Below, in pieces: positions 1-64,000 of a stretch of DNA of 64,000 nt; the stretch's first letter is position 1, and each line of letters starts with the position of its first letter. The DNA is from Pseudomonas fluorescens (lineage in GTDB: Bacteria > Pseudomonadota > Gammaproteobacteria > Pseudomonadales > Pseudomonadaceae): positions 2,131,826 to 2,195,825 of the forward strand of contig NZ_OZ024668.1 of assembly GCF_902497775.2 (NCBI RefSeq), read 5' to 3'. A model generated the notes under the pieces. It did no database searches. It saw only the letters and a program-made list of their open reading frames with translations, and had not been told where the DNA came from. Both the position numbers and the translations under genes were made by a program.

Positions 1-248
1 GCGCAGAAGCGTGGCTGCTGGCGAATGGCCTGGCTCAACGGCCGGCCATAGGTGAGGTTGAAGTGCAGGCCGATGCAGCCCTTGAGCGCCGGTTGCTGGG
101 CCAGGGCGCAGGCGGCGGCGAAGGCGGGCATGTTGGCCATGGCCGTGGCCGAGCTGATCAACCCGGCCTGGAAAGCATGCAGGATGACCGCGTTGGTGTG
201 GGCGCTGAGGCCGAAGTCGTCAGCGTTGACTATGACCTGTGAGGGCAT
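1..248 (-). CDS. ChbG/YdjC-family carbohydrate deacetylase, partial (C-terminus off window)
   Basis: Only the first 82 codons are present; the gene runs off the left edge. The N-terminus reads MPSQVIVNADDFGLS, and the NADDFGLS segment is the metal-binding signature of the YdjC/ChbG family, which removes acetyl groups from N-acetylated sugars. A second family-like stretch, GLHFNLT, follows near residue 65. The ATG at 248 overlaps the end of the upstream acyltransferase gene by 29 bp, so it is the last visible member of the exopolysaccharide operon. It probably edits acetylation of the polysaccharide or its precursors; this role is inferred from family and position. Confidence 0.8.
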   Translation of the reverse strand, partial: MPSQVIVNADDFGLSAHTNAVILHAFQAGLISSATAMANMPAFAAACALAQQPALKGCIGLHFNLTYGRPLSQAIRQQPRFC

Positions 249-1392
249 CCGGGTTCTCCTGTGGCGAAACGGGCTCGGCCGCCGGGGCCGAGGGTCGGTG
301 GCGCAGGCGTTGAAGCTGTGGTTTGAAGCGTTGCCACAGGCGCAAAGCCAAGCCCAGGGCCAGGCCGCTGGGGCGCCAGCTGTAGAAGCTTTGACGCTGG
401 TGCTCAAGGGCGCCGCTCATGCGTTCGTGCAACTGGTGGCTGGAGTTGTTCAGGCTCACCCGCGAGGCATCGACCCATTCCCAGCCGTCGTCCAGGCCCC
501 AGTGAACCCACTCCTCGAGCAGCACGCGGCCACTGCCCAGGCCCGCGTAGGCGGGGACGAAGGCGAGGTTGTAGTCGTACACCCTCCCGCGCTCGAACAC
601 GCCCAGGCGGTAGCTGATGCAGCGCCCGTCGAGCTCCAGCAGGACCATGCGCACCAAACCCTGGGCCGCCAGCGCGGTGAAGGCCTGGTACATCCATTGG
701 CGGCGCTTTCGGCCAGAGAAGATGCCGACGTCGTCGTCGCCTTTCCAGCTGACGTCCTCGACGGCGCTGATGGCGTCGAGCAGTTCGCTGATGTTGCCGA
801 CATCGGGAATCACCCGGCGTACCTGGGCGCCGCAGGCGGCAATGCGTTTGCGCGCGCGGCGCAGTTTGTAGCGTGGGTCGCCGCTGATTTCCTGACGGTC
901 TTCAGGGACGATGCGGTGCACCGGCACCCGGCAGTTCAGGCGTTGCTCATAGGTGGAGCTGCGCCGCGCCCAACGCTGCAGTAGCTTGTGAACGCTGGAG
1001 CCTGCAGGGACTTCATCGAGTTGCAGCAGGGCGTGGGGCAAGTGCGTGCGGATCGCCCGCAACACCTGCCCGGCCGCCTTGGCGGGCACATCACACAGCA
1101 GGGCGATGCGGTCACTGAGCGGATAGCCCAGGTGGCGCACCACTTGCACTGTCAGCGGGCCAAAGCGCTCGTTGCCGCGAATCAGCGGCAGGCACAGGCA
1201 CAGCCGGCCCTGATCGCGGCCGACCAGTACCTGCAATTGTTGCCCGGCCGCCAGCGCCGCCTCGGCGGCACGCAGCCAGCCCAGGTGGTTGAACGGCGTG
1301 CTGTCGGCCAGGTGCTGGCGCAGTTGCTCGTACTCGGCGGCGGGGAACTGCGCCGCCGCCAATGACGGGTACCACTGCAGGTCAAGGCTCAT
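220..1392 (-). CDS. GNAT/FemAB-like acyltransferase of the CelD/BcsL type
   Basis: A 390-residue soluble protein with no signal peptide or membrane segment. The C-terminal half has the GNAT-like fold signature of the CelD/FemAB group, with GRCISYRLGVF, YDYNLAFVPAYAGLGSGRVLLE and a D/S-rich segment DASRVSLNNSSHQLHER. Such proteins acylate sugars or link amino acids to polymers in polysaccharide clusters. It starts 4 bp after the second GNAT gene (stop at 1397) and overlaps the ChbG-like gene. Probable role: cytoplasmic acylation of an exopolysaccharide precursor. The donor and acceptor cannot be told from sequence. Confidence 0.7.
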   Translation of the reverse strand: MSLDLQWYPSLAAAQFPAAEYEQLRQHLADSTPFNHLGWLRAAEAALAAGQQLQVLVGRDQGRLCLCLPLIRGNERFGPLTVQVVRHLGYPLSDRIALLCDVPAKAAGQVLRAIRTHLPHALLQLDEVPAGSSVHKLLQRWARRSSTYEQRLNCRVPVHRIVPEDRQEISGDPRYKLRRARKRIAACGAQVRRVIPDVGNISELLDAISAVEDVSWKGDDDVGIFSGRKRRQWMYQAFTALAAQGLVRMVLLELDGRCISYRLGVFERGRVYDYNLAFVPAYAGLGSGRVLLEEWVHWGLDDGWEWVDASRVSLNNSSHQLHERMSGALEHQRQSFYSWRPSGLALGLALRLWQRFKPQLQRLRHRPSAPAAEPVSPQENPDALTGHSQR

Positions 1393-1396
1393 AGGC

Positions 1397-2086
1397 TCAG
1401 GTCACCGTGGCCGGGGCCGGGCTGGCTTCAGGTTTGCGCAGGGCCTCCAGGCGCGATTCGCTGTAGCGCGTCTCGCGGTAGAACTTCCAGCGCCCGAACA
1501 GGCAGTACACATTCATCACCCGCCCTTGTTCTTTATAGCCCATGCGCAGGTGAAGTTTCAGCGCCGGGATGTTGTGGCTCTCGCACACGTCCACCACGGT
1601 GTCGCAACCCTGGGCGGCCATGGCCTTCCAAAGTTCCAGCTGCAGGTCTACCGACAGTTGCGTACCCCAGTACTTGCGTGTGAGTTCGCCACCAAATTCG
1701 AAGAACTGCCCAGGCTCCACCGGGAACCAGCAGCCGTAGTAGTGGCGGTCGTGGTAGTGGCGCAGGCTGCCCCAGATAAACGCCACGGTGTCGCCGGCGT
1801 CATCGAGGAACATCAGCCCGGTGTGGCCTTCGGCGGCCAGTTCGCGCATGGTTTCGATGCGGTCGCCAAAGTGTTTGGCAAAGGCCCGCACGTTATGCAC
1901 GGTGATGGTTTCGACCCGCAACGCCGGGTAGGGTTTGAGTCTGTGCGGCGGCACGGGGCTTACCAGGTCGCGTTCCATCCACAGCAGTTCCCAGTGGTAG
2001 AACAGGTAACGCTTGACCCCGGCGTTGAGGGTATTGCGCAGTCCTTTGCGCTTGATACGTTCCTGGATTTTGCTCAAAGCACTCAT
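1397..2086 (-). CDS. GNAT-type N-acetyltransferase
   Basis: A 229-residue protein. The C-terminal 110 residues hold a GNAT acetyl-CoA-binding fold: LDLQLELWKAM-like helix, then VVDVCESHNIPALKLHLRMGYKEQGRV, where the N-x-P-A-L-K-L-H and GY/G segments are typical of GNAT motif A/B. The N-terminal 50 residues are basic and unrelated to the domain. It follows the glycosidase-like gene by about 34 bp and precedes the CelD-like gene by 4 bp. Likely substrate is an amino sugar of the exopolysaccharide; this is inferred from context only. Confidence 0.7.
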   Translation of the reverse strand: MSALSKIQERIKRKGLRNTLNAGVKRYLFYHWELLWMERDLVSPVPPHRLKPYPALRVETITVHNVRAFAKHFGDRIETMRELAAEGHTGLMFLDDAGDTVAFIWGSLRHYHDRHYYGCWFPVEPGQFFEFGGELTRKYWGTQLSVDLQLELWKAMAAQGCDTVVDVCESHNIPALKLHLRMGYKEQGRVMNVYCLFGRWKFYRETRYSESRLEALRKPEASPAPATVT

Positions 2087-2120
2087 GGTGCCTCCTGTTT
2101 CGGGCAGGTGAGGTGCGCGC

Positions 2121-4040
2121 TCATGACGCGCTCCAGGTCAGGGCGAACAGGGTTTGCCCCGGCAGTTGAAACTGAATACGGCCGCGTTCGCAGGTAAAGC
2201 GAGCGCTGCGTGGCTGGTTGTCGGGGCCGAAGAAACTCAGGGCACCTTCGGGGCATGCTTGCTCGGTGGCCAGGCTCACCTGCTGCAGGCGCTCGCCTTT
2301 GTTCACTCCCAACAGGCTGCGCTGTTTGCCGCGGGCCATGGCCAGGGCGTCGACTTCGAAGGCGTCGTTGTCCAGGGCCAGCACCTGGTCCAGCCAGTGC
2401 TGCTGGATGAACTGCTGGGCCAGGCCTACGGGCTTGAGTTCAAAGCGGTTTTCGCCCAACACCCGCACCATGCCCTTGGGCCACTCGGGCTCATCGGCGA
2501 CGTGGAACCAGTTGAGCATGTCGAGCAGGCCGTCCTGGGAGGCGTTGATCACTACCGAGGTCCACCACAGGGCGGTGAAGTGGGTTTCCTGGTCGTAGGG
2601 GCTCAGGCTCGAGCCGCTGGAGAGGTTGGTCTGGTCGAGCAGCAGGGCCTTGTTCGGCCGGCCCTGGGCGTCCAGCCCGACCAGCTCGGCGGCCTGACGC
2701 ACCGAATCGCGGTAGCTGCGGGTGGCCAGCAGGTCACGGACCATCCATTCGTGCCAGGCCAGAGCGTCGATCTGCTGGCCGTGGTCCTTGAGCAGGCGCC
2801 GCGCCCAGTCCAGGCCGATGCGCTTTTCGCTGCTGCCGTGCAGGGGGCCGTTGACCAGCCGCGAGCTGGCCGGCATGGCGATGCGCACCCCGGCTTCACG
2901 GGCACCGGGGCTGCGTTGTACGCGCTCGGCCATGGTCTGAAAGTAGCGGCTAAAGGTTGGGTAGTCGCTGTAGTTGAGGTTCGGTTCATCGGCGAAGGCC
3001 AGGTAGTGCAGGGTGCTGCCGCCCAGGCTGCGGGTAGTCGCGAGCCAGTCGTCGAGGCCGTCGTTGCTGGTGCGGTCGGCGGCCAGAACCGATTCGCGGC
3101 CGGTGCCGGCCAGCAAGGTGATGTCCTGTTTGATGGCGTAGCGTTGCTGGTAGAAGCGGCGGAATTCGTTCTCGTAACCGGGCTTGCGCGCTAGCAGGTC
3201 GGCAAAGCTGTAGAAGCCGGCCGCTTGCGGGCGCAGGGCATCAAGCACGGCGTAACTGGACGGCGGCGGCAGCACATAGGGCAGGTTGACGCCCAGGTCC
3301 GGGGTGCGGCCCAGCACCTTGTGGCCCAGGGTCAGCGCGACCTGGCCGTCGGCGTTGTGCAGCGGCCCCAGTTGTCCGGCCTGCTGGGCAAACAGGTTGG
3401 CGCTGCCGTCGAGCCAGAACGCCACCTTGCCGCGGCCTTGCAATTGCAGGCGGAAGGTCTGCGCTTTGCTGGAAACCGGCAGCGGCAAGCGATCGAACTG
3501 CCAGTAGGCGGGGTAGGGCTTGAGCGTCAGGCTCAGTTGCTGGCCGTCACTCAAACGTTGCACCTGCAGGCCGCGCACGCCGCCGTGGTACTTGCCGGCC
3601 AGGGTGGCTTTAACGCCTGAGGGCACACGGAAGTACAGCTCGACATTGGGCCCGACTTCGGCACTGAAGTGCACCTTGGCCGGGGCGAACAGGGCGCGGG
3701 TGCTGTCGGCGTGCTCGATGCGGTAACGGCGAAAGCTGTAGCCGGGGATCTCCAACTGGTAATAGCTGTTGCTCGGCGCCAGCGGCCATTGCACCCGGCC
3801 ACGGGTTTCGCTGGCCTTGATCGGCCGTTCGGCCTGCAGGCGGCCCTGGCCATCGAGCAGGTAGATATGTTCGGGGTTGGCCTCGGCCTGCCAGGCCGGT
3901 TGCCAACTGACGCTCAAGGTGTCGGCCTTGCTCGGTTGCAGGTACAGGCTGCCATCGCGCAGGTCGCCCCAACGCAATGGCGCAGCCTGCAGCGTGGCGC
4001 TCAACAGCACGCTGGTGACCACCAGGGCGGTGCGCTTCAT
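2121..4040 (-). CDS. Periplasmic glycoside hydrolase-like protein of the EPS operon
   Basis: A 639-residue secreted protein. The start at 4040 (MKRTALVVTS) shares ATGA with the flippase stop and opens a clear signal peptide ending near LQAAP. The open frame extends further upstream, but that part is antisense-like low-complexity sequence overlapping the flippase. After an N-terminal beta-rich region (about 20-230), residues 270-560 look like a TIM-barrel glycosidase, with LHYLAFADEPNLNYSDY as a plausible acid/base strand and ALAWHEWMVRD and LLLDQTNLSS further on. No family can be assigned with certainty. In Wzy-type operons such enzymes trim or release polymer in the periplasm. Confidence 0.65.
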   Translation of the reverse strand: MKRTALVVTSVLLSATLQAAPLRWGDLRDGSLYLQPSKADTLSVSWQPAWQAEANPEHIYLLDGQGRLQAERPIKASETRGRVQWPLAPSNSYYQLEIPGYSFRRYRIEHADSTRALFAPAKVHFSAEVGPNVELYFRVPSGVKATLAGKYHGGVRGLQVQRLSDGQQLSLTLKPYPAYWQFDRLPLPVSSKAQTFRLQLQGRGKVAFWLDGSANLFAQQAGQLGPLHNADGQVALTLGHKVLGRTPDLGVNLPYVLPPPSSYAVLDALRPQAAGFYSFADLLARKPGYENEFRRFYQQRYAIKQDITLLAGTGRESVLAADRTSNDGLDDWLATTRSLGGSTLHYLAFADEPNLNYSDYPTFSRYFQTMAERVQRSPGAREAGVRIAMPASSRLVNGPLHGSSEKRIGLDWARRLLKDHGQQIDALAWHEWMVRDLLATRSYRDSVRQAAELVGLDAQGRPNKALLLDQTNLSSGSSLSPYDQETHFTALWWTSVVINASQDGLLDMLNWFHVADEPEWPKGMVRVLGENRFELKPVGLAQQFIQQHWLDQVLALDNDAFEVDALAMARGKQRSLLGVNKGERLQQVSLATEQACPEGALSFFGPDNQPRSARFTCERGRIQFQLPGQTLFALTWSAS

Positions 4041-5341
4041 GCCGGCCGCCGTTGCAGCATCTGCCGTAGCGGCGCCAGGTCGCTGGGCAGTACCAGCAGG
4101 GTTTGCCAGAACGGCACGGCGCTGAGTTTGCAGTACAGCAGCAGCATCGCCAGAGTCACTGCCAGGTAGGCGATGGAGGAGGCCATGGCGGCGCCGACAA
4201 TGCCGTAGGTGGGTATCAGCAGCACGTTGAGCACCAGATTCAAGGCCGCGCCCACACCCATCATCAGCGACACCGTGCCGGGGCGGTTCTTGCCCAGCAG
4301 GTCCAGGCGCAGGATGCTCGCGTAGCACAGGCCGAACAGCCCCGGCAGCAAGGCCAGCAGCGCCGGATACGCCGGTTGGTATTCGGCGCCGAACAGGGTA
4401 ACGATCAGCCATTCGCCGATCAGCGCCATGCTCAGGCAGGCGCAGAGCATCACCGTGGCGGTCAGGCGCAGGGCCAGCGGGGTGAGTTTGTCCATGCCGG
4501 CGTCCTGCTGCAGCAGGCGCTTCATCAGCGGCGTGGTGACCGCTTCGGGAACGATCAGCAGCAGTTCGGCGGCGGCGCTGGCCATGGCGTAATGGCCCAG
4601 CGCAGCACTGCCGAGCATGGCGCTGATGAACAGGTAGTCGGAGCGCAATATCACCTGCTGGAACAACAGGTCCGGGTGGCTCTTGGCGCTGAAGGAGAGC
4701 AGCTCGCGCTGGCCGCTGCGGTCCCAGCACAAGCGGATCGAGTGCTGGCGGCCAAGCCAGTACAGGCCTAGCACCACCACCAGGCTCAGGCCCAGCAGCC
4801 AACTGATCAGCGCCGCTTCCAGCGCCGCGTTCTGCCACATCCAGAACATCCCGACAAACAGCAGCAGCGGCACCAGCGATTCGGTCAGGCGCAGGGCGTT
4901 GAAGGCGCCGACGCCGCCGGTGGCGTTGTGCAGGGTCAGCAGGCCGCTTTTGAGCACGGTCAGCGGCACGGCCAGCAGCAACAGCCAGGCCAGCAGGCCG
5001 AGCTGGGTGGTCACTTCAAGTTCAGTGCCGAATTCCCGGGCCAGGGCCACGCAGATCAGGGTCAGGGCGCCGGCCACCAGGCAGCCGTAGATCAGCACCT
5101 GGCTGAGCAGCAGGCCCATATTGCGTTGCTTGGCCGCCTGGTAGCCGACCGCCGTGTTGAGGCCGCCGCTGGTGGCGGCGCTGATCAGGTCGGGCAGGGT
5201 ACTGAGCAGGGCGAACAGGCCGCGCTCGCTGGGGCCGAGGATGCGCGCGAGCAATACGTTGCGCATCAGCCGCAGGGCAATCATCGCCAGGCGTGTGCCC
5301 ATGCTCAGCAGCAGGTGGCGAACATAGTGGCTGCGGCTCAT
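4037..5341 (-). CDS. Polysaccharide flippase (Wzx/MATE-like)
   Basis: A 434-residue polytopic membrane protein with about 12 hydrophobic segments. The N-terminus RLMRNVLLARILGPSERGLFALL is typical of the oligosaccharide flippase (polysaccharide biosynthesis protein) family: a basic cluster, then LGP-x-x-x-G. It should flip undecaprenyl-linked repeat units across the inner membrane. It overlaps the deacetylase upstream (ATG at 5341, stop at 5338) and the glycosidase-like gene downstream by 4 bp each, so translation is coupled. Confidence 0.85.
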   Translation of the reverse strand: MSRSHYVRHLLLSMGTRLAMIALRLMRNVLLARILGPSERGLFALLSTLPDLISAATSGGLNTAVGYQAAKQRNMGLLLSQVLIYGCLVAGALTLICVALAREFGTELEVTTQLGLLAWLLLLAVPLTVLKSGLLTLHNATGGVGAFNALRLTESLVPLLLFVGMFWMWQNAALEAALISWLLGLSLVVVLGLYWLGRQHSIRLCWDRSGQRELLSFSAKSHPDLLFQQVILRSDYLFISAMLGSAALGHYAMASAAAELLLIVPEAVTTPLMKRLLQQDAGMDKLTPLALRLTATVMLCACLSMALIGEWLIVTLFGAEYQPAYPALLALLPGLFGLCYASILRLDLLGKNRPGTVSLMMGVGAALNLVLNVLLIPTYGIVGAAMASSIAYLAVTLAMLLLYCKLSAVPFWQTLLVLPSDLAPLRQMLQRRPA

Positions 5342-6348
5342 GGGCGGCCTCCGCGGCTGATGCGCCAGGCCAGCAGCGACGGGCGGCTGGCGCTGCGCTG
5401 GCTGACGCTGATGCGCGGCAGGGCCAGGGGGTCGTCATGGCCCTGGCAGATCCCGGCACGGGTGCTCAGGGCGAAGGGGTAGCGGTGCGCGGCGAGGCGC
5501 TCGCGCACTCGGGCGTCGTGGTCGCCATTGGGGTAGCAGTACACCGGCAGCGGCTGCTTGCAGCCTTGTTGCAGGGCGTAGTGGCTGCGGCTCAGTTCTT
5601 CTTCCAGGCGCTGGTCGTCCAGGCCCGGCAGCAGTGCGTGGCTGGCGCCGTGGGGGCCAAAGCTGATCAGCCCGGAGTTTTCCAGGTGGCGCACCTGGTT
5701 CCAGTCCAGGGCCTGGGGCAGGGATTCGGCCGGGCAGGCGTCGGTGAGGTGGTGCAGGGCCATGGGGCTCAGGGTTTTCAGGCTTTGCAGGTACTTGCCC
5801 AGGGCCTGGCTGCGTGAGTGCGGGCGGTCGCTCATGAAGTAGGCCGCCGGCAGCGGCCGGCCGATTTTGCGCAGTTGCTCGATCAGTGCCCGGCGGGCGA
5901 TTTCGCCATGGCTGCCCCACAGGGTTTCGCCGAGGCTTTCCCACCAGAAACGCTGGCGGCTGCCGATGTAGTCGGTAGACAAAAAGATGCTCGCCGGCAC
6001 CTGGTACTGCTGCAGCAGCGGGAAGGCGTTGAGGGCGTTGTCGCGCCAGCCGTCGTCGAAGGTCAGGGCGACCTTGGGCCGGTTGCCGCTGCGTGGGTGT
6101 TGGTGGGCGTTGAGCAGGTCCATCAGGTGCACGCACTCAAAGTGGCGGTGCAGCCAGCGCAGCAGGCGCTCGAAGGCCTGGGGGCCGACGCACAGTTCGT
6201 TGCGGTGCGGCAGGGCGGCGCTATTGTCGTCGGCCAGCACCCGGTGCAGCATGAGGATCACCCCGGCGCCGCGCAACTGGCTGCGGCCCTTGGGGGAGTT
6301 GAGGTACAGCCAACCGCTGGCACGCTTTATACTGGTTTTTATCGGCAT
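5338..6348 (-). CDS. Polysaccharide deacetylase (NodB/CE4)
   Basis: A 336-residue protein. NodB motif 1 is VALTFDDGWRDN with Asp98/Asp99, and motif 2 is SFGPHGASHALL, the H-x3-H metal pair. VYCYPNGDHD matches the later conserved strand (usually a P-x-G segment). No convincing signal peptide is present, so it may act on lipid-linked repeat units at the cytoplasmic face or be exported another way. It removes N- or O-acetyl groups from the polymer or its precursor. It sits 9 bp after the GT2 gene that ends at 6358. Confidence 0.85.
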   Translation of the reverse strand: MPIKTSIKRASGWLYLNSPKGRSQLRGAGVILMLHRVLADDNSAALPHRNELCVGPQAFERLLRWLHRHFECVHLMDLLNAHQHPRSGNRPKVALTFDDGWRDNALNAFPLLQQYQVPASIFLSTDYIGSRQRFWWESLGETLWGSHGEIARRALIEQLRKIGRPLPAAYFMSDRPHSRSQALGKYLQSLKTLSPMALHHLTDACPAESLPQALDWNQVRHLENSGLISFGPHGASHALLPGLDDQRLEEELSRSHYALQQGCKQPLPVYCYPNGDHDARVRERLAAHRYPFALSTRAGICQGHDDPLALPRISVSQRSASRPSLLAWRISRGGRP

Positions 6349-6357
6349 GTCAGGTGC

Positions 6358-7494
6358 TCATCGAGTCTGGTCGGGGGTCCATTGGTTGTAGCTGTGCCCG
6401 CGCAAAAACTGCCACAGGCCGACACTCATGCCGGCCAGGGTCACCAGCACAAAGGCCGCCAGGCGAAACGGTTTGGGCAGGCGCTGACGCACATCCAGCA
6501 GACCGGCGATGGCAATGGCATAGCCGATCAGTTGCGCGGCCAGGGTCAGGCGATAAAAACCGTGGCCGTCGAGCAACCACAGGTTGGCCAGCAGCAGCGG
6601 CACCAGCAGTACCGGTGCCAGGCGGCGGATCAGTTTGTGGCTGATCAAGGCGACGGCGTACAGGCCGTGGCGCAGCGGGTTGAGCAGTTCGCGGCGTTCG
6701 GCCAGGCTGATCAGTCCGCCAACGGTGACGCGCTGGCGGCGGCTGAACTGACGCTCGGCTTCGTCGACGCCCTGGTCGAGCACCTGGGCCTGGTCGACAT
6801 ACACCACGCGCTTGCCGGCCACCGGTGCGCAGGTGTTGATGTAGAAGTCATCGTTGACCCGCGCCGGGATTGGCTGGTACAGCTCGCGGCGCAGCGCCTG
6901 CAGGGCACCATCGGCCGACACCGTGCAGCCGGTGCGGCTCTCCACCCGGCGCAGCCAGGCTTCGTAATGGCGGTACAGGCTTTCGCCCAGGCTCAGGCCC
7001 TTGCCGGCCACCGGGATGATCATCTTGCCCACGGTGCCACCGACCTGCGGGTCGGCAAACGGCGCCAGCAGCACCGCCAGGGTGCCGTCGATCCAGTGCA
7101 CATCGGCGTCGGTGAACACCACGATATCGCCCGTGCACTGGGTGACGGCGACGTTGAGTACGCTGTTCTTGCCCATGCGCGGCAGGTCGAGGACCTTGAT
7201 GCGCGGGTCGTCGAAGCTGCGCGCCAGGGCCACGGTGCGGTCGCTCGAGCCATCGCTGGCGACGACGATCTGCAGGCTTTGGGCCTGGTAATCCTGAGCC
7301 AGCAGGTTGCGCAGCTTGTTGTCGATATTGCGTTCTTCGTTGTGCGCGGCCACCACCACGCTGACCCGTTGCGGCGCCAGCGGCGCGGGTGCGTGACGGG
7401 GGAACAACGGCCCCACCAGGGTCAGCAGCAAGGGGTAGCCAAGCCAGGCATAGAACGGCAGCAACAGGCATAACCAAAAGATGAACTCAGCCAC
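6358..7494 (-). CDS. Membrane glycosyltransferase family 2
   Basis: The preferred start is GTG at 7494, overlapping the preceding GT2 stop by 8 bp and giving 378 residues beginning VAEFIFWLCLLLP. A longer ATG frame would add 37 low-complexity residues. There is one N-terminal membrane segment, a GT-A domain with VSVVVAAHNEERNI, the nucleotide/metal motif FTDADVHWI, and RRQRVTVGGL in the place of the Q/R-x-x-R-W motif, followed by three or four C-terminal membrane helices. This layout is typical of processive-type GT2 enzymes. It should add a sugar to the lipid-linked repeat unit. Confidence 0.85.
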   Translation of the reverse strand: MAEFIFWLCLLLPFYAWLGYPLLLTLVGPLFPRHAPAPLAPQRVSVVVAAHNEERNIDNKLRNLLAQDYQAQSLQIVVASDGSSDRTVALARSFDDPRIKVLDLPRMGKNSVLNVAVTQCTGDIVVFTDADVHWIDGTLAVLLAPFADPQVGGTVGKMIIPVAGKGLSLGESLYRHYEAWLRRVESRTGCTVSADGALQALRRELYQPIPARVNDDFYINTCAPVAGKRVVYVDQAQVLDQGVDEAERQFSRRQRVTVGGLISLAERRELLNPLRHGLYAVALISHKLIRRLAPVLLVPLLLANLWLLDGHGFYRLTLAAQLIGYAIAIAGLLDVRQRLPKPFRLAAFVLVTLAGMSVGLWQFLRGHSYNQWTPDQTR

Positions 7495-8452
7495 GGGCGG
7501 GCCTCCTTGCGTTCCAGTTGAACAGGCTGAGCACGAAGGCCGCGCCGGCCAGGTGCAGGCGGACCCAGTGCAGGCCCCAGAGCTGCAGGGCGAACAACAG
7601 GTCACGGTGTTTCAGGCTCTGGCGCAGGCTCAGTGCCAGCGCCGGCAGGGTGGTGAGCAGCAGCAGCAACAGCGCCAGGTGCGGGAAGCCGCCGAGCAAG
7701 GCCGACAAGGCCAAGGCATCGAGTACCCAGACCCCCAGTGACAGCAGCGGAAAGCGCAGCAGACGCAGGCTTGGGCCATTGCTGCGCAGCAGTTGCAGGT
7801 TGCTGCCCTGGCGCCACAGCTCCTTGCCCAACCATTCGCTCAAGCTGCCTTCATAGCCCCAGTGCAACACCACCGGGTCGCGCAAGGCCAGCAGACGCGC
7901 GCCGGCCTTGTTCAGGTGCCAGGTAAAATCCTTGTCTTCACCGGTGCGCAGGGTTTCGCTAAAGCCGCCGACTTTGTCGAACCAGTGCCGTTGCATCAGC
8001 AGGTTGGGGGTCGGCAGCCACTGCATCGGGTGCAGCGCCGGCAAGCCTGCGCGCAAGGTGCGCCGTTGCCAGGCGCGGGCGAACCAGGGCGCCTGGCGCG
8101 GGGTGTCGCAGTCCAGGGCAAACACGTCGCCACGGCCTTCGGCATGCAGCTCCAGCAGCAGGCTCAGCCAGTGCTCCGGTACTTCGATATCGGCATCGAG
8201 AAACGCCAGCCATTCGCCGCTGCTGGCCTGCACCCCACGGTTGCGCAGGGCGCCGATAGTCAGCCCCGGCAGGTTCAGCACCTGGGCGCCGAGGCTGCGG
8301 GCGATCTGCGGGCCGTCGTCGCTGGAGCCGTTGTCGACGACGATCAGCTCGCACTCCAGGCCGGCATCGGCGGCGGCTTTCAGGGCCGACTGCAGGGTGC
8401 GGGCAATGTGCCGGGCTTCGTTGAACATCGGTACCACGACACTGACCTTCAT
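7487..8452 (-). CDS. Glycosyltransferase family 2 with C-terminal membrane helices
   Basis: The start at 8452 (MKVSVVVPMFNEARHI) makes an ATGA overlap with the Wzy-like gene and gives 321 residues. The GT-A domain shows VVVPMFNEARHI, the VDNGSSDDG segment and the metal-binding AFLDADIEVP. A conserved GEDKDFTWHLNKAG segment (residues about 185-200) corresponds to the catalytic-base ED motif. Two or three hydrophobic segments close the protein. It is a repeat-unit glycosyltransferase; sugar specificity is unknown. Confidence 0.85.
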   Translation of the reverse strand: MKVSVVVPMFNEARHIARTLQSALKAAADAGLECELIVVDNGSSDDGPQIARSLGAQVLNLPGLTIGALRNRGVQASSGEWLAFLDADIEVPEHWLSLLLELHAEGRGDVFALDCDTPRQAPWFARAWQRRTLRAGLPALHPMQWLPTPNLLMQRHWFDKVGGFSETLRTGEDKDFTWHLNKAGARLLALRDPVVLHWGYEGSLSEWLGKELWRQGSNLQLLRSNGPSLRLLRFPLLSLGVWVLDALALSALLGGFPHLALLLLLLTTLPALALSLRQSLKHRDLLFALQLWGLHWVRLHLAGAAFVLSLFNWNARRPARG

Positions 8453-9819
8453 GCCTTCTCCTGCGCCAGGCGTGCCTGCTCGGCTTTGAGGCGCAGCACG
8501 CTGGACAGCGCCAGCATGATCCACAGGTATTTGTGGTTGGGCGCACTCAAGAACATCAGGAACAAACTGATGGCGAGCATGCTCATGCACAGGTGTGTGA
8601 GCAGGTCAGCCTGGTAATGGTCACCTTGCTGCAGCCACAGTCGCCGGGCGTACCAGACGTTGTACAGGGCCAGCAGCACCATGCTGACGAACAGGATGCC
8701 CGCCGGTATGCCGACTTCGCTGAAGATTTCCAGGTAGGTGTTGTGCGCCCGGCGGTACAGATCGCCGACCTTGCGGTTGGCCGAGAACGCCTTGGCGTAG
8801 CCGGTGGTGGCGTAGTGCAAAGGGAAGGTGCCGGGGCCGGTGCCGAGCACCGGGTGCTCGCGGATCATCTTGCTGCCGACCACGATGTACGACGAGCGCC
8901 GGCCCAGGGAGTCATCCTTGAAGGCGTTGACCCCGGACTTGAGCAGCGCCAGCGACTGGATGCGCGCCACATAGCTTTCCGGCATCAGCGCCACCATGGT
9001 CGGCAGCAGGATCGCAAGGCCCAGCATGGCAAAGCCCAGGTGCCGTGGGCGCAGGTGGGCGACCTGGGTGCGGTAGTGCACCAGGACAATCCCCAGGCTG
9101 ATCAACAGCACCACCAGGCCTGAGCGTGAGTTGGTCTTGGTCATGCCCGCCAGCAGCAGGATGCAGCAGGCAATCCAGAACAGCTTCTGCAGCCGCTGGG
9201 GGCTGTTGAACACCAGCCACAGGGCCATCGGTACGGCAATGGCGATGAGCATGGCGAATACATTGGGGTCTTCCAGCAGACCTGCGGCGCGGCCTTCGTC
9301 CTGGTACTTGGCCGAGACCATGGCCATGATGCAGGTCAGGCCGACGCTCAGGGTCACCAGCCGGTACAGCATCGGCAGGTTGAGGTCGCGGCCGACCAGC
9401 AGGGTGATGCCGAACAGCAGCAGGCCGACCGCCAGTTCACGCAAATGCCCCAGGGACATCTCGCTGCTGTCGCTGGCCCAAAAACTCAGCAGGTACAGCG
9501 CCAGAAAACCCAGCAGCAGGCGCCACATGCTGCTACGCAGGCGCTCGCCAGGCAGTTGCTTGACTGCCAGTTGCAGCACCAGCACCAGGGCCAGGGCCGC
9601 GCCGATCAGTTTGGTGGCGGTCAGGTCGCTGTCCTTGAACAGGCCTTCCAGCGGCACCAGGGTGATGATCGCCAGCAGCCCCCAGGCCGGGCGTTTGTAC
9701 AGCGCCAGTAAACCGGCCAGGCCGATCACCGCGCCAGGCGCGAGGAACGGGTAGGGGCTGGCGAGCAGGGCCAGGCAGGCAATCGCCAGCAGGCCGATCA
9801 ATGACAGGGGAATGATCAT
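8449..9819 (-). CDS. O-antigen ligase/polymerase family protein (Wzy-like)
   Basis: A 456-residue protein with about 11-12 membrane spans. The periplasmic loop has the Wzy_C/WaaL signature: GTGPGTFPLHYATTG, then YRRAHNTYLEIFSEVGIPAG, where H-N-x-Y-L-E is the hallmark. It probably polymerises flipped repeat units in the periplasm. It overlaps the GT4 gene upstream and the GT2 gene downstream by ATGA. Sitting beside Wzx-, Wzz- and OPX-like proteins it is more likely a polymerase than a lipid A ligase. Confidence 0.85.
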   Translation of the reverse strand: MIIPLSLIGLLAIACLALLASPYPFLAPGAVIGLAGLLALYKRPAWGLLAIITLVPLEGLFKDSDLTATKLIGAALALVLVLQLAVKQLPGERLRSSMWRLLLGFLALYLLSFWASDSSEMSLGHLRELAVGLLLFGITLLVGRDLNLPMLYRLVTLSVGLTCIMAMVSAKYQDEGRAAGLLEDPNVFAMLIAIAVPMALWLVFNSPQRLQKLFWIACCILLLAGMTKTNSRSGLVVLLISLGIVLVHYRTQVAHLRPRHLGFAMLGLAILLPTMVALMPESYVARIQSLALLKSGVNAFKDDSLGRRSSYIVVGSKMIREHPVLGTGPGTFPLHYATTGYAKAFSANRKVGDLYRRAHNTYLEIFSEVGIPAGILFVSMVLLALYNVWYARRLWLQQGDHYQADLLTHLCMSMLAISLFLMFLSAPNHKYLWIMLALSSVLRLKAEQARLAQEKA

Positions 9820-10904
9820 GCGCAGGTCTCCGTGGCCGTGCCCAGGTAGACCCGGGCCCAGCGTTGCGCCAGCGTCGGCAGGTGATAATGTTCGCGTTGG
9901 GTACGCCGCGCCTGGGCGATCAGTTCGCCGGCCTGGGCCGGGTCGAGCATCAGCGCCTCAAGCTGGGCGGCCAGCTCTTGCACCGCCAGGGGCCGGGCCA
10001 GCAGGCCGCTGCGCCCGTGTTCGATCACATCCGGGATACCGCCAACGCCAAAGGCCACCACCGGCACACCATCTTGCATGGCTTCGAGCAGGATCATCGG
10101 CGTGCCCTCGGTGCGTGAGCTGATCACCAGGGCGTCCAGGCGCGCCATCCACTGGCGCATGTCGGCCTGAAACCCCGGCAGGCGGATGCGCTGGCTCAAG
10201 CCGGCGGCGTCGATGCGTGCTTGCAGGGCGTCACGCTCAGGGCCTTCGCCGAGCATCACCGCATCGAGCTGCGGATGACGCTGGCATAGCGGGATCAGGG
10301 TATCGAGGAACAGGTCCGGGCCTTTTTCACAGCTCAAGCGCCCGACATAACCGGCCAGCCAGCGGCCACCGCCGTCGTGGCGTGCGGGCAGGGCGTCGGC
10401 TTCCGGCAAGCCGTTGGGGATCACCTGCAGCTTGTGCTCGGCAACCCCGGCCTGGCGGTGGATGCGCTTGATGCTTTCGGCCACGCAGATCACCCGTTCG
10501 ACGGTGGCGGTGCGGCACAGCTGCAGGTTGACCCAAGTGTAAAAACGCTGCTTGCGGCTGCTGGGGGTAAAGCCGTGCTGGGTGGCGACCATCGGCAGGC
10601 GCCACAACCGCGCGCCCAGCCAGCCGTACACCAGGCCCTTGAAGTTGTGACTGTTGAGTAGCGGCTGCTGGTCGTGGCGCAGGCGCAGTTCGCTGAGCAG
10701 CTCGCCCACCCCATTGCAAGTCTGGCAGGCCACGCCGGCGGCGCGAAAACGCGCCACCAGTTGCTCCGGGGCCCCGAGGAACAGCACCTGGTGCTGTCCC
10801 GGGGTAGCCTGGCAGTGGTCCAGCAGCATTCGCTCGGCGCCGTAGAAACCGCCACTGCTGAGCAGGTGCAGGATCGGCCGCTGCGGGGTCAGGGCTGCGT
10901 TCAA
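9816..10904 (-). CDS. Glycosyltransferase family 4 (GT-B fold)
   Basis: A 362-residue soluble GT-B enzyme. The C-terminal donor-binding half has GYVGRLSCEKGPDLFLD, MLGEGPERDALQ and the family 4 E-x7-E segment in SRTEGTPMILLEAMQDGVPVVAF followed by GGIPDVIEHGRSGLL. It transfers a sugar from a nucleotide donor to the growing lipid-linked repeat. It overlaps the co-polymerase gene upstream and the Wzy gene downstream by 4 bp each. Confidence 0.88.
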   Translation of the reverse strand: MNAALTPQRPILHLLSSGGFYGAERMLLDHCQATPGQHQVLFLGAPEQLVARFRAAGVACQTCNGVGELLSELRLRHDQQPLLNSHNFKGLVYGWLGARLWRLPMVATQHGFTPSSRKQRFYTWVNLQLCRTATVERVICVAESIKRIHRQAGVAEHKLQVIPNGLPEADALPARHDGGGRWLAGYVGRLSCEKGPDLFLDTLIPLCQRHPQLDAVMLGEGPERDALQARIDAAGLSQRIRLPGFQADMRQWMARLDALVISSRTEGTPMILLEAMQDGVPVVAFGVGGIPDVIEHGRSGLLARPLAVQELAAQLEALMLDPAQAGELIAQARRTQREHYHLPTLAQRWARVYLGTATETCA

Positions 10905-12490
10905 TTGCGCACCCAGTGCACCAGCCGCGGCAGCGACCAGCCCTTGTAGGGGTTGGGGGTTTCCGGGGTCTGGTCGTTGATCACCAGCAGTACTGGCAGG
11001 TCCAGTTGATGGCTGATTTGCGCCGGGTGCTTGAAGCGACGGTCAAAGAACTCTTTGACATACACCAGGGCAATGGCCAGCAGCAGGCCGGTGAGCATGC
11101 CGAACGGTACGATCAGCAGCGGCTTGGGAAACGCCGCCTCGGCAGGCTCGTACGGTGCGCTGAGGATTCGCGCGTTGGACAGGCCTGCCAGCAGGTCGGC
11201 GCCGCGCGATTCTTCGTAGCGCTGGGTGTAGGTGAAGTAGGCCTTGTGCAGGGCGTCGATCTCGGTGTCGAGTTGGCGTGCCTTGCTCTGGGTTTCTTGC
11301 AACTGGTGCACGCGGCCTTTGAAGTCGGCGATACGCGCGGTCTTCTGGGCGATCACGTTCTGCACCACGGCCAGGTCTTTCTCGCGCTCCTTGATGCGGT
11401 TGGCGACGATCTTGAGGAACTGCTGGCGAGTCTTGGCGATTTGCTCGCGCTGCAGCAGCATCTGCTCGCTGCCGGGCTGGAACACTGCCAGGTCGCTGAC
11501 GTAAGTCAGCACCAGGGTGGTCAGCTGTTCACCGAGCTGCTTGATCTCGCGGTCTTCGAAGGCCACGTTGTCGACCGTGGTGGTGAAGGTGTAGGGGAAG
11601 GCAAAATCGCGCATGTTGGCGTTGCCAGCGGCGGCCAGGCTGGTTTTCAGGTAGTCCAGCCACTGCTGGCTTTGCAGCAGGCGGTCGCGGTACTGGTTCA
11701 GCGCCTGTTCTTCGGTGTTGATGGCATTCAGGCGGAAGGTGATCTCTTCCTTGGGGTCTGAGGAGCCGATGCTTTCGAGCATCCCCAGGCGCTTGCCTTC
11801 AAGGTCATCCATGCGCACCTGGTACTGCAGCTTTTTCTGCTCGTAGAACTGTTCGGGCAGCTCGTTGGACTGCAGGTTCTGGCGATTGCGCAGGTAGTTG
11901 TCGAGCAGGCGGCTGACGAACAGCGTGCCCAGTTTCGGATCAGGGAAGCTGTAGGTCACCGAGACCACGTTGGAGCCGGGCAGGGTTTCGACCTTCAGGT
12001 CCTTGATGGCGTCGTCGGTCAGGGTGTCGAGCTGGGTGTCGCGCACCGGGTCGACTTCCAGGCCGAACATCGTGCGCACCGGGTTGACCACGTACTCGCG
12101 CAGCGGGTTGATGACCGCGTTGCGGATCGGCCCGAACACCACCCGTTGCATGAAGCTGGGCGGTACTTCGTACTTGCCCTCGTCGCGCAACTGGCTGATG
12201 GTTTCGCGAATCAGGGTGGGCGAACGCAGAATATTGCTCTCGGTTTCCATGTCGGCCAGCGAGGGCGGGATGAACTTGTCGGTCTCCTGGGCCAGGGTGG
12301 TGTTGGTATCGCTCTGGGAGAGTTTTTTCGACTGCACGATCACCTCGGCGGTGATGTCGAAGCTCTGTTTGAGCACCAGCGGCAACAGCAAGGCGATCAC
12401 TGCGAAAACCAGGAACACGCGTTTCACCAACTGGCGGTTGGCGAAGAAGATCCTGAAGAATTCATGCAGGTAGTTTTCTTTTGTGTTCAT
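10901..12490 (-). CDS. Polysaccharide co-polymerase / chain-length determinant (Wzz-like, GNVR)
   Basis: A 529-residue inner-membrane protein with a membrane helix near residues 22-42, a long periplasmic region rich in coiled coil (about 200-430) and a second helix near 460-480. The pre-TM2 segment RILSAPYEPAEAAFPKP fits the PST/GNVR domain, where a proline-rich stretch precedes TM2. The C-terminal tail is short (about 45 residues) and contains no kinase domain; the P-loop partner is a separate gene upstream. It controls chain length and bridges Wzy to the outer-membrane exporter. Confidence 0.88.
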   Translation of the reverse strand: MNTKENYLHEFFRIFFANRQLVKRVFLVFAVIALLLPLVLKQSFDITAEVIVQSKKLSQSDTNTTLAQETDKFIPPSLADMETESNILRSPTLIRETISQLRDEGKYEVPPSFMQRVVFGPIRNAVINPLREYVVNPVRTMFGLEVDPVRDTQLDTLTDDAIKDLKVETLPGSNVVSVTYSFPDPKLGTLFVSRLLDNYLRNRQNLQSNELPEQFYEQKKLQYQVRMDDLEGKRLGMLESIGSSDPKEEITFRLNAINTEEQALNQYRDRLLQSQQWLDYLKTSLAAAGNANMRDFAFPYTFTTTVDNVAFEDREIKQLGEQLTTLVLTYVSDLAVFQPGSEQMLLQREQIAKTRQQFLKIVANRIKEREKDLAVVQNVIAQKTARIADFKGRVHQLQETQSKARQLDTEIDALHKAYFTYTQRYEESRGADLLAGLSNARILSAPYEPAEAAFPKPLLIVPFGMLTGLLLAIALVYVKEFFDRRFKHPAQISHQLDLPVLLVINDQTPETPNPYKGWSLPRLVHWVRN

Positions 12491-12510
12491 GCTCGGATAC
12501 CCGCCTGGGA

Positions 12511-13533
12511 TTAGTTGTTGTCGCTGTCTTTGTTGTCAACGCGATAACCGAAGCTGAAGCCCACGCCCTGGAACAGCACCACGTCAGCCAGTTGCCGGGC
12601 CAGGTCGCCCGCGCTGGCAAGCTTGGTCTTGGGCACATACAGCATGTCGTCCGGTTGCAGGTAGGCCACTTGCGCGGCGCTGGCATCCAGGGCCTTGTCG
12701 ACGTTGTAGGGCACGGCCTGCACCTGGTTGCCGTTGCGGCGCATGATCACCACCGAGTCGAGCCGCGCCTTGATGTTCGGGCCACGGGCCAGGGTCAGGG
12801 CTTCGAGCACCGACACCGGGCGGCGGATCGGGTAGGCGCCGGGCTGGCCGACTTCACCCAACACGTAGATCTCGTTGACGGCGGTGGATTTGAGCATCAC
12901 GTCCACGGTCATCCGCCCCGGCAGGTCGGCGTAGCGTTTGTTCAGGTAGGTTTGCAGCTGGGTGACGGTCATGCCCTGCAGCGGTACCGAACCGATTTCC
13001 GGGAAGCTCGCCTGGCCGTCGCTGCCCACCGTGATCTCGCGGCTCATGCCGGTGGCCGGGTGGTTGAGGGCGCTCTTGAGGTTCTGCTCGTTGGTCAGCG
13101 GGCTGATCACCTGCACGGTGACGTTGTCACGCCCCGGCTGGAACAGGCGCTTGTTGCGGTACGCCTGCTGGATGGTGCGCCGGGCTTCATCCGGGGTTTG
13201 CCCGGCAACGTTCACCGAGGTGTTGGCCCGCGGCAGTTCGATGGTACCGTCAGGCAGCACCAACTGGTTGCCGTTGAGCGAGCTGGCCGCCGGGAAAGCC
13301 AGGCCGACGGTGTCGCCAGACTGGATGCGGTAGGAGGCCGAGCCGCTGGTGCTGATGTGGAAGATCACATCGAGCACGTCCTGTGGGCGCAGCACTTGTT
13401 CGCTGCGCGGCAGTTCGGCGTCCTGGGCGTTGCCAGGGGCGGCGGTCATGATCTGTACCGGCATCTGCCGGGTGTCCTGATTGGCGCAGCCGGCCAGGGT
13501 CAGCAGGCACAGCGCAAGCGTTGTGTATTTCAT
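12511..13533 (-). CDS. Polysaccharide export outer-membrane lipoprotein (OPX/Wza-like)
   Basis: The start at 13533 (MKYTTLALC) gives a 340-residue lipoprotein with lipobox LAGC (Cys16). Residues about 45-130 form the Poly_export domain (LRPQDVLDVIFHIS, YRIQSGDTVGLAFP). SLBB domains follow, for example near EIYVLGEVGQPGAYPI. It should form the periplasmic/outer-membrane exit channel of the polymer. It lies between the CpsD-like gene (stop 13556) and the co-polymerase gene. Confidence 0.9.
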   Translation of the reverse strand: MKYTTLALCLLTLAGCANQDTRQMPVQIMTAAPGNAQDAELPRSEQVLRPQDVLDVIFHISTSGSASYRIQSGDTVGLAFPAASSLNGNQLVLPDGTIELPRANTSVNVAGQTPDEARRTIQQAYRNKRLFQPGRDNVTVQVISPLTNEQNLKSALNHPATGMSREITVGSDGQASFPEIGSVPLQGMTVTQLQTYLNKRYADLPGRMTVDVMLKSTAVNEIYVLGEVGQPGAYPIRRPVSVLEALTLARGPNIKARLDSVVIMRRNGNQVQAVPYNVDKALDASAAQVAYLQPDDMLYVPKTKLASAGDLARQLADVVLFQGVGFSFGYRVDNKDSDNN

Positions 13534-13555
13534 GTGAGGCTCCTGGTCCACTGGC

Positions 13556-14203
13556 CTAAAGGTTGTTGTACAGCCACTTGGGCATGTAGTACTTGCGCCG
13601 GTTGAACACGCTGCCGATCAGCCTGGCGCCGGCCTGGGTCAGGCGCTGGGCGGCAGCCTGGGCCACTTCCCAGCGGGTTTCCTCGGCGCATACCACCAGG
13701 ATCACGCCATCGACCAGGGTGCCGATAATCAGGCTGTCGGCGCTGGCGTACACCGCCTCGCCGTCGACCACCACAAAGCGGTAGTGCTCGCCCATGTGCT
13801 TGAGCAGTACCCGCAGCAGATCGGGGTTCAGGCGCTCCTTGCCACGCTTGTAGGTGCCGGCCGGCAGCACGTCGAACGGCTGGTCGGACAGGCGCACGAT
13901 GCAGTCCTGCATCAGCGGCGGGGTATCCTGGTCGAACATCAGGTCGTTGAAGCCGCGCAACTTGTGCAGGTTCAACTGCTGGCTGAGGTTGTTGCCGCTG
14001 GGGCTGCTGTCGACCAGCAAGACCGGGCCGCCGCTCATCAACGCCAACTGGCTGGCGAAGGCCAGGGCGCTGGTGCTGGTGCCGCTGCCGGTATTGGCAG
14101 CCGTCAGCAACAGGATGCGCTGGTCCTCGTCGAGCACCGTCGAGGTCAGGTTGGTTTCGCTCGGGGTGGCGATCGTCAGACTTCTTGAAGTAGAACCGTC
14201 CAT
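13556..14203 (-). CDS. CpsD/BY-kinase-like P-loop protein with degenerate Walker A
   Basis: A 215-residue protein of the MinD/BY-kinase fold, encoded between the initiating transferase and the OPX gene. Walker A' (VLLVDSSPSG) and Walker B-like (RFVVVDGEAVY) strands are readable. The Walker A loop reads ANTGSGTSTSAL, so the lysine of G-x-G-K-S/T is replaced by threonine. The C-terminus ends RRKYYMPKWLYNNL, with three Tyr but not a typical long Tyr cluster. Family members phosphorylate themselves and the co-polymerase. Without the lysine this one is probably not an active kinase but a structural or regulatory subunit. Confidence 0.75.
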   Translation of the reverse strand: MDGSTSRSLTIATPSETNLTSTVLDEDQRILLLTAANTGSGTSTSALAFASQLALMSGGPVLLVDSSPSGNNLSQQLNLHKLRGFNDLMFDQDTPPLMQDCIVRLSDQPFDVLPAGTYKRGKERLNPDLLRVLLKHMGEHYRFVVVDGEAVYASADSLIIGTLVDGVILVVCAEETRWEVAQAAAQRLTQAGARLIGSVFNRRKYYMPKWLYNNL

Positions 14204-14950
14204 TCAACTTGCTCCGTGGCCGCTGAAGACTTTGAAGGGAGTTTTGAGGAGGATCTTAAGATCCAGCATCAAGCTCTGTTCGTTGATGTAGCTCAGGTCC
14301 AGTTCGACTCGCTGGTCGAAGTCTATGTCGCTGCGTCCGGAGATCTGCCAGAGGCCAGTCATGCCGGGGTAGATGCTCAGGCGCGCGAGGTGGTTGTCTT
14401 TGTAGCGATAGGCGTTGAACGACGTGGGGCGCGGGCCGACCAGGCGCATGTCACCGCGCACCACGTTGAACAGGTTGGGCAACTCGTCCAGGCTGCTGCG
14501 CCGCAGCCACTGGCCGATCGGGGTGACGCGCGGGTCCTTGTCGATCTTGAAATCGATGGCATCGGCGCCGTGTTTGTTCAGGTGGCGCACCGAATCCTTC
14601 AGGGCTTCGGCGTTGGCGACCATGGTGCGGAACTTGTACATGCCGAAAGTGCGGCCGCGGTAACCGGTGCGCTTCTGCACGAAGAACACCGGGCCCGGGC
14701 TGCTGAACTTGACCACGGCGGCGATGCCCAGCAGCAGTGGCGAAATCACCGCCAGGATGCACAAGGCGCCAAAACAGGCGACCACCCGGTTGGTGCGCGA
14801 CAGGGTCCAGGGACGCCCGCCAGGGCGGCCGGTCAGCCAGCCACGGCCTTGCATATGAATCGCTGCGTCGATGCGCTGGCGATGCGCGGGGTCCATGCGC
14901 TTGTCTTGATACAGTGCCTGCAGTTGCGCACTTTTAGGTTGTCCTGTCAT
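14204..14950 (-). CDS. Undecaprenyl-phosphate sugar-1-phosphate transferase (initiating transferase)
   Basis: A 248-residue protein with one membrane segment near residues 55-80 and the bacterial sugar transferase catalytic domain: GPVFFVQKRTGYRGRTFGMY, then KFRTM, SLDELPNLFNVVRGDM, VGPRP and YPGMTGLWQISGRS. It lacks the five-helix N-terminal half of WbaP/WcaJ, so it is the short form. It starts repeat-unit synthesis by moving a hexose-1-phosphate to undecaprenyl phosphate. It overlaps the epimerase stop by 4 bp, and its own stop directly abuts the next start. Confidence 0.9.
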   Translation of the reverse strand: MTGQPKSAQLQALYQDKRMDPAHRQRIDAAIHMQGRGWLTGRPGGRPWTLSRTNRVVACFGALCILAVISPLLLGIAAVVKFSSPGPVFFVQKRTGYRGRTFGMYKFRTMVANAEALKDSVRHLNKHGADAIDFKIDKDPRVTPIGQWLRRSSLDELPNLFNVVRGDMRLVGPRPTSFNAYRYKDNHLARLSIYPGMTGLWQISGRSDIDFDQRVELDLSYINEQSLMLDLKILLKTPFKVFSGHGAS

Positions 14951-16017
14951 ACCGTTCTCCGTTGATGCGCGGGCGCTTGCCCGTTGACCCGCACCGCGTC
15001 CCGGTCAAGTTGCGGGTAGTACTGATGAAACCAGGCAATAAAACGCCCGAGCCCTTCATCCAGTGAAACCAGGGGGGTGAAGCCGGTAACCTGCTCCAGG
15101 GTGCTGGTATCGGCACAGGTGGCCAGTACATCGCCCGGTTGCAACGGCAGCAGTTCGATGGCGGCTTTGCGCTGCAAGTGTTTTTCCAGCAGCGCCACGT
15201 AGTCGGTGAGTTCCACCGGGCGCTGGCCGCCGATGTTGAACAGCCGCCAGGGCGCGTGGCTGCTGGCCGGGTCCGGGTGTTCGCGGTTCCAGCCCGGGTT
15301 GGCCTGTGGCGCCAGCGGAATCAGCCGCACCAGGCTCTCGACGATGTCGTCGATGTAGGTGAAGTCGCGCTGGTGCTGGCCGTAGTTGAACAGCTGGATC
15401 GGCCGGCCTTCGGCAATCGCCCGGGCAAACTGGATCGGTGACATGTCCGGGCGGCCCCAGGGGCCGTACACGGTAAAAAAGCGCAGGCCGCTGGCCGGGA
15501 TGCCGAACAGGTGGCTGTAGCTGTGGGCCATGGCCTCGTTGGCTTTCTTGGTTGCGGCATACAGCGACAGCGGATGGTCGACGGCATCCTGGACCCGATA
15601 CGGGGTGTGCTGGTTGGCGCCGTATACCGAGCTCGACGAGGCATACAGCAGGTGCTGCACCGGATGGCGACGGCAGCCTTCGAGAATGTTCAAAAAGCCG
15701 CTGAGGTTGCTGTCGATGTAGGCCCTTGGGTTTTCCAGCGAGTAGCGCACCCCGGCTTGCGCGGCCAGGTGAATCACCACCTCGGGTTGCTCGCTGGCGA
15801 ACAGTTCGGCCATGCCGGCGCCATCGTTGAGGTCCAGGCGGTGCAGGGTGAACGCGCCCGCTTGGGCTTCGACCCAACGTACCCGCGCTTCTTTGAGCGC
15901 CGGGTCATAGTAATCGTCGAAGTTGTCCAGGCCGATCACCTGATGACCGTCGCGCAACAAGCGCAGGCTGCAGTGAGCGCCGATAAAACCGGCGGCGCCG
16001 GTGACCAGGATCTTCAT
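14947..16017 (-). CDS. NAD-dependent sugar epimerase (UDP-glucuronate 4-epimerase type)
   Basis: The start at 16017 makes an ATGA overlap with ugd and gives 356 residues. Extended SDR features are the Rossmann motif VTGAAGFIGAH at residue 5, SSSVYG, and catalytic Tyr153/Lys157 in SLYAATKKANE. LDNFDDYYDPALKEARV and FFTVYGPWGRPDMSP closely resemble bacterial UDP-glucuronate 4-epimerases (UDP-GalA formation). Pairing with UDP-glucose dehydrogenase supports that reaction and predicts an acidic, uronic-acid-containing polymer. Confidence 0.85.
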   Translation of the reverse strand: MKILVTGAAGFIGAHCSLRLLRDGHQVIGLDNFDDYYDPALKEARVRWVEAQAGAFTLHRLDLNDGAGMAELFASEQPEVVIHLAAQAGVRYSLENPRAYIDSNLSGFLNILEGCRRHPVQHLLYASSSSVYGANQHTPYRVQDAVDHPLSLYAATKKANEAMAHSYSHLFGIPASGLRFFTVYGPWGRPDMSPIQFARAIAEGRPIQLFNYGQHQRDFTYIDDIVESLVRLIPLAPQANPGWNREHPDPASSHAPWRLFNIGGQRPVELTDYVALLEKHLQRKAAIELLPLQPGDVLATCADTSTLEQVTGFTPLVSLDEGLGRFIAWFHQYYPQLDRDAVRVNGQAPAHQRRTV

Positions 16018-17366
16018 GGCGCCGGTACCTCGGGCTGGACCTGACGCAGGCCGATACCGCTGTAGCTCAGGCCGAAGCTTGCGACCTGATCGGGGTTGTA
16101 CAGGTTGCGCCCGTCGATGATCAGGCGGCTGCGCAGCTTCTTGGCCAGCAAGGCGAAGTCGACCACGCGAAAGTTCTTCCACTCGGTACAGATCACCAGG
16201 GCGTCGGCGTCTTCCAGGGTGTCGTCGCGGGTGGCGCACAGCTGCAGGTCCTTGCGGTAGCCGTAGATGCGCCGGCATTCGGACATCGCCTCGGGGTCGA
16301 AGGCACAGACGGTGGCGCCTTCGGCCCATAGTGCTTCCATCAGGTAGCGGCTCGGCGCCTCGCGCATGTCGTCGGTGTTGGGCTTGAAGGCCAGGCCCCA
16401 GACGGCAATCGACTTGCCGGCCAGGCTGCCGGGGAAGCGCTGCTGGAGCTTGGCGAAGAGAATCTGGCGCTGGCTGTCGTTGACCTCGCTGACACTTTGC
16501 AGCAAGCGCAGCGGCATGCCGCTGCGTTCAGCGGTGTGCAGCAGGGCGCGCAGGTCCTTGGGAAAGCACGAGCCGCCAAAGCCACACCCTGGGTAGATGA
16601 AGTGGTAGCCGATGCGCGGATCGGAGCCGATGCCCTTGCGTACCGCTTCAATGTCGGCGCCCAGGTGCTCGGTGAGGTTGGCCAGTTCGTTCATGAAACT
16701 GATGCGCGTGGCGAGCATGGCGTTGGCTGCGTACTTGGTCAGCTCGGCGCTGCGGTTGTCCATGAACATGAGCTTTTCATGGTTACGGCAGAAGGGCGCG
16801 TAGAGCTCGGCGAGCTGGTCGTGGGCCTGGGCATCCAAGGTGCCGACGATGATCCGGTCCGGGCGCATGCAGTCGGCCAGGGCGCTGCCTTCTTTGAGGA
16901 ACTCGGGGTTGGACACCACCCGCACCTTGAGCGCGCCTTTGCCCATCCGCTGCAGTTCGTCGCACGCCAGGGCCGCGACCTTGTCGGCGGTGCCGACCGG
17001 AACGGTGGACTTGATGATCAGGGTGCGATCGGCCTCCATCAACTCGGCGATCTGCCGGGTCACCCCCAGGACATGGGAGAGGTCGGCCGAGCCGTCTTCA
17101 TCCGGGGGCGTGCCGACGGCGATGAAGATCAGTTCGGCGTGACTGACCGCGTCACTGGCCTGGGTGCTGAACAGCAGGCGGCCTTCCTTGATGTTCTCTT
17201 CGAGCATGCTCGAAAGACCGGGTTCGCTGATCGGCGGTACGCCCTGACGCAGTTGACTGATCTTGTGGGTATCAACATCGACGCACAGAACCCGGTGTCC
17301 TACGTCTGCGAGGGCCGCAGCTTGCACAAGACCGACATAGCCGGTGCCAAATACGCTCACGTCCAT
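16014..17366 (-). CDS. ugd: UDP-glucose 6-dehydrogenase
   Basis: Starting at 17366 (MDVSVFGTGYVG) the protein has 450 residues, the usual length; upstream in-frame ATGs would put extra residues before the dinucleotide-binding strand. Visible are the NAD-binding GTGYVG, SNPEFLKEGSA and the catalytic cysteine Cys267 in PGCGFGGSCFPKD, followed by GLAFKPNTDD. It oxidises UDP-glucose to UDP-glucuronate. It is the first gene of the minus-strand exopolysaccharide operon and is preceded by a candidate promoter at 17417-17447. Confidence 0.93.
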   Translation of the reverse strand: MDVSVFGTGYVGLVQAAALADVGHRVLCVDVDTHKISQLRQGVPPISEPGLSSMLEENIKEGRLLFSTQASDAVSHAELIFIAVGTPPDEDGSADLSHVLGVTRQIAELMEADRTLIIKSTVPVGTADKVAALACDELQRMGKGALKVRVVSNPEFLKEGSALADCMRPDRIIVGTLDAQAHDQLAELYAPFCRNHEKLMFMDNRSAELTKYAANAMLATRISFMNELANLTEHLGADIEAVRKGIGSDPRIGYHFIYPGCGFGGSCFPKDLRALLHTAERSGMPLRLLQSVSEVNDSQRQILFAKLQQRFPGSLAGKSIAVWGLAFKPNTDDMREAPSRYLMEALWAEGATVCAFDPEAMSECRRIYGYRKDLQLCATRDDTLEDADALVICTEWKNFRVVDFALLAKKLRSRLIIDGRNLYNPDQVASFGLSYSGIGLRQVQPEVPAP

Positions 17367-17416
17367 GTCGGCGTGCCTCGTATGGAGTAATGAGGATGAA
17401 ACAGTGGTGTGATTTC

Positions 17417-17447
17417 GGTATAGCCCACCCGTGGGAAGTTGTGTCAA
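17417..17447 (-). promoter_or_regulatory. Candidate sigma-70-type promoter and operator of the EPS operon
   Basis: On the minus strand a perfect -35 TTGACA (17442-17447) is followed after a long 19-bp spacer by TATACC (17417-17422). The spacer holds the inverted repeat CCCAC-CC-GTGGG (17424-17435). The dyad inside a stretched spacer suggests a regulator that represses or realigns the promoter, but the protein is not identifiable. It lies 51 bp upstream of the ugd start. Confidence 0.45.
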
Positions 17448-17768
17448 TCAAATGGCATGTTTCGTCGCATTTACACTCGCTACGATTTCCGCTTTTTGCT
17501 ATCAAGCCTTTCTAAATCCGAGGGTTAGCTTGCGTAAGCACTGGCCAATTGCCGCATCGCAAAACGATGAACGGTCGAAGCCCGCGATAAACAAGGCGTT
17601 TGCGGATGTGGCTGCTTCACGAATGCAACGCTTTCGCGTTTTTGAATTGTCAGAATTGGCGTCGCCAAGTTTAGTCAGAAAATTGACGTTGTTCCGGTTT
17701 GCGCTTTGTCAGGGCACTGCTAACGTGTGAGTGTCCGGGTCGCTTGCACGGTTTCTGGCGAGGGAGAG
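17448..17768. other. Non-coding remainder of the ugd / sulfatase-like divergent region
   Basis: This stretch is clearly more AT-rich than its surroundings and has no credible coding frame. It must carry the plus-strand promoter for the gene at 17769 and probably the upstream control sites of the exopolysaccharide operon. I searched by eye for an ops/JUMPstart element (GGCGGTAG) and did not find one. Nothing else could be named. Confidence 0.5.
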
Positions 17769-19478
17769 ATGCACAGATATTTCAAGGAGCTGCTGCTCGC
17801 GCTCTACCTGTTGAGCAACTACCCCTATTATTTTGAGCGCGTGCAGGCGATTGGCCTGAACCCGGCGCTGGTGTTGTTCGTCGGCGTGTTTTGCCTGCTG
17901 GTGCTGGCCTTGTTCTGCGCCGCCAACATTCGCCAGGGCGGGTTGCGCTGGGGGCTGGCCCTGGTGTTTACCGCCAGCGCAGTGTTTTTCGATGCCTATA
18001 CGCGCATCACCGCTGACTACCTGACTTACAGCGGTTTTATCTCGATGGTTTATTCCGGTGGCTTTATTGGCGATGCCATCGAGCAGTACCAGCGTGTGAT
18101 CCTGCAAGTAGCGGCCCGCTCGGTGCTGTTGCTGCTGGGCCTGGGACTGCGCCCTCGGCATACCATGCCCGGCCCGCGGGTGCTGCCTTGGGCCGCGCCG
18201 CTGCTGGGCATCGGTCTGCTCACCGCAATCCTGTTCGTGCGTGCCGGCGAGGGCGCCCGCGGCCTGCCGATCATGTTCACGCCGCTGGCTTATTCCAACC
18301 TGATGCTCTACGAAGCGCTGCACGACAGCGTCGGCCCCCGGGAGCCGGTGACCCTGGCCCGCAGCGGCCCGGCCATGGCCCGGGATATCGTGCTGATCAT
18401 CGACGAAAGCGTGTCGGGCAACTACCTGGACCTGAACACCGCCCAAGGCGTGCGCAGCCAGCTCAACCAGGCCCAGCCCGGGGCACGCATTTTCAACTAC
18501 GGTTATGCCGCCTCGATCGCCAACTGCAGTGCCGACACCAACGTAACCTTGCGTTATGGCGGTACCCGCGACGACTACCTGCGCATCAACTCGACCTTGC
18601 CGTCAATCTGGCAGTACGCCAAGGCGGCAGGCCTGGGTACCGTGTACATCGATGCCCAGCGCACCGGTGGCAACCTGCAGAACCTGATGAACGATGCCGA
18701 GAAACGCGATATCGACCAGTTCATTCAGTTCGACAGCACCCCGGTGCGCGATCGCGACATGGCCGCCGTGGCCAAGTTGATCGAACTGCTTGGCGACGGC
18801 AAACCGCAGTTGATCGTGATGAACAAGGTCGGCGTGCATTTTCCGGTGCACGACAAATACCCCGACGACTTCATGCACTACCGCCCGGCCTTGCCCCGTG
18901 GCAAGTACGCCGACATCACCGATACCGGCCAGCGCGATGGCTTTTCTGGCCAGCCGCAGGATTGGGTGCTGTATCGCAATTCGTACAAGAACAGCCTGAT
19001 GTGGAACGTCGGCGAGTTTTTCCAACGCCTGTTCGCCCAGGCCGACCTGAGCCAGGCCGTGCTGATCTACACCTCCGACCATGGCCAGGACCTGCACGAG
19101 CGCGGCAACCCGGGCCTCAATACCCATTGCGACAGTGACCCGGTAGAGGAGGAGGGCCTGGTGCCGCTGGTGGTGATCCAGGGCCAGGGCCTGCAAACCC
19201 TCGACTGGCAGGCGCACCTGAGCGCCAACAAGGACCGCTCCAGCCACTACAACATTTTCCCGACCTTGCTGCAGTTGCTGGGCTACGATCCGCTCGCCAG
19301 CGCCGCCGTGTATGGGCGCTCGCTGGCCGTGCCCACCGAAGACGACTTCAGTTTCAACACCCGTTTCAATGCCCGCCTGGGGGCGAAGCCGGTGTTCAAG
19401 CATATCGACCTGAGCCAGGTAGTGACCCCGGATGCCGGCCCGGCCGCGGCAGCGATGCCCATAGGCCAGGCGGACTGA
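17769..19478 (+). CDS. Membrane sulfatase/phosphoethanolamine-transferase-family enzyme
   Basis: The start at 17769 follows GGGAGAG and gives 569 residues. Four or five membrane helices fill the first 190 residues. The rest is an alkaline phosphatase-superfamily domain: IVLIIDESVSGNY with candidate nucleophile Ser214 (EptA-type enzymes have Thr in a G-E-T motif), then VMNKVGVHFPVHDKYP and the metal-binding YTSDHGQDLHERG. It resembles EptA/OpgE-type enzymes that move phosphoethanolamine onto lipid A or glycans. Position next to the exopolysaccharide operon suggests that polymer or LPS as acceptor; this is not proven. Confidence 0.75.
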   Translation: MHRYFKELLLALYLLSNYPYYFERVQAIGLNPALVLFVGVFCLLVLALFCAANIRQGGLRWGLALVFTASAVFFDAYTRITADYLTYSGFISMVYSGGFIGDAIEQYQRVILQVAARSVLLLLGLGLRPRHTMPGPRVLPWAAPLLGIGLLTAILFVRAGEGARGLPIMFTPLAYSNLMLYEALHDSVGPREPVTLARSGPAMARDIVLIIDESVSGNYLDLNTAQGVRSQLNQAQPGARIFNYGYAASIANCSADTNVTLRYGGTRDDYLRINSTLPSIWQYAKAAGLGTVYIDAQRTGGNLQNLMNDAEKRDIDQFIQFDSTPVRDRDMAAVAKLIELLGDGKPQLIVMNKVGVHFPVHDKYPDDFMHYRPALPRGKYADITDTGQRDGFSGQPQDWVLYRNSYKNSLMWNVGEFFQRLFAQADLSQAVLIYTSDHGQDLHERGNPGLNTHCDSDPVEEEGLVPLVVIQGQGLQTLDWQAHLSANKDRSSHYNIFPTLLQLLGYDPLASAAVYGRSLAVPTEDDFSFNTRFNARLGAKPVFKHIDLSQVVTPDAGPAAAAMPIGQAD

Positions 19479-19520
19479 GCACAGGCAGTAACTATCTATC
19501 GCCAAGGCGCAGCGCTGTTC

Positions 19521-19556
19521 GGGTTACCTGATGGACCCTCTAACATCAGGTAACCC
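19521..19556 (+). promoter_or_regulatory. Perfect 13-bp inverted repeat before the NEL effector gene
   Basis: GGGTTACCTGATG (19521-19533) pairs exactly with CATCAGGTAACCC (19544-19556) around a 10-nt loop. The right arm contains the AGG that would be the ribosome-binding site for the ATG at 19561, so in RNA the site would be sequestered. As DNA it could be an operator. No T-tract follows, so a standard intrinsic terminator for the upstream gene is less likely. Confidence 0.6.
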
Positions 19557-19560
19557 GGCC

Positions 19561-22500
19561 ATGACCGATTCCCAAGACGTTACGTCTTTCCATCAAAATC
19601 GCCTGCATGCTGCCTTGAAACCCAGGCTGCGCCACCTTGATCGCAACAACTTGCATGCGTTGCTGCACAGCCAGCGCGCCATCCATGTCGACTCCAGCGC
19701 TCAAGCAAAGCCCTGGTTCAATGACGCCAGCCAGGCCGCGCAGAGCGCGTTGCTCAGCGCCGTGAGCGCACAGCAGCGCGCGCGCTGGGCTCTGGCCCAG
19801 AGTCTGTCGACACTCAAAAGCATCACCGATTTTGCCGCGCCGCTGTTGACCCAGGCGCTGCACGAACAGCACGGCCTGCAACTGGATGTGCGCAACGCCC
19901 GGCTGCACCGCTGGGCTAGCGAAACCATCGGCTCGCGGCAGGTGATCAAGGGGCCTGGGCGCGAAACCAGCCTGCTGGAGGCTGCACTGCAGAACTTCGA
20001 GGCCAATGAAGATTTTCACTTCAGTTTCCTGACGCGTGAGGGAGACGAAACAGCCAAGCTTGAGCTCAAGGGTGAAGACTTTGCTAGCCTGTGCCGCACG
20101 CTCGACCTTGGCCAGCGCTACCAGGAGCACCTGCAGCAGGTGTACGACAGTGCAGTTGGCAAGGCCCTCTTGGGCGAGCAGATGGCCGCTGCGAACCGTA
20201 CTGATTTTCAGGTGTTACTGCAGCGTGCGCGGATGAAGAGTGAAATCAGCGAACCGGTCTGGCAGATGCTGCAGACCCTCGCCACTCAGGGGCGCGCCAT
20301 GCTCGACGACAAGCCAGTGGTGTGCCGACGCATCGCCATCCTGGGGTGTGAACTGAGTGATGTGCTGCTGATCGGTCCCGACCCTGACAGCAGCAACCGG
20401 ACCGAGCGCTGTGTTGCCTGGATCGCCGGTGCGCCCTTGTATCCGCTCAAGCAATACAACTCGACCAGCGACTTTGCCAAGGATCTGGCCATCAGCCTGC
20501 AGTCGCCCGGATACAGTCGCGCCATCGCCGCCAAAGTGCCGCAGGCGCTCAAGGCCGAGTTTATCCAGCGTCTGCAAAACACCTTGTTCGAAGTGCGCTA
20601 CCAGGGCAACACCGAGGTTCGCCAGCCGCTTGCGCAACCGCGTCTGGACGTGGTCGAGCGGGTGCTCACGGGGGCGCTGTGGGATACCCTGCAGGACCTG
20701 CAGGTCCGTCGGCTGAAGGCCAATGCCCGGGTGTTGGCGGTGCCGACAGGTGATGAAAACTACGCCGCACGGCTGCAGCGGCTGGACAGCTGGCTGGGTA
20801 TCGCGGTCAATGTACTCAACGCGGCAGCCTTCGTGATACCTGGCTTGAACGAGGTGATGCTGGCGGTGGCCGGGGCACAGATGATGGGTGATCTGTTCGA
20901 CGGTGTTCAAGCCTGGGAGGCAAGGGAAACCGCGCAAGCACTGGCACACCTGGAATCGCTGGGCCTGAACCTGGGGCTGGTGGTCGGGCTGGGGGCGGCG
21001 GGCGTGGCCCTGCATCCTTCGGCCTTTGTCGACAGCCTGAGCCGCGTGGAACTGGCCAACGGCCAGAGGCGCTTGTGGAAGCCCGACCTGAGCGGCTACG
21101 CCAGCAAGGTCGAGATCCCAGCCACCACCCAGGCCAACCAGCTGGGCCAGTACTTGCATGAGGGGCAGCATTACCTGCGCCTGGACGAGCGTTGGTACCA
21201 GCAGCGTTTCGATACCCAGCAGCAACGATGGCGGCTGGTGCATCCCGAGGATGCGCAGGCCCACCAACCACTGCTTGAACACAATGGCCAGGGCACCTGG
21301 ACCTTCGAAGGCGAGCAACCGCTGAACTGGCCGCGACGCCAATTGCTGCGGCGCATCGGCGTGCTGGCCGAGGGCCTGGACGATGCCATGCTCGAACGCG
21401 CCGCCAGCATCAGCGCGTGCGACGAGCAGGTACTGCGTCATATGTATGTGCATCACGAACCGGTGCCGGCCTTGCTGGCCGATACCTTGCGGCGGATGCA
21501 GCTTGAGCGGGATATCACCCGGATGTGCGCAGACATCCGTGGCGCAACCCCGCTGCAGCCGGGGATGACGTACCCGGTTGCGTTGATCGTGCAACTGCCG
21601 CGCTGGCCGGCCAACCGGGTGCTGCAAGTGTTCGCCGGGCCGGAGCTGTGGGGGGCGTCGACGACCTACGGTCTGGAGCGCTGGCCACAGGGGCGGGTGC
21701 TCAAGCTACTGGCCAGTGACGTGCGCCAGGGTCAACTGCCACAGCGTGTGCTGGCGCAGCTCGATGAAGGCGAAATCACCGCCTGGCTCGGCGATGGGGT
21801 GGCCAGCAGCGATCGTTTGCAGCGGGTGCGCGATACCTTGGCCGAGCAGGCGCAATCGCGTCGCCACGACATCCTCGACAGCTTGCAGGCCAGCGAAGCC
21901 GGTGAGCCGTCGAGCGGGGGCCGGCGCTTGCTCGCGAGCAACCCGTCATTGCCGCCACGGCTGGCCGAAGAGATCGTAAGCGAGGCCAGCGCTACGGAGC
22001 TCGCCGAGCTTGAACGCGCCGACGGGCGCGTGCCCCTGCGCCTGGCAGAAGAAGTACGTGCCTACCAGCAGCAGCTGCGCCTGAGTCGCGCCATTGAAGG
22101 CACGCACTGGCGCAGCATGGGTAACCCGGACAGTGAGCGCCTGGCACTGGGGTTGCTGGAGTCGCTGCCGGGGTGGAGCGGTAATGTACGTGTGGAGTTG
22201 CGCGAGAACGCCCTCAGTGGTCGCCTGCTCGCCAGCGCCGGTCCTGCCAATGGCGAGCTCAAGACCGTGGTGAGCACGGCCGGACGCTATCGTGGCTATG
22301 ATGCGACAGGTAACGAGTTGTATGCCGGTGCGGACTATTTTGCTGCGTTGCTCAAGGCCTTGCCGGATGCCGAACGCCGCAGCCTGGGTATCGATGTGTT
22401 CGATGACCAGACCCTGCAGGAGCACATCCAGCAACTGGCCCTTGGCGACCGCCAGCGGGTGTCGCGCCTGCTCGGCCAGCAGCCGCGCAAGCCCTGGCAC

Positions 22501-24726
22501 CGTTCGCCGTTGCGTCTGGCCGATGGGCGTAACGGTTACCCTTTGGGTGGCGCCGTCGGTACCCTGCGGGGGGAAGCCTTCGGACGCCTGGGGCGACTTT
22601 ACCCGGGCTTGAATCAGAGACAGATTGCCCAACTGGTCAGCGAGCTGCGCCAGACGGGCAGGGACCTGGCGCAAAGCATCGAGGCCCTGGAAAAAGAGTT
22701 CAGCCAGCTGAAAGTCAAACTCGACTATTGGGCCAGGCCGGCCTCGCGCAGCGCCTCACGGCGCGTGGTGGCCATGCGGTTGAAAAAGGCTTGGCAGCGT
22801 GCCGGGGGCACAGACAGCCATGTGCTCAACCTCAAGGACATGGACCTGACCGACTTGCCGGCACTGGACGTGGAGTTCAAGCACATCACCGAGCTTGACC
22901 TGCGCTCGGTGCACGAGGGGGCAATCCCGCCGCAACTGCTGCGCTGCTTCCCCCGGTTGAAGGCGGTAGGGGTCGGGGGTAACCAACTTGAGGCGATCCC
23001 CGAGGGGCTTGCCCACTGCACCGAGTTGCAGGAGCTGGCATTGGGGCACAATCGGTTGGTGCCTTCGCAGGCCCTTTTCGAGCCGCTGAAGAATTTGCGT
23101 CAACTGCGGATTTTGAGCATGCCACAAAACCGCTTGAATGCATTGCCTGATGCCGCCCTGGAGGCCTTGGCGGGCGTGCGCTCGTTGGTGTATCTGGACC
23201 TTCGGGCCAATGACCTGGTACTCGATGCGCAACAGTTGCGGCGCCTGTCCCGGCTCCAGCTGAGTACCTTGAAGCTCAGCGCCAATCACCTCACCCTGGA
23301 TGAAGCCGGTGCTGCAGCGTTCGCTGACTTTATCTACTTGAAAACGCTCGACTTGAGCTGGAACCCGCTGATGCGTGCGCCGGATTTCAGCTTCATGCCC
23401 TGGCTCAAGGACGTGAACCTGGAGTTCTGTCAGCTCACCGAATGGCCTGACAGCCTGACTACGCTGATGAATCAGCAACAGTACCAACTACGTACGATCA
23501 ACCTGGCCGACAATGGCATTACGCAGATTCCGTCGTTGGCCAGCACCCGCTTCGGCCTTGACCTGCGCCGCGGCGGGCCGGGTGTCGGGCTGACGCTGCG
23601 CTTGGCCAACAACCCGCTTGAAGCTCAAGGCATACTGCGCCTGCACGCCCTGGGCCTTGCTCATGTATTCCATGGGCCGGCGCAAACCAACCTATGGCTG
23701 GCAGGTGCCGATCAGGGGCGTCAGGAGCTGTGGGAAGACCTGTTCGCCAATGAGCAGAACCGTGCGCTGCGCATTGCCTTGAATACCCTGGAGCGCTCGC
23801 AGGCGGCGCAGATCGACCAGGTGCACCTGGGCCAGCGGGTCTGGCGTCTGCTTGAGCGTGCCGCCGAGGACAGCGGGCTGCGTAGCAACCTGGAGGCGAT
23901 CGCCGAAGGCTTCCCGGAAACCTGCGGCGATGCCGGCGCCGATGTGTTCAGTGCGTTGGAAGTCGAAGTGATGAGTTATGGCCTGGCTTCGCGGGCGGTG
24001 CATGAGCAGGGCGCGGTGGCCGAGCTTGCCGGCTTGTACAAACGGCTGTACCGGCGTCATGAGGTTGAACGGATCGCCGACCGCATCACTGCTGCGCGCC
24101 TGCGGCGCCAGGATGCGCGGGGTGATGAAGAGCCGTTGCTGCGCCCGGCGCTGGATCCGCTGGATGACATCAGCGATGCGGATCTGGAGCACGATGTTGA
24201 CGACATCGAGATCCGCCTGGCGCTGCGCCGGGCACTGGCGCAACGGCTGGACTTTCCTGAGCCCTCCGATGGCATGTTGTACCAGCATCTGGCCTATGTC
24301 AGTGAGCGCCTGGTCGGCCGCGTGGAGCGCGAGGTGCACCAGGCCGAGAGTGCCGCCCGGCGCCAGCAATGGCTCGTTGAACAACCCAACTGGATACGCT
24401 TTCTCAAGGAGCGTGAACAGGGTCAGTTCTCGCAACTTAGCGAAGACTGGTACGAAGGGCTGGCCTATGCCGATTATTGCGTCGAGAGCAGTGACGAGGC
24501 GGTGACCAAGCTCGATGACAGTGTTGTCACTTACCTGGCAGGCCAGGCCCAGGAGGAGCCGTTTCTGTCCGCCGGGATTACGCCGTTGGCCAAGGACCCT
24601 GCCGGGAAGCTCCTGAAGAAAAAACTCACGGGCCAACAGCACAAGGTTTTCTACGATGCCGTGAACCGAGGCAAGGCGGCTGCCGAGCGGGCTTTGCTGG
24701 CAAGCCTGACGGCGGCACTGGACTGA
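19561..24726 (+). CDS. Leucine-rich-repeat effector with C-terminal NEL E3 ubiquitin ligase domain
   Basis: From ATG 19561 (MTDSQDVTSF) the protein has 1721 residues; an in-frame ATG at 19531 would add ten but lacks a ribosome-binding site. The long N-terminal region (about 1-1080) resembles the dermonecrotic-toxin-like domain of large Pseudomonas effectors and has a hydrophobic stretch near 420-490. Leucine-rich repeats span about 1090-1330 (for example LQELALGHNRL, LRILSMPQNRLNALP, LVYLDLRANDL). The NEL domain follows, with the C-x-D catalytic motif FPETCGDAGAD, Cys1455. Such enzymes ubiquitinate host proteins after secretion. No secretion genes for it lie nearby, and no signal peptide is seen. 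Confidence 0.85.
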   Translation: MTDSQDVTSFHQNRLHAALKPRLRHLDRNNLHALLHSQRAIHVDSSAQAKPWFNDASQAAQSALLSAVSAQQRARWALAQSLSTLKSITDFAAPLLTQALHEQHGLQLDVRNARLHRWASETIGSRQVIKGPGRETSLLEAALQNFEANEDFHFSFLTREGDETAKLELKGEDFASLCRTLDLGQRYQEHLQQVYDSAVGKALLGEQMAAANRTDFQVLLQRARMKSEISEPVWQMLQTLATQGRAMLDDKPVVCRRIAILGCELSDVLLIGPDPDSSNRTERCVAWIAGAPLYPLKQYNSTSDFAKDLAISLQSPGYSRAIAAKVPQALKAEFIQRLQNTLFEVRYQGNTEVRQPLAQPRLDVVERVLTGALWDTLQDLQVRRLKANARVLAVPTGDENYAARLQRLDSWLGIAVNVLNAAAFVIPGLNEVMLAVAGAQMMGDLFDGVQAWEARETAQALAHLESLGLNLGLVVGLGAAGVALHPSAFVDSLSRVELANGQRRLWKPDLSGYASKVEIPATTQANQLGQYLHEGQHYLRLDERWYQQRFDTQQQRWRLVHPEDAQAHQPLLEHNGQGTWTFEGEQPLNWPRRQLLRRIGVLAEGLDDAMLERAASISACDEQVLRHMYVHHEPVPALLADTLRRMQLERDITRMCADIRGATPLQPGMTYPVALIVQLPRWPANRVLQVFAGPELWGASTTYGLERWPQGRVLKLLASDVRQGQLPQRVLAQLDEGEITAWLGDGVASSDRLQRVRDTLAEQAQSRRHDILDSLQASEAGEPSSGGRRLLASNPSLPPRLAEEIVSEASATELAELERADGRVPLRLAEEVRAYQQQLRLSRAIEGTHWRSMGNPDSERLALGLLESLPGWSGNVRVELRENALSGRLLASAGPANGELKTVVSTAGRYRGYDATGNELYAGADYFAALLKALPDAERRSLGIDVFDDQTLQEHIQQLALGDRQRVSRLLGQQPRKPWHRSPLRLADGRNGYPLGGAVGTLRGEAFGRLGRLYPGLNQRQIAQLVSELRQTGRDLAQSIEALEKEFSQLKVKLDYWARPASRSASRRVVAMRLKKAWQRAGGTDSHVLNLKDMDLTDLPALDVEFKHITELDLRSVHEGAIPPQLLRCFPRLKAVGVGGNQLEAIPEGLAHCTELQELALGHNRLVPSQALFEPLKNLRQLRILSMPQNRLNALPDAALEALAGVRSLVYLDLRANDLVLDAQQLRRLSRLQLSTLKLSANHLTLDEAGAAAFADFIYLKTLDLSWNPLMRAPDFSFMPWLKDVNLEFCQLTEWPDSLTTLMNQQQYQLRTINLADNGITQIPSLASTRFGLDLRRGGPGVGLTLRLANNPLEAQGILRLHALGLAHVFHGPAQTNLWLAGADQGRQELWEDLFANEQNRALRIALNTLERSQAAQIDQVHLGQRVWRLLERAAEDSGLRSNLEAIAEGFPETCGDAGADVFSALEVEVMSYGLASRAVHEQGAVAELAGLYKRLYRRHEVERIADRITAARLRRQDARGDEEPLLRPALDPLDDISDADLEHDVDDIEIRLALRRALAQRLDFPEPSDGMLYQHLAYVSERLVGRVEREVHQAESAARRQQWLVEQPNWIRFLKEREQGQFSQLSEDWYEGLAYADYCVESSDEAVTKLDDSVVTYLAGQAQEEPFLSAGITPLAKDPAGKLLKKKLTGQQHKVFYDAVNRGKAAAERALLASLTAALD

Positions 24727-24739
24727 CCGGCTGACGGAG

Positions 24740-24764
24740 GTTGGCGACCGCCGCGGTCGCCAAC
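24740..24764. terminator. Hairpin between convergent genes
   Basis: GTTGGCGACCG-CCG-CGGTCGCCAAC is a perfect 11-bp stem with a 3-nt loop, 14 bp after the effector stop and 12 bp from the LysR gene stop. Its symmetry lets it act for both strands. The downstream T-content is modest (CTTCACT), so efficiency is uncertain. Confidence 0.7.
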
Positions 24765-24775
24765 TTCACTGGCTT

Positions 24776-25711
24776 TCAGCTGCTGGCATGCAAGGCGCGA
24801 AAGCCTTCGGCTTCTTCTACCAGCCAGTCATGCACCGCGCGGGCACCGGGGTGGGCCAGGCCACCTGGCGGGTACAGCAGCACATAACGCTTGTGATTGG
24901 CGATCGGCAGGCCGAACGGCACGATCAGGGTGCCACGTTCCAGCTCGTCATTGAGCAGCGTGCGCCGGGCAATCGCCACGCCGATGCCGGCAATCGCCGC
25001 CTCGATGGTCAGGTGGTTGCGGTTGAAGGTGTGCCCGCGGCGTACATCCAGGCCGTGGGCGCCGATTCCCTCCAGGTAGAACTCCCACTCGGCGTATTCC
25101 GAACTGCCGCGCCAGGCGGTGATGTCGTGCAGCAACGGATAATGCGCCAGATCCGCCGGCCCATGCAGCGGTGGCCGGCCGCGCAGCAGCGAAGGGGCGC
25201 AGACCGGGAAGATCTGCTCGTCGAGCAGCGGTGTCGAGTGCATGCCGGGGTAGCTGCCATCGTTGAGGTCGATGGCCAGGTCGAAGTCGCCCTCGTGCAG
25301 GGCCTGGCTGCTGTCTTCGGCGACCAGGCGCAGCTGGATGTCCGGGTAGCGTTGCTGCAGGCGCGGCAGGCGCGGGGTCAGCCACTTGGCCAGAAACGAT
25401 GGGATCGAGCGCAGGCGCAGGGTGCCACGGATCTCGCCGGCGTCCAGACGGCGCAGCTCGGCATCGATGCTGCCATAGGCTTCGCCCACGGTTTGTGCCA
25501 GGCGCTGGCCCTCGGCGCTGAGCTCCACGCCACGGGCGCGGCGCAGGAACAGGCGAAAGCCCAGGCGCTCTTCGAGTTGGCGGATCTGCTGGCTGACCGC
25601 GCCTGGGGTGATGTGCAGTTCCTCGGCGCAGCGGGTGAACGACAGGTGCCGCGCCGCGCAGGAAAACACATGCAGCCAGACATACATCTGGCCATTCATT
25701 TGCCGCTTCAT
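24776..25711 (-). CDS. LysR-family transcriptional regulator (GcvA-like), likely of serine catabolism
   Basis: A 311-residue LTTR. The winged helix-turn-helix covers residues about 10-65 (FSCAARHLSFTRCAEELHIT, PGAVSQQIRQLEERLG) and a substrate-binding domain follows from about 95. It is divergent from sdaA-sdaC with 146 bp between starts, the standard arrangement for an LTTR controlling its neighbour. A perfect TTTAGT-TCT-ACTAAA dyad sits right at its own start. Control of L-serine deamination is inferred from position only. Confidence 0.85.
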   Translation of the reverse strand: MKRQMNGQMYVWLHVFSCAARHLSFTRCAEELHITPGAVSQQIRQLEERLGFRLFLRRARGVELSAEGQRLAQTVGEAYGSIDAELRRLDAGEIRGTLRLRSIPSFLAKWLTPRLPRLQQRYPDIQLRLVAEDSSQALHEGDFDLAIDLNDGSYPGMHSTPLLDEQIFPVCAPSLLRGRPPLHGPADLAHYPLLHDITAWRGSSEYAEWEFYLEGIGAHGLDVRRGHTFNRNHLTIEAAIAGIGVAIARRTLLNDELERGTLIVPFGLPIANHKRYVLLYPPGGLAHPGARAVHDWLVEEAEGFRALHASS

Positions 25712-25713
25712 CG

Positions 25714-25728
25714 TTTAGTTCTACTAAA
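25714..25728. promoter_or_regulatory. Candidate LysR operator
   Basis: TTTAGT-TCT-ACTAAA is a perfect 6-bp inverted repeat that fits the LTTR T-N11-A rule, 3 bp upstream of the regulator's ATG (25711) and about 130 bp upstream of sdaA. Autorepression with activation of the divergent operon is the expected mode. Confidence 0.55.
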
Positions 25729-25857
25729 GTCTTGCTTAGAAAGTTTCGTTGGTCAATGCCACGGTGACCGGGCAGTATCGCGCAAATTCGCGACATCCTT
25801 CAATTTTTTAACAGTGCCGTTGCGTAACATGGATTGTTGCCTCGGTCAGGCATTAGC

Positions 25858-27234
25858 ATGGCTATCAGTGTTTTCGACCTTTTCAAGATTGGCATCGGCC
25901 CCTCCAGCTCTCATACCGTAGGCCCGATGCGGGCGGCTGCTACCTTTGCCCAGGCCCTGCGCGAGCAAGGCTTGTTGGCGCAGGTGAGCCGGGTGGAGGT
26001 TCGTCTGTATGGCTCGTTGTCCGCCACTGGCGTCGGCCATGCCACGGACCGTGCCTGCCTGCTCGGGCTGATGGGCGAGTGGCCCGACCAGATCGACCCG
26101 CAGAGCATCGAGCCGCTGATCACACAACTGCAGCAAAGCCAGGTGCTGATGCTCGATGGCACGCAGGCGATCCCGTTCGACTGCGCCCACGACCTGCTGC
26201 TGCTCGATGAAAGCCTGCCGTATCACCCCAACGCCATGACCCTGGAAGCCAGCAGTGCGACCGGTGCGTTGCTGCAGCACACCTATTATTCGGTCGGTGG
26301 CGGTTTTATCGTCGAGGCCTCGCAGGTAGGTGAGGCGGGCAACAGCGCCGAGCAGGTGCAACTGCCTTATGACTTCGACAGCGCCGCGCAACTGCTGGCG
26401 CTGTGCAAGCAGCATAACTTGCGGGTCAGCCAGCTGATGATGGCCAACGAATTGGCCTGGCGCGAGGAAGCCGAGGTGCGCCGCGGCTTGCTCAAACTGT
26501 GGGCGGCGATGCGTGAGTGCGTCGACAACGGCCTGCGCAACGAGGGCATCTTGCCGGGCGGGCTCAAGGTCAAGCGCCGCGCCGCCAAGCTGCACCGCAG
26601 CCTGCAGGAGCTGGGCAAACCCAACGTCATCGGCTCGACCCTGAGCGCCATGGAGTGGGTCAACCTGTTCGCCCTGGCGGTCAACGAAGAAAACGCCGCC
26701 GGCGGGCGCATGGTCACCGCGCCGACCAATGGCGCGGCGGGGATCATCCCGGCGGTGCTGCATTACTACATGAAGTTCAACCCCGACGCCTGCGACAACG
26801 ACGTCGTCGACTTCCTCCTCAGCGCTGCCGCCGTAGGCATCCTGTGCAAGAAGAACGCCTCGATCTCCGGAGCCGAAGTCGGCTGCCAGGGCGAGGTCGG
26901 TTCGGCCTGTTCCATGGCTGCGGCCGGGCTTGCCGAAGTGCTCGGGGCGACGCCGATGCAGCTGGAGAACGCCGCCGAAATCGCCCTGGAACACAACCTC
27001 GGCCTGACCTGCGACCCGGTTGGCGGCCTGGTTCAGGTGCCGTGTATCGAGCGCAACGCAATTGCCGCGGTCAAGGCCATCAATGCCGTGCAGATGGCCT
27101 TGCGTGGCGATGGCGAGCACTTCATTTCCCTTGACCGGGTGATCCGCACCATGCGCGACACCGGCGCCGACATGCATGCCAACTACAAGGAGACATCGCG
27201 CGGCGGCCTGGCGGTCGCCTTCGTCGAGTGTTGA
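25858..27234 (+). CDS. sdaA: L-serine dehydratase, single-chain iron-sulfur type
   Basis: Starting at 25858 ([20 protein letters not shown]) the protein has 458 residues, the exact family length. The N-terminal beta domain carries the [13 protein letters not shown] serine-binding loop. The 4Fe-4S cysteines are Cys343 (EVGCQGEVG), Cys385 (LTCDPVGG) and Cys396 (VPC). The chain ends with Cys458, which in the Legionella homologue folds back to give the fourth cluster ligand. It deaminates L-serine to pyruvate and ammonia. It is followed by the transporter gene after 68 bp. Confidence 0.95.
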
Positions 27235-27302
27235 CCCGCGATAGCTATACCCCTGTTCCAAAGTTATTCATAAGCAACAAAAACAACTACAAGGCAATAT
27301 CG

Positions 27303-28601
27303 ATGACTGATGTAAATAGCACCACGACCGTTCGTGTGGAATCGGCTGCGCCTGCGCAAAGCCGCGCCTGGAGCCGTCACGACACCACCTGGGTTCTGGG
27401 CCTGTATGGCACTGCCATCGGCGCCGGTACCCTGTTCCTGCCGATCAACGCCGGGGTAGGGGGCTTCTGGCCGCTGCTGGTACTGGCCGTACTTGCCTTC
27501 CCGATGACCTTCTACGCCCACCGCGGCCTGACCCGCTTCGTGCTTTCGGGCAAGCGCGGCGCCAGTGAAGACATCACCGAAGTGGTCGAAGAGCACTTCG
27601 GCGTCGGTGCCGGCAAGCTGATCACCCTGCTGTACTTTTTCGCCATCTTCCCGATCCTGCTGGTGTACAGCGTCGCCCTGACCAACACCCTGGGCAACTT
27701 CATGGAACACCAGTTGCACATGACCCCGCCACCGCGGGCGCTGCTGGCCTTGTTGCTGATCTGCGGCCTGATGATCATCGTGCGCAGCGGCCAGGGCATC
27801 ATCGTCAAGGTCATGAGCCTGCTGGTCTATCCCTTCGTTGCCGCGCTGTTGCTGCTGGCCCTGAGCCTGATCCCCAACTGGAACGGCGCATTCTTCGCCC
27901 AAGCCAGCGAAGGCATGCCCCTTGAGCTGTTCTTCAAGACCCTGTGGCTGGCTATCCCGGTGATGGTGTTCTCGTTCAACCACTCGCCGATCATCTCCGC
28001 CTTTGCCGTTGACCAGAAGCACCGCTATGGCGAGCAGGCCGACGCCAAGAGCGGCAAGATCCTCGCCAGCGCCCATGTGATGATGGTGCTGACGGTGATG
28101 TTCTTCTGCTTCAGCTGTGTATTGGCGCTGTCGCCGGCAGATCTGGCCGCCGCCAAGCAACAGAACATCTCGATCCTGTCGTACCTGGCCAACCACTTCC
28201 AGACCCCGGTGATCGCCTTCGTCGCGCCGCTGATCGCACTGGTAGCAATCACCAAGTCGTTCCTGGGCCACTACATCGGTGCCAGCGAAGGCTTCCAGGG
28301 CATGATCGTGAAAACCCTGCGCAGCCGTGGCAAGCAGGTGTCGAGCAAGCGCCTGGAGCAGATGACCGCGCTATTCATGGTCATCACCTGCTGGGCCGTG
28401 GCGACCCTGAACCCGAGCATCCTCGGCATGATCGAGAACCTTGGCGGGCCGATCATCGCCTGCCTGCTGTTCCTGATGCCGATGTACGCCATCCACAAGG
28501 TGCCGTCGCTGCGCAAATACTCGGGCAAGGTCTCCAACGTGTTCGTGGTGCTGATCGGCTTGATTACCCTGTCGGCGATTCTGTTCTCGTTCTTCGCCTG
28601 A
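27303..28601 (+). CDS. sdaC: HAAAP/STP-family serine transporter
   Basis: The start at 27303 (MTDVNSTTTVRVES) gives 432 residues with 11 membrane helices; the open frame upstream overlaps sdaA and is not credible as coding. GLYGTAIGAGTLFLPINAG is the typical first-helix motif of SdaC-like proton or sodium symporters, and MVFSFNHSPIISAF is the conserved mid-protein segment. It should import L-serine for the dehydratase just upstream. The symbol is by family and context. Confidence 0.85.
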   Translation: MTDVNSTTTVRVESAAPAQSRAWSRHDTTWVLGLYGTAIGAGTLFLPINAGVGGFWPLLVLAVLAFPMTFYAHRGLTRFVLSGKRGASEDITEVVEEHFGVGAGKLITLLYFFAIFPILLVYSVALTNTLGNFMEHQLHMTPPPRALLALLLICGLMIIVRSGQGIIVKVMSLLVYPFVAALLLLALSLIPNWNGAFFAQASEGMPLELFFKTLWLAIPVMVFSFNHSPIISAFAVDQKHRYGEQADAKSGKILASAHVMMVLTVMFFCFSCVLALSPADLAAAKQQNISILSYLANHFQTPVIAFVAPLIALVAITKSFLGHYIGASEGFQGMIVKTLRSRGKQVSSKRLEQMTALFMVITCWAVATLNPSILGMIENLGGPIIACLLFLMPMYAIHKVPSLRKYSGKVSNVFVVLIGLITLSAILFSFFA

Positions 28602-28613
28602 TCCGGGTTCCAG

Positions 28614-28643
28614 GCGCCGGGTTACTTGAGCAACACCCGGCGC
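28614..28643. terminator. Possible convergent-gene hairpin
   Basis: GCGCCGGGT (28614-28622) pairs with ACCCGGCGC (28635-28643) around a 12-nt loop. It starts 12 bp after the sdaC stop and includes the end of the convergent phosphatase gene. No clear T-tract follows on either strand, so this is tentative. Confidence 0.35.
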
Positions 28644-30280
28644 TTGGTCAGCTCGCCATCCTCGCCACTGGGCCAGTGCAGTTCCACCAGCACTTCGGTC
28701 TGCTTGCCGTCCAGTGACGGGCGCACACTCAGCATGGCGAAGTTCTTCGAGCCCGCCATGGCGTACCAGCGCTCGCAGATCATGTTGGCAATGCCGGGCA
28801 TCTCGCCGCCGCCGCTGATGGCCATCTTCAACATGCCCGGCGCCGGTATGCGCGAGATGGCGCTGGAGGTGACCTGGAACACCTTGGCCGCCGGGTACTG
28901 CTTGTGCAACAGGCGAAACACTGCCGCGCAGTGCACGTCGCCGCTGAGAAACACCACCGGCTTGGCGCTCTTGCCCAGCGCCGCATAGAGCTGGTCGAGC
29001 AGCACCTTGCGTTCGGCCAGGTTGCTCTTGTGATCCCACTCATCCATGCAGTCATCCTTGAGCGAGCCGAAATCGGCGCCGTTGGTGACCACGTTTTTCC
29101 AGTGTACGACCGGCACCGGCGAGACGATGAACACCGCCTTGGCGTTCTGCACCACGGCACTGTTGAGCCAGTCCTTGAAACGCTGCATCTGCGCACTGCC
29201 GAGAATCTTGTGCGCATCCTTGGCTTCGACATCGTGGTGGCCGCGCATGTCCAGCACATAGAAAGCCGAGCCGCCTTGCTCGAAGGCGTAGTCCCAGTGG
29301 CAGTCGTCAGGCTTGTCGAGGTTGATCGAGGTGACCGGGTTATGGCTGTGTTCATACTCGTAATAGGCGCGGCAGGCTGCGCGCCACATCAGGTCGACGA
29401 GCATCTGGTTGGTGGCGCCGTTGCTGGTGCTTTCGAACAACAGCGAGATGCGTTTTTGCCGCTCCTTGTTGGTCAGCGAGCCCCAGCCGTCCATGATCTC
29501 GTGGTCGTCCCAGATCATGTACTGGGGGAACTGCTCGTAGACCTCGCGCAGGGTGGGGATGTTCCAGTACACCCGGTAGTACCAGCGGTAGATGTTCAGC
29601 AGGTACTGCTCGATGCCGGGCTTGTCGTAGCCGTTGCCTTTCTTGTAGTGGGCCAGCAGGGCCTGCTTGTTTTCCTTGAGCCATTCCCAGATATCGAGGA
29701 AGCCGTTCTTCTTGTTGGTGTCGACGTACATCTGGTCGCCGCCGCCGATGACGAACTGCGCGCGCTGGTCGATCAGTTGCTGGTGCAGTAACGGCCAGGC
29801 GCCGGCACTGCCATCGGCGCTGATCGGGTCGTGGCAGCTGTAGAAACCGAAGCTCAGGGTGTCGGGGTTGGCGGCCGGGGTGATGAAGCTTTTCGGGCTG
29901 TCGCCACCGATCTCGGTGCGCCGGCGGATGATGTCGCGGTCGGTTTCGCTGCTGATCAGGGCGTAGTAGTAGGTGCTCTGCGCCTTCAGACCACTGACCG
30001 CAAAGACGCCGGTGAGGTCGCTGTCGAAGCTGAATTTTTGCGCCTGGATGAACACCGGCTTGATCTTCTGCTGTTTCAAAAAATCAGCCACCGGCAGCTC
30101 ATCCAGGCGCTGCAGGTCACCACTCAAGGGCGTCGTAGTGACCACCAGCACCCACTCGCCGGGCAGGTACACGCGAAACCACAGGCGCACGCTGGTTGGC
30201 GTGATCGCACCGATGATCGCGGCGCTGGCAAGCTTGGCGTACTTGCTTTCATTGGAGGTGGGGTCCAGGAGCTGGGACAT
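28622..30280 (-). CDS. PhoD-like alkaline phosphatase/phosphodiesterase
   Basis: The start at 30280 (MSQLLDPTSNE) follows AGGGA and gives 552 residues. An N-terminal fibronectin-like domain (about 25-130, ITPTSVRLWFRVYLPGEW) precedes the metallophosphatase core with GFYSCHDP, IGGGDQMYVD, MIWDDHEIMDGWG, VLDMRGHHD and FLSGDVHCA. These are PhoD-family metal sites. There is no Tat twin-arginine signal, unlike secreted PhoD, so this may be a cytoplasmic member. The physiological substrate is unknown. It is divergent from the OsmC gene. Confidence 0.85.
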   Translation of the reverse strand: MSQLLDPTSNESKYAKLASAAIIGAITPTSVRLWFRVYLPGEWVLVVTTTPLSGDLQRLDELPVADFLKQQKIKPVFIQAQKFSFDSDLTGVFAVSGLKAQSTYYYALISSETDRDIIRRRTEIGGDSPKSFITPAANPDTLSFGFYSCHDPISADGSAGAWPLLHQQLIDQRAQFVIGGGDQMYVDTNKKNGFLDIWEWLKENKQALLAHYKKGNGYDKPGIEQYLLNIYRWYYRVYWNIPTLREVYEQFPQYMIWDDHEIMDGWGSLTNKERQKRISLLFESTSNGATNQMLVDLMWRAACRAYYEYEHSHNPVTSINLDKPDDCHWDYAFEQGGSAFYVLDMRGHHDVEAKDAHKILGSAQMQRFKDWLNSAVVQNAKAVFIVSPVPVVHWKNVVTNGADFGSLKDDCMDEWDHKSNLAERKVLLDQLYAALGKSAKPVVFLSGDVHCAAVFRLLHKQYPAAKVFQVTSSAISRIPAPGMLKMAISGGGEMPGIANMICERWYAMAGSKNFAMLSVRPSLDGKQTEVLVELHWPSGEDGELTKRRVLLK

Positions 30281-30454
30281 GGTCGATTTCCCTATCAGGT
30301 CGTGTTGTTGTCCCGGCAAGTAAAGCGCATCGGCGCCAGGCTGCCAGCCTCGACCGTTCTGCCGGCAGGACGCTGAAGTTCATTGGCGTGACTGGCGACG
30401 ATCAGTATCGGGCGCTAGGGTAGTCGGGTGTTTCAATCCCCGATAAGGAAGCCC

Positions 30455-30862
30455 ATGAGCGCATCAACCGTTTACGCCGACCTTGGCGATGTCCCGTATC
30501 AGGTGAGCCTGTCTGCCGGTGCCCAGCAGTGGCTAGCCGATGAAGGCCGCGAACTGGGCGGCCACGACACCGGCCCCAACCCGCATCAACTGCTGCTGTC
30601 GGCCCTTGGCGCCTGCACCGCCATCACCTTGTCGATGTATGCCAAGCGCAAGGACTGGCCGTTGCGCCACGTGCACGTGGCGCTGGACATTGTCAGTGAA
30701 GTGAAGACGCCGCAAGTGCGCACCGAGATCACGCGTGTAATCGAACTGCATGGTGATCTCGATGCGGCCCAGCGTGAACGCCTGCTGGGCGTGGCCAATG
30801 CCTGTCCGGTGCACAAGCTGCTGAGTGGCAGCATTGTCATCGACAGCAGTTTGAGCGACTAG
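30455..30862 (+). CDS. OsmC/Ohr-family peroxiredoxin-like protein
   Basis: The start at 30455 ([11 protein letters not shown]) follows TAAGGAAG and gives 135 residues. The two redox cysteines of the family are Cys54 ([11 protein letters not shown]) and Cys117 (NACPVHKLL). [22 protein letters not shown] is the central helix, resembling the YhfA/OsmC branch. It probably reduces organic hydroperoxides. Its TAG stop shares CTAG with the stop of the convergent DUF3313 gene. Confidence 0.88.
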
Positions 30863-31536
30863 CGCGACTCGCTCTTGAGCTTGGCAAAGCTTTTGCGCAG
30901 GTCGCTGGCCCAGGCGTCCAGCACCGGCTTGACGTTCTCCAGGGCCAGCTTCGAGGCGTCGTTTTCCAGGGCTTCGCCAGTCCCTTTGCGCACCACCTGG
31001 GCCAGCACTTTGTTGTTGCCGCCGTCGAGGAAGGCGGCTTCGGTGGCGATGTCCACTTCCTGGTCGCGGCCGCCGGCGGCGGTGTTGACGGCAGCGGCCA
31101 CCAGGGCGATCGGGATCACTTCGTAAGGCTTGAGGCCTTCGGTCTTGGTCGATACCGCGGTGATTGCCGGGCGCACCACCAGTACACCCGGGCCTGGGCC
31201 CTGGGCCAATGGCAGCTCGGCACCCAGTTCACGCTTGAGCGCGGTGTTGTAGTACTGGGTGATCTGCCCCAGGGTCTGGGCCGAAATCACCGCAGTGGGC
31301 TGGGGCTTGGGATAGAACTGGCTGGGTTCGATAAACACCTGGGTGAAGCGCGCGGCCTTGACCTGCGGATCGATCCAGCGCATTACCGGCTGGCCGGAAA
31401 TGCTTTCGGCGGGCTTGAGGCGGCTATAGTCCTTGAGAAATCCCGAATATTGGCTGGGGTCGACCTGGTTGCTGGAGCAACCGGCCAGAACGACGAGGGC
31501 GGAGCAGAGCAGGGTGGAGCGCAAGGTAGGCTTCAT
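30859..31536 (-). CDS. DUF3313 lipoprotein
   Basis: The start at 31536 gives 225 residues with a lipoprotein signal ([20 protein letters not shown]). The mature part matches the DUF3313 pattern: [11 protein letters not shown] near the N-terminus, then a conserved core with [13 protein letters not shown] and [12 protein letters not shown]. No function is established for the family. The first residue after the lipidated Cys is Ser, so an outer-membrane location is likely. The convergent OsmC gene overlaps it by 4 bp. Confidence 0.85.
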
Positions 31537-31701
31537 CGACTTTCGTTTCCTTGGCAATGACCGCACGGGGCAGGAGAAGATTCGCCAGAACAACGCTAGC
31601 AGCTCTTGGCCTGGCCGCCAGTTCATTGACCTCCATCAAACGGGCCCTGGCCATTCAGGCGCAGGGTGAGCAATCAATACCGCCCCGTCGAGGACACCAC
31701 C

Positions 31702-32775
31702 ATGGCCAAGATGAAAGCCGCGATTTTCGTTGAAAAGAACCGCATCGTGCTGGATGAAAAGCCGATCCCTGAAATTGGCCCGCTGGATGCGCTGATCCGC
31801 ATCACGACCACCACACTGTGCGGTACCGACGTGCATATCCTGCGCGGGGAGTACCCGGTGGCCAAGGGTTTGACCATCGGCCACGAGCCGGTCGGGGTGA
31901 TCGAAAAACTCGGGTCCCAGGTGCAGGGTTTTGTCGAAGGCCAGCGGGTGATCGCCGGTGCCATCACCCCCAGCGGCCACAGCTTTGCCTGCCTGTGTGG
32001 CTGCGGCGCCCAGGACGGCCCGGATACCCGTCACGGCTTTCGTGCGGCGGGCGGCTGGAAGTTTGGCAACAGTATCGATGGCAGTCAGGCCGAGTACTTG
32101 CGGGTACCGGATGCCACCGCCAACCTCTGCGCCATTCCCGATCACTTGAGCGATGAGCAAGTGCTGATGTGCCCGGACATCATGTCCACCGGTTTCTCGG
32201 GGGCCGAGCGGGGCGAGGTGCAGATCGGCGATAGCGTAGTGGTCTTTGCCCTGGGGCCGATTGGCCTGTGCGCGGTCGCCGGGGCGCGGCTCAAGGGTGC
32301 GACCACCATCATTGGTGTCGACACTGTCGCCGCACGCATCGAGGTGGCGCATAAACTGGGTGCGACCCATGTGGTCGACTTCAAGCACGGCGACGTGGTC
32401 CAGCAGATCCTCAAGCTTACCGATGGCCGTGGGGTTGACGTGGCCATCGAGGCGCTGGGCACGCAATCGACCTTCGAGTCGGCTTTGCGGGTGCTGCGCC
32501 CGGGCGGCACCTTGTCGAGCCTGGGCGTGTACTCCAGTGATTTGCGCTTGCCGCTGGACGCCTTTGCCGCAGGGCTGGGGGACTACCGCATCGTCAGTAC
32601 CCTGTGCCCAGGCGGCAAGGAGCGCATGCGCCGCCTGATGGAAGTGGTGGGCAGCGGCCAGGTGGATTTGCAGCCGCTGGTGACGCATCACTTCAAGCTC
32701 GACGATATCGAAGCGGCGTATGAACTGTTTGCCCACCAGCGTGACGGGGTGATGAAGGTGGCGATTACCCCTTGA
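31702..32775 (+). CDS. Zinc-dependent medium-chain alcohol dehydrogenase
   Basis: The start at 31702 (MAKMKAAIFVEKN) follows GAGGA and gives 357 residues. Catalytic zinc ligands appear in TTLCGTDVH, IGHEPVG and MCPDIMSTGF (Cys, His/Glu, Asp), the set of clostridial secondary-alcohol dehydrogenases. The Rossmann loop is FALGPIGLCAVAGA, and the next strand ends GVDTV. The Asp there predicts NAD(H) rather than the NADP(H) of the clostridial enzymes. The substrate is unknown. Its 3' end overlaps the convergent TenA gene by 11 bp. Confidence 0.85.
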   Translation: MAKMKAAIFVEKNRIVLDEKPIPEIGPLDALIRITTTTLCGTDVHILRGEYPVAKGLTIGHEPVGVIEKLGSQVQGFVEGQRVIAGAITPSGHSFACLCGCGAQDGPDTRHGFRAAGGWKFGNSIDGSQAEYLRVPDATANLCAIPDHLSDEQVLMCPDIMSTGFSGAERGEVQIGDSVVVFALGPIGLCAVAGARLKGATTIIGVDTVAARIEVAHKLGATHVVDFKHGDVVQQILKLTDGRGVDVAIEALGTQSTFESALRVLRPGGTLSSLGVYSSDLRLPLDAFAAGLGDYRIVSTLCPGGKERMRRLMEVVGSGQVDLQPLVTHHFKLDDIEAAYELFAHQRDGVMKVAITP

Positions 32776-33439
32776 TCGCGCCTGCGGCATCCAGGCCCAT
32801 CTGCCAGAAGTCCGCCTCCAGCCGCGAGGCCTGGGCAAAGACCTTGACCAGCTCCTCGAAACGGCGCTCGGTCATGGTCCTTGCGGCCAGGTCATCCAGG
32901 TGTGCGCGCGCTGCGGTGGCCACGCCCTGGTAACCGGCGCCGGCGTATTCGCCGATCCATTCGCGATAAGGATGTTCGCCCAGCGCTTGAACCCCGTCCG
33001 GCGTCAGGTTGCGGCCGATCTCGGCATAACCGATCACGCACGGTGCCAGGGCCACGTGCAGGTCCAGGAGGTCACCGGCAGCGCCGCAGTCCAGCACGAA
33101 GCGGGTATAGGCCACGGTGGCCTGGTGCTCTGGCGTCTCTGCCAGGGCCTCGGGCGACAGCCCCCAGCGCTCGCACAGGCGCACGTGCAGTTCGGTTTCG
33201 TCGAGGATTGCGGCTAGCCCGGCCTGGGCGGCGCGGATGTCGGCGAGGGTGCGGCTCTTGTAGGCGGCCAGGGCCCAGGAGCGGGCAAACTGGATGAGGA
33301 ACAGGTAGTCCTGTACCAGGTACTTGCGAAACGCTGGTTGCGCCAGGGTGCCGGCGCCCATCTGGCGAACGAAATCGTGCTCCACATAGCTGTGCCAATC
33401 GGCGCTGGCGGCCTGTTTCAGGCGTTCGAAGATATCCAT
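32765..33439 (-). CDS. tenA: TenA-family thiaminase II, cysteine-type (TenA_C)
   Basis: A 224-residue all-helical protein. YLVQDYLFLIQFARSWALA is the conserved N-terminal signature, and APCVIGYAEIG carries the catalytic Cys134 (Cys135 in Bacillus TenA). The enzyme hydrolyses aminopyrimidine derivatives to salvage HMP for thiamine. It follows a second TenA paralogue by 3 bp, both under the TPP riboswitch at 34186-34282. Confidence 0.9.
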   Translation of the reverse strand: MDIFERLKQAASADWHSYVEHDFVRQMGAGTLAQPAFRKYLVQDYLFLIQFARSWALAAYKSRTLADIRAAQAGLAAILDETELHVRLCERWGLSPEALAETPEHQATVAYTRFVLDCGAAGDLLDLHVALAPCVIGYAEIGRNLTPDGVQALGEHPYREWIGEYAGAGYQGVATAARAHLDDLAARTMTERRFEELVKVFAQASRLEADFWQMGLDAAGAIKG

Positions 33440-33442
33440 GGC

Positions 33443-34090
33443 TTACCCCTTGATGTCGTAGGCGGCGTCGAAAAACGCCTGTTCCAGCGCTACGGTGCGC
33501 AGGAAGAAGTCACTGCTGATCTGCCGGTGCTCGGGCCCGACCCGGTCCAGTTCGGCACGCAAAAACGCAACGAAATCCTCGAAGGCCGGGTTGTCGTGCA
33601 GGGTGATCCACTCGGCATGCTCGAAGCGTGGCGGCAGCTGCTTGTTGGCCCGCAGGGCCCAGTCCAGGTACAGGCCTTCGGCGACATTGAGCACCGCCAG
33701 GGCGGCGGCGTAGGAGCGGGTGGCGGCGGCCTCGCGCATGATCGCCTTGAAACCGGCAGTCGGTACCGAGTCCGGCGCTTCAAGGCGCTGCGCCTCGCTC
33801 ACGCCCAGGGCTTCGAAGGCGCGCAGGAAGTAGGTGTTCTCTTCACCGGCAATCACCCCGGTGAAGCGCCCCAGGCGAATACGCGCCTCGAAGGTATCGG
33901 CCGTGGCGATGGCGGCACCGAGCAGGGTCAGGAAGGCATCGATGAAGCGGTGATCCTGGATCAGGTAGTTGACCAGCACCGGGTCGGCCAGGCTGCCGTC
34001 GAGCAGTTCATTGACGAAGCGGTGTTCGATGCACTGGGTCCAGCTCGGCTCGCTTTGCTGGCGAAGGCTGTCGGTGAAGCGCGCGGTCAT
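33443..34090 (-). CDS. TenA-family protein lacking the catalytic cysteine (TenA_E type)
   Basis: A 215-residue TenA homologue with YLIQDHRFIDAFLTLLGAAI at the N-terminus. In place of the Cys motif it has NVAEGLYLDWA, so it belongs to the Glu-type TenA_E branch. Known TenA_E proteins act on related aminopyrimidines. Here it is the first gene behind the TPP riboswitch and probably performs a different step of pyrimidine salvage from its downstream paralogue. Confidence 0.87.
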   Translation of the reverse strand: MTARFTDSLRQQSEPSWTQCIEHRFVNELLDGSLADPVLVNYLIQDHRFIDAFLTLLGAAIATADTFEARIRLGRFTGVIAGEENTYFLRAFEALGVSEAQRLEAPDSVPTAGFKAIMREAAATRSYAAALAVLNVAEGLYLDWALRANKQLPPRFEHAEWITLHDNPAFEDFVAFLRAELDRVGPEHRQISSDFFLRTVALEQAFFDAAYDIKG

Positions 34091-34185
34091 GCTGTTGTCC
34101 TTTTTATCGTGACGACAGCGGGGCCGGTAATGTCAGGCATGGTCGGCCCCGCAGTGAGGCCGGCAAAAAGGCAGGTGCACAATAC

Positions 34186-34282
34186 CCATCCCTTCGCCGG
34201 CATGATCCGGATCAGGTTCGAAGGGTCACCGCGCTGCAGATGCCAGCGGTTTCTCAGCCCGTTGCCGGGCTCCCCTTGGTGG
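34186..34282 (-). ncRNA. TPP riboswitch (THI element)
   Basis: Read on the minus strand, the element begins with ACCAAGGGGAGCCCGG, then GGGCTGAGAAA, GACCCTTCGAACCTGATC, CGGATCATGCCGGCGAAGGGAT. CUGAGA, ACCUGAUC and GGAUCAUGCC are the invariant thi-box segments. It precedes the TenA pair by about 95 nt, which leaves room for an expression platform. Thiamine pyrophosphate binding should switch the operon off. Confidence 0.96.
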
Positions 34283-34287
34283 CCGAA

Positions 34288-34316
34288 TCTATACAGCAAG
34301 GGCCGCTGATTGTCAC
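34288..34316 (-). promoter_or_regulatory. Sigma-70 promoter of the TenA operon
   Basis: On the minus strand GTGACA (34311-34316), a 17-bp spacer and TATAGA (34288-34293) form a good -35/-10 pair. The expected start lies near 34281, exactly where the riboswitch begins. The promoter starts just after the gspF stop codon at 34325, on the same strand. Confidence 0.7.
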
Positions 34317-34324
34317 GCGCCGGG

Positions 34325-35518
34325 CTAATGGATGCTTGAGGCCAGCTCGAAGATCGGCATGTACATGAGGATCACGATCAGGCCGATCAGCAGGCCGATG
34401 AAGGTCATCAGCAGCGGCTCGAACAGGCGCACGAACCATTCGATCCAGCGGCTGATTTCCTCGTCGTAGAAGTCGGCGCTGCGCTCCATCATCTGCCCGA
34501 GGTTGCCCGACTGTTCGCCGGCGCGCAGCAGGCGCAATGATACGGGCGTCACCAGGTGCCCGGCTTCCAGCGCCGCCGACAGCGACAGGCCTTCCTTGAC
34601 CCGTTCACCGGCCTGTTCCAGGCGCTGCGCACCGGCCGCGCCGAGCAGGCCGCGGGCCATGGCCATGGCGGTGAGGATCGGAATGCCGCCTTGCAGGAGG
34701 ATCCCCAGCGAGCGGTAGAAGCGCGCCAGTTCGTACATCACCAGGCGTTTGTGCAGGGCCGGCAGGCGCTCCAGCTGACGGTTCAGCCAGCGGCGTACCC
34801 GTGGCTCGCGGCGCAAGGCAAACAGCAGCACCATCAGCAGCACAAAGCCGCTGCCCATGGCCATCTGGTTGGCGTGCAGGAACATCCCGGCCTGCATCAG
34901 CCAGCGTGACATCCACGGCAATTCAGTGCCCAGGCCTTCGAAGACCAGGCTGAAACGCGGCACCACGTACCCGAGCAGAAACAGCACCACGCCGCCACCG
35001 ACCAGCAACAGCAGCAACGGGTAGATCGAGGCACTGATGATCTTCTGTCGCACTTCATCCATGCGCTGTCGGTAGGCGACATAGCGGCCGAGGGCATCGC
35101 CCAGGGCGCCGGTCTTTTCGCTCGATTGCACCAGGGCCACGTACAGCGGCGGGAACACGCTGGGCAACTGCCCCAGCGCCTGGGAGAACGACTTGCCCTC
35201 ATACAACAGGCGTACCAGCTGGCCGAGGGTCTTGCGCGCCTGGGGCGCGGTTTCTTTCTCGGCCAGGCTTTCGAGGGCGTCGATCAGCGGCAGGCCGGCG
35301 TTGAGCAGGGTGGTCAGCTCCTGGCTGAACAGCACCAGGTTGAACACCTCGCCACGCCGCCAGCGCAAGCCGGCCAGGCGCTGGCAGCTGCGCACGCTGA
35401 CCACCCGCAAGCCCTGTTGCTCAACCTGCTCGCGGGCCTGGCCGGCATCCTCGGCGTCGACCTGGACCAAGACCACGCCAGCCTTGCCCAATGCTTTGAG
35501 TTCGTAGCGCATGCGCAA
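34325..35518 (-). CDS. gspF: Type II secretion inner-membrane protein GspF
   Basis: A 397-residue protein with two repeated GspF domains and three membrane segments. FSQELTTLLNAGLPLIDALE opens the first repeat and ARFYRSLGILLQGGIPILTAM the second; the C-terminal helix FEPLLMTFIGLLIGLIVILM closes the chain. It is the platform that couples the ATPase to pseudopilus assembly. It forms a minus-strand pair with gspG (9-bp gap). The matching ATPase and secretin genes lie about 13 kb away in another operon. Confidence 0.93.
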   Translation of the reverse strand: MRMRYELKALGKAGVVLVQVDAEDAGQAREQVEQQGLRVVSVRSCQRLAGLRWRRGEVFNLVLFSQELTTLLNAGLPLIDALESLAEKETAPQARKTLGQLVRLLYEGKSFSQALGQLPSVFPPLYVALVQSSEKTGALGDALGRYVAYRQRMDEVRQKIISASIYPLLLLLVGGGVVLFLLGYVVPRFSLVFEGLGTELPWMSRWLMQAGMFLHANQMAMGSGFVLLMVLLFALRREPRVRRWLNRQLERLPALHKRLVMYELARFYRSLGILLQGGIPILTAMAMARGLLGAAGAQRLEQAGERVKEGLSLSAALEAGHLVTPVSLRLLRAGEQSGNLGQMMERSADFYDEEISRWIEWFVRLFEPLLMTFIGLLIGLIVILMYMPIFELASSIH

Positions 35519-35527
35519 CCCCCCCGA

Positions 35528-35950
35528 TTATTGCCAACTGGTGATCTCGGCGTTTTCGCCATCGCCGCCGGGCTGGCCGTCCTTGCCCATCGACAGCAGG
35601 TCGTACTCGCCGTTTTCACCGGGCTGGCGGTAGATGTAGTTACGCCCCCAGGGGTCTTGCGGGACCTTTTTCTGCAGGTACGGCCCCGACCAGCGCACCT
35701 CGTCGCTGGGCGACACCACCAGGGCCTGCAAGCCCTGCTCGGAATTGGGGTAATGCCCCACCTCCAGCCGGTACAGGTCCAGGGCCTTGCCCAGGCCTTC
35801 GATTTGCGCCCGGGCCACCTTGGCCTCCGAGCGCCCCAACTGACTGAAGTACTTGGGTGCAACGATACCGGCCAGCAGCCCCAGTACCACCAGGACCACC
35901 AACAGTTCGAGCAGGGTAAAGCCACGTTGCGCGCGATGGTTGTCGTTCAT
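35528..35950 (-). CDS. gspG: Major pseudopilin GspG
   Basis: The start at 35950 gives 140 residues. The prepilin site is AQRG|FTLLELLVVLVVLG with Glu at +5, followed by GLGKALDLYRLEVGHYPNSE and GLQALV, and the calcium-site region near the end, all typical of GspG. It should form the T2SS pseudopilus after cleavage by a prepilin peptidase encoded elsewhere. Transcription probably starts from the sigma-54-like element at 35987-36002. Confidence 0.93.
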   Translation of the reverse strand: MNDNHRAQRGFTLLELLVVLVVLGLLAGIVAPKYFSQLGRSEAKVARAQIEGLGKALDLYRLEVGHYPNSEQGLQALVVSPSDEVRWSGPYLQKKVPQDPWGRNYIYRQPGENGEYDLLSMGKDGQPGGDGENAEITSWQ

Positions 35951-35986
35951 TGCCAGGCCCTCCACAGGTGCGCTGCGAGGGCTTAT

Positions 35987-36002
35987 GCAAATGCCGTGCG
36001 CG
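35987..36002 (-). promoter_or_regulatory. Sigma-54-like element before gspG-gspF
   Basis: On the minus strand the sequence is CGCGCACGGCATTTGC. GCACG, the four-base gap and TTGC match the -24/-12 consensus with the right spacing, but the first G of the -24 GG is C. The element is 37 bp upstream of the gspG start. A C4-N7-G5 dyad lies about 95 bp further upstream. Confidence 0.4.
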
Positions 36003-36038
36003 TCTGCGCCGGGCCTTTGCCATACGGGCCTGGCAAGG

Positions 36039-36053
36039 CGGCACAGTGCTTGC
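36039..36053 (+). promoter_or_regulatory. Sigma-54-like element before the lytic transglycosylase
   Basis: CGGCACAGTGCTTGC matches the TGGCAC-N5-TTGC consensus except for the first base, with correct spacing between the GG and GC dinucleotides. It is 75 bp upstream of the ATG at 36128. It faces away from the gspG element, so this gap could hold divergent sigma-54 promoters. Confidence 0.5.
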
Positions 36054-36079
36054 GTCAGGAGGCTAAAGCCCTGGCAATC

Positions 36080-36105
36080 GGGGCATATGCCCCACTTTCT
36101 GGGGG
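36080..36105. promoter_or_regulatory. Overlapping dyads between gspG and the transglycosylase
   Basis: GGGGCATATGCCCC (36080-36093) is a perfect 14-bp palindrome. Its last four C residues also begin CCCC-ACTTTCT-GGGGG (36090-36105). The second dyad resembles those upstream of mnxG and of the receiver gene. The centres lie 11 bp apart, one helical turn, and about 90-98 bp upstream of the gspG sigma-54-like element. Confidence 0.45.
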
Positions 36106-36127
36106 ACGCAACGGGGAGGGTGGCACG

Positions 36128-36718
36128 ATGCGCTGGCTCACTGCGGGAATCCTGGCCTGGCTGGCCACAAGCAATCCGGCTCAGGCCGATGTGTACATCT
36201 CGGTCAAGGCCGATGGCAGCTATGTATTGAGCAACGTCCACCGGCCGGGGCGAACGTACCAGCGGGTCATTAGCGAGACCATGAGCCTGGCCAGCAGCGG
36301 CCCGCAGTTGATCACCGGTATGCCCTACGCCGAAGTGGTGGCGGCTGCCGCCAAAGCCCATGACCTGCCGGCAGCCTTGCTGCATGCGGTGATCCAGGCC
36401 GAATCGCGCTACGACCCCAATGCCCGATCCACCAGTGGCGCGGCGGGCCTGATGCAACTGATGCCTGATACGGCCAAGGAAATGGGCGTGAAAAATGTCC
36501 TCGACCCGGCCGCTAACGTGCAGGGCGGGGCGCGCTACCTCAAGCGCATGCTGACCCTGTTCGACAACGACATCACCCTGGCCGTGGCCGCCTACAACGC
36601 CGGGCCTGACGCGGTGCTGCGCCGGGGCCGGGTAGTGCCGCCGTTCGCTGAAACCCAACGCTATGTGCCCAAGGTGCTGCGCCAGTACCGGCGGCTGCAG
36701 GGGTTAGCCCCCGATTAG
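36128..36718 (+). CDS. Lytic transglycosylase (SLT domain), periplasmic
   Basis: Starting at 36128 (MRWLTAGILAWLATS) the protein has 196 residues with a signal peptide ending near NPAQA. Residues 75-185 are an SLT domain: HAVIQAESRYDPNA with catalytic Glu92, SGAAGLMQLMPDTA and AVAAYNAGPDAV. It cuts peptidoglycan glycan strands. Beside T2SS genes and mnxG it probably opens the wall for the secretion machine. Its stop codon lies inside the first dyad of the mnxG control region. Confidence 0.88.
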   Translation: MRWLTAGILAWLATSNPAQADVYISVKADGSYVLSNVHRPGRTYQRVISETMSLASSGPQLITGMPYAEVVAAAAKAHDLPAALLHAVIQAESRYDPNARSTSGAAGLMQLMPDTAKEMGVKNVLDPAANVQGGARYLKRMLTLFDNDITLAVAAYNAGPDAVLRRGRVVPPFAETQRYVPKVLRQYRRLQGLAPD

Positions 36719-36743
36719 TGGGGAATACCGGGGAATCACCCCC
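36708..36743 (+). promoter_or_regulatory. Paired C/G dyads upstream of mnxG, candidate activator sites
   Basis: CCCCC-GATTAGT-GGGG (36708-36723) and GGGG-AATCA-CCCCC (36730-36743, followed by AATC) are centred 21 bp apart, two helical turns. They lie about 60 and 80 bp upstream of the -24 element, the usual distance for a sigma-54 enhancer. GGGGAAT is directly repeated at 36720 and 36730. An AT-rich stretch (about 36748-36795) separates them from the promoter and could bind a bending protein such as IHF. Confidence 0.55.
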
Positions 36744-36795
36744 AATCAAGATTCATTAATCATTATAAGTATCTGATAAATAACAATAATAAATC

Positions 36796-36810
36796 TGGCA
36801 TGGGCCTTGC
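36796..36810 (+). promoter_or_regulatory. Sigma-54 promoter of the mnxG operon
   Basis: TGGCATGGGCCTTGC fits TGGCA-N6-TTGC with both invariant dinucleotides (GG and GC) and exact spacing. The start of transcription is expected near 36821, about 30 nt before the mnxG ATG. Mn(II) oxidation in P. putida GB-1 is known to need a sigma-54-dependent regulator (MnxR), so the element fits established knowledge. Confidence 0.75.
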
Positions 36811-36851
36811 TCCAGCCTCTCCAGAGTTCCCCAGCACCACCGAGGCACGCC

Positions 36852-39800
36852 ATGATGACTCCGATCAAAGGCTCAGTCCTGACTTCACTGCTGCTTGCCG
36901 CCGCCAGCCTTGCCTGGCAGCCGCTCAGCCAAGCCGCCGTGCGCTGCGAGCGCAATCTGGTGGCCAACGTGGTGGCGCTCGATCAGCCACTGATGTTCAA
37001 CCGCCTGGGTGCGCAGAATGCCAACGGCATGATGTTCGCCCTGCGCCGCGATGTGGTCGACGAGCACCAGGTGTCGCTGGCCAGTGGCGGCGCTGCGGTG
37101 CCGGGCAAGGTCAGCCTGCGCCCGGACAAACGTCCGCGGCCGATTGTGCTGCGGGTGGCGGCGGGCGACTGCCTGACCGTCAACCTGCAGAACTTGCTGG
37201 CCTATCAGGCCAACCCGAACAAGCACGGCATCGATCACGAAGAAGAGAACGAGGTCGAAGGCGAGGAAAACGAAACTGAAGAGAACGAAGCGGCCGAAGG
37301 CAACGAGCAGGGCGGTGAGCACTTTGTCGCCGACGAGCAGGTCAGCGACCGCCATGTCGGCTTTCAGGTCAACGGCATGCAGGCGGTCAACAGCATCGCC
37401 GACATTGCCGCCAACACCGGGCGCAATGGCAACTTCCTGATCGCCCCCGGCGCCAGCCGCTCCTACACCCTGTATGCCGAACGCGAAGGCGCGTTTGCCG
37501 CCACCAGCCAGGGCGCCACCTTCGGCGGTGAAGGCGCTGCCGGCAACGTTGCCAATGGCCTGTTCGGCCAGGTGGTGGTGGTACCCAAAGGTGGGCGCAC
37601 CTTGCGCAATACCCTGACCGAAGAAGAAATGCGCCTGAGCAGCAGCGGTCGCACCCCCACCGGCCAGCCGATCGTCGACTACCAGGCCCGTTACCCGCAG
37701 CAGGAGCCCTGGATCCGCGAGGGCAAGGCCGGTGCGCCGATCATTGCCATGACCGATGGCAACGAGATCATCTCCAGTGAGTCCGACGCCATTGTCATGG
37801 GCCCCAATGCCGATGGCAGCTTCCCGGCCTCGACCTACCCGCTGGAAAGCATCGGCAAGCGCAACCCGGCGATCCCCAACCGCCTGGAGCCGTTTCGCGA
37901 TTTCGCCGCGCAGTTTACCGATGAAGCCGCCTCGACCCAGGCCTTCCCCGGTTACTGGGCCGACCCGGTGATGGGCCATGTGCTGGAACCGACCCGCGAC
38001 TCGTTCATGATCAACTACGGCTCCGGCGGCATGGGCGCGGAGGTTGTGGCCAACCGCCTGGGCGTGGGGCCGATGCATGACTGCCTGTCGTGCGCCTATG
38101 AAGAGTTCTTTCTGAGTTCGCACACCGTCGGCGACGTGGCGATGCTGGTGGACGTACCGGCCAACGTCGGTCTTGAGAACCTGCGCCCAGGCCAGACCCC
38201 AAGCGCCGAGCAGGTCGGGGTCAAGGCGAGCATGGCCCTGTATCCGGCGGAACCGGCAAACGTCAACCACAGCTACATCGGCGACATGGTCAAGTTTCGC
38301 AACACCCACAACGGCCATGAGCAGCACATCTTCCACCTGCACGGTCACCAGTGGCTGTTCAATCCCAACGACGACAACTCCGACTATGTCGACGCCCAGG
38401 GCATCGGCCCAGGCGTCGGCTACACCTACGAAATCGCCAACGGCGGCTCGGGCAACCGCAACCGCGTCGCGGGCGACGCGATCTACCACTGTCACTTCTA
38501 CCCGCACTTTGCCCAGGGCATGTGGAGCATGTGGCGGGTCCACGATGTATTCGAAGAGGGCACCCGCCTGGAGGTCTCCGGGCAGAGCGAAAACGGCTAT
38601 CACAGCCAGCCGTTCGCCCTGCGCAGCGGCAAACCGGCCGCCGGCGCCCGCGCTTTGCCAGACGGCGAAATCGTCGCCGGTACGCCTATCCCTGCCGTAG
38701 TGCCGCTGCCAGGCAAGGCCATGGCGCCGATGCCGGGCAAGGTCGCGGTGATACCGAAGCTGGCGCAAACCCTGGTTGCAGAGAACGATGACGAAGAGCA
38801 CGAAGAGGGCGATGACGATTCCGGCCATCACGACGCCGCGCCGCGCGCTGTCGGCTCCCTGGCCCTGGTCGATCGCAGCGAAGCCAACCGCAACGCCGAC
38901 GGCAGCCTGAAAAACCCGGGCTTCCCGTTCTGGATCGGCGGCATGGAAAACACCGTCGGCCAGCGTCCGCCAACCCCACCGCTGGACATGCTTGACCCGG
39001 TCAAGGCGCAACAGCTGAAAAACTCCGGCAACGCCCTGTGGGCCAACCTTGACCCAGCCCAGGTCGGCGGCTGGGACGGCGGCCTGCCACGGCATGCCCT
39101 GGATGGCCTGTCTGCCGGTGGCGAAGCGGTGGTGACCACCACCGCGCTGGACTTTACCAAGGCGATCACCAAGGCCAAGGCGGTGTTTCTGCCCGAGGAG
39201 GGCACCGACGTCGAACAGGCGGCGATGAGCTTCCATTCCAAGCTGGAACACCCAAGCTATGCCGTGTTGCCCGGCATGCAGACCGTGGCGCGCAACTTTC
39301 GCACCAACGGCGCTGCGCCCACTGCCGGTGCGCCCTACTACGAGCCGTGCATGGACGACCGCGCCAAGCGTCTGACCCAGTTCTCCGGCGCCGGTGAGTT
39401 CAACAGCGGCGAACGCCTGGACGGCATGAGCTTCACCGGTAGCTCGACCTTCACCGCCGACCGCCCGCGCATCTACAAGGGCGCCAACATCCAGTTCGAT
39501 GCGGTGTACAACAAAGTCGGCTATCACTTCCCGCAAGCGCGGATCATCAGCCTCTGGGAAGACGCCTGGTCGGTGATCAACAAGCAGCGCCCACCGGAGC
39601 CGCTGGTGATGCGCATGAACACCTTCGACTGCGTGATGTACCAGCACACCAACCTGATCCCCTCGTACTACGAGATGGACGACTACCAGGTGCGCACGCC
39701 GACCGACGTCATCGGCCAGCATATCCACCTGCCGAAATGGGACCTGACTGCCGCCGACGGCTCGGCCAACGGCTGGAACTACGAGGACGGCATTCTTTCC

Positions 39801-42728
39801 CCTGGCACCGTGGTCGAGCGCATCCATGCCATTCGCGAGTTCAACCAGTGCCACAGCGGCGACCCGCGTGAAAGCACGGCCGAGTGCCCGGTGGCCAAGG
39901 CGCATCCGTTCTTCGGCCGCTACGGGCGTGCCGACTGGCTGGGCGCGCGCACGGCCATGCAGCGCTGGTTCGTCGACCCGGTGGTCAACGTGCACAACGT
40001 CGACCGTGGCCTGGGCACCATCTTTACCCACGATCACCTCGGCCCATCGACCCACCAGCAACTGGGCCTGTATGCAACCGTCTTGGCGGAACCGGCTGGC
40101 TCCACCTGGTACCACGCCGAAACCGGCGAACTGCTGTACAACAGCGCCCTGCGCGAAGACGGCGGGCCGACCTCGTGGCAGGCGGTGGTGAAAACCGGCG
40201 ACCTCGATGGCGACGGGCGCAACGACAGCTACCGTGAGTTCTTCCTCGAATACAGCGACTTCCAGCATGCCTATGAGGCGGGCGTCTACGTCGGTGCCGG
40301 CCCGGACGGCATCCCCAATGCCCAGGCCTATCCGGCCAGTGCCGACAGCTTCCGCTACGCCATCAACCCGCCGGTACGGCAGAAGGCCTCGAACCTGCTC
40401 GAATCGGTGGTCGAGTCGCGCGGCGGGCTCAATCCGGGCTGCCCGAGCCGGCCGTGCCCACAGGCGATCTCGGTGGATGACCCGGGGATGTTCGTCGTCA
40501 ACTACCGCAACGAGCCACTGGCCCTGCGCGTCTACGACCCGAACAAGGTAGCGCCGGACGGCAAGCGCGGCATGCAGGCCGACGGCCTGGGCGGTGACCT
40601 GGCCTACGCCATGCAAAGCCGTACCGACCGCGCCATCCCGGCGATGAACCTGTCGCCTGCCGCGATTACCTCGGCAGTCGGCCCGACCGGTGGCACCACA
40701 GTGTTCCCGCCGCACATCAACGTGGCCGGCGCAGAGCCGGGTGATCCGTTCACCCCGATGCTGCGCACGTACTCCGGTGACAACGTACGCCTGCGCATGC
40801 ATGCCGGCGGCCATGAAGAGGAACACAACGTGACCCTGCACGGCGTCAAATGGCTGCAGAACGGCTCGGGCTTCGGCAACAGCTCGAACTCCGGCTGGAA
40901 GGCCTCGCAGATGGTGGGCATTTCCGAGCAACTGGGCTTCATGGCGCCGGTGTCGATGATCTCCAGTTCGTCCGCGCCCAATGGCGACTACCTGTACTCG
41001 CTGGACGCCGCCCACGAAGGCTACTGGAACGGCATCTGGGGGGTGATGCGCAACTACACCAACAGCCGCAACGACCTGTTTGCCCTGCCCAACAACAGCT
41101 TGCCGATGGCGGCGCGCAATACTGTGGCGTTTGACGGCATCTGCCCGCGTTTTACCGCCAACAGCAACGGCATCGGCACCCGGCCAACGGTGCAGCGCAG
41201 CTATGAAATCGTCGCTGCCCTGGCCAACGACATCCTCGGCAACGCGTTGGGCGTCAGCATCAACGACCCGGCCGGGGTCGGCCAGCATGTCGGCGGCCCG
41301 CTCAAGGCCAACGGCGGCACCCTGGTGTACAACAGCCGGCGCACCAGCATCGCGCAAGTGACGGTAACCGACCCCGAAGATGGCGAGACCTTCACCATCG
41401 GCGGCCACAGCGGGCCACTGCACGACCCGACCGCGATCCTCTATGTGCGCAAGGCGGACCTCGACCCGAGCACCGGCAAGCTCAAGCCCGGTGTACCGAT
41501 CGAGCCGCTGGTGCTGCGCGCCGCTGCCGGTGAGTGCCTGAAGGTGACCCTGGAGAACCGCCTGCCGCTGGTCATGCCGGACCTGCCCAGCACCGCCGTG
41601 ATGCAGAACGTGGTCAAGCGCGACCGCAACGGCAGCGAGGGCTCCACTGCCTTCAACAACAACCTGATGCGGCCTTCCAGCCATGTCGGCCTGCATACCC
41701 AACTGCTGGCTTACGACATCACCAAGTCGGACGGCGCCAACGTCGGCCAGAACCCGGTGCAGACCGTACCGCCACGCGCTGGCAACAGCGGCGCCTACCC
41801 GAACAAGGTCTACCAGTACTACGCCGGCCACCTGGAGCGTGAAGGCAAGCCGGTGCTGCAGATGGGCCGCGCGGTGGACAACATCAACACCACGTCCATC
41901 GAGTTCGGCGGCCTGAACATCACCCCGGCCGATGTCATCAAGCAGGGGCAGAAAGGCCTGATCGGTGCCATGAGCATCCTGCCGCTGGGTGCCACCTGGA
42001 CCGAAGACAGCGCAAGCCGGGCCTCGGCCACGGTGCAGGTGCCGGGGCAAACGGCCTACCGCGACTTCGCCACGTTGTGGCAGCGCTCGCTGAACATGCG
42101 CTGGGCCGATGGCCGGCCGGTGGAAGGCATTGCCACTGAAGGCAACGGCGTGCCGGGTGATCCGAAGGACAACTCGAACATGGCCATCAACTACAAGACC
42201 GAGCCGCTGTGGTTGCGCTTCGGCCTGGCCCCGGATGCGCCGTTCGGCCATGCCGATGGCAATGGCTGGGCCGATGTGCCCAACGCCCACATGGCTTACA
42301 GCAACGCCCTGGTCGGTGGCGATCCACAAACCCCGGTGCTCTGGGCCAAGCCTGGCCAGCCGCTGCGCAACCATGTGCTGATGCCCACCGGAGGCAGCCG
42401 TGGCATCACCTACCAGCTCGATGGCCACCTGTGGCCGCTGCACAACTACCAGGCGGAGAAGTCCGACACGGGTGGTTACCCGATGTACCAGCCGGGTATC
42501 GGTTCGGTGCGCTTTGGCTACAACCCGCAGGCCATGTACATCGGCGCCCAGGAGAGCGTGCTGCCGGCGGCGCACTTCAGCTTCATGCTGCCCAGCGCCG
42601 GGGGCAGCAACGCGGTGCCGGGTGACTACCTGTTCCGCGACTACGCCGCCTACGGCAACGTGTCTGGCTTGTGGGGGATCTTGCGGGTGACCAACGAAAC
42701 ACCACCGGCCACGCCGCCAGCACAGTGA
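36852..42728 (+). CDS. mnxG: MnxG-type giant multicopper oxidase (Mn(II) oxidase)
   Basis: From ATG 36852, preceded by GAGG, the protein has 1958 residues with a signal peptide (SLLLAAASLAWQPLSQAA). Copper-site clusters are His495/His497/His499 (HIFHLHGHQW), the canonical HCH-x3-H-x4-M T1/T3 motif at His546-Met557 (HCHFYPHFAQGM), His1060/His1062 (THDHLGPSTHQ), HEEEHNVTLHG near 1320-1333 and LDGHLWPLHNYQ near 1856. Acidic inserts lie near 130-160 and 645-665, and a calcium-loop-like DLDGDGRND at 1117-1125. Length and motifs match P. putida MnxG, which oxidises Mn(II) to Mn oxide at the cell surface. A longer start at 36807 would overlap the promoter. Confidence 0.9.
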   Translation: MMTPIKGSVLTSLLLAAASLAWQPLSQAAVRCERNLVANVVALDQPLMFNRLGAQNANGMMFALRRDVVDEHQVSLASGGAAVPGKVSLRPDKRPRPIVLRVAAGDCLTVNLQNLLAYQANPNKHGIDHEEENEVEGEENETEENEAAEGNEQGGEHFVADEQVSDRHVGFQVNGMQAVNSIADIAANTGRNGNFLIAPGASRSYTLYAEREGAFAATSQGATFGGEGAAGNVANGLFGQVVVVPKGGRTLRNTLTEEEMRLSSSGRTPTGQPIVDYQARYPQQEPWIREGKAGAPIIAMTDGNEIISSESDAIVMGPNADGSFPASTYPLESIGKRNPAIPNRLEPFRDFAAQFTDEAASTQAFPGYWADPVMGHVLEPTRDSFMINYGSGGMGAEVVANRLGVGPMHDCLSCAYEEFFLSSHTVGDVAMLVDVPANVGLENLRPGQTPSAEQVGVKASMALYPAEPANVNHSYIGDMVKFRNTHNGHEQHIFHLHGHQWLFNPNDDNSDYVDAQGIGPGVGYTYEIANGGSGNRNRVAGDAIYHCHFYPHFAQGMWSMWRVHDVFEEGTRLEVSGQSENGYHSQPFALRSGKPAAGARALPDGEIVAGTPIPAVVPLPGKAMAPMPGKVAVIPKLAQTLVAENDDEEHEEGDDDSGHHDAAPRAVGSLALVDRSEANRNADGSLKNPGFPFWIGGMENTVGQRPPTPPLDMLDPVKAQQLKNSGNALWANLDPAQVGGWDGGLPRHALDGLSAGGEAVVTTTALDFTKAITKAKAVFLPEEGTDVEQAAMSFHSKLEHPSYAVLPGMQTVARNFRTNGAAPTAGAPYYEPCMDDRAKRLTQFSGAGEFNSGERLDGMSFTGSSTFTADRPRIYKGANIQFDAVYNKVGYHFPQARIISLWEDAWSVINKQRPPEPLVMRMNTFDCVMYQHTNLIPSYYEMDDYQVRTPTDVIGQHIHLPKWDLTAADGSANGWNYEDGILSPGTVVERIHAIREFNQCHSGDPRESTAECPVAKAHPFFGRYGRADWLGARTAMQRWFVDPVVNVHNVDRGLGTIFTHDHLGPSTHQQLGLYATVLAEPAGSTWYHAETGELLYNSALREDGGPTSWQAVVKTGDLDGDGRNDSYREFFLEYSDFQHAYEAGVYVGAGPDGIPNAQAYPASADSFRYAINPPVRQKASNLLESVVESRGGLNPGCPSRPCPQAISVDDPGMFVVNYRNEPLALRVYDPNKVAPDGKRGMQADGLGGDLAYAMQSRTDRAIPAMNLSPAAITSAVGPTGGTTVFPPHINVAGAEPGDPFTPMLRTYSGDNVRLRMHAGGHEEEHNVTLHGVKWLQNGSGFGNSSNSGWKASQMVGISEQLGFMAPVSMISSSSAPNGDYLYSLDAAHEGYWNGIWGVMRNYTNSRNDLFALPNNSLPMAARNTVAFDGICPRFTANSNGIGTRPTVQRSYEIVAALANDILGNALGVSINDPAGVGQHVGGPLKANGGTLVYNSRRTSIAQVTVTDPEDGETFTIGGHSGPLHDPTAILYVRKADLDPSTGKLKPGVPIEPLVLRAAAGECLKVTLENRLPLVMPDLPSTAVMQNVVKRDRNGSEGSTAFNNNLMRPSSHVGLHTQLLAYDITKSDGANVGQNPVQTVPPRAGNSGAYPNKVYQYYAGHLEREGKPVLQMGRAVDNINTTSIEFGGLNITPADVIKQGQKGLIGAMSILPLGATWTEDSASRASATVQVPGQTAYRDFATLWQRSLNMRWADGRPVEGIATEGNGVPGDPKDNSNMAINYKTEPLWLRFGLAPDAPFGHADGNGWADVPNAHMAYSNALVGGDPQTPVLWAKPGQPLRNHVLMPTGGSRGITYQLDGHLWPLHNYQAEKSDTGGYPMYQPGIGSVRFGYNPQAMYIGAQESVLPAAHFSFMLPSAGGSNAVPGDYLFRDYAAYGNVSGLWGILRVTNETPPATPPAQ

Positions 42729-42742
42729 GTGAGGGGAAGGTC

Positions 42743-44722
42743 ATGAACAAGAAGAATCGACCGCTGTACCTGGGCCTGCTGGCGGGCCTGACGCTGATGG
42801 GCCTGGGGGTGAGTTACCAAAGCCTGTGGTGCGACCCGCGCAGCGAGCTGGCCGAGCGTGACCCGCAGGGCCTGCATACCCTCAGCCGCGACGGTGTCAC
42901 CGTCGCGTTCGAGGCGCGGCCGCTGGGAAGTGGTGGGACCCTGACCGAAGGCAGCTTCGCCAATGTGCGCTTCACGATCACCGACCAGAACAGCGGCCAG
43001 CCATTGTCAGGGGTGTCCCCTGGCGCCTGGCTGGACCCGGCGCTGACCGGCGATGCCGCCAAGGACCGCAGCAACAGCTGCAAGGCGCGGGTGGCGCTGT
43101 TTCTCAAAAGCAGCATCGGCGCGCGGCCATTGCTGGACCTGAACAGCTACTTCCTGCTGGTGCTGAACAAGGACGCCAGCCTCACCGTGATCGACCCGTC
43201 GGTGTCGGTGGGCGGCGTCACCAGCACCCTGGCGCGCATCGAGCTGCCGGGCACGCCGATGGACTGGGTGGCGAGCAAGGATGACAAGCAGGTCTACGTG
43301 TCGATCCCGCAGCGCGGTGAAGTGGCGCTGATCGACACCGAGACCTTCCAGCGCATTGCCAACCTGCCGGCCGGCAAGCAGCCGCTGCGCCTGGCGATGC
43401 AGCCTGACCAGCGCCTGTTGTGGGTCGGCAACAACGCCAGCGACGCCCAGAGCAGCGGGGTGACGGTGATCGACGTGCCCAGCCGCAAGACCCTGAAGTT
43501 CTTCGCCACCGGCGCCGGCCACCATGAAATCGCCTTCAGCGCCGATTCGCGCTACGCCTTTGTCAGCAACCGCGACAGCGGCACCCTGAGCGTGATCGAC
43601 GCCAGTGAAATGCGCCTGGTGAAAACCCTCAAGGTCGGCTCGCACCCCTTGTCGGTGGCCTATTCACCGCTGTCCCAGGCGGTGTATGTGGCCGATGGGC
43701 GCGACGGCAGTATCAGCGTCATCGATGCCCGTAGCCATACCCAGCGCCATCTGATTGAAGGCAAGCAGGGCCTGGGGCCGATGCGCTTCAGCAATGACGG
43801 GCGCTTCGGCATCGTCCTCAACACCCTGGAAAGCCGGGCCATGGTCATCGATGCCAGTAGCGACCGGCTGATCCATAGCCTGTCGGTGGCCGCCGAACCC
43901 TACCAACTGACCTTCACCCAGGCCTATGCCTATATCCGTGGCCTGGCCTCGCCCAAGGTCAGCATGATCAACCTCAGTAGCCTCGGTGAAGGCCGCCAGC
44001 CGATTGTCCAGGGCTTTGAAGCGGGACCTGCGGCGCCGCGTCTGGCCGGCGACCTGCCGCTGGCCCAGGGCCTGACGGTGGCCCGTGACGAGAACTCGGT
44101 GTTCGTGGTCAACCCGGTGGACAACACCACCTATTTCTACGCCGAAGGCATGAACGCGCCGATGTCCGGTTACGCCAACCGCGGCCACAACGCCCGCGCC
44201 GCGCTGGTCATCGACCGCAGCCTGCGCGAGGTGACGCCGGGGGTGTACAGCTCGACCGTCAAGCTGCCGGCCGCTGGCACATTCGACGTCGCCTTTTTGC
44301 TCAACCAGCCGCAGATCATCCATTGCTTCAGCACCGAAGTGGCGGCCTCCGGCAGCGCGCCGCACCGGCAGACGCCGCAGGTCGAGTTCCTCATCGAGCG
44401 CTCGGCACTGGTTCAGGGCCAGACGCTGGTCGCACGCTTTCGCATCACCGAGGGCAACGGCACGCCGCGCACCGGGATCAAGGACCTGAGCCTGCGCTAC
44501 TTCCTCGCGCCCACCTCGCGGGCCCGCACCAGTGCGGTCAGGGAAGTGGGTGAGGGCATCTACGAGGCGCCCCTGGAACCACTCGAAGCGGGTGCCTGGT
44601 ACCTGCATGTGCAGGCGCCTTCGCTGGGCAAGCGCTTTGCCGAGAACAACTACACCAGCCTGCGGGTAGTGCCCGCTGGCGCACAGCAAGCATCCGATGC
44701 CGGACCAAGGAGTGTGCAATGA
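42743..44722 (+). CDS. YVTN-type beta-propeller protein with C-terminal Ig-like domain
   Basis: Starting at 42743 (MNKKNRPLYLG) behind GAGGGGAAGG the protein has 659 residues. An N-terminal membrane anchor or uncleaved signal (about 8-25) is followed by an Ig-like region. At least five YVTN-like blades follow (for example DKQVYVSIPQRGEVALIDTE, YAFVSNRDSGTLSVIDASE, QAVYVADGRDGSISVIDA). The last 130 residues look like another Ig/CopC-like domain (VARFRITEGNG). It is second in the mnxG operon. Role unknown; propellers of this type often scaffold redox enzymes at the membrane. Confidence 0.75.
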   Translation: MNKKNRPLYLGLLAGLTLMGLGVSYQSLWCDPRSELAERDPQGLHTLSRDGVTVAFEARPLGSGGTLTEGSFANVRFTITDQNSGQPLSGVSPGAWLDPALTGDAAKDRSNSCKARVALFLKSSIGARPLLDLNSYFLLVLNKDASLTVIDPSVSVGGVTSTLARIELPGTPMDWVASKDDKQVYVSIPQRGEVALIDTETFQRIANLPAGKQPLRLAMQPDQRLLWVGNNASDAQSSGVTVIDVPSRKTLKFFATGAGHHEIAFSADSRYAFVSNRDSGTLSVIDASEMRLVKTLKVGSHPLSVAYSPLSQAVYVADGRDGSISVIDARSHTQRHLIEGKQGLGPMRFSNDGRFGIVLNTLESRAMVIDASSDRLIHSLSVAAEPYQLTFTQAYAYIRGLASPKVSMINLSSLGEGRQPIVQGFEAGPAAPRLAGDLPLAQGLTVARDENSVFVVNPVDNTTYFYAEGMNAPMSGYANRGHNARAALVIDRSLREVTPGVYSSTVKLPAAGTFDVAFLLNQPQIIHCFSTEVAASGSAPHRQTPQVEFLIERSALVQGQTLVARFRITEGNGTPRTGIKDLSLRYFLAPTSRARTSAVREVGEGIYEAPLEPLEAGAWYLHVQAPSLGKRFAENNYTSLRVVPAGAQQASDAGPRSVQ

Positions 44723-45366
44723 AACTGCTCGATCGCTGCAGACTGTTCAGCCTCTGCCTGCTTGCCGCCAGTTGCGGCATCGCCCAGGCCCATAATGGTG
44801 TCGACCACAGTGCCCAGGGTGCGCCCGCCGCCCATCAGGAGAAGGCCTCGGTGCGCTTTGCCGATGTCTCGCTGCTCGACCAGAACGGCATGCCGGTGCG
44901 CCTGGAAAAGGACCTGGTGGCCGATCATCTGGTGGTCATGGGCTTTATCTACACCAGTTGCACCACCGTGTGCCCGGTGGTCTCGTCGATCATGGCCAAG
45001 GTGCAGAAGCAGTTGGGCGGCCGGGTCGGCACCGAAGTGCAACTGGTGTCGATCAGCGTCGATCCGCAGCGCGATGATCCCCAACGCCTGCTCGGCTACG
45101 CCCAGGCCTTCCAGAACGGTCCGGGCTGGAGCTGGCTGACCGGCACTGCGTATGCAATCAACGAAACCCTCAAGGGCCTGGGCAACTTCAGCGCCGACCT
45201 TGGCCAGCACCCGCCGCTGATCCTCGTCGGTGACGGCCACAGCGGCCACTGGACCCGTTACTACGGCTTTACCGACCCGCAACTGCTGATCAGCGAGATC
45301 GATCGCCTCAGCGCCCGCCGGGTGCACGCCAAGCACACCGCCATTGCCCAGGAGGTACAACCATGA
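44719..45366 (+). CDS. SCO1/SenC/PrrC-family copper chaperone, first copy
   Basis: A 215-residue protein with signal peptide MKLLDRCRLFSLCLLAASCG. The thioredoxin-fold copper site is IYTSCTTVCPVV with Cys81 and Cys85; the third ligand is the His in LGQHPPLILVGD. SCO proteins deliver copper or reduce cysteines for copper-enzyme assembly. Here it overlaps the propeller gene (ATGA) and probably metallates MnxG rather than cytochrome oxidase, because no oxidase genes are present. Confidence 0.9.
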   Translation: MKLLDRCRLFSLCLLAASCGIAQAHNGVDHSAQGAPAAHQEKASVRFADVSLLDQNGMPVRLEKDLVADHLVVMGFIYTSCTTVCPVVSSIMAKVQKQLGGRVGTEVQLVSISVDPQRDDPQRLLGYAQAFQNGPGWSWLTGTAYAINETLKGLGNFSADLGQHPPLILVGDGHSGHWTRYYGFTDPQLLISEIDRLSARRVHAKHTAIAQEVQP

Positions 45367-46007
45367 GCGCCGTCAGCCGTGGCATGCGCAGCACTGACTG
45401 GCTGGCCCTGGTGCTGTGCCTGTGGATCCTCAGCTCCGTGGCCCTGGCCCATGAAGACCATGCTGCGCCGCCGTCCAGCGCCACCCCGGTCGTGCCCGAG
45501 GGTGGCACCCGCGATGCCCGCAGCTACTTCACCGACACCGTGATGCAAGACCAGAACGGTCGCAACCTGCGCTTCTATGAAGATGTCCTGAAAGACCGGG
45601 TGGTGCTGCTCAATGTGATCTTTACCCACTGTAACGACGCCTGCCCGCTGATCACCCGCAAATTGCGCGAAGTGCGCGAAGCCCTCGGCGAGGAGGCGGC
45701 CAGCAAGGTCACGTTCATTTCCTTGAGCAGCGACCCACAGAACGACACCCCGGCGGTGCTCAAGGCCTTTGCCGAGAAACAGGGCGTGGACAGCGCCAAC
45801 TGGCTGTTCCTCACCGGCGATAAAGCGCAGATGGACTTGGTGCTGGCGCGCCTGGGCCACCTGATTCCCAGCCCTGAGCAGCATTCGACCCAGTTGATTG
45901 CCGGCGACGTGGCCAACAAACGCTGGAGCAAGATCCGCCCGGACGCGCCGGCACCAGCCATTGCCCAGCGCCTGCGATTGTTGGCGCAACCTCTGGCGGG
46001 GCGCTGA
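45363..46007 (+). CDS. SCO1/SenC/PrrC-family copper chaperone, second copy
   Basis: A 214-residue SCO paralogue overlapping the first by ATGA. The site is IFTHCNDACPLI with Cys90 and Cys94, and the His ligand is in EQHSTQLIAGD. An N-terminal hydrophobic segment (LALVLCLWILSSVALA) targets it to the periplasm, and HEDHAAP just after it could bind metal. The sequence differs widely from the first copy, so the pair is unlikely to be a recent duplication. The two may divide copper transfer and thiol reduction. Confidence 0.9.
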   Translation: MSAVSRGMRSTDWLALVLCLWILSSVALAHEDHAAPPSSATPVVPEGGTRDARSYFTDTVMQDQNGRNLRFYEDVLKDRVVLLNVIFTHCNDACPLITRKLREVREALGEEAASKVTFISLSSDPQNDTPAVLKAFAEKQGVDSANWLFLTGDKAQMDLVLARLGHLIPSPEQHSTQLIAGDVANKRWSKIRPDAPAPAIAQRLRLLAQPLAGR

Positions 46008-46010
46008 GTC

Positions 46011-47546
46011 ATGTCCGCGCGCCTGCGCATCGGCCTGCTGTTGAGCGTGCTGCTGGTCAGCCCGCTGGCCAGCACCCTTGAACTCAACCCCGAGGAACAG
46101 GCCGGCAAGCACTTGTACCGCGAGGGCCTGGCGAGCGGTGATGCCCAGGTGGCGGCACGGGTCGGCGCCGCCGACATGCTGGTGCCGGCCAGTGTCGTGC
46201 CCTGTGCCAGTTGCCACGGCAACGATGGCCTGGGCCGGGCCGAGGGCGGGCTACGGCCGCCGTCGCTGAACTGGCAACGCCTGGCAGGCGGGCAGGGCGC
46301 CCGCCAGGCCAATGGCCGCAGTTATCCGGCCTACTCCGAGGCCAGCCTGGCGCGGGCCATCCAGGAGGGCCGCGATCCGGCCGGCAACCGCCTGAACCCG
46401 GCGATGCCGCGCTTCGTCCTGAGCATGGGCGACCAGCGCAACCTCAGTGCCTACCTGAAGCGCCTGGCCGAGGACCGCGATCCGGGGCTGGAGGAACAGA
46501 CCCTGCGCCTGGGCACCTTGCTGCCCACCAAAGGCGCCCTGGCGGCGCCGGCGCGGGTGGTGGCGGCGGTGTTGAATGACCGCATCGCGCAGATCAACCG
46601 CCAGGGTGGCATTCATGGCCGTGCCTTGCAGTTGATCAGCCTTGATCCGGGCCCCGATCAGACCAGTGCCGAGCAGGCGCTGGAGCAGTTGATCGATCAG
46701 CAGCGGGTATTCGCCCTGATCGCACCGATGGTGCCGGCCCTGGATGCCAACCTGACTGCGCGCCTTGAGCAGGCGCGCCTGCCCTTGATCGGCGCCGCGC
46801 CGCAACTGGCCGGCAGCCGCCAGGTGTTCGACCCGTTGCCCGGTTTGCGCGAGCAACTGCTGAGCCTGGCCGACTACGCCCAGGGCAGCCTGTCGTTGCA
46901 GCAGATCGAGGTCAGCATCGTCTATGCCGACCCAAGCTTTGCCACCCTGGCCGCCAACCTGCGTCAGGCCTTGCTTGAGCGCGGCTGGAGCAAGGTCAGC
47001 GCCGCGCCGTTCGAGCAGCAGGCACCGACGGCGCAGGGGCTGTTTTACCTGGGCAAGGCTTCGGGTTTCAGCCGCCTGACCGAAACCCTGCAACAAGCCG
47101 GGCGCACGCCTTACCTGTTCGCGGCGTCAAGCCAGGTCGCCAGTGAATTGCTGCTGGTGCCGCAGGACTGGTCGCGGCGGGTGTTTCTGGCCTATCCGTT
47201 CATTCCCGGCGACTGGACCGCCCAGGGCCGCGAGGCACTTACCGCCCTGCGTCAGCGCCAGGGCCTGGATGGCCGCCAGGGCTTGCTGCAGGTCAGTACC
47301 TGGTGCGCCATGCAATTGCTTGAAGAAGCGCTCAAGCGCGCCGGGCGTGACGCCAGCCGCGAGAAACTGACCCAGGCTCTGGAAGGCCTGCACGACGTGC
47401 AGACCGGCCTGACCCCGGCCCTGGGCTTTGGCCCGGGGCGACGTCAAGGCCTTAACGGGGCGCATGTGGTCACCGTTGAAATGCCCGGCCCGGTGTTCTA
47501 TCCGGTCGCCGCTTACCAGAGTGTCCTTGAAACGAGGTCGCCATGA
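46011..47546 (+). CDS. Fusion of cytochrome c and type 1 periplasmic binding protein
   Basis: A 511-residue secreted protein. After the signal peptide a cytochrome c domain holds the heme site PCASCHGNDGLG (Cys65, Cys68, His69); a distal Met ligand is plausible in NPAMPRFVLSM near 124-132. From about residue 160 to the end it resembles the LivJ-type ligand-binding fold (RLGTLLPTKG, NDRIAQINRQGGIHGR, FALIAPMVPALDANLTARLEQARLPLIGA). This combination is uncommon. It could sense or bind a ligand while carrying electrons, perhaps accepting them from MnxG. The gene is fifth in the operon. Confidence 0.8.
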   Translation: MSARLRIGLLLSVLLVSPLASTLELNPEEQAGKHLYREGLASGDAQVAARVGAADMLVPASVVPCASCHGNDGLGRAEGGLRPPSLNWQRLAGGQGARQANGRSYPAYSEASLARAIQEGRDPAGNRLNPAMPRFVLSMGDQRNLSAYLKRLAEDRDPGLEEQTLRLGTLLPTKGALAAPARVVAAVLNDRIAQINRQGGIHGRALQLISLDPGPDQTSAEQALEQLIDQQRVFALIAPMVPALDANLTARLEQARLPLIGAAPQLAGSRQVFDPLPGLREQLLSLADYAQGSLSLQQIEVSIVYADPSFATLAANLRQALLERGWSKVSAAPFEQQAPTAQGLFYLGKASGFSRLTETLQQAGRTPYLFAASSQVASELLLVPQDWSRRVFLAYPFIPGDWTAQGREALTALRQRQGLDGRQGLLQVSTWCAMQLLEEALKRAGRDASREKLTQALEGLHDVQTGLTPALGFGPGRRQGLNGAHVVTVEMPGPVFYPVAAYQSVLETRSP

Positions 47547-48190
47547 ACCGCCTGATGCCGTTGCTGCTGTGCCTGTTGGCTCTGTCGCTGCACGCCGCAG
47601 ACGGGCCGCCCGCGGCCCGGGTCAATGGCGTGGAGATCAGCCAGATGCGCCTGGAACGCTATTTTGCCGAATACCTGGAAGACCGGGGCAGGGCGTTGAC
47701 CAGCATCCGCAATCCCAGCGTGTACAAACGCTTGCGCGAACAGGCCCTGAACGACCTGATCGACCGCGAACTGCTGTGGCAGGAAGCCCAGCGCCAGGGC
47801 GTGACGGTCAGTGATACCGAGGTCCAGGCGCGTATTGGCCACCTGCGTCAGGCCTTCGCCAGCAATGAAATGTTCGAGCGACGTCTGGCCGACGCCGGCT
47901 TCGACCTCCAGAGCTTTGCCGCCTACACCCGCCAGGAAATGGCCGCGCAACAGGTGTTCCTTGCCGCCAGCCGCGTGGCCGAGCCGAGCCAGTTCCAGGT
48001 GCTGGCGTTCTATGAAGCCAATGCGAAAACCTTGGCCAGTACGCAGAACCAAAGCCCGGACGACCCGGTCCAACGCGAGCAGGGACTTGCATTGGCCAAA
48101 ACCCTTCTTATCGATCAATGGCAGGCGCAGGCGCGTCAGGCGTTGTTGCAACGCTTGCGTGACAGCGGTCAACTGCAGCGTATCGACTGA
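47543..48190 (+). CDS. SurA-like periplasmic chaperone without PPIase domain
   Basis: A 215-residue protein with signal peptide MNRLMPLLLCLLALSLHAAD. It matches the SurA N-terminal helical chaperone domain: ARVNGVEISQMRLERYF, LREQALNDLIDRELLWQEA and GVTVSDTEVQARI. The parvulin isomerase domain normally following is absent; the C-terminus is one more helical stretch. It ends the mnxG operon, overlapping the fusion gene by 4 bp, and may keep the 1958-residue oxidase export-competent. Confidence 0.75.
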   Translation: MNRLMPLLLCLLALSLHAADGPPAARVNGVEISQMRLERYFAEYLEDRGRALTSIRNPSVYKRLREQALNDLIDRELLWQEAQRQGVTVSDTEVQARIGHLRQAFASNEMFERRLADAGFDLQSFAAYTRQEMAAQQVFLAASRVAEPSQFQVLAFYEANAKTLASTQNQSPDDPVQREQGLALAKTLLIDQWQAQARQALLQRLRDSGQLQRID

Positions 48191-48201
48191 GCGCAATGGC
48201 G

Positions 48202-48259
48202 CCCCCAATGTTGGGGGGCAGCGATAGGGGCAAAGCGCCATCTACCCCCGGGATTGGGG
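48202..48259 (+). promoter_or_regulatory. Two C/G dyads upstream of the receiver gene, candidate activator sites
   Basis: CCCCC-AATGTT-GGGGGG (48202-48218) and CCCCC-GGGATT-GGGG (48245-48259) have centres 42 bp apart, four helical turns. They lie about 125 and 84 bp upstream of the sigma-54 element at 48335. CCCCCAAT is shared with the site before mnxG, and ATTGGGG in the second dyad is its reverse complement. They look like binding sites of one sigma-54 activator. Confidence 0.55.
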
Positions 48260-48334
48260 AAGGGGCTAGCACCCGTTTGCGTCTATGCTTACAGAATCAA
48301 CGACATAGCACAGTGATTTGCGCCGTATCACGCC

Positions 48335-48349
48335 TGGCACGAAGCATGC
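48335..48349 (+). promoter_or_regulatory. Sigma-54 promoter of the receiver/T2SS/csg operon
   Basis: TGGCACGAAGCATGC matches TGGCACG-N4-TTGC with one deviation (A for T before TGC) and exact spacing. The start is expected near 48360, about 60 nt before the first gene. Together with the paired dyads upstream it is one of the best sigma-54 candidates in the window. Confidence 0.72.
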
Positions 48350-48419
48350 GTAAGCCTCTACAAGGCCGCACTTCTGCCGGGCCGGGAAACCGGGCCAGCG
48401 CTGCTTCAGGGAGTGGACC

Positions 48420-48956
48420 TTGGTGAACAGAGTATTGGTAGTCGATGACGAACAGACCCTTGCCGGCAATATCCAGGATTACCTGGTTCTGCAAGGCCTG
48501 GACGTCCATGTTGCCCACGACGGAGCCAGTGCCATCGGCGCAGCCGAACGCACCCGGCCCGAAGTGGTAGTGCTGGATTATCGCTTGCCCGATATGGAGG
48601 GGTTTCAGGTTCTGGAGACTGTGCGTCAACAAGGTACGGCCTGTCATTTCGTGCTGATCACCGCCCACCCGACCGCCGAGGTCCGTGAGCGGGCCAGCCA
48701 ACTGGGTGTCAGCCATATCCTGTTCAAGCCTTTTCCCCTGGCGGAACTGGCCCGCGCAGTCCTCGACCTGATGGGCATCAAGCGAGAAAACCGGCGCGCA
48801 GCCGACAAGGACACCGGGTTCGTCGAACGACGCCAGAGCAGGAGTGAGAGTTTCCCCCTGCAGTTGTTCGACGGTAGCTGGGTCCTGGCCGATCGCCGAC
48901 GTAATGGTGCACGGCCGCCGGGGCCCGACGACGACCAACTGCTCACCGGGGAGTAA
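48420..48956 (+). CDS. Stand-alone response-regulator receiver protein
   Basis: The start is TTG at 48420 or GTG at 48423; both fit the AGGGAG at 48408-48413. The receiver domain fills residues 1-118 with the acidic pair VVDDEQ, phospho-acceptor Asp53 (VVLDYRLPD, counted from TTG), ITAHPT and the Lys in LFKPFP. The remaining 60 residues (for example RRQSRSESFPLQLFDGSWVLADRRR) show no recognisable DNA-binding or enzyme domain. It heads the operon encoding the secretion ATPase, so it may control assembly by protein contact. No histidine kinase gene is adjacent. Confidence 0.85.
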   Translation: MVNRVLVVDDEQTLAGNIQDYLVLQGLDVHVAHDGASAIGAAERTRPEVVVLDYRLPDMEGFQVLETVRQQGTACHFVLITAHPTAEVRERASQLGVSHILFKPFPLAELARAVLDLMGIKRENRRAADKDTGFVERRQSRSESFPLQLFDGSWVLADRRRNGARPPGPDDDQLLTGE

Positions 48957-49009
48957 CGCGCGAGCAGGGCTGAACCAGGCTCTTCGCGCCCCGCGCCGGA
49001 GAGCAAGCC

Positions 49010-50710
49010 ATGGAACCGTTGTCGCTCGTTGCGCCCGTTGTTGCCAGCACCCTGGCGCCCCTTGGCCGCGCGTTGCTGGCCCAGGCCAGGGCCAGTGCCG
49101 AACTCAGTGGCGAACGCCTGCTCGATACCCTGCAAGCACTCAGCAGCCTTGAACCTGCCGATTTCGTCCAGTGCCTGGGCGCCACCCTGCATTACCCGGT
49201 ACTCGACGGCCAGGCACTGTTCGCCGCCACGCCGGTGTTCGAGCGGGTCAGCCTGGCCCAGTGCCTGAAGCGCGAATTCATCCTGCTGCAACATGCCGGC
49301 CTGACCCTCGGGGTGTTCGCCGACCCCTTCGACGACGCCCGCCTGACCTGGATCGACGACTGCCTGCAAGGCGCGCCGCTGTACCTGGTGCAAGCCGCCG
49401 AGCTCAAGGGCTTTCTGGCCCGTCACGAAGAGAGCTTTCACGCTGTCGATTCGCTGGACACCGACAACGAAACGGTCAACGAACTCGACAGCCTGCAGAG
49501 CCTGTCGCTGGCCAGCATCAGCGAAGACCAGAGCCGGGTGGTCAAGCTGGTCAACTCGACCCTCTACGACGCCCTGAAGATGCACGCCAGCGACATCCAC
49601 CTGGGTGTGACCGGCAGTGGCCTGGTGATCAAGTACCGCATCGATGGTGTGCTCAACAGCATCAGCAAGGTCAGCGGCAGTGAGTTCGCCGACCAGGTGA
49701 TCTCGCGGATCAAAGTCATGGCCGAGCTTGATATCGGCGAGAAACGCGTACCTCAGGACGGGCGCTTCAAGATCGGCATCAGCGCCCGCCAGATCGACTT
49801 TCGCGTGTCGATCATGCCGAGCATCTTCGGTGAAGACGCGGTGCTGCGGGTGCTCGACAAACAGGACCTGGCCGACCGCGTCAGCGGCGTGCAACTGCAG
49901 GCCCTGGGCTTTGAAGAACAGACCCTGCGCAGCCTGCGCCGCCTGGCCAGCGAACCCTATGGGATGATCCTGGTGACCGGCCCCACCGGCAGCGGCAAGA
50001 CCACCACCCTCTACGCCATGATCAGCGAGATCAACCACGGCGTGGACAAGATCATCACCATCGAAGACCCGGTTGAGTACCAGTTGCCGGGGGTGCTGCA
50101 GATTCCGGTCAACGAGAAGAAAGGCCTGACCTTTGCCCGTGGCCTGCGCTCGATCCTGCGCCACGACCCGGACAAGATCATGGTCGGCGAGATCCGCGAC
50201 CCGGACACCGCGCAGATTGCCGTGCAGTCGGCGCTGACCGGGCACCTGGTGTTCACCACCATCCACGCCAACAACGTCTTCGATGTCATCGGCCGCTTCA
50301 GCCAGATGCAGGTCGACCCCTACAGCTTCGTCTCGGCACTCAACGCGGTGCTGGCCCAGCGCCTGATCCGCCTGGTCTGCCCGCACTGCGCCGCCGCCCG
50401 GCAACCCAGCGAGGAAGAGCTCGTCGCCTCGGGCCTGGAGCCTGGCCAGGTTGATCATTACCGCTTCGTTCACGGCAGTGGTTGCGGCCAGTGCCGGGGC
50501 AGCGGCTACCGCGGGCGCACGGCGATTGCCGAGCTGCTGCACCTGGATGACGACCTGCGCCAGATGATCGTCGAGCGCAAGCCCCTGGCGCAAATCAAGA
50601 CCCTGGCCTGCCAACGCGGCCTGCGCCTGCTGCGCAGTTCGGCGCTGGAGCTGGTGCGCGATGGCCGGACCACACTGGAGGAGATCAATCGTGTCACTTT
50701 TATCGCCTGA
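49010..50710 (+). CDS. gspE: Type II secretion/type IV pilus assembly ATPase (GspE/PilB-like)
   Basis: A 566-residue hexameric ATPase. An N-terminal domain (about 1-150) precedes the core: Walker A GPTGSGKTT with Lys330, IIIEDPVEY-like Asp box (ITIEDPVEY), Walker B with IMVGEIRDPDTA, and a His box TGHLVFTTIHAN. The C-terminal tetracysteine zinc element is CPHC (457/460) and CGQC (492/495). It drives pseudopilus assembly from the cytoplasm. The gene follows the receiver by 53 bp and overlaps the next by 20 bp. Confidence 0.92.
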   Translation: MEPLSLVAPVVASTLAPLGRALLAQARASAELSGERLLDTLQALSSLEPADFVQCLGATLHYPVLDGQALFAATPVFERVSLAQCLKREFILLQHAGLTLGVFADPFDDARLTWIDDCLQGAPLYLVQAAELKGFLARHEESFHAVDSLDTDNETVNELDSLQSLSLASISEDQSRVVKLVNSTLYDALKMHASDIHLGVTGSGLVIKYRIDGVLNSISKVSGSEFADQVISRIKVMAELDIGEKRVPQDGRFKIGISARQIDFRVSIMPSIFGEDAVLRVLDKQDLADRVSGVQLQALGFEEQTLRSLRRLASEPYGMILVTGPTGSGKTTTLYAMISEINHGVDKIITIEDPVEYQLPGVLQIPVNEKKGLTFARGLRSILRHDPDKIMVGEIRDPDTAQIAVQSALTGHLVFTTIHANNVFDVIGRFSQMQVDPYSFVSALNAVLAQRLIRLVCPHCAAARQPSEEELVASGLEPGQVDHYRFVHGSGCGQCRGSGYRGRTAIAELLHLDDDLRQMIVERKPLAQIKTLACQRGLRLLRSSALELVRDGRTTLEEINRVTFIA

Positions 50711-51488
50711 TCGCTTTATCGCCGTGCTCGGCGCCCAGGGTGTGGGTTTGAGCCAACGCCAGGGAACCCATCAACAGTGGCTCGGCAGCCTGGACTTTAT
50801 CGCCGAGCGCAGTCAGGCCTGGGCGGTGGCCCTGGAGTCGCTGCAACACCTGCTGGCTGAACAGCCGTGCCAAGGCGCGCAGCTGCAGGTGCTGCTTTCG
50901 GCCCAGTACAGCCGCTTCTGCCTGGTGCCCTGGAGCGCCGCCATCAGCCGCCCGGACGAGCTGCAGCACTATGCCCGGGCCTGCTTCGAGGCGCATTACG
51001 GGCAGAGCCTGGAAGGCTGGCGCATCGTCGTCTCGCCGGAAGCGGCCGGTTGCCCGCGCATCGCCTGCGCCACGCCACACGCCTTGCTCGATCAGCTCGA
51101 TGCCCTGTGCCGCAGCCTGGGGATGCGCCTGCGCTCGGCGCGGCCTTACCTGATGGCGGCCTATAACCACTTTGCCGATCAACTGGGGCAGGGCGACTTT
51201 CTCTTTGTGCTGGCCGAGCCGCAGCGCAGCGTCTGCCTGCTGGCACAGAACGGCGCCTGGCAACAGGTCAGCGCCCAAGGCTGTGCGGACAGTGACCAGG
51301 CCCTGCAGGCATTGATTGCCCGCCAGGCCGAGCTGCACCCGGGCGAGGGGCAGTTGCCGGTGTACCTGCATGCGCCCGGTCGCCTGGAGCCGCCACCGGC
51401 GCTGCCCGGCGTGCAATTGTGCGAGCTGGCACCCACTGCGTTTGCGGTACGCGACGTGCTGTGCAGCATGTCACGGGCGGTGGCCTGA
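50691..51488 (+). CDS. PilM/GspL-like cytoplasmic assembly protein
   Basis: A GTG start at 50691 with GGAGGAG 7 nt upstream gives 265 residues. No membrane segment or named motif is obvious. Alternating strands and helices, the gene position between the ATPase and PilN-like genes, and the length fit an actin-like PilM or the cytoplasmic part of GspL. Nothing indicates a separate enzyme function. The assignment rests mainly on gene order. Confidence 0.5.
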   Translation: MSLLSPDRFIAVLGAQGVGLSQRQGTHQQWLGSLDFIAERSQAWAVALESLQHLLAEQPCQGAQLQVLLSAQYSRFCLVPWSAAISRPDELQHYARACFEAHYGQSLEGWRIVVSPEAAGCPRIACATPHALLDQLDALCRSLGMRLRSARPYLMAAYNHFADQLGQGDFLFVLAEPQRSVCLLAQNGAWQQVSAQGCADSDQALQALIARQAELHPGEGQLPVYLHAPGRLEPPPALPGVQLCELAPTAFAVRDVLCSMSRAVA

Positions 51489-51489
51489 A

Positions 51490-52032
51490 ATGCGCCGTCT
51501 GATGCTGGATTTGCAGCCCGCCCGCACCGGTCTGCCCGCCTGGGCGCTGCTGGCTGGCGGAGTCAGCCTGCTGCTCGGCGCCGTGTTGCTGCAGCATGGC
51601 CTCGATCAACAACAAGCCGAGCTTGAACAGCAACTCGAACAGCTCGACCGGCAGCTGGGTAAACGGCCTCAGGCCGGGCAGCCGCTCAATGCCGCGCAAA
51701 GCCGCGAGCAGGCCGAGAAACTGGCGCAGATGCGCAGCGTTTCGCAGCAGCTGCAACGGCCGTGGGAGCGCCTGTTCGGCATGCTCGAAGCACTGCCGCA
51801 GGATGACGTCGCCTTGCTCACCCTGACCCCCGACGCCCGCAAGGGCCAGCTGCGTATCAGCGCTGAGGCCCGCGATCTGGAAGCCATGCTGGCTTTCCAC
51901 AAACGCCTGGAAGCCAGTGACGAGCTGCGCGATGTGTCGCTGCTCAACCACGAAATCATCGCCACGCAGGCCGAGCATCCGGTGCAGTTCAATCTGTCGG
52001 CCACCTGGGAGAACGGTAATGCGCATCCCTAG
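51490..52032 (+). CDS. PilN-like inner-membrane assembly protein
   Basis: A 180-residue bitopic protein: short cytoplasmic N-terminus (MRRLMLDLQPAR), one membrane helix (about 17-37), a coiled coil (about 38-90) and a small ferredoxin-like periplasmic domain. This is the layout of PilN and of the C-terminal half of GspL. It follows the PilM-like gene directly (stop at 51488) and overlaps the PilO-like gene by 14 bp. Confidence 0.6.
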   Translation: MRRLMLDLQPARTGLPAWALLAGGVSLLLGAVLLQHGLDQQQAELEQQLEQLDRQLGKRPQAGQPLNAAQSREQAEKLAQMRSVSQQLQRPWERLFGMLEALPQDDVALLTLTPDARKGQLRISAEARDLEAMLAFHKRLEASDELRDVSLLNHEIIATQAEHPVQFNLSATWENGNAHP

Positions 52033-52567
52033 CCTGATCCTGCATGAACGCGCCCGCCAGTTCGGCGTGGTGGGCCTGGCCGGTGCCGGGCTGTTGGCCC
52101 TGGCACTGCTGTACGGCGCAACCGCACTGTTGGCGCAATGGCAACAGCTGCAACATCTCGAGCAGCAACGCGACCAGGCCCAGGCGCAGGTCGCACAGTT
52201 CAAGCAGGGCACGCTGAAACTGCCCCAGGTGCCACAGCACGAGCTGGAAGACTTCCACAAACAACTGCCGGCCCAGCCCCAGGCCACCGTGGCCATCGAC
52301 CGCATCTACGCCTTGGCCAAGGCCCAGCAGATCACCCTGGCCCGCGGCGAGTACGCCCTGGGGGTCGATCCCAAGACTCAGCTTGCGCGTTACCAGATCC
52401 TCCTGCCGGTGCGCGGCAGCTACCCGCAGATCCGCCGCTACGTGCATGCCTTGCTCGGCCAGCTGCCGGCGCTGGTGCTGGAAGACATCGACCTGCAACG
52501 CAAGAAGATCGGCGACCGCGAGCTGACCGGGCGCATCCGTATGACCCTTTATCTGTCGAGGTCATGA
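52019..52567 (+). CDS. PilO/GspM-like inner-membrane assembly protein
   Basis: A 182-residue bitopic protein with a membrane helix near residues 16-38, a coiled coil (LEQQRDQAQAQVAQFKQG) and a ferredoxin-like C-terminal domain containing YQILLPVRGSYPQIRRYVHA, a typical PilO/GspM segment. It should pair with the PilN-like protein to align the pseudopilus. It overlaps both neighbours. Confidence 0.65.
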   Translation: MRIPSLILHERARQFGVVGLAGAGLLALALLYGATALLAQWQQLQHLEQQRDQAQAQVAQFKQGTLKLPQVPQHELEDFHKQLPAQPQATVAIDRIYALAKAQQITLARGEYALGVDPKTQLARYQILLPVRGSYPQIRRYVHALLGQLPALVLEDIDLQRKKIGDRELTGRIRMTLYLSRS

Positions 52568-53067
52568 TGAACACTCAACGCAGCCTGGCCTGGCTGGCTT
52601 TTCTCGGCACCGCCGCAGTGCTGGCCTGGGGCCCGGGGTACTTCTTCGACGAGGCGGCGCAAGACGGCGAGGCCGCTGTGGCGGTCGCCAGCAAGGCTTC
52701 TGCACACCTCCCTGCGGTGGCGCAAAAGGCCGCCAGAGCCGCCGCCCTGCAGCCCCGCGACTTGTTCCCGAGCAAGAGCTGGAAGCCTGCGGTGCAAGTC
52801 ACCACCGTGACCGAGCAGCCCGTGCTCATTGCCCCGGTAGCCCTGGCGCCGGTCGCGCCGGCGTTGCCGTTCCAGTTCGTCGGCCGCCTGGATGATCGCG
52901 ACGATCAGCAGGTGTTCCTGCAAAGCGGCGAAAAACTCTACGTCGTGCGCCGCGGCGACGTGATCGATGACACCTACCGGATCGAGCAGATCTCCACCAC
53001 GGAGCTGAGCCTGGTCTACCTGCCATTGCACCTGTCCCAGACCTTGTCTGTAGGGAGCGCACCATGA
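52564..53067 (+). CDS. PilP/GspC-like inner-membrane protein
   Basis: A 167-residue protein with an N-terminal membrane helix (LAWLAFLGTAAVLAWGPGYF), a flexible Ala/Pro-rich linker (about 45-105) and a small beta domain (FQFVGRLDDRDDQQVFLQSG, then EKLYVVRRGDVIDDTYRIEQI) resembling the PilP/GspC homology region that contacts the secretin. It lies immediately before the secretin gene, as gspC or pilP usually does. It overlaps the PilO-like gene by ATGA. Confidence 0.65.
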   Translation: MMNTQRSLAWLAFLGTAAVLAWGPGYFFDEAAQDGEAAVAVASKASAHLPAVAQKAARAAALQPRDLFPSKSWKPAVQVTTVTEQPVLIAPVALAPVAPALPFQFVGRLDDRDDQQVFLQSGEKLYVVRRGDVIDDTYRIEQISTTELSLVYLPLHLSQTLSVGSAP

Positions 53068-54893
53068 ATTCGCCAAGGCTCAGCAACAAAGTGCCGTACC
53101 TGATGCTTGCCCTGTGTGTCGCCCTGGCCGGTTGCGGCACCTCGGGCGTGCGCAAGGACGCCCAGGCCCTGATCGGTGAAGGGCAGTACGAGGCCGGGAT
53201 CGCCCAGCTCGAAGCAGCACTCAAGGAGCACCCGCGGGACACCGAACTGAACATCGCCTTGATCCAGGGCCGGCGCCAGGCGGTGGAAGCGCTGCTGACC
53301 CAGGCCGACAGCGACCGCAGCCGCCACGACTTCGGCGGTGCGCGCAGCGGCTACGGCCGCGTGCTGACCCTGGAACCGAACAACCGCCGCGCCCTGGACG
53401 CGGTGCGCCAGATCGAGCAGATGCGCAACCTCAGCGAGCGCATCGCCCTGGGCCAGGCGGCGCTGCGTGCCGGCGACCTGTTCGGCGCCGAGCGGCACAT
53501 GCGTGAAGTGCTCCTGCTCGACCCGCAGAACGAAGGCGGCCTGGCCCTGCGCAAGGACATCGAGCTGGTGCAAAGCCGCACCGCACAGCCCAACCCGCAA
53601 CTGCGCACCAAGCTCGAACGGCCGGTGACCCTGGAGTTTCGCGACGCCAACCTGAAGACCATCTTCGAGGTGCTGTCGCAGGTGGCGGGGCTGAACTTCA
53701 TCTTCGACAAGGACCTGCGCCCGGACATGAAGGCGACCATTTTCGTGCGCGACGTGCGCATCGAAGATGCCGTGGCCCTGCTGCTGGAGCAGAACCAGTT
53801 GCACCAGAAGGTGGTGAACGACAACACCCTGCTGATCTATCCGGACTCACCGCAGAAGACCAAGGACTATCAGGAGCTGGTGATGCGCACCTTCTACCTG
53901 ACCAGCATCGACTCCAACACCGCGTTGAACATGGTCAAGACCATGCTCAAGACCCGCGACGTGTTCGTCGACGAGCGCCTCAACACCCTGACCATGCGCG
54001 ACACCGCCGATGCCGTGCGCATGGCCGAAAAACTCTTGCAGTCCCAGGATCAGTCCAACCCGGAAGTGGTGCTGGAGGTGGAGGTGATGGAGGTGGCCCG
54101 TTCGCGCATTCTGGAGCTCGGCCTGCAGTGGCCCAACACCTTCGGCCTGCTCAATGCCGACGGCAACCCGGTGGGTACCCTCGACCAGCTACGCGGCATC
54201 AACTCCTCGCGCATCAGCATCGCCCCGGCGCCACAAGCCAAGATCAACGCTCAGGACAACGACATCAACACCCTGGCCAGCCCGGTGATCCGCGTCAGCA
54301 ACCGTGAGCAGGCGCGCATCCACATCGGCCAGCGGGTGCCGATCATCAGCGCCACCTCGGTGCCCTCGACCCAGGGCCCGGTGATCACTGAAAGCGTTAC
54401 CTACCTGGATGTCGGCCTCAAGCTTGAAGTCACCCCGGTGGTGCACCTGAACAACGAAGTGGCCATCAAGGTGGCCCTGGAAGTCAGCAACGCCAAGCCG
54501 CTGGAACCGACACGCCAGGGCACCATTCCGGTTCAGGTCGACACCCGCAACGCCCAGACCAGCCTGCGCCTGCACGACGGCGAAACCCAGGTGCTGGCGG
54601 GCCTGGTGCGCAACGACTCGGGCGCCAGCGGCAACAAGATCCCCGGCCTTGGTGACATTCCCGGCCTGGGCCGGCTGTTTGGCAGCAACCGCAACGACAA
54701 CAGCCAGTCGGAGCTGGTGCTGTCGATCACCCCGCGGATCATTCGCAACCTGCCGTACCAGAGCCCGTCGGACATGGAGTTTGCCACCGGCACCGAAACC
54801 AGCATGCAGATCCGCAATATCAACCTTAACCGCAGCGTCGAGGCGGAGGACGAACAGCCCATTGCTGCGGTGCCTACTGCGGCGAGGCCCTGA
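53064..54893 (+). CDS. Secretin lipoprotein with N-terminal TPR region (GspD/PilQ/MshL-like)
   Basis: A 609-residue outer-membrane secretin. The lipobox is VALAGC (Cys24). Residues about 30-165 form TPR-like repeats (QYEAGIAQLEAALKEHPRD), an N-domain follows (VTLEFRDANLKTIFEVLSQV), then a second one. The C-terminal secretin core includes VLEVEVMEVARSRILELGL, VGLKLEVTPVVH and the signature GNKIPGLGDIPGLGRLF. It should form the outer-membrane gate. The N-terminal TPRs are unlike classical GspD; being a lipoprotein it may need no separate pilotin. Confidence 0.88.
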   Translation: MNSPRLSNKVPYLMLALCVALAGCGTSGVRKDAQALIGEGQYEAGIAQLEAALKEHPRDTELNIALIQGRRQAVEALLTQADSDRSRHDFGGARSGYGRVLTLEPNNRRALDAVRQIEQMRNLSERIALGQAALRAGDLFGAERHMREVLLLDPQNEGGLALRKDIELVQSRTAQPNPQLRTKLERPVTLEFRDANLKTIFEVLSQVAGLNFIFDKDLRPDMKATIFVRDVRIEDAVALLLEQNQLHQKVVNDNTLLIYPDSPQKTKDYQELVMRTFYLTSIDSNTALNMVKTMLKTRDVFVDERLNTLTMRDTADAVRMAEKLLQSQDQSNPEVVLEVEVMEVARSRILELGLQWPNTFGLLNADGNPVGTLDQLRGINSSRISIAPAPQAKINAQDNDINTLASPVIRVSNREQARIHIGQRVPIISATSVPSTQGPVITESVTYLDVGLKLEVTPVVHLNNEVAIKVALEVSNAKPLEPTRQGTIPVQVDTRNAQTSLRLHDGETQVLAGLVRNDSGASGNKIPGLGDIPGLGRLFGSNRNDNSQSELVLSITPRIIRNLPYQSPSDMEFATGTETSMQIRNINLNRSVEAEDEQPIAAVPTAARP

Positions 54894-54896
54894 ATC

Positions 54897-55373
54897 ATGA
54901 AACGGCCGATGGCAGGTTTCAGCCTGATTGAAGTGATGCTGACCCTGGCGCTGCTTGGACTGCTGGCCTCGATTGCCGCACCGCTGACTGAAACCCTGGT
55001 GCGGCGCAGCAAGGAGCAGGAGTTGCGCACGGCGCTGTACCAGTTGCGCGATGCCATCGACGCCTACAAGCGCGCCTTCGACGCCGGCTATATCGAGAAG
55101 TCCCTCGATGCCAGCGGCTATCCGCCGAACCTGCAGGTCCTGGTCGATGGCGTGCGCGATGTGCGCAGTGCCAAGGGCGCCAGGTTCTACTTCCTGCGGC
55201 GCATTCCCCAGGACCCGCTGCTGGCGGCGCGCAAGGACGCAGAGCAGGGCGGTTGGGGCCTGCGTGCCTACGACAGTTCGGCGCAGAACCCGCGCGACGG
55301 CGAGGATGTTTTCGATGTGTATTCCCGGGCCCGTGGCAAGGGCCTTAACGGCATCGCCTACGGGCAATGGTGA
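54897..55373 (+). CDS. Pseudopilin, GspG-like, first of three
   Basis: A 158-residue prepilin-like protein. The cleavage site is PMAG|FSLIEVMLTLALLG with Glu at +5. The body has YQLRDAIDAYKRAFDAG and GYPPNLQVLVDGV, and ends with PQDPLL and YDVYSRARG-like segments seen in GspG/PulG pseudopilins. It lies 3 bp after the secretin gene. It is a second GspG-like subunit besides the one at 35528-35950. Confidence 0.85.
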   Translation: MKRPMAGFSLIEVMLTLALLGLLASIAAPLTETLVRRSKEQELRTALYQLRDAIDAYKRAFDAGYIEKSLDASGYPPNLQVLVDGVRDVRSAKGARFYFLRRIPQDPLLAARKDAEQGGWGLRAYDSSAQNPRDGEDVFDVYSRARGKGLNGIAYGQW

Positions 55374-55378
55374 GCAGT

Positions 55379-55753
55379 ATGAAACGCAGCCAGGGCTTTA
55401 CCTTGATCGAGTTGCTGGTGGTGATGGCGATCATCGCCACCCTGATGACCATCGCCATGCCGCGCTACTTCAACAGCCTCGAGACCTCGCGCGAGGCCAC
55501 CCTGCGCCAGAGCCTGGCGGTGATGCGCGAGGCGCTGGACCACTTTTATGGCGACACCGGCCGCTACCCCGAGTCGCTTGAGCAATTGGTGGAGCAGCGT
55601 TACCTGCGCGGCGCCCCGCTGGACCCGATCACCGAGCGCCGCGACCTCTGGCAGGTGGTGGCGCCGCCTGAAGGCGTCGCCGGTGCCGTCGCCGACATCA
55701 AGAGCGGTTCAACCGGGAGGGCGCGTGATGGCAGCCTTTATGCCGAGTGGTAA
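55379..55753 (+). CDS. Pseudopilin, second of three
   Basis: Preferred start 55379 (MKRSQGFTLIELLV) with GGTGAG just upstream; an ATG at 55367 would overlap the previous stop. The 124 residues contain the prepilin site SQG|FTLIELLVVMAIIA with Glu +5, then MREALDHFYGDTGRYPESLEQLVEQ and PLDPITERRDLWQ, again GspG/PulG-like. Overlaps the third pseudopilin gene by 26 bp. Confidence 0.85.
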   Translation: MKRSQGFTLIELLVVMAIIATLMTIAMPRYFNSLETSREATLRQSLAVMREALDHFYGDTGRYPESLEQLVEQRYLRGAPLDPITERRDLWQVVAPPEGVAGAVADIKSGSTGRARDGSLYAEW

Positions 55754-56258
55754 TTCCGGACAGGCAGGCTTCACCTACTTGGGCGTGCTTCTGCTGATCG
55801 CCGTCACCGGCATGGCCCTGGCGGCCACCGGCACGCTGTGGTCGACCGTCGCCCAGCGCGAGCGCGAACGCGAGCTGCTGTGGGTCGGCGGCCAGTATGC
55901 CCAGGCCCTGCGCAGCTACTTTCGTAGCTCGCCGGGCCTGGCCCAGTATCCGCAGAGCCTTGATGAACTGCTCGAAGATGCCCGCTATCCCAACCCGAAA
56001 CGTCACCTGCGCAAGCTGTACCCGGACCCGATTACCGGCAGCGACGACTGGGGCCTGCTGCGCTCGATCGACGGGCGCATCACTGGCGTCTACAGCCGCT
56101 GCGAGGCGATGCCGTTAAAGCGCACCGGCTTTGCCGCGCAGTGGTCGGAGTTCGAGGGCCTGGAGCACTACAGCGACTGGCAGTTCGTCGCCGAAAAGGC
56201 CTTCGCCCAGACCGCTGCCGGGGCGCGCAAGGGCCTGGCCCAGGGAGCCGGACAATGA
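55728..56258 (+). CDS. Pseudopilin-like protein lacking Glu+5, third of three
   Basis: From ATG 55728, with GGGAGG upstream, the protein has 176 residues. The N-terminus GQAG|FTYLGVLLLIAVTGMAL looks like a prepilin leader, but the residue at +5 is Gly instead of Glu. In T2SS only the tip pseudopilin GspK lacks that Glu, so this may be the tip subunit; it is shorter than GspK and has RYPNPKRHLRKLYPDPITGSDDWG like other PulG-type proteins. It overlaps csgE by ATGA. Confidence 0.75.
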   Translation: MAAFMPSGNSGQAGFTYLGVLLLIAVTGMALAATGTLWSTVAQRERERELLWVGGQYAQALRSYFRSSPGLAQYPQSLDELLEDARYPNPKRHLRKLYPDPITGSDDWGLLRSIDGRITGVYSRCEAMPLKRTGFAAQWSEFEGLEHYSDWQFVAEKAFAQTAAGARKGLAQGAGQ

Positions 56259-56647
56259 ACCGCCTCAGTGCATTGGCCCTGGCCCTGGTGTTGCTGGCGG
56301 GCACCGCCCGGGGCGGCGCCGAGGACGAGATGATGGGCTTTATCGTCGACAACACCATCTCGCACATCGGCCACGACTTCTATTACAGCTTCGCCGAGCG
56401 GCTGCGTGCCACCAGTCGCCTGGACTTCAACCTGGTGGTACGCGAACGACCCGACCCGCGTTGGGGCAGCCTGGTGACGGTCGAGTACGAACAACGCGTG
56501 CTGTACCGGCGCTTTCTGCCACCCAACACAACTGAGCTGAAGGACGCCGCCTACGAGGCAGCGGACCTGGTCAAGGCGCAGATCATCCAGCGCAAGCTGC
56601 AGATGCTGCTGCAGGACACCACTGATCTGGAGAGGGACGAGCTATGA
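56255..56647 (+). CDS. csgE: Curli assembly protein CsgE
   Basis: A 130-residue periplasmic protein with signal peptide ending near TARGG. The motifs SHIGHDFYYSFAERL, RERPDPRWGSLVTV and C-terminal DTTDLERDEL align by eye with E. coli CsgE (IGHDFY, RWGS, LAHDEF). CsgE caps the CsgG channel and brings substrates to it. Here the gene overlaps a pseudopilin gene on one side and csgF on the other, so it is part of the secretion operon and not of a curli operon. Confidence 0.93.
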   Translation: MNRLSALALALVLLAGTARGGAEDEMMGFIVDNTISHIGHDFYYSFAERLRATSRLDFNLVVRERPDPRWGSLVTVEYEQRVLYRRFLPPNTTELKDAAYEAADLVKAQIIQRKLQMLLQDTTDLERDEL

Positions 56648-57063
56648 ACAACAACAAAACCTGCAGCCTGGCCTCCCTGGTACTGCTGGCGGCCCTCGCC
56701 AGTGCGGCCAGCGCCACGGAACTGGTCTACACCCCGGTCAACCCGGCGTTTGGCGGAAACCCGCTGAACGGCACCTGGCTGCTCAACAATGCCCAGGCGC
56801 AGAACGATCATGAAGACCCGGCCATCAAGGACCGCGCCTCGGCCTTTGCCAGCACCTCGACGCTGGAGCGCTTCACCAGCCAGCTGGAGTCGCGCCTGCT
56901 CTCGCAACTGCTGACCAACATCAACAACGGCAATACCGGCAGCCTGCAGACCGACGCCTTCATCATCAACGTCATCGACGACTCAGGGGCCCTGAGCATT
57001 CAGGTGACCGACCGGGTTACCGGGGAAATCTCGGAAATTCAGGTCAACGGCCTGAACCCTTGA
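56644..57063 (+). CDS. csgF: Curli assembly protein CsgF
   Basis: A 139-residue exported protein. After the signal peptide, ELVYTPVNPAFGGNPLNGTW and LLNNAQAQN is the highly conserved CsgF N-terminus that inserts into the CsgG pore, and the end SIQVTDRVTGEISEIQVNGL also matches. CsgF anchors the curli nucleator at the surface in E. coli. No nucleator CsgB is present in the window. Confidence 0.93.
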   Translation: MNNNKTCSLASLVLLAALASAASATELVYTPVNPAFGGNPLNGTWLLNNAQAQNDHEDPAIKDRASAFASTSTLERFTSQLESRLLSQLLTNINNGNTGSLQTDAFIINVIDDSGALSIQVTDRVTGEISEIQVNGLNP

Positions 57064-57092
57064 AGGGCACAGGACAACGGGGAGAAACAGCC

Positions 57093-57938
57093 ATGAAACA
57101 ATTTCTGAGCACACTGCTGATCCTGGCCGCCTTGCAAGGCTGCAGCCTGCGCGAGCCGATGTCGGCTGAACAGGACAGCGAGAGCCCGACCCTGACGCCG
57201 CGCGCCTCGACCTACTACGACCTGCTCAACATGCCGCGGCCCAAAGGCCGGCTGATGGCGGTGGTGTATGGTTTTCGCGACCAGACCGGGCAATACAAGC
57301 CGACCCCGGCCAGCTCGTTTTCCACCAGCGTCACCCAGGGCGCGGCGAGCATGCTGATGGATGCGCTGTCGGCCAGTGGCTGGTTCGTGGTGCTTGAGCG
57401 CGAAGGGCTGCAGAACCTGCTGACCGAACGCAAGATCATCCGCGCCTCGCAGAAAAAACCTGACACCCCGCTGAACATCCAGGGTGAACTGCCGCCGCTG
57501 CAGGCCGCCAACCTGATGCTCGAAGGCGGCATCATCGCCTACGACACCAACGTGCGCAGCGGCGGCGAGGGCGCGCGCTACCTGGGCATCGACCTGTCGC
57601 GCGAGTACCGGGTCGACCAGGTTTCGGTCAACCTGCGGGCGGTGGACGTGCGCAGCGGCCAGGTGCTGGCCAACGTCATGACCAGCAAGACCATCTACTC
57701 GGTCGGGCGCAGCGCCGGGGTGTTCAAGTTCATTGAGTTCAAGAAGCTGCTGGAAGCCGAGGTCGGCTACACCACCAACGAGCCGGCGCAGCTGTGCGTA
57801 TTGTCGGCGATCGAAGCAGCGGTGGGGCACTTGCTGGCCCAGGGCATTGAACGGCGCCTGTGGCAGGTGGCAGGAGATGGCGCCGGGGACAAGGCGGTGC
57901 TGGATAAATACCTGAGCCAGTATCAGAGCCCTGAGTGA
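57093..57938 (+). CDS. csgG: Curli secretion channel lipoprotein CsgG
   Basis: The start at 57093 (MKQFLSTLLILAALQGC) follows GGGGAGA and gives a 281-residue lipoprotein (lipobox LQGC, Cys17). Matches to CsgG include VYGFRDQTGQYKP, SFSTSVTQGAASMLMDAL, WFVVLEREGLQNLLTERKII and RAVDVRSGQVLANVMTSKTIYS. CsgG forms the nonameric outer-membrane channel that exports unfolded curli subunits. As last gene of the T2SS-like operon without csgA or csgB its substrate is unknown. Confidence 0.95.
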   Translation: MKQFLSTLLILAALQGCSLREPMSAEQDSESPTLTPRASTYYDLLNMPRPKGRLMAVVYGFRDQTGQYKPTPASSFSTSVTQGAASMLMDALSASGWFVVLEREGLQNLLTERKIIRASQKKPDTPLNIQGELPPLQAANLMLEGGIIAYDTNVRSGGEGARYLGIDLSREYRVDQVSVNLRAVDVRSGQVLANVMTSKTIYSVGRSAGVFKFIEFKKLLEAEVGYTTNEPAQLCVLSAIEAAVGHLLAQGIERRLWQVAGDGAGDKAVLDKYLSQYQSPE

Positions 57939-57943
57939 GTGTG

Positions 57944-58189
57944 TCAGTGGGTGGGGCAGCCCTGTTCCTTGACGATCCGCTGGGTCGAGGCCGGGTTGTT
58001 GACCAGCTTGGCCGCTGAGCGGGCCGGTCGCTTGACCAGTTCACCGCCGCAATTGGGGCACTGGCCCTTGAGCTGACGCGCGTTGCAGTCACGGCAAAAG
58101 GTACATTCGAACGAGCAGATCAACGCATCCGGGCTATCACCGGGCAGGTCAGTGCCGCAGCATTCACAGTTCGGGCGCAGTTCGAGCAT
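57944..58189 (-). CDS. DUF1272 small zinc-ribbon-like protein
   Basis: The start at 58189 (MLELRPNCECCG) gives 81 residues. Cysteine pairs C-x-C-C, C-x3-C-x2-C-x2-C and C-x2-C (QCPNCGGEL) fit DUF1272, a presumed metal-binding family without known function. The basic C-terminal tail is poorly conserved. It is convergent with csgG, 5 bp from its stop. Confidence 0.88.
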   Translation of the reverse strand: MLELRPNCECCGTDLPGDSPDALICSFECTFCRDCNARQLKGQCPNCGGELVKRPARSAAKLVNNPASTQRIVKEQGCPTH

Positions 58190-58232
58190 GGTCAGGTCCT
58201 CGCAGGCGGATCGGAATCGACAGTGTATACGC

Positions 58233-58979
58233 TCAGGGCCGATACAGGTGGGCATGGCCTGCGCGGTACAGCGCCGATTCGCTGAACGTATCGTTACCCA
58301 GCACCCGGCCTACCAGAATCAGCGCGGTACGACGAAAATCCTTGGCCGCTGCCAGCTCGACAATCGTCTCCAGGGTGCCCAGCACCCAGTCCTGATCCGG
58401 CCAGGTCGCCCGGTGCACCACGGCGATCGGGCAGTCAGCGCCATAGTGCGGGCGCAGTTCTTCGACGATCTTGGCCAGGTGCTTGACCCCCAGGTGCACC
58501 GCCAGGGTGGTCTGGTGGCGGGCAAGATCGGCCAGTTGCTCGCCGGCCGGCATCGGTGACTTGTCGGCGTAACGGGTGAGGATCACGCTCTGGGCGATGT
58601 CCGGCAGGGTCAGCTCGCAGCCGAGCAGGGCGGCACTGGCCGCTGCTGCGGTAACGCCGGGGACGATCTCGTAGGGAATACCCAGCTCGCGCAGGTAGCG
58701 GATCTGCTCGCCGATGGCGCCGTACAGGCTCGGGTCGCCACTGTGCACCCGGGCCACGTCCTGGCCGTTGGCGTGAGCGGTCGTGATCGCCTCGATGATC
58801 TGCGCCAGGTGCAGTTCGGCGCTGTTAATGACGGTCTCGGCGCAATGACCTTCCAGCACTGCGGCCGGGACCAGTGAGCCGGCGTAGATGATCACCGGGC
58901 AGCGATGGACCAGGCGCTGGCCCTTGACGGTGATCAGCTCCGGATCGCCGGGGCCGGCGCCGATGAAATAGACGGTCAT
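58233..58979 (-). CDS. cobM: Precorrin-4 C11-methyltransferase
   Basis: The start at 58979 (MTVYFIGAGPGDPELITVKG) gives 248 residues. GAGPGDPELIT is the SAM-binding loop of the tetrapyrrole methylase family, followed by YAGSLV, VHSGDPSLYGAIGEQ and YEIVPGVTAAAASAA. YAGSLVP and the DPSLYGA form are typical of CobM/CbiF. It methylates precorrin-4 at C11 in the aerobic cobalamin pathway. It follows cobE by 28 bp in the riboswitch-controlled minus-strand operon. Confidence 0.92.
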   Translation of the reverse strand: MTVYFIGAGPGDPELITVKGQRLVHRCPVIIYAGSLVPAAVLEGHCAETVINSAELHLAQIIEAITTAHANGQDVARVHSGDPSLYGAIGEQIRYLRELGIPYEIVPGVTAAAASAALLGCELTLPDIAQSVILTRYADKSPMPAGEQLADLARHQTTLAVHLGVKHLAKIVEELRPHYGADCPIAVVHRATWPDQDWVLGTLETIVELAAAKDFRRTALILVGRVLGNDTFSESALYRAGHAHLYRP

Positions 58980-59007
58980 GGGAGGGTCCTTATAGGGAAA
59001 GTGCAGA

Positions 59008-59409
59008 TTATCGGTGAAAAGCGGCGGCGCAGGCCAATGCCAGGCTGGCGTCGGCCTGCAGGGTGCGGGGGACCAGCACGCGGGCTGGGCCGCACAACTG
59101 CTCGGCCAGGGCCAGGGCGGCGCTCTCGGCCACGCCAAAGCAGCCGCTGTGCTGGTAAGCCACGGCAGAGCGATGGGTCAAGCGTGCTTCGAAGGCGCCA
59201 AGCTGCGCGGCACTGAAAAACAGCAGCGGCACGCTGAGGCGTCGGGCCAATTCATGCAAGCCGGGTTCGTCGTGCTTGAGGTCGATGCTGGCAAGGCCCA
59301 TGACCGCGCCGGGCGGCAGGTCATGGGCGAGCAGGGTGCGTGTGAGCAGGTCGCTCAAGGCATCGGCCGGGCAGCCGCGACGGCAACCCAGGCCGAGGTA
59401 CACCTGCAT
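59008..59409 (-). CDS. cobE: Cobalamin biosynthesis protein CobE (CbiG C-terminal-like)
   Basis: A 133-residue protein. YLGLGCRRGCPADAL at the N-terminus and ASIDLKHDEPGLHELA are conserved in CobE and in the C-terminal domain of CbiG; TYQHSGCFGVAESAAL-like sequence (AYQHSGCFGVAE) follows. Its exact biochemical role in aerobic cobalamin synthesis is not settled. It lies between cbtA (3-bp gap) and cobM. Confidence 0.9.
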   Translation of the reverse strand: MQVYLGLGCRRGCPADALSDLLTRTLLAHDLPPGAVMGLASIDLKHDEPGLHELARRLSVPLLFFSAAQLGAFEARLTHRSAVAYQHSGCFGVAESAALALAEQLCGPARVLVPRTLQADASLALACAAAFHR

Positions 59410-59412
59410 CGC

Positions 59413-60105
59413 TCAGGCCTGGCTTGAACGGCGGTACAGCCAGGCGCTGATCAGGCCCAGGGCCAGCCAGAACGCGGCGTTGGTCAGCAGCGAAGCGACC
59501 TTGAACTCGGCCTCCAGGGCTTCTGGGGCGAGCATCTGGTGGACTTCAGGCTGCGGCGCGCCAATCACATGGGGCACTACCAGCAGTACTGCGCCGACTA
59601 TCTTCAGCAGCCAGTTGTGGGCGAATACGATCAAGGCCAGGCCCACGGCGGTAGCGGCAGCGGTGCCGACCCACCAGACTTGGCGCTGGGCCAGGTCGGC
59701 GGCGGCAGTACCCGGCAGCTCCGGCGCCAAGCCCAGGGTCGGCGCCAGGCAGAACACGGCAAAGCCGCCCAGGCCCCAGAGTGCGCCACTGATCACGGTC
59801 TTCGGTGCGCGCAGGGTATAGAGCGCGGCGAGGATCAGGGCGAAACCGACCGCCACCACCAGGTTGCCGCCAGTGGTCGACAGCACGCGCTGCCAGCCAT
59901 CTTCCGGCGACCAGGCTTCGCTGTCGTGGTGATGCTCGGCGGTACCGGCGGCATGTTCATGGGGCGCTTCGACCGCAGGCGCGGCGCTTTCATAGGTTTC
60001 CGCCTGGAGAATCAGCGGCGCGACCCAGAAGCTTTGCAGCAGGGTCAGCAGCAGGGCGGCCAGCAGGCCGGTAAAGCCTGCGGTACTGGCAATACGCTTG
60101 ATCAT
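59413..60105 (-). CDS. cbtA: Cobalt transporter subunit CbtA
   Basis: Starting at 60105 (MIKRIASTAGFTGLLAALLL) the protein has 230 residues with about five to six membrane helices. A periplasmic loop carries a His/Glu cluster (EAPHEHAAGTAEHHHDSEAW), a likely metal-collecting site. LWGLGGFAVFCLAPTLGLAPELPG is the CbtA signature. With CbtB it forms a predicted cobalt importer, a family known almost only behind cobalamin riboswitches, as here. Confidence 0.92.
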   Translation of the reverse strand: MIKRIASTAGFTGLLAALLLTLLQSFWVAPLILQAETYESAAPAVEAPHEHAAGTAEHHHDSEAWSPEDGWQRVLSTTGGNLVVAVGFALILAALYTLRAPKTVISGALWGLGGFAVFCLAPTLGLAPELPGTAAADLAQRQVWWVGTAAATAVGLALIVFAHNWLLKIVGAVLLVVPHVIGAPQPEVHQMLAPEALEAEFKVASLLTNAAFWLALGLISAWLYRRSSQA

Positions 60106-60116
60106 CGGGGCAGCAC

Positions 60117-60302
60117 TCAGTGGCAAGGAAAGGCGGCGCTGTGGCGGGTATCGTGGGCAGCGTTGTGCACCGCTTCGATGTGCGAGAAACCGGCGAAGTA
60201 CACCAGGCACAGGCCCAGCAGCGAGGCACCGACAGCAACCAGCAGGCGCTGGCTAAGGCTTGAAGGGGTAACGGCTTCGTTAATGGCGGTACTGGTACGC
60301 AT
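60117..60302 (-). CDS. cbtB: Cobalt transporter subunit CbtB
   Basis: A 61-residue single-span protein (MRTSTAINEAVTPSS start at 60302) with a helix near 19-39 and C-terminal HNAAHDTRHSAAFPCH. The histidine-rich tail is the metal-binding hallmark of CbtB. It is the first gene behind the minus-strand cobalamin riboswitch and lies 11 bp before cbtA. Confidence 0.92.
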   Translation of the reverse strand: MRTSTAINEAVTPSSLSQRLLVAVGASLLGLCLVYFAGFSHIEAVHNAAHDTRHSAAFPCH

Positions 60303-60411
60303 GGCGCTTTCCTCTTGGTGTTGTCGGCAACAGGCAAGCGCGGCAAACCCCTGCACGAGGTTCGCCCAGGGGTTGTAACAGCGCCCGCCCACCGCGGGTT
60401 TGTTCAGTCAA

Positions 60412-60612
60412 GCGTCGGGCCGGTCTCCGGGCTGGTGAGGGTTGGCCGCCGGCCACACCACAGGCGTCACCTTCCCATGCCAGACAGCGGGCACAGTGGT
60501 TCTGACGCTTTTCTCACTTACCGTTGCGGGGGCAGCACCGGACTTGTCGTACACCTTATAAAGAAGCGTATGACGCACCGGTTTCCCAGTTTCACCCTCA
60601 AGGGGCACCCAA
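60412..60612 (-). ncRNA. Cobalamin riboswitch controlling cbtBA-cobE-cobM
   Basis: On the minus strand the order is GGTGCCCCTTGAGGGTGAAA, GGGAAACCGGTGC, GCTGCCCCCGCAACGGTAA, CACTGTG, GGGAAGGTGACG and the B12-box-like CAGCCCGGAGACCGGCC. Spacing and order match the cobalamin riboswitch class. About 110 nt separate it from cbtB, containing GCGGGCGGGCGC-rich sequence that could form the expression platform. Confidence 0.95.
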
Positions 60613-60624
60613 ACGAATGGCGTT

Positions 60625-60653
60625 AGCAAATCACGGGCGCGGGCAGGCGTCAA
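60625..60653 (-). promoter_or_regulatory. Candidate promoter for the minus-strand cobalamin riboswitch
   Basis: On the minus strand TTGACG (60648-60653), 17 bp, TTTGCT (60625-60630). The -35 is good and the -10 weak. The expected start is just before the riboswitch. Confidence 0.4.
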
Positions 60654-60665
60654 TCGTGACAGCAG

Positions 60666-60694
60666 TTGACCGCTCACCGGGCACTGCGTAGCCT
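60666..60694 (+). promoter_or_regulatory. Candidate promoter for the plus-strand cobalamin riboswitch
   Basis: TTGACC (60666-60671), a 17-bp spacer and TAGCCT (60689-60694). The expected start near 60701 coincides with the 5' end of the riboswitch. Confidence 0.5.
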
Positions 60695-60699
60695 AGCCG

Positions 60700-60872
60700 C
60701 TTCGAGGTTCTTCGGCGCTGGCCGAAGCTAAGACGGGAACGCGGTTCAAGCCGCGGCTGCCCCCGCAACTGTAAGCATTGAAGGGTTCGACACAGCCACT
60801 GCACCGCGTGCGGGAAGGCGTCGTTCGACTGGCCTGGCGCCGGTGCAATGCAAGCCAGGAGACCTGCCTCGA
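60700..60872 (+). ncRNA. Cobalamin riboswitch controlling cobW-cobN
   Basis: The conserved blocks are GAGGTTCTTCGGCGC, GACGGGAACGCGGTTCAAGC, GGCTGCCCCCGCAACTGTAA, AGCCACTGC, GCGGGAAGGCG and the B12 box GCAAGCCAGGAGACCTGCC. All are canonical. It precedes cobW by about 110 nt. Confidence 0.97.
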
Positions 60873-60981
60873 ACAGTTTCCGACATTCAACCGGGCGGGG
60901 TGATCCGGTGGCGAACAAGCCAGGTGCGCAACACCTTTGGCGCTCGTCCCGCATGCCCGCCATCCTGCCAAGGGCATCGAC

Positions 60982-62049
60982 ATGAAAACACTGGCCAAAC
61001 TCCCCGTCACCATCGTTACCGGCTTCCTCGGCTCGGGCAAGACCACGCTGCTGCGGCATATGCTCGACAACGCCCAGGGGCGACGCATCGCGGTGATCGT
61101 CAACGAGTTTGGCGAGCTGGGCATCGACGGCGAAATCCTCAAGCAGTGCAGCATCGGTTGCACTGAAGAAGAGGCCAACGGCCGCGTCTATGAGCTGGCC
61201 AACGGCTGCCTGTGCTGCACCGTGCAGGAAGAGTTCTTCCCGGTGATGCGCGAACTGGTGGCCCGGCGCGGCGACCTGGACCATATCCTCATCGAAACCA
61301 GTGGCCTGGCCCTGCCCAAGCCCTTGGTGCAAGCCTTCCAGTGGCCAGAAATCCGCAACGCCTGCACCGTTGATGCGGTAATCACCGTGGTCGACAGCCC
61401 GGCTGTCGCCGCCGGCACCTTTGCCGCCTACCCGGACCAGGTCGATGCCCAGCGCAAGCTTGACCCCAACCTGGACCACGAATCGCCGCTGCACGAGCTG
61501 TTCGCCGATCAGTTGGCCAGCGCCGACCTGGTGGTACTGAACAAGGCCGACCTGATCGCTGCCGAGGACCTGGCCAAGGTGCGCGCCGAAGTTGAAGAAG
61601 AGCTGCCAGCGGCGGTCAAGGTGATCGAAGCCAGCAGCGGCCGCCTGCCACTGGAAGTGCTGCTGGGCCTGGGCGCCGAGTCCGAGGCGCACATCGATGG
61701 CCGCCGTACCCACCATGATTCGCACCACGACGGTGACGATCACGACGACCATGACCACGACGCCTTCGACTCGATCTCCATCGAACTGCCGCAAGCCGAC
61801 GAAAGCCTGTTGCTCGATGCGTTGACCCAACTGGTGGTGCAGCACGGCATCCTGCGGGTCAAAGGCTTCGCGGCGATCCCGGGCAAGCCGATGCGCTTGC
61901 TGATCCAGGGCGTGGGTAGCCGTTTCGACAAGCACTTCGACCGCGCCTGGCGCAGCGAAGAACCGCGCACCACGCGCTTGGTGCTGATCGGCCAGGAACT
62001 GGACGCGGCACAACTGGAGGCGAGCCTGCGCGCCGCCCTGGGCGCTTGA
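60982..62049 (+). CDS. cobW: CobW-type metal chaperone GTPase
   Basis: Starting at 60982 (MKTLAKLPVTIVTGFLGSGK) the protein has 355 residues. P-loop GFLGSGKTT (Lys20), the metal-binding CXCC motif NGCLCC (Cys76, Cys78, Cys79), the NKAD guanine specificity motif and a His/Asp-rich loop near residues 243-261 mark the COG0523 CobW branch. It is thought to supply cobalt to the cobaltochelatase. It is 3 bp from cobN and follows a cobalamin riboswitch. Confidence 0.94.
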   Translation: MKTLAKLPVTIVTGFLGSGKTTLLRHMLDNAQGRRIAVIVNEFGELGIDGEILKQCSIGCTEEEANGRVYELANGCLCCTVQEEFFPVMRELVARRGDLDHILIETSGLALPKPLVQAFQWPEIRNACTVDAVITVVDSPAVAAGTFAAYPDQVDAQRKLDPNLDHESPLHELFADQLASADLVVLNKADLIAAEDLAKVRAEVEEELPAAVKVIEASSGRLPLEVLLGLGAESEAHIDGRRTHHDSHHDGDDHDDHDHDAFDSISIELPQADESLLLDALTQLVVQHGILRVKGFAAIPGKPMRLLIQGVGSRFDKHFDRAWRSEEPRTTRLVLIGQELDAAQLEASLRAALGA

Positions 62050-62052
62050 CCC

Positions 62053-64000
62053 ATGCACCTGCTGCGGACCCAGCCCGGTGGTTTTGTACCGGACGACAGC
62101 ATTGCCGACCTCGGCCAGACCCCGGCCGAGCTGGTAATCCTCTGCAGCGGTGACTCGCACCTGGCGCTGCTGGCCGAAACCACCCAGCAGCTGCCCGAGG
62201 ATTTCCCCAGCCTGCGTCTGGCCAACCCGATGCAGGTACAGAACCATGCCTCGGTCGACCTCTATGTCGACCAGGTATTGCGCCATGCCAAGGTTATCCT
62301 GGTGTCGCTGCACGGCGGCGTCGGTTACTGGCGCTATGGTGTAGAGCAACTGCTGGAACTGGCCGCCCGTGGCGTGCAACTGATCCTCGTGCCGGGCGAC
62401 GACCGTCCGGACCCGGAACTGACCAGCTTGAGCACGGTGCCGGCCGACCAGGCCGAGCGGCTCTGGCACTTTCTACGCCAGGGCGGCAAGGCCAATGCCC
62501 TGAACCTGTTCAACTGCCTGGCCAGCCAGTACCTGAATCGCGACTACTCCTGGAGCGAACCGCAGCAACTGCCGCGCACGTCGGTGTATCACCCGCGCAA
62601 GGCGGCTGCGGCGCTGGAGGATTGGTTCGGCCAGTGGCAGGTCGAGCAGCCGGTGGTGCCGATCCTGTTCTACCGCTCGCACCTGCAGGCGGCCAACACC
62701 GCCTTTATCGATACCTTCTGCGAACGTATGCAACTGGCCGGGCTCAACCCCTTGCCGATTGCCGTGGCCAGCCTCAAGGAGGCCGCTTGCCTGCAACAGG
62801 TCGAAAACTGGCTGGAGCAGGTTGACGCCGCACTGATCATCAACACCACAGGCTTTGCCCAGTCCAGCCCCGAACAGCCGCACTTGCGCCCGTTCCGCCG
62901 CGACATCCCGGTGTTGCAGGCGATCTGCGCCCAGGACAACGAACCAGCCTGGCAGGCCAGCGAGCAGGGCCTGGGTGCCCGCGACCTGGCCATGCACATC
63001 GCCTTGCCGGAGCTGGACGGGCGCATCATTACCCGGCCGATCAGCTTCAAGGACCTGGCCTGGCGCAGCGAGCGCAGCCAGTCCGATGTGGTCTGCTATC
63101 GGGCCCAGCCCGAGCGCATGGACTTTGTCGCTGAGCTGGCGCGGCGCTGGTGCGCCCTTGGGCAAATACCCAATGGGCAAAAGCGCGTGGCGCTGATTCT
63201 GGCCAACTATCCGACCCGCGATGGCCGCATTGGCAATGGCGTGGGCCTCGACACCCCGGCCGCGGCGCTGAACATCCTGCGGGCTTTGCAGGCCCAGGGT
63301 TATCCTCTGGCACCCTTGCCCGACAGCGGCACGGCGCTGATCCAGGCTTTGCTCGGTGGTGTCAGCAACGACCTGGACAGCCTCGACCTGCGCCCGTGCA
63401 TGCAGAGCATGGCCCTGGAGGATTACCTGGCGGCGTTTGCCGCCTTGCCCGAGGCCAACCAGGTCGCCGTGCGCGAACGCTGGGGCGAGCCGAGCCAGGA
63501 CCCGATGTTCCGTGGCGGGCGCATGATGATCGCCGGCCTGCGCTACGGCCTGACGTTCGTCGGTATCCAGCCGGCCCGTGGCTACCAGCTGGACCAGAGC
63601 GCGGTCTACCACGACCCCGACCTGGTGCCGCCGCACGCTTACCTGGCGTTCTACTTCTGGCTGCGTCACGGCTTTGCCGCCGATGCGCTGATCCATGTCG
63701 GCAAGCACGGCAACCTCGAATGGCTGCCGGGCAAGGGCGTCGGCTTGTCCGCGAACTGCTGGCCGGACGCCTTGCTCGGCCCGCTGCCGAACATCTACCC
63801 GTTTATCGTCAACGACCCGGGCGAGGGCGCCCAGGCCAAGCGCCGCACCCAGGCGGTGATCATCGACCACCTGATGCCACCGCTGACCCGCGCCGAAACC
63901 TACGGGCCGTTGCGTCACCTGGAGTTGCTGGCCGACGAGTACTACGAGGCGCAGCTGCTCGATCCGCGTCGGGCCCGGGAGCTGCAGCGCGACATCCTGG
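62053..64000 (+). CDS. cobN: Cobaltochelatase large subunit CobN, partial (3' end off window)
   Basis: The first 649 codons of a gene expected to encode about 1250 residues. From MHLLRTQPGGFVPDDS on, CobN/magnesium-chelatase H-type segments are clear: VSLHGGVGYWRYGVEQL, PVVPILFYRSHLQAANT, RVALILANYPTRDGRIGNG, VGLDTPAAALNIL, and IHVGKHGNLEWLPGKGVGLS. The chelatase inserts cobalt into hydrogenobyrinate a,c-diamide in the aerobic pathway, together with CobS/CobT encoded elsewhere. Confidence 0.95.
   Translation, partial: MHLLRTQPGGFVPDDSIADLGQTPAELVILCSGDSHLALLAETTQQLPEDFPSLRLANPMQVQNHASVDLYVDQVLRHAKVILVSLHGGVGYWRYGVEQLLELAARGVQLILVPGDDRPDPELTSLSTVPADQAERLWHFLRQGGKANALNLFNCLASQYLNRDYSWSEPQQLPRTSVYHPRKAAAALEDWFGQWQVEQPVVPILFYRSHLQAANTAFIDTFCERMQLAGLNPLPIAVASLKEAACLQQVENWLEQVDAALIINTTGFAQSSPEQPHLRPFRRDIPVLQAICAQDNEPAWQASEQGLGARDLAMHIALPELDGRIITRPISFKDLAWRSERSQSDVVCYRAQPERMDFVAELARRWCALGQIPNGQKRVALILANYPTRDGRIGNGVGLDTPAAALNILRALQAQGYPLAPLPDSGTALIQALLGGVSNDLDSLDLRPCMQSMALEDYLAAFAALPEANQVAVRERWGEPSQDPMFRGGRMMIAGLRYGLTFVGIQPARGYQLDQSAVYHDPDLVPPHAYLAFYFWLRHGFAADALIHVGKHGNLEWLPGKGVGLSANCWPDALLGPLPNIYPFIVNDPGEGAQAKRRTQAVIIDHLMPPLTRAETYGPLRHLELLADEYYEAQLLDPRRARELQRDIL

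Follow-up and report, generated by a model that had tools for sequence, protein, structure and literature searches.

The type II secretion system (T2SS) encoded beside the manganese oxidase gene mnxG in this Pseudomonas fluorescens genome is the Xcm system of Pseudomonas putida GB-1/KT2440, hence not new. It appears to lie inside a larger Mn-oxidation and curli island of manganese-oxidizing pseudomonads, and we think it likely that the island works as a single MnxR/sigma-54 regulon, with Xcm exporting MnxG, CsgEFG exporting curli and MnxR acting at the promoters described below. The argument is built on gene content, co-inheritance, synteny and conserved sigma-54 sites, from which we infer the cargoes and the action of MnxR.

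Within the window (the whole 64,000-nucleotide stretch that was analysed), the gspF/gspG pair, a lytic transglycosylase gene, a six-gene mnxG operon and a 12-gene T2SS-csgEFG operon form one contiguous stretch. The gene identities given by the original prediction are backed by Pfam and NCBIfam, and its contiguity, gene counts and outer coordinates are correct; the PilM-like and PilP-like proteins and XcmX, lacking a Pfam match, are named from position and relatives:

34325..35518, minus strand: xcmS, gspF-like inner-membrane platform protein (Pfam T2SSF, 189.9 bits)
35528..35950, minus strand: xcmT1, gspG-like major pseudopilin (T2SSG, 142 bits; prepilin motif; start placed at the MNDNHRAQRGFTLLE methionine)
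36128..36718, plus strand: lytic transglycosylase (Pfam SLT, 97.6 bits)
36796..36811, plus strand: sigma-54 -24/-12 site of the mnxG operon, TGGCATGGGCCTTGCT
36852..42728, plus strand: mnxG, Mn-oxidizing multicopper oxidase (NCBIfam equivalog NF041487, 3901.8 bits, cut-off 3100)
42743..44722, plus strand: beta-propeller protein of the mnxG operon (start inferred)
44719..45366, plus strand: SCO1/SenC protein 1
45363..46007, plus strand: SCO1/SenC protein 2
46011..47546, plus strand: cytochrome c and periplasmic binding protein (Peripla_BP_6)
47543..48190, plus strand: SurA-N-like protein
48335..48350, plus strand: sigma-54 -24/-12 site of the xcm-csg operon, TGGCACGAAGCATGCG
48420..48956, plus strand: receiver-domain protein, gene 1 of the xcm-csg operon (Response_reg, 82.6 bits)
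49010..50710, plus strand: gspE-like assembly ATPase, xcpR counterpart (T2SSE, 414.5 bits)
50661..51488, plus strand: PilM-like protein (start uncertain; same place in relatives)
51490..52032, plus strand: PilN-like protein (weak, 22.3 bits, cut-off 22.8)
52019..52567, plus strand: PilO-like protein (PilO, 27.5 bits)
52564..53067, plus strand: PilP-like protein (same place in relatives)
53064..54893, plus strand: secretin with TPR N-terminus, STN and a lipobox-like LAGC stretch (Secretin, 139.9 bits)
54897..55373, plus strand: xcmT2 pseudopilin (N_methyl)
55367..55753, plus strand: xcmT3 pseudopilin (N_methyl)
55740..56258, plus strand: xcmX, atypical pseudopilin-like protein (GFTYLG start)
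56255..56647, plus strand: csgE (Pfam CsgE, 127.9 bits; NCBIfam 165.7, cut-off 137; overlaps the xcmX stop)
56644..57063, plus strand: csgF (Pfam CsgF, 117.7 bits; aligns with CsgF 6l7a)
57060..57938, plus strand: csgG (start TTG 57060 or ATG 57093; Pfam CsgG, 271 bits)

A 53 bp gap separates the receiver gene from gspE, and from the secretin to csgG all junctions overlap or are 3 bp apart. XcmT1 passes the NCBIfam cut-off of GspG, the major pseudopilin of canonical T2SSs (191.5 > 88.85). Other components miss the canonical equivalog cut-offs, namely GspE (485.8 < 630.25, with PilB at 480.7 also under its own), GspF (XcmS, 288.9 < 424) and GspD (155.7 < 351.35). Among the candidate counterparts of GspC/GspL/GspM, PilO is above its Pfam cut-off, PilN and T2SSM_b are slightly below and the PilM and PilP positions are unmatched. 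The xcmT1-xcmS pair stands separate from the xcmT2/xcmT3/xcmX/csg cluster. This is said to be the Xcm layout in the 2003 abstract of de Vrind et al., with the pair apart from an xcmT2/xcmT3/xcmX cluster, and csg homologues were reportedly already noted there beside xcmX. In the WCS358 locus, gspE, the secretin, xcmT2, xcmX and csgEFG are ordered as here, with mnxG ~19 kb upstream on the same contig; judged via WCS358, we see no essential difference between the Xcm of GB-1/KT2440 and the present system. The original prediction knew of no such system, a view overturned by a passage of PMC4509608 that gives the name Xcm to the cluster in GB-1 and KT2440 and records it for WCS358 as well. Its link between a gsp gene and Mn-oxidase export in P. 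putida does hold: de Vrind et al. (2003) reported that P. putida GB-1 needs a Gsp-related pathway to secrete its Mn-oxidizing factor. By description, the Pul/Oxp T2SS of Geobacteraceae is similar, being required for secretion of the laccase-family multicopper oxidase OmpB, and curli genes go unmentioned in that passage (PMC3543383). What is added to the known Xcm here is its ties to curli subunits, to MnxS/R and to common sigma-54 sites.

CsgE, CsgF and CsgG all exceed the Pfam cut-offs of these curli (type VIII) components; by NCBIfam CsgE is above its cut-off, and CsgF (107.7 < 171) and CsgG (295.3 < 505) are below. CsgF aligns with the solved curli CsgF (E=4.2e-27) and keeps the NPxFGGNPxNG stretch, and CsgG matches 3x2r (E=8.6e-82), with residues 18-287 of 292 aligning with curli CsgG. 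The same three proteins make up the E. coli set, but here they are encoded behind a T2SS. In what we take to be the constriction stretch, CsgG reads KPTPASSFST here versus KPYPASNFST in E. coli; the CsgG of another locus (L030), located away from xcm, also differs at this putative stretch. The xcm operon holds the single CsgG-family match of the whole genome. Curlin repeats, the mark of curli subunits, give 9 matches at C1:2105221-2106805, and two curlin-repeat proteins are encoded in locus L034. In the present genome the subunit genes lie 82 kb from csgG, beside two sensor kinases and a sigma-54 activator that are probably MnxS1, MnxS2 and MnxR, named from their domains, their position and the gene order reported in the literature. 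Of 8 loci examined, 5 (L057-L061) have, within the stretch, csgA/csgB and then probable mnxS1, SCO, mnxS2 and mnxR genes, an order not seen in L056, L035 and L038; in L058 a multicopper oxidase gene directly precedes the SCO gene. The arrangement is that of DSV-1 and MS-1, where an mcoA-SCO pair lies between mnxS1 and mnxS2, and the six-gene mnxG operon of GB-1, DSV-1 and MS-1 is as here, according to PMC11409713. DSV-1 gene numbers in the same source place mnxG 23 from mnxS1, which fits the same island.

Across the genus, 47 of 149 genomes have mnxG, and it is these 47 that have a close xcmX; as these genomes are related, the 47 co-occurrences are not independent events. At E ≤ 0.001, xcmX is found in 56 of 149 (47 close, 8 distant, 1 marginal). 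Leaving out CsgG-family matches of ~90 bits or lower, csgG is present in 46 of the 47 island genomes (in two pieces in G127), and curlin repeats occur in all 47 and in 3 others of the 149. The distance from xcmX to csgG is 1.3-1.8 kb (46/46), that from xcmX to mnxG 13.6-19.7 kb in 43 of 44 measurable genomes and 180 kb in one, and curli subunit genes are at most 10 kb from csgG in 25 of the 34 measurable genomes (of 46). The T2SS and mnxG are thus inherited together as one locus. A scan of genome contigs, from which the best 80 of 173 relatives were kept, finds csgEFG after xcmX in 77 of the best 80 and in 59 of the 61 kept loci having >3 kb downstream; a MnxG search covering 10 of the best 80 loci has a match in 8. 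The island is contiguous in Oceanisphaera litoralis, from another order, and in one non-Pseudomonas genome a MnxG-like operon and Xcm are ~700 kb apart. Chance neighbourhood in one genome is ruled out by the 77 loci and the second order. An order-wide search of 341 genomes found XcmX in the present genome only, and in 0/8 other genus members listed.

Sigma-54 sites precede the mnxG, xcm-csgEFG and csgBA operons, as expected of an MnxR/sigma-54 regulon. Before mnxG a score of at least 10 of 12 is reached in 15/15 loci (0.24 expected from shuffles, which here and below ignore descent). Before the receiver gene all 15 loci score at least 9 of 12, and 8 of the 15 reach 10 or more (0.37 expected at that level); each locus has a site 61-84 bp upstream, equalled in L054 by one at 550 bp. 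For the surface protein-csgBA operon, 27 loci were taken, anchored on a conserved methionine, 4 being skipped for too little upstream sequence; 18 of 23 carry a site (at least 9; 1.0 expected). It sits before the surface-protein genes, assumed to share an operon with csgB, and not directly before csgB, whose own 360-400 bp upstream has a site in 0/9 loci at a score of at least 10 and 1/9 at 9 or more. Control upstreams score at least 9 in 14/170 cases and at least 10 in 3/170. In the raw window the pattern shows no excess over chance (50 found, 52.8 expected), so that it is conservation and position that carry the case. Sigma-54-like promoters had been predicted for the locus, and they stand for the mnxG and receiver operons; upstream of xcmT1 a site was seen in 0/10 loci at a score of at least 10 and 1/10 at 9 or above, which leaves a common promoter type unsupported for the gspG/gspF pair. 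The shared dyads of the original prediction fare poorly, GGGGAAT occurring 4 times in the window versus 7.7 expected by composition, 2 of the 4 before mnxG; a GGGGAAT..CCCC element precedes probable mnxS1 in 2/7 loci. Scans of the window for sigma-70 sites (1 found, 1.0 expected) and terminators (9 found, 6.3 expected, sd 2.3) gave nothing clear. A sigma-54 dependence would be in line with published work on the Mn oxidation genes of GB-1, DSV-1 and MS-1: rpoN::Tn5 in MS-1 abolishes Mn oxidation (PMC11409713), and published accounts describe the mnxG and mcoA promoters as Mn-induced, with predicted IHF and sigma-54 sites.

It might be argued that CsgEFG exports ordinary curli that is irrelevant to Mn oxidation, its place in the island reflecting shared biofilm timing or chance linkage. 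Curli is indeed present without mnxG or xcmX in three genomes (G020, G068, G115), and two others (G042, G060) have an extra csgEFG with curlin-like genes alongside and no xcm within 20 kb. Moreover, mnxG and xcm can persist where csgEFG beside xcm is broken or missing: G137 keeps open mnxG and xcm genes with a csgE matching residues 1-69 only and no csgF or CsgG match, and Pseudomonas sp. A-1 keeps them with no csgEFG within 10 kb after xcmX. We nevertheless regard this explanation as unlikely, for the linkage is preserved in another order and in the present genome the curli operon stays by probable mnxS1/S2/R even at 82 kb from csgG. In G087, too, a second mnxG lies next to a curli operon, with no xcm there, and the sigma-54 sites common to the island operons are absent before csgE in 6/6 csgEFG loci away from xcm.

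A somewhat less probable alternative is that the main cargo of Xcm is not MnxG but, for instance, McoA, the beta-propeller protein or Big_9 surface proteins. The 2003 study reportedly did not have MnxG as the enzyme under study, which we count in favour of this idea. Two loci (L156, L160) keep xcm full length in the available stretches with mnxG lost from, or not found in, the genome, which shows that the tie between Xcm and MnxG has exceptions, and cargo seems to differ between relatives, since an LPMO gene lies in the operon of the related system in 6/6 fetched csg-less Pseudomonas loci (6 of the 8 genus genomes with a distant Xcm, G067 and G004 being left out). Against it stand the coincidence of mnxG with close xcmX in 47/47 genomes, their near-constant spacing (about 14-20 kb in 43/44) and a pathway named in print for Mn-oxidizing-factor secretion.

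The idea that CsgEFG is a dedicated part of MnxG export, an outer-membrane channel or gate that cooperates with the T2SS, is very improbable even though csgEFG belongs to the T2SS operon, its start and stop codons overlapping there, and follows xcmX in most kept loci, because curli subunit genes accompany it (curlin repeats in 47/47), the CsgG is single and curli-like over most of its length, the promoters are of the same sigma-54 type, the T2SS has its own secretin already, G137 and Pseudomonas sp. A-1 retain mnxG and xcm with csgEFG broken or missing, and csg-less Xcm-type systems exist (csgEFG beside none of the 15 examined outside the island; a CsgG match near xcm in 0/9 non-Pseudomonas XcmX genomes). 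Of the original interpretation, export of MnxG by the T2SS is favoured by co-inheritance and the published pathway, and the curli-type channel added to it is not.

Under the single-regulon reading, MnxG would cross the inner membrane via what reads like a Sec signal peptide at its N-terminus and would take up its copper in the periplasm, where the SCO1/SenC proteins may assist; MnxG matches solved MnxG 9bxa (E=1.6e-71). The Xcm pseudopilus (XcmT1-3, XcmX) would then push it through the secretin across the outer membrane, CsgEFG would form the usual curli channel through which CsgA and CsgB leave, and Mn(II), through MnxR and sigma-54, would switch on the oxidase, its exporter and curli. More tentatively, and with somewhat less than even confidence, we suggest that Mn(II) acting via MnxS1/S2-MnxR and sigma-54 co-induces MnxG (and McoA), the T2SS, CsgEFG, the curli subunits and two surface proteins, the amyloid being a scaffold for Mn oxide laid down by exported MnxG. 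The locus would then be a self-contained, transferable mineralized-biofilm island, and curli a Mn-induced organelle rather than a general adhesin. Joint control of curli and Mn oxidation appears to be new: the literature searched contains no report of it and no paper with both mnxG and csgG, and for curli and Mn oxidation together it yielded PMC3056050 and an unrelated flavonoid review. The main text of PMC11409713 makes no mention of curli, csg, xcm, gsp or secretion, and no insertion among the rows listed from its Tn5 screen hits xcm or csg.

Mn geochemistry still asks what bacteria gain from oxidizing manganese and by what route the enzyme leaves the cell. The present locus ties the oxidase, its likely exporter, curli amyloid and a probable Mn-responsive regulator into one co-inherited unit, and the coupling of curli to Mn can be tested directly and cheaply. 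The Xcm T2SS also finds its place in a broader group, the rest of which lies next to different candidate cargo, for example a copper LPMO; this suggests that the cargo of such systems may be readable from their neighbourhood.

The genome is a single contig (C1) of 5.97 Mb, with the window at C1:2131826-2195825, and Pfam and NCBIfam profile matches bear out the originally predicted gene set and its positions. Its main features are as follows.

36852-42728, forward strand: mnxG, scoring 3901.8 bits on the curated MnxG model (cut-off 3100)
end at 48190, forward strand: six-gene mnxG operon
48420-57938, forward strand: 12-gene xcm-csgEFG operon

In the 12-gene operon the junctions from the secretin gene onward overlap or lie 3 bp apart, and the gap between the receiver gene and gspE is 53 bp. 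CsgE, CsgF and CsgG each match their own Pfam family, and CsgF and CsgG also match solved curli proteins. The secretion machine differs from a canonical type II secretion system (T2SS): its GspE, GspF and secretin score below the T2SS equivalog cut-offs and its inner-membrane proteins appear PilN/PilO-like. The best named matches of the atypical pseudopilin-like gene xcmX come from Pseudomonas wadenswilerensis (94%) and P. rubra (90%), very near records possibly being excluded from that search. Reverse-strand genes for DUF1272, tetrapyrrole methylase and CbtA (window 57944-60210) border csgG and appear unrelated, and two consecutive reverse-strand TENA/THI-4/PQQC-family genes (window 32765-34090) adjoin gspF.

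This T2SS is the Xcm system, an already known export machine. xcmT1 and xcmS reportedly form a separate pair, with xcmX beside xcmT2, xcmT3 and three csg homologues, in the abstract of de Vrind et al. 2003. PMC4509608, with reference to de Vrind et al., used Xcm of P. putida GB-1 and KT2440 as bait and reports the Xcm cluster in WCS358, and PMC3056050 places P. putida csgEFG and csgAB in separate clusters. The WCS358 locus repeats the window's order of gspE, secretin, xcmT2, xcmX and csgEFG, and its mnxG is ∼19 kb upstream on the same contig. Since Xcm is published and this order recurs in WCS358, the claim that no such system had been described fails.

The arrangement itself is confirmed and conserved. 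In a sample of 149 genus genomes, source genome included, mnxG occurs in 47 and close xcmX in exactly those 47, co-occurrences that are not independent given the kinship of these genomes; another eight genomes have a distant xcmX and one a marginal match. CsgG matches above 130 bits (weaker family matches set aside; CsgG of G127 in two pieces) were found in 49 genomes, including 46 of the 47 with mnxG and xcmX. Curlin repeats are present in 50 genomes, among them all 47 with mnxG (only as a remnant in G137). The curli operon of the other three (G020, G068, G115) is of a different kind, its CsgE, CsgF and CsgG being 33–50% identical, and these genomes lack mnxG and xcmX. xcmX and csgG lie 1.3–1.8 kb apart in 46/46 genomes, every one of which has mnxG, and xcmX and mnxG 13.6–19.7 kb apart in 43 of the 44 measurable genomes (180 kb in the remaining one). 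Outside the genus, Oceanisphaera litoralis (Aeromonadales) has the island on one contig, in the order part of mnxS2, mnxR, xcmS-xcmT1, slt, mnxG to surA, receiver, gspE to xcmX, csgEFG, two csgA-like genes, csgB and two large probable surface proteins. Pseudomonas jinjuensis JCM 21621 (G856:C22:376959-394963; L193, L194) has three tandem mnxG copies, followed by a single beta-propeller gene and an xcm-csgEFG operon of the usual form.

What CsgEFG export can be judged from the curli genes. Curli subunits require the CsgG channel, as established in E. coli, and since the source genome has a single CsgG-family match, CsgEFG most likely serve curli. Its curlin genes lie at ∼C1:2105086-2107018, 82 kb from csgG, preceded by two probable surface-protein genes (one product of 754 aa has Big_9/cadherin-like domains; the other, of up to 491 aa, has no Pfam match) that are divergent from two sensor kinases and a sigma-54 activator. 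By domains, order and published layout the latter three are probably mnxS1, mnxS2 and mnxR. Downstream of csgEFG in five of eight loci (L057-L061) we found csgA/csgB, then probable mnxS1, a SCO gene, mnxS2 and mnxR, all within 18 kb; in L056, L035 and L038 csgA/csgB are there and mnxS1/S2/R are not in the available stretch. In L058 a multicopper oxidase gene directly precedes the SCO gene, matching the mcoA-SCO pair reported between mnxS1 and mnxS2 in DSV-1 and MS-1, and the DSV-1 IMG numbers of mnxG (...2721) and mnxS1 (...2698) fit one island (PMC11409713). The main text of that paper has zero matches to curli, csg, xcm, gsp or secretion. Beside csgBA, L034 (at 11036-14772) and homologous loci encode a pair of neighbouring proteins whose N-termini are of the VDPGPY type; one of the two has Big_9 domains in L034, L058 and L029, and the smaller was matched in 27/27 csgAB-bearing loci searched. 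In L030/L031 (G087:C4:277256-287404) a second mnxG and beta-propeller pair adjoins a divergent csgEF-csgA-csgG-csgB curli operon. The available stretch contains no xcm genes there, so curli and mnxG are adjacent independently of Xcm.

The original prediction had CsgEFG as a curli-type channel added for MnxG. This is unlikely, given the lone CsgG accompanied by curlin genes and the natural losses of csgEFG. G137 keeps an open mnxG (1950-residue frame) and xcm genes, while its csgE match covers residues 1–69 only and is followed by a 64-residue curlin remnant; csgF was not found in the stretch, nor CsgG in the genome. In Pseudomonas sp. A-1 one contig carries mnxG, xcmS-T1 and gspE and another secretin-xcmT2-T3-X, and no csgEFG was found within 10 kb after xcmX. 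Two further loci, L160 and L156, have full-length xcm genes in the available stretch, with other mnxG-operon genes truncated or missing; mnxG was not found in their genomes beyond a fragment in L160, and csgEFG was not seen after xcmX in L160 (1.7 kb of downstream sequence only) or L156 (a MAG). Such losses speak against Xcm or MnxG depending on CsgEFG; they also show that Xcm can persist after mnxG is gone.

Xcm-type systems also exist outside the island. The eight genus genomes with distant xcmX (35–40%) lack mnxG and any CsgG match above 130 bits. Six of them were fetched: each has xcmT2-T3-X, xcmT1, xcmS and gspE, and csgEFG gave no match. In all six (L024-L027, L041, L043) xcmX and xcmT1 flank an LPMO-like gene, whose product in L024 has LPMO_10, GbpA_2 and CBM5/12 domains; this protein is an obvious candidate cargo of the paralogous Xcm-type T2SS in csg-less Pseudomonas. 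At class level xcmX was found in 10/369 genomes, the source genome included. In the other nine, no CsgG match lies next to xcmX (two have a weaker CsgG-family match on a different contig). In one of them, G471, a MnxG-like frame of ∼2054 residues, accompanied by genes for a beta-propeller, an SCO and a binding protein, lies ∼700 kb from xcm, and there is no CsgG match; the other eight gave no MnxG match. Because xcmT1, xcmS and gspE are joined to the remaining xcm genes in most of the ten loci from these nine genomes, the split layout of the window, with the mnxG operon in between, looks derived. In L090, L095 and L096, which represent a second Xcm-like subtype, xcmT1 sits between xcmT3 and xcmX, and L090 and L096 have frames of >1000 residues nearby.

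Predicted sigma-54 sites recur before several parts of the island. With GG and GC fixed and 12 positions scored, a site of at least 10 precedes mnxG in 15/15 loci, 0.24 being expected from shuffles, which here and below ignore shared descent. The receiver gene has one of at least 9 in 15/15 loci, always 61–84 bp upstream and reaching 10 in eight (0.37 expected at 10). In the csgBA operon, the region upstream of the leading surface-protein gene reaches at least 9 in 18/23 loci (1.0 expected) and at least 10 in 12 (0.24 expected), 14 of the 18 sites lying 53–59 bp upstream; L057, L168, L169, L174 and L179 lack such a site, and four further loci with too little upstream sequence were skipped. Control upstreams reach 9 in 14/170 and 10 in 3/170, one of the three being mnxG itself. 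No csgE upstream of six csgEFG loci away from xcm reaches 9; the xcmT1 upstream reaches 10 in 0/10 loci and 9 in 1/10, and csgB's own upstream in 0/9 and 1/9. An exact consensus match, TGGCACTGGGGTTGCT, lies at window 22142-22157, forward strand. Predicted IHF and sigma-54 sites are reported for the mnxG and mcoA promoters, whose reporters rise 16- and 13-fold with Mn. An rpoN::Tn5 mutant of MS-1 loses Mn oxidation, restored by the GB-1 rpoN gene; as a point against, the published Tn5 screen has no xcm or csg insertion among the rows listed (PMC11409713).

Gene content, linkage and conserved promoter sites are observed directly, and they suggest how the island may work. MnxG would cross the inner membrane by Sec, SCO proteins might load it with copper, and the Xcm pseudopilus would move it through the secretin, as supported by the published GB-1 pathway, Gsp-related and by its title required for secreting the Mn-oxidizing factor. 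CsgEFG would export curli, whose matrix may be used for Mn-oxide deposition, with MnxR possibly controlling oxidase, Xcm and curli jointly. What seems new in the literature searched is the grouping of curli subunits and their exporter, T2SS, Mn oxidases and the probable Mn regulator in a single co-inherited unit whose sigma-54 sites match.
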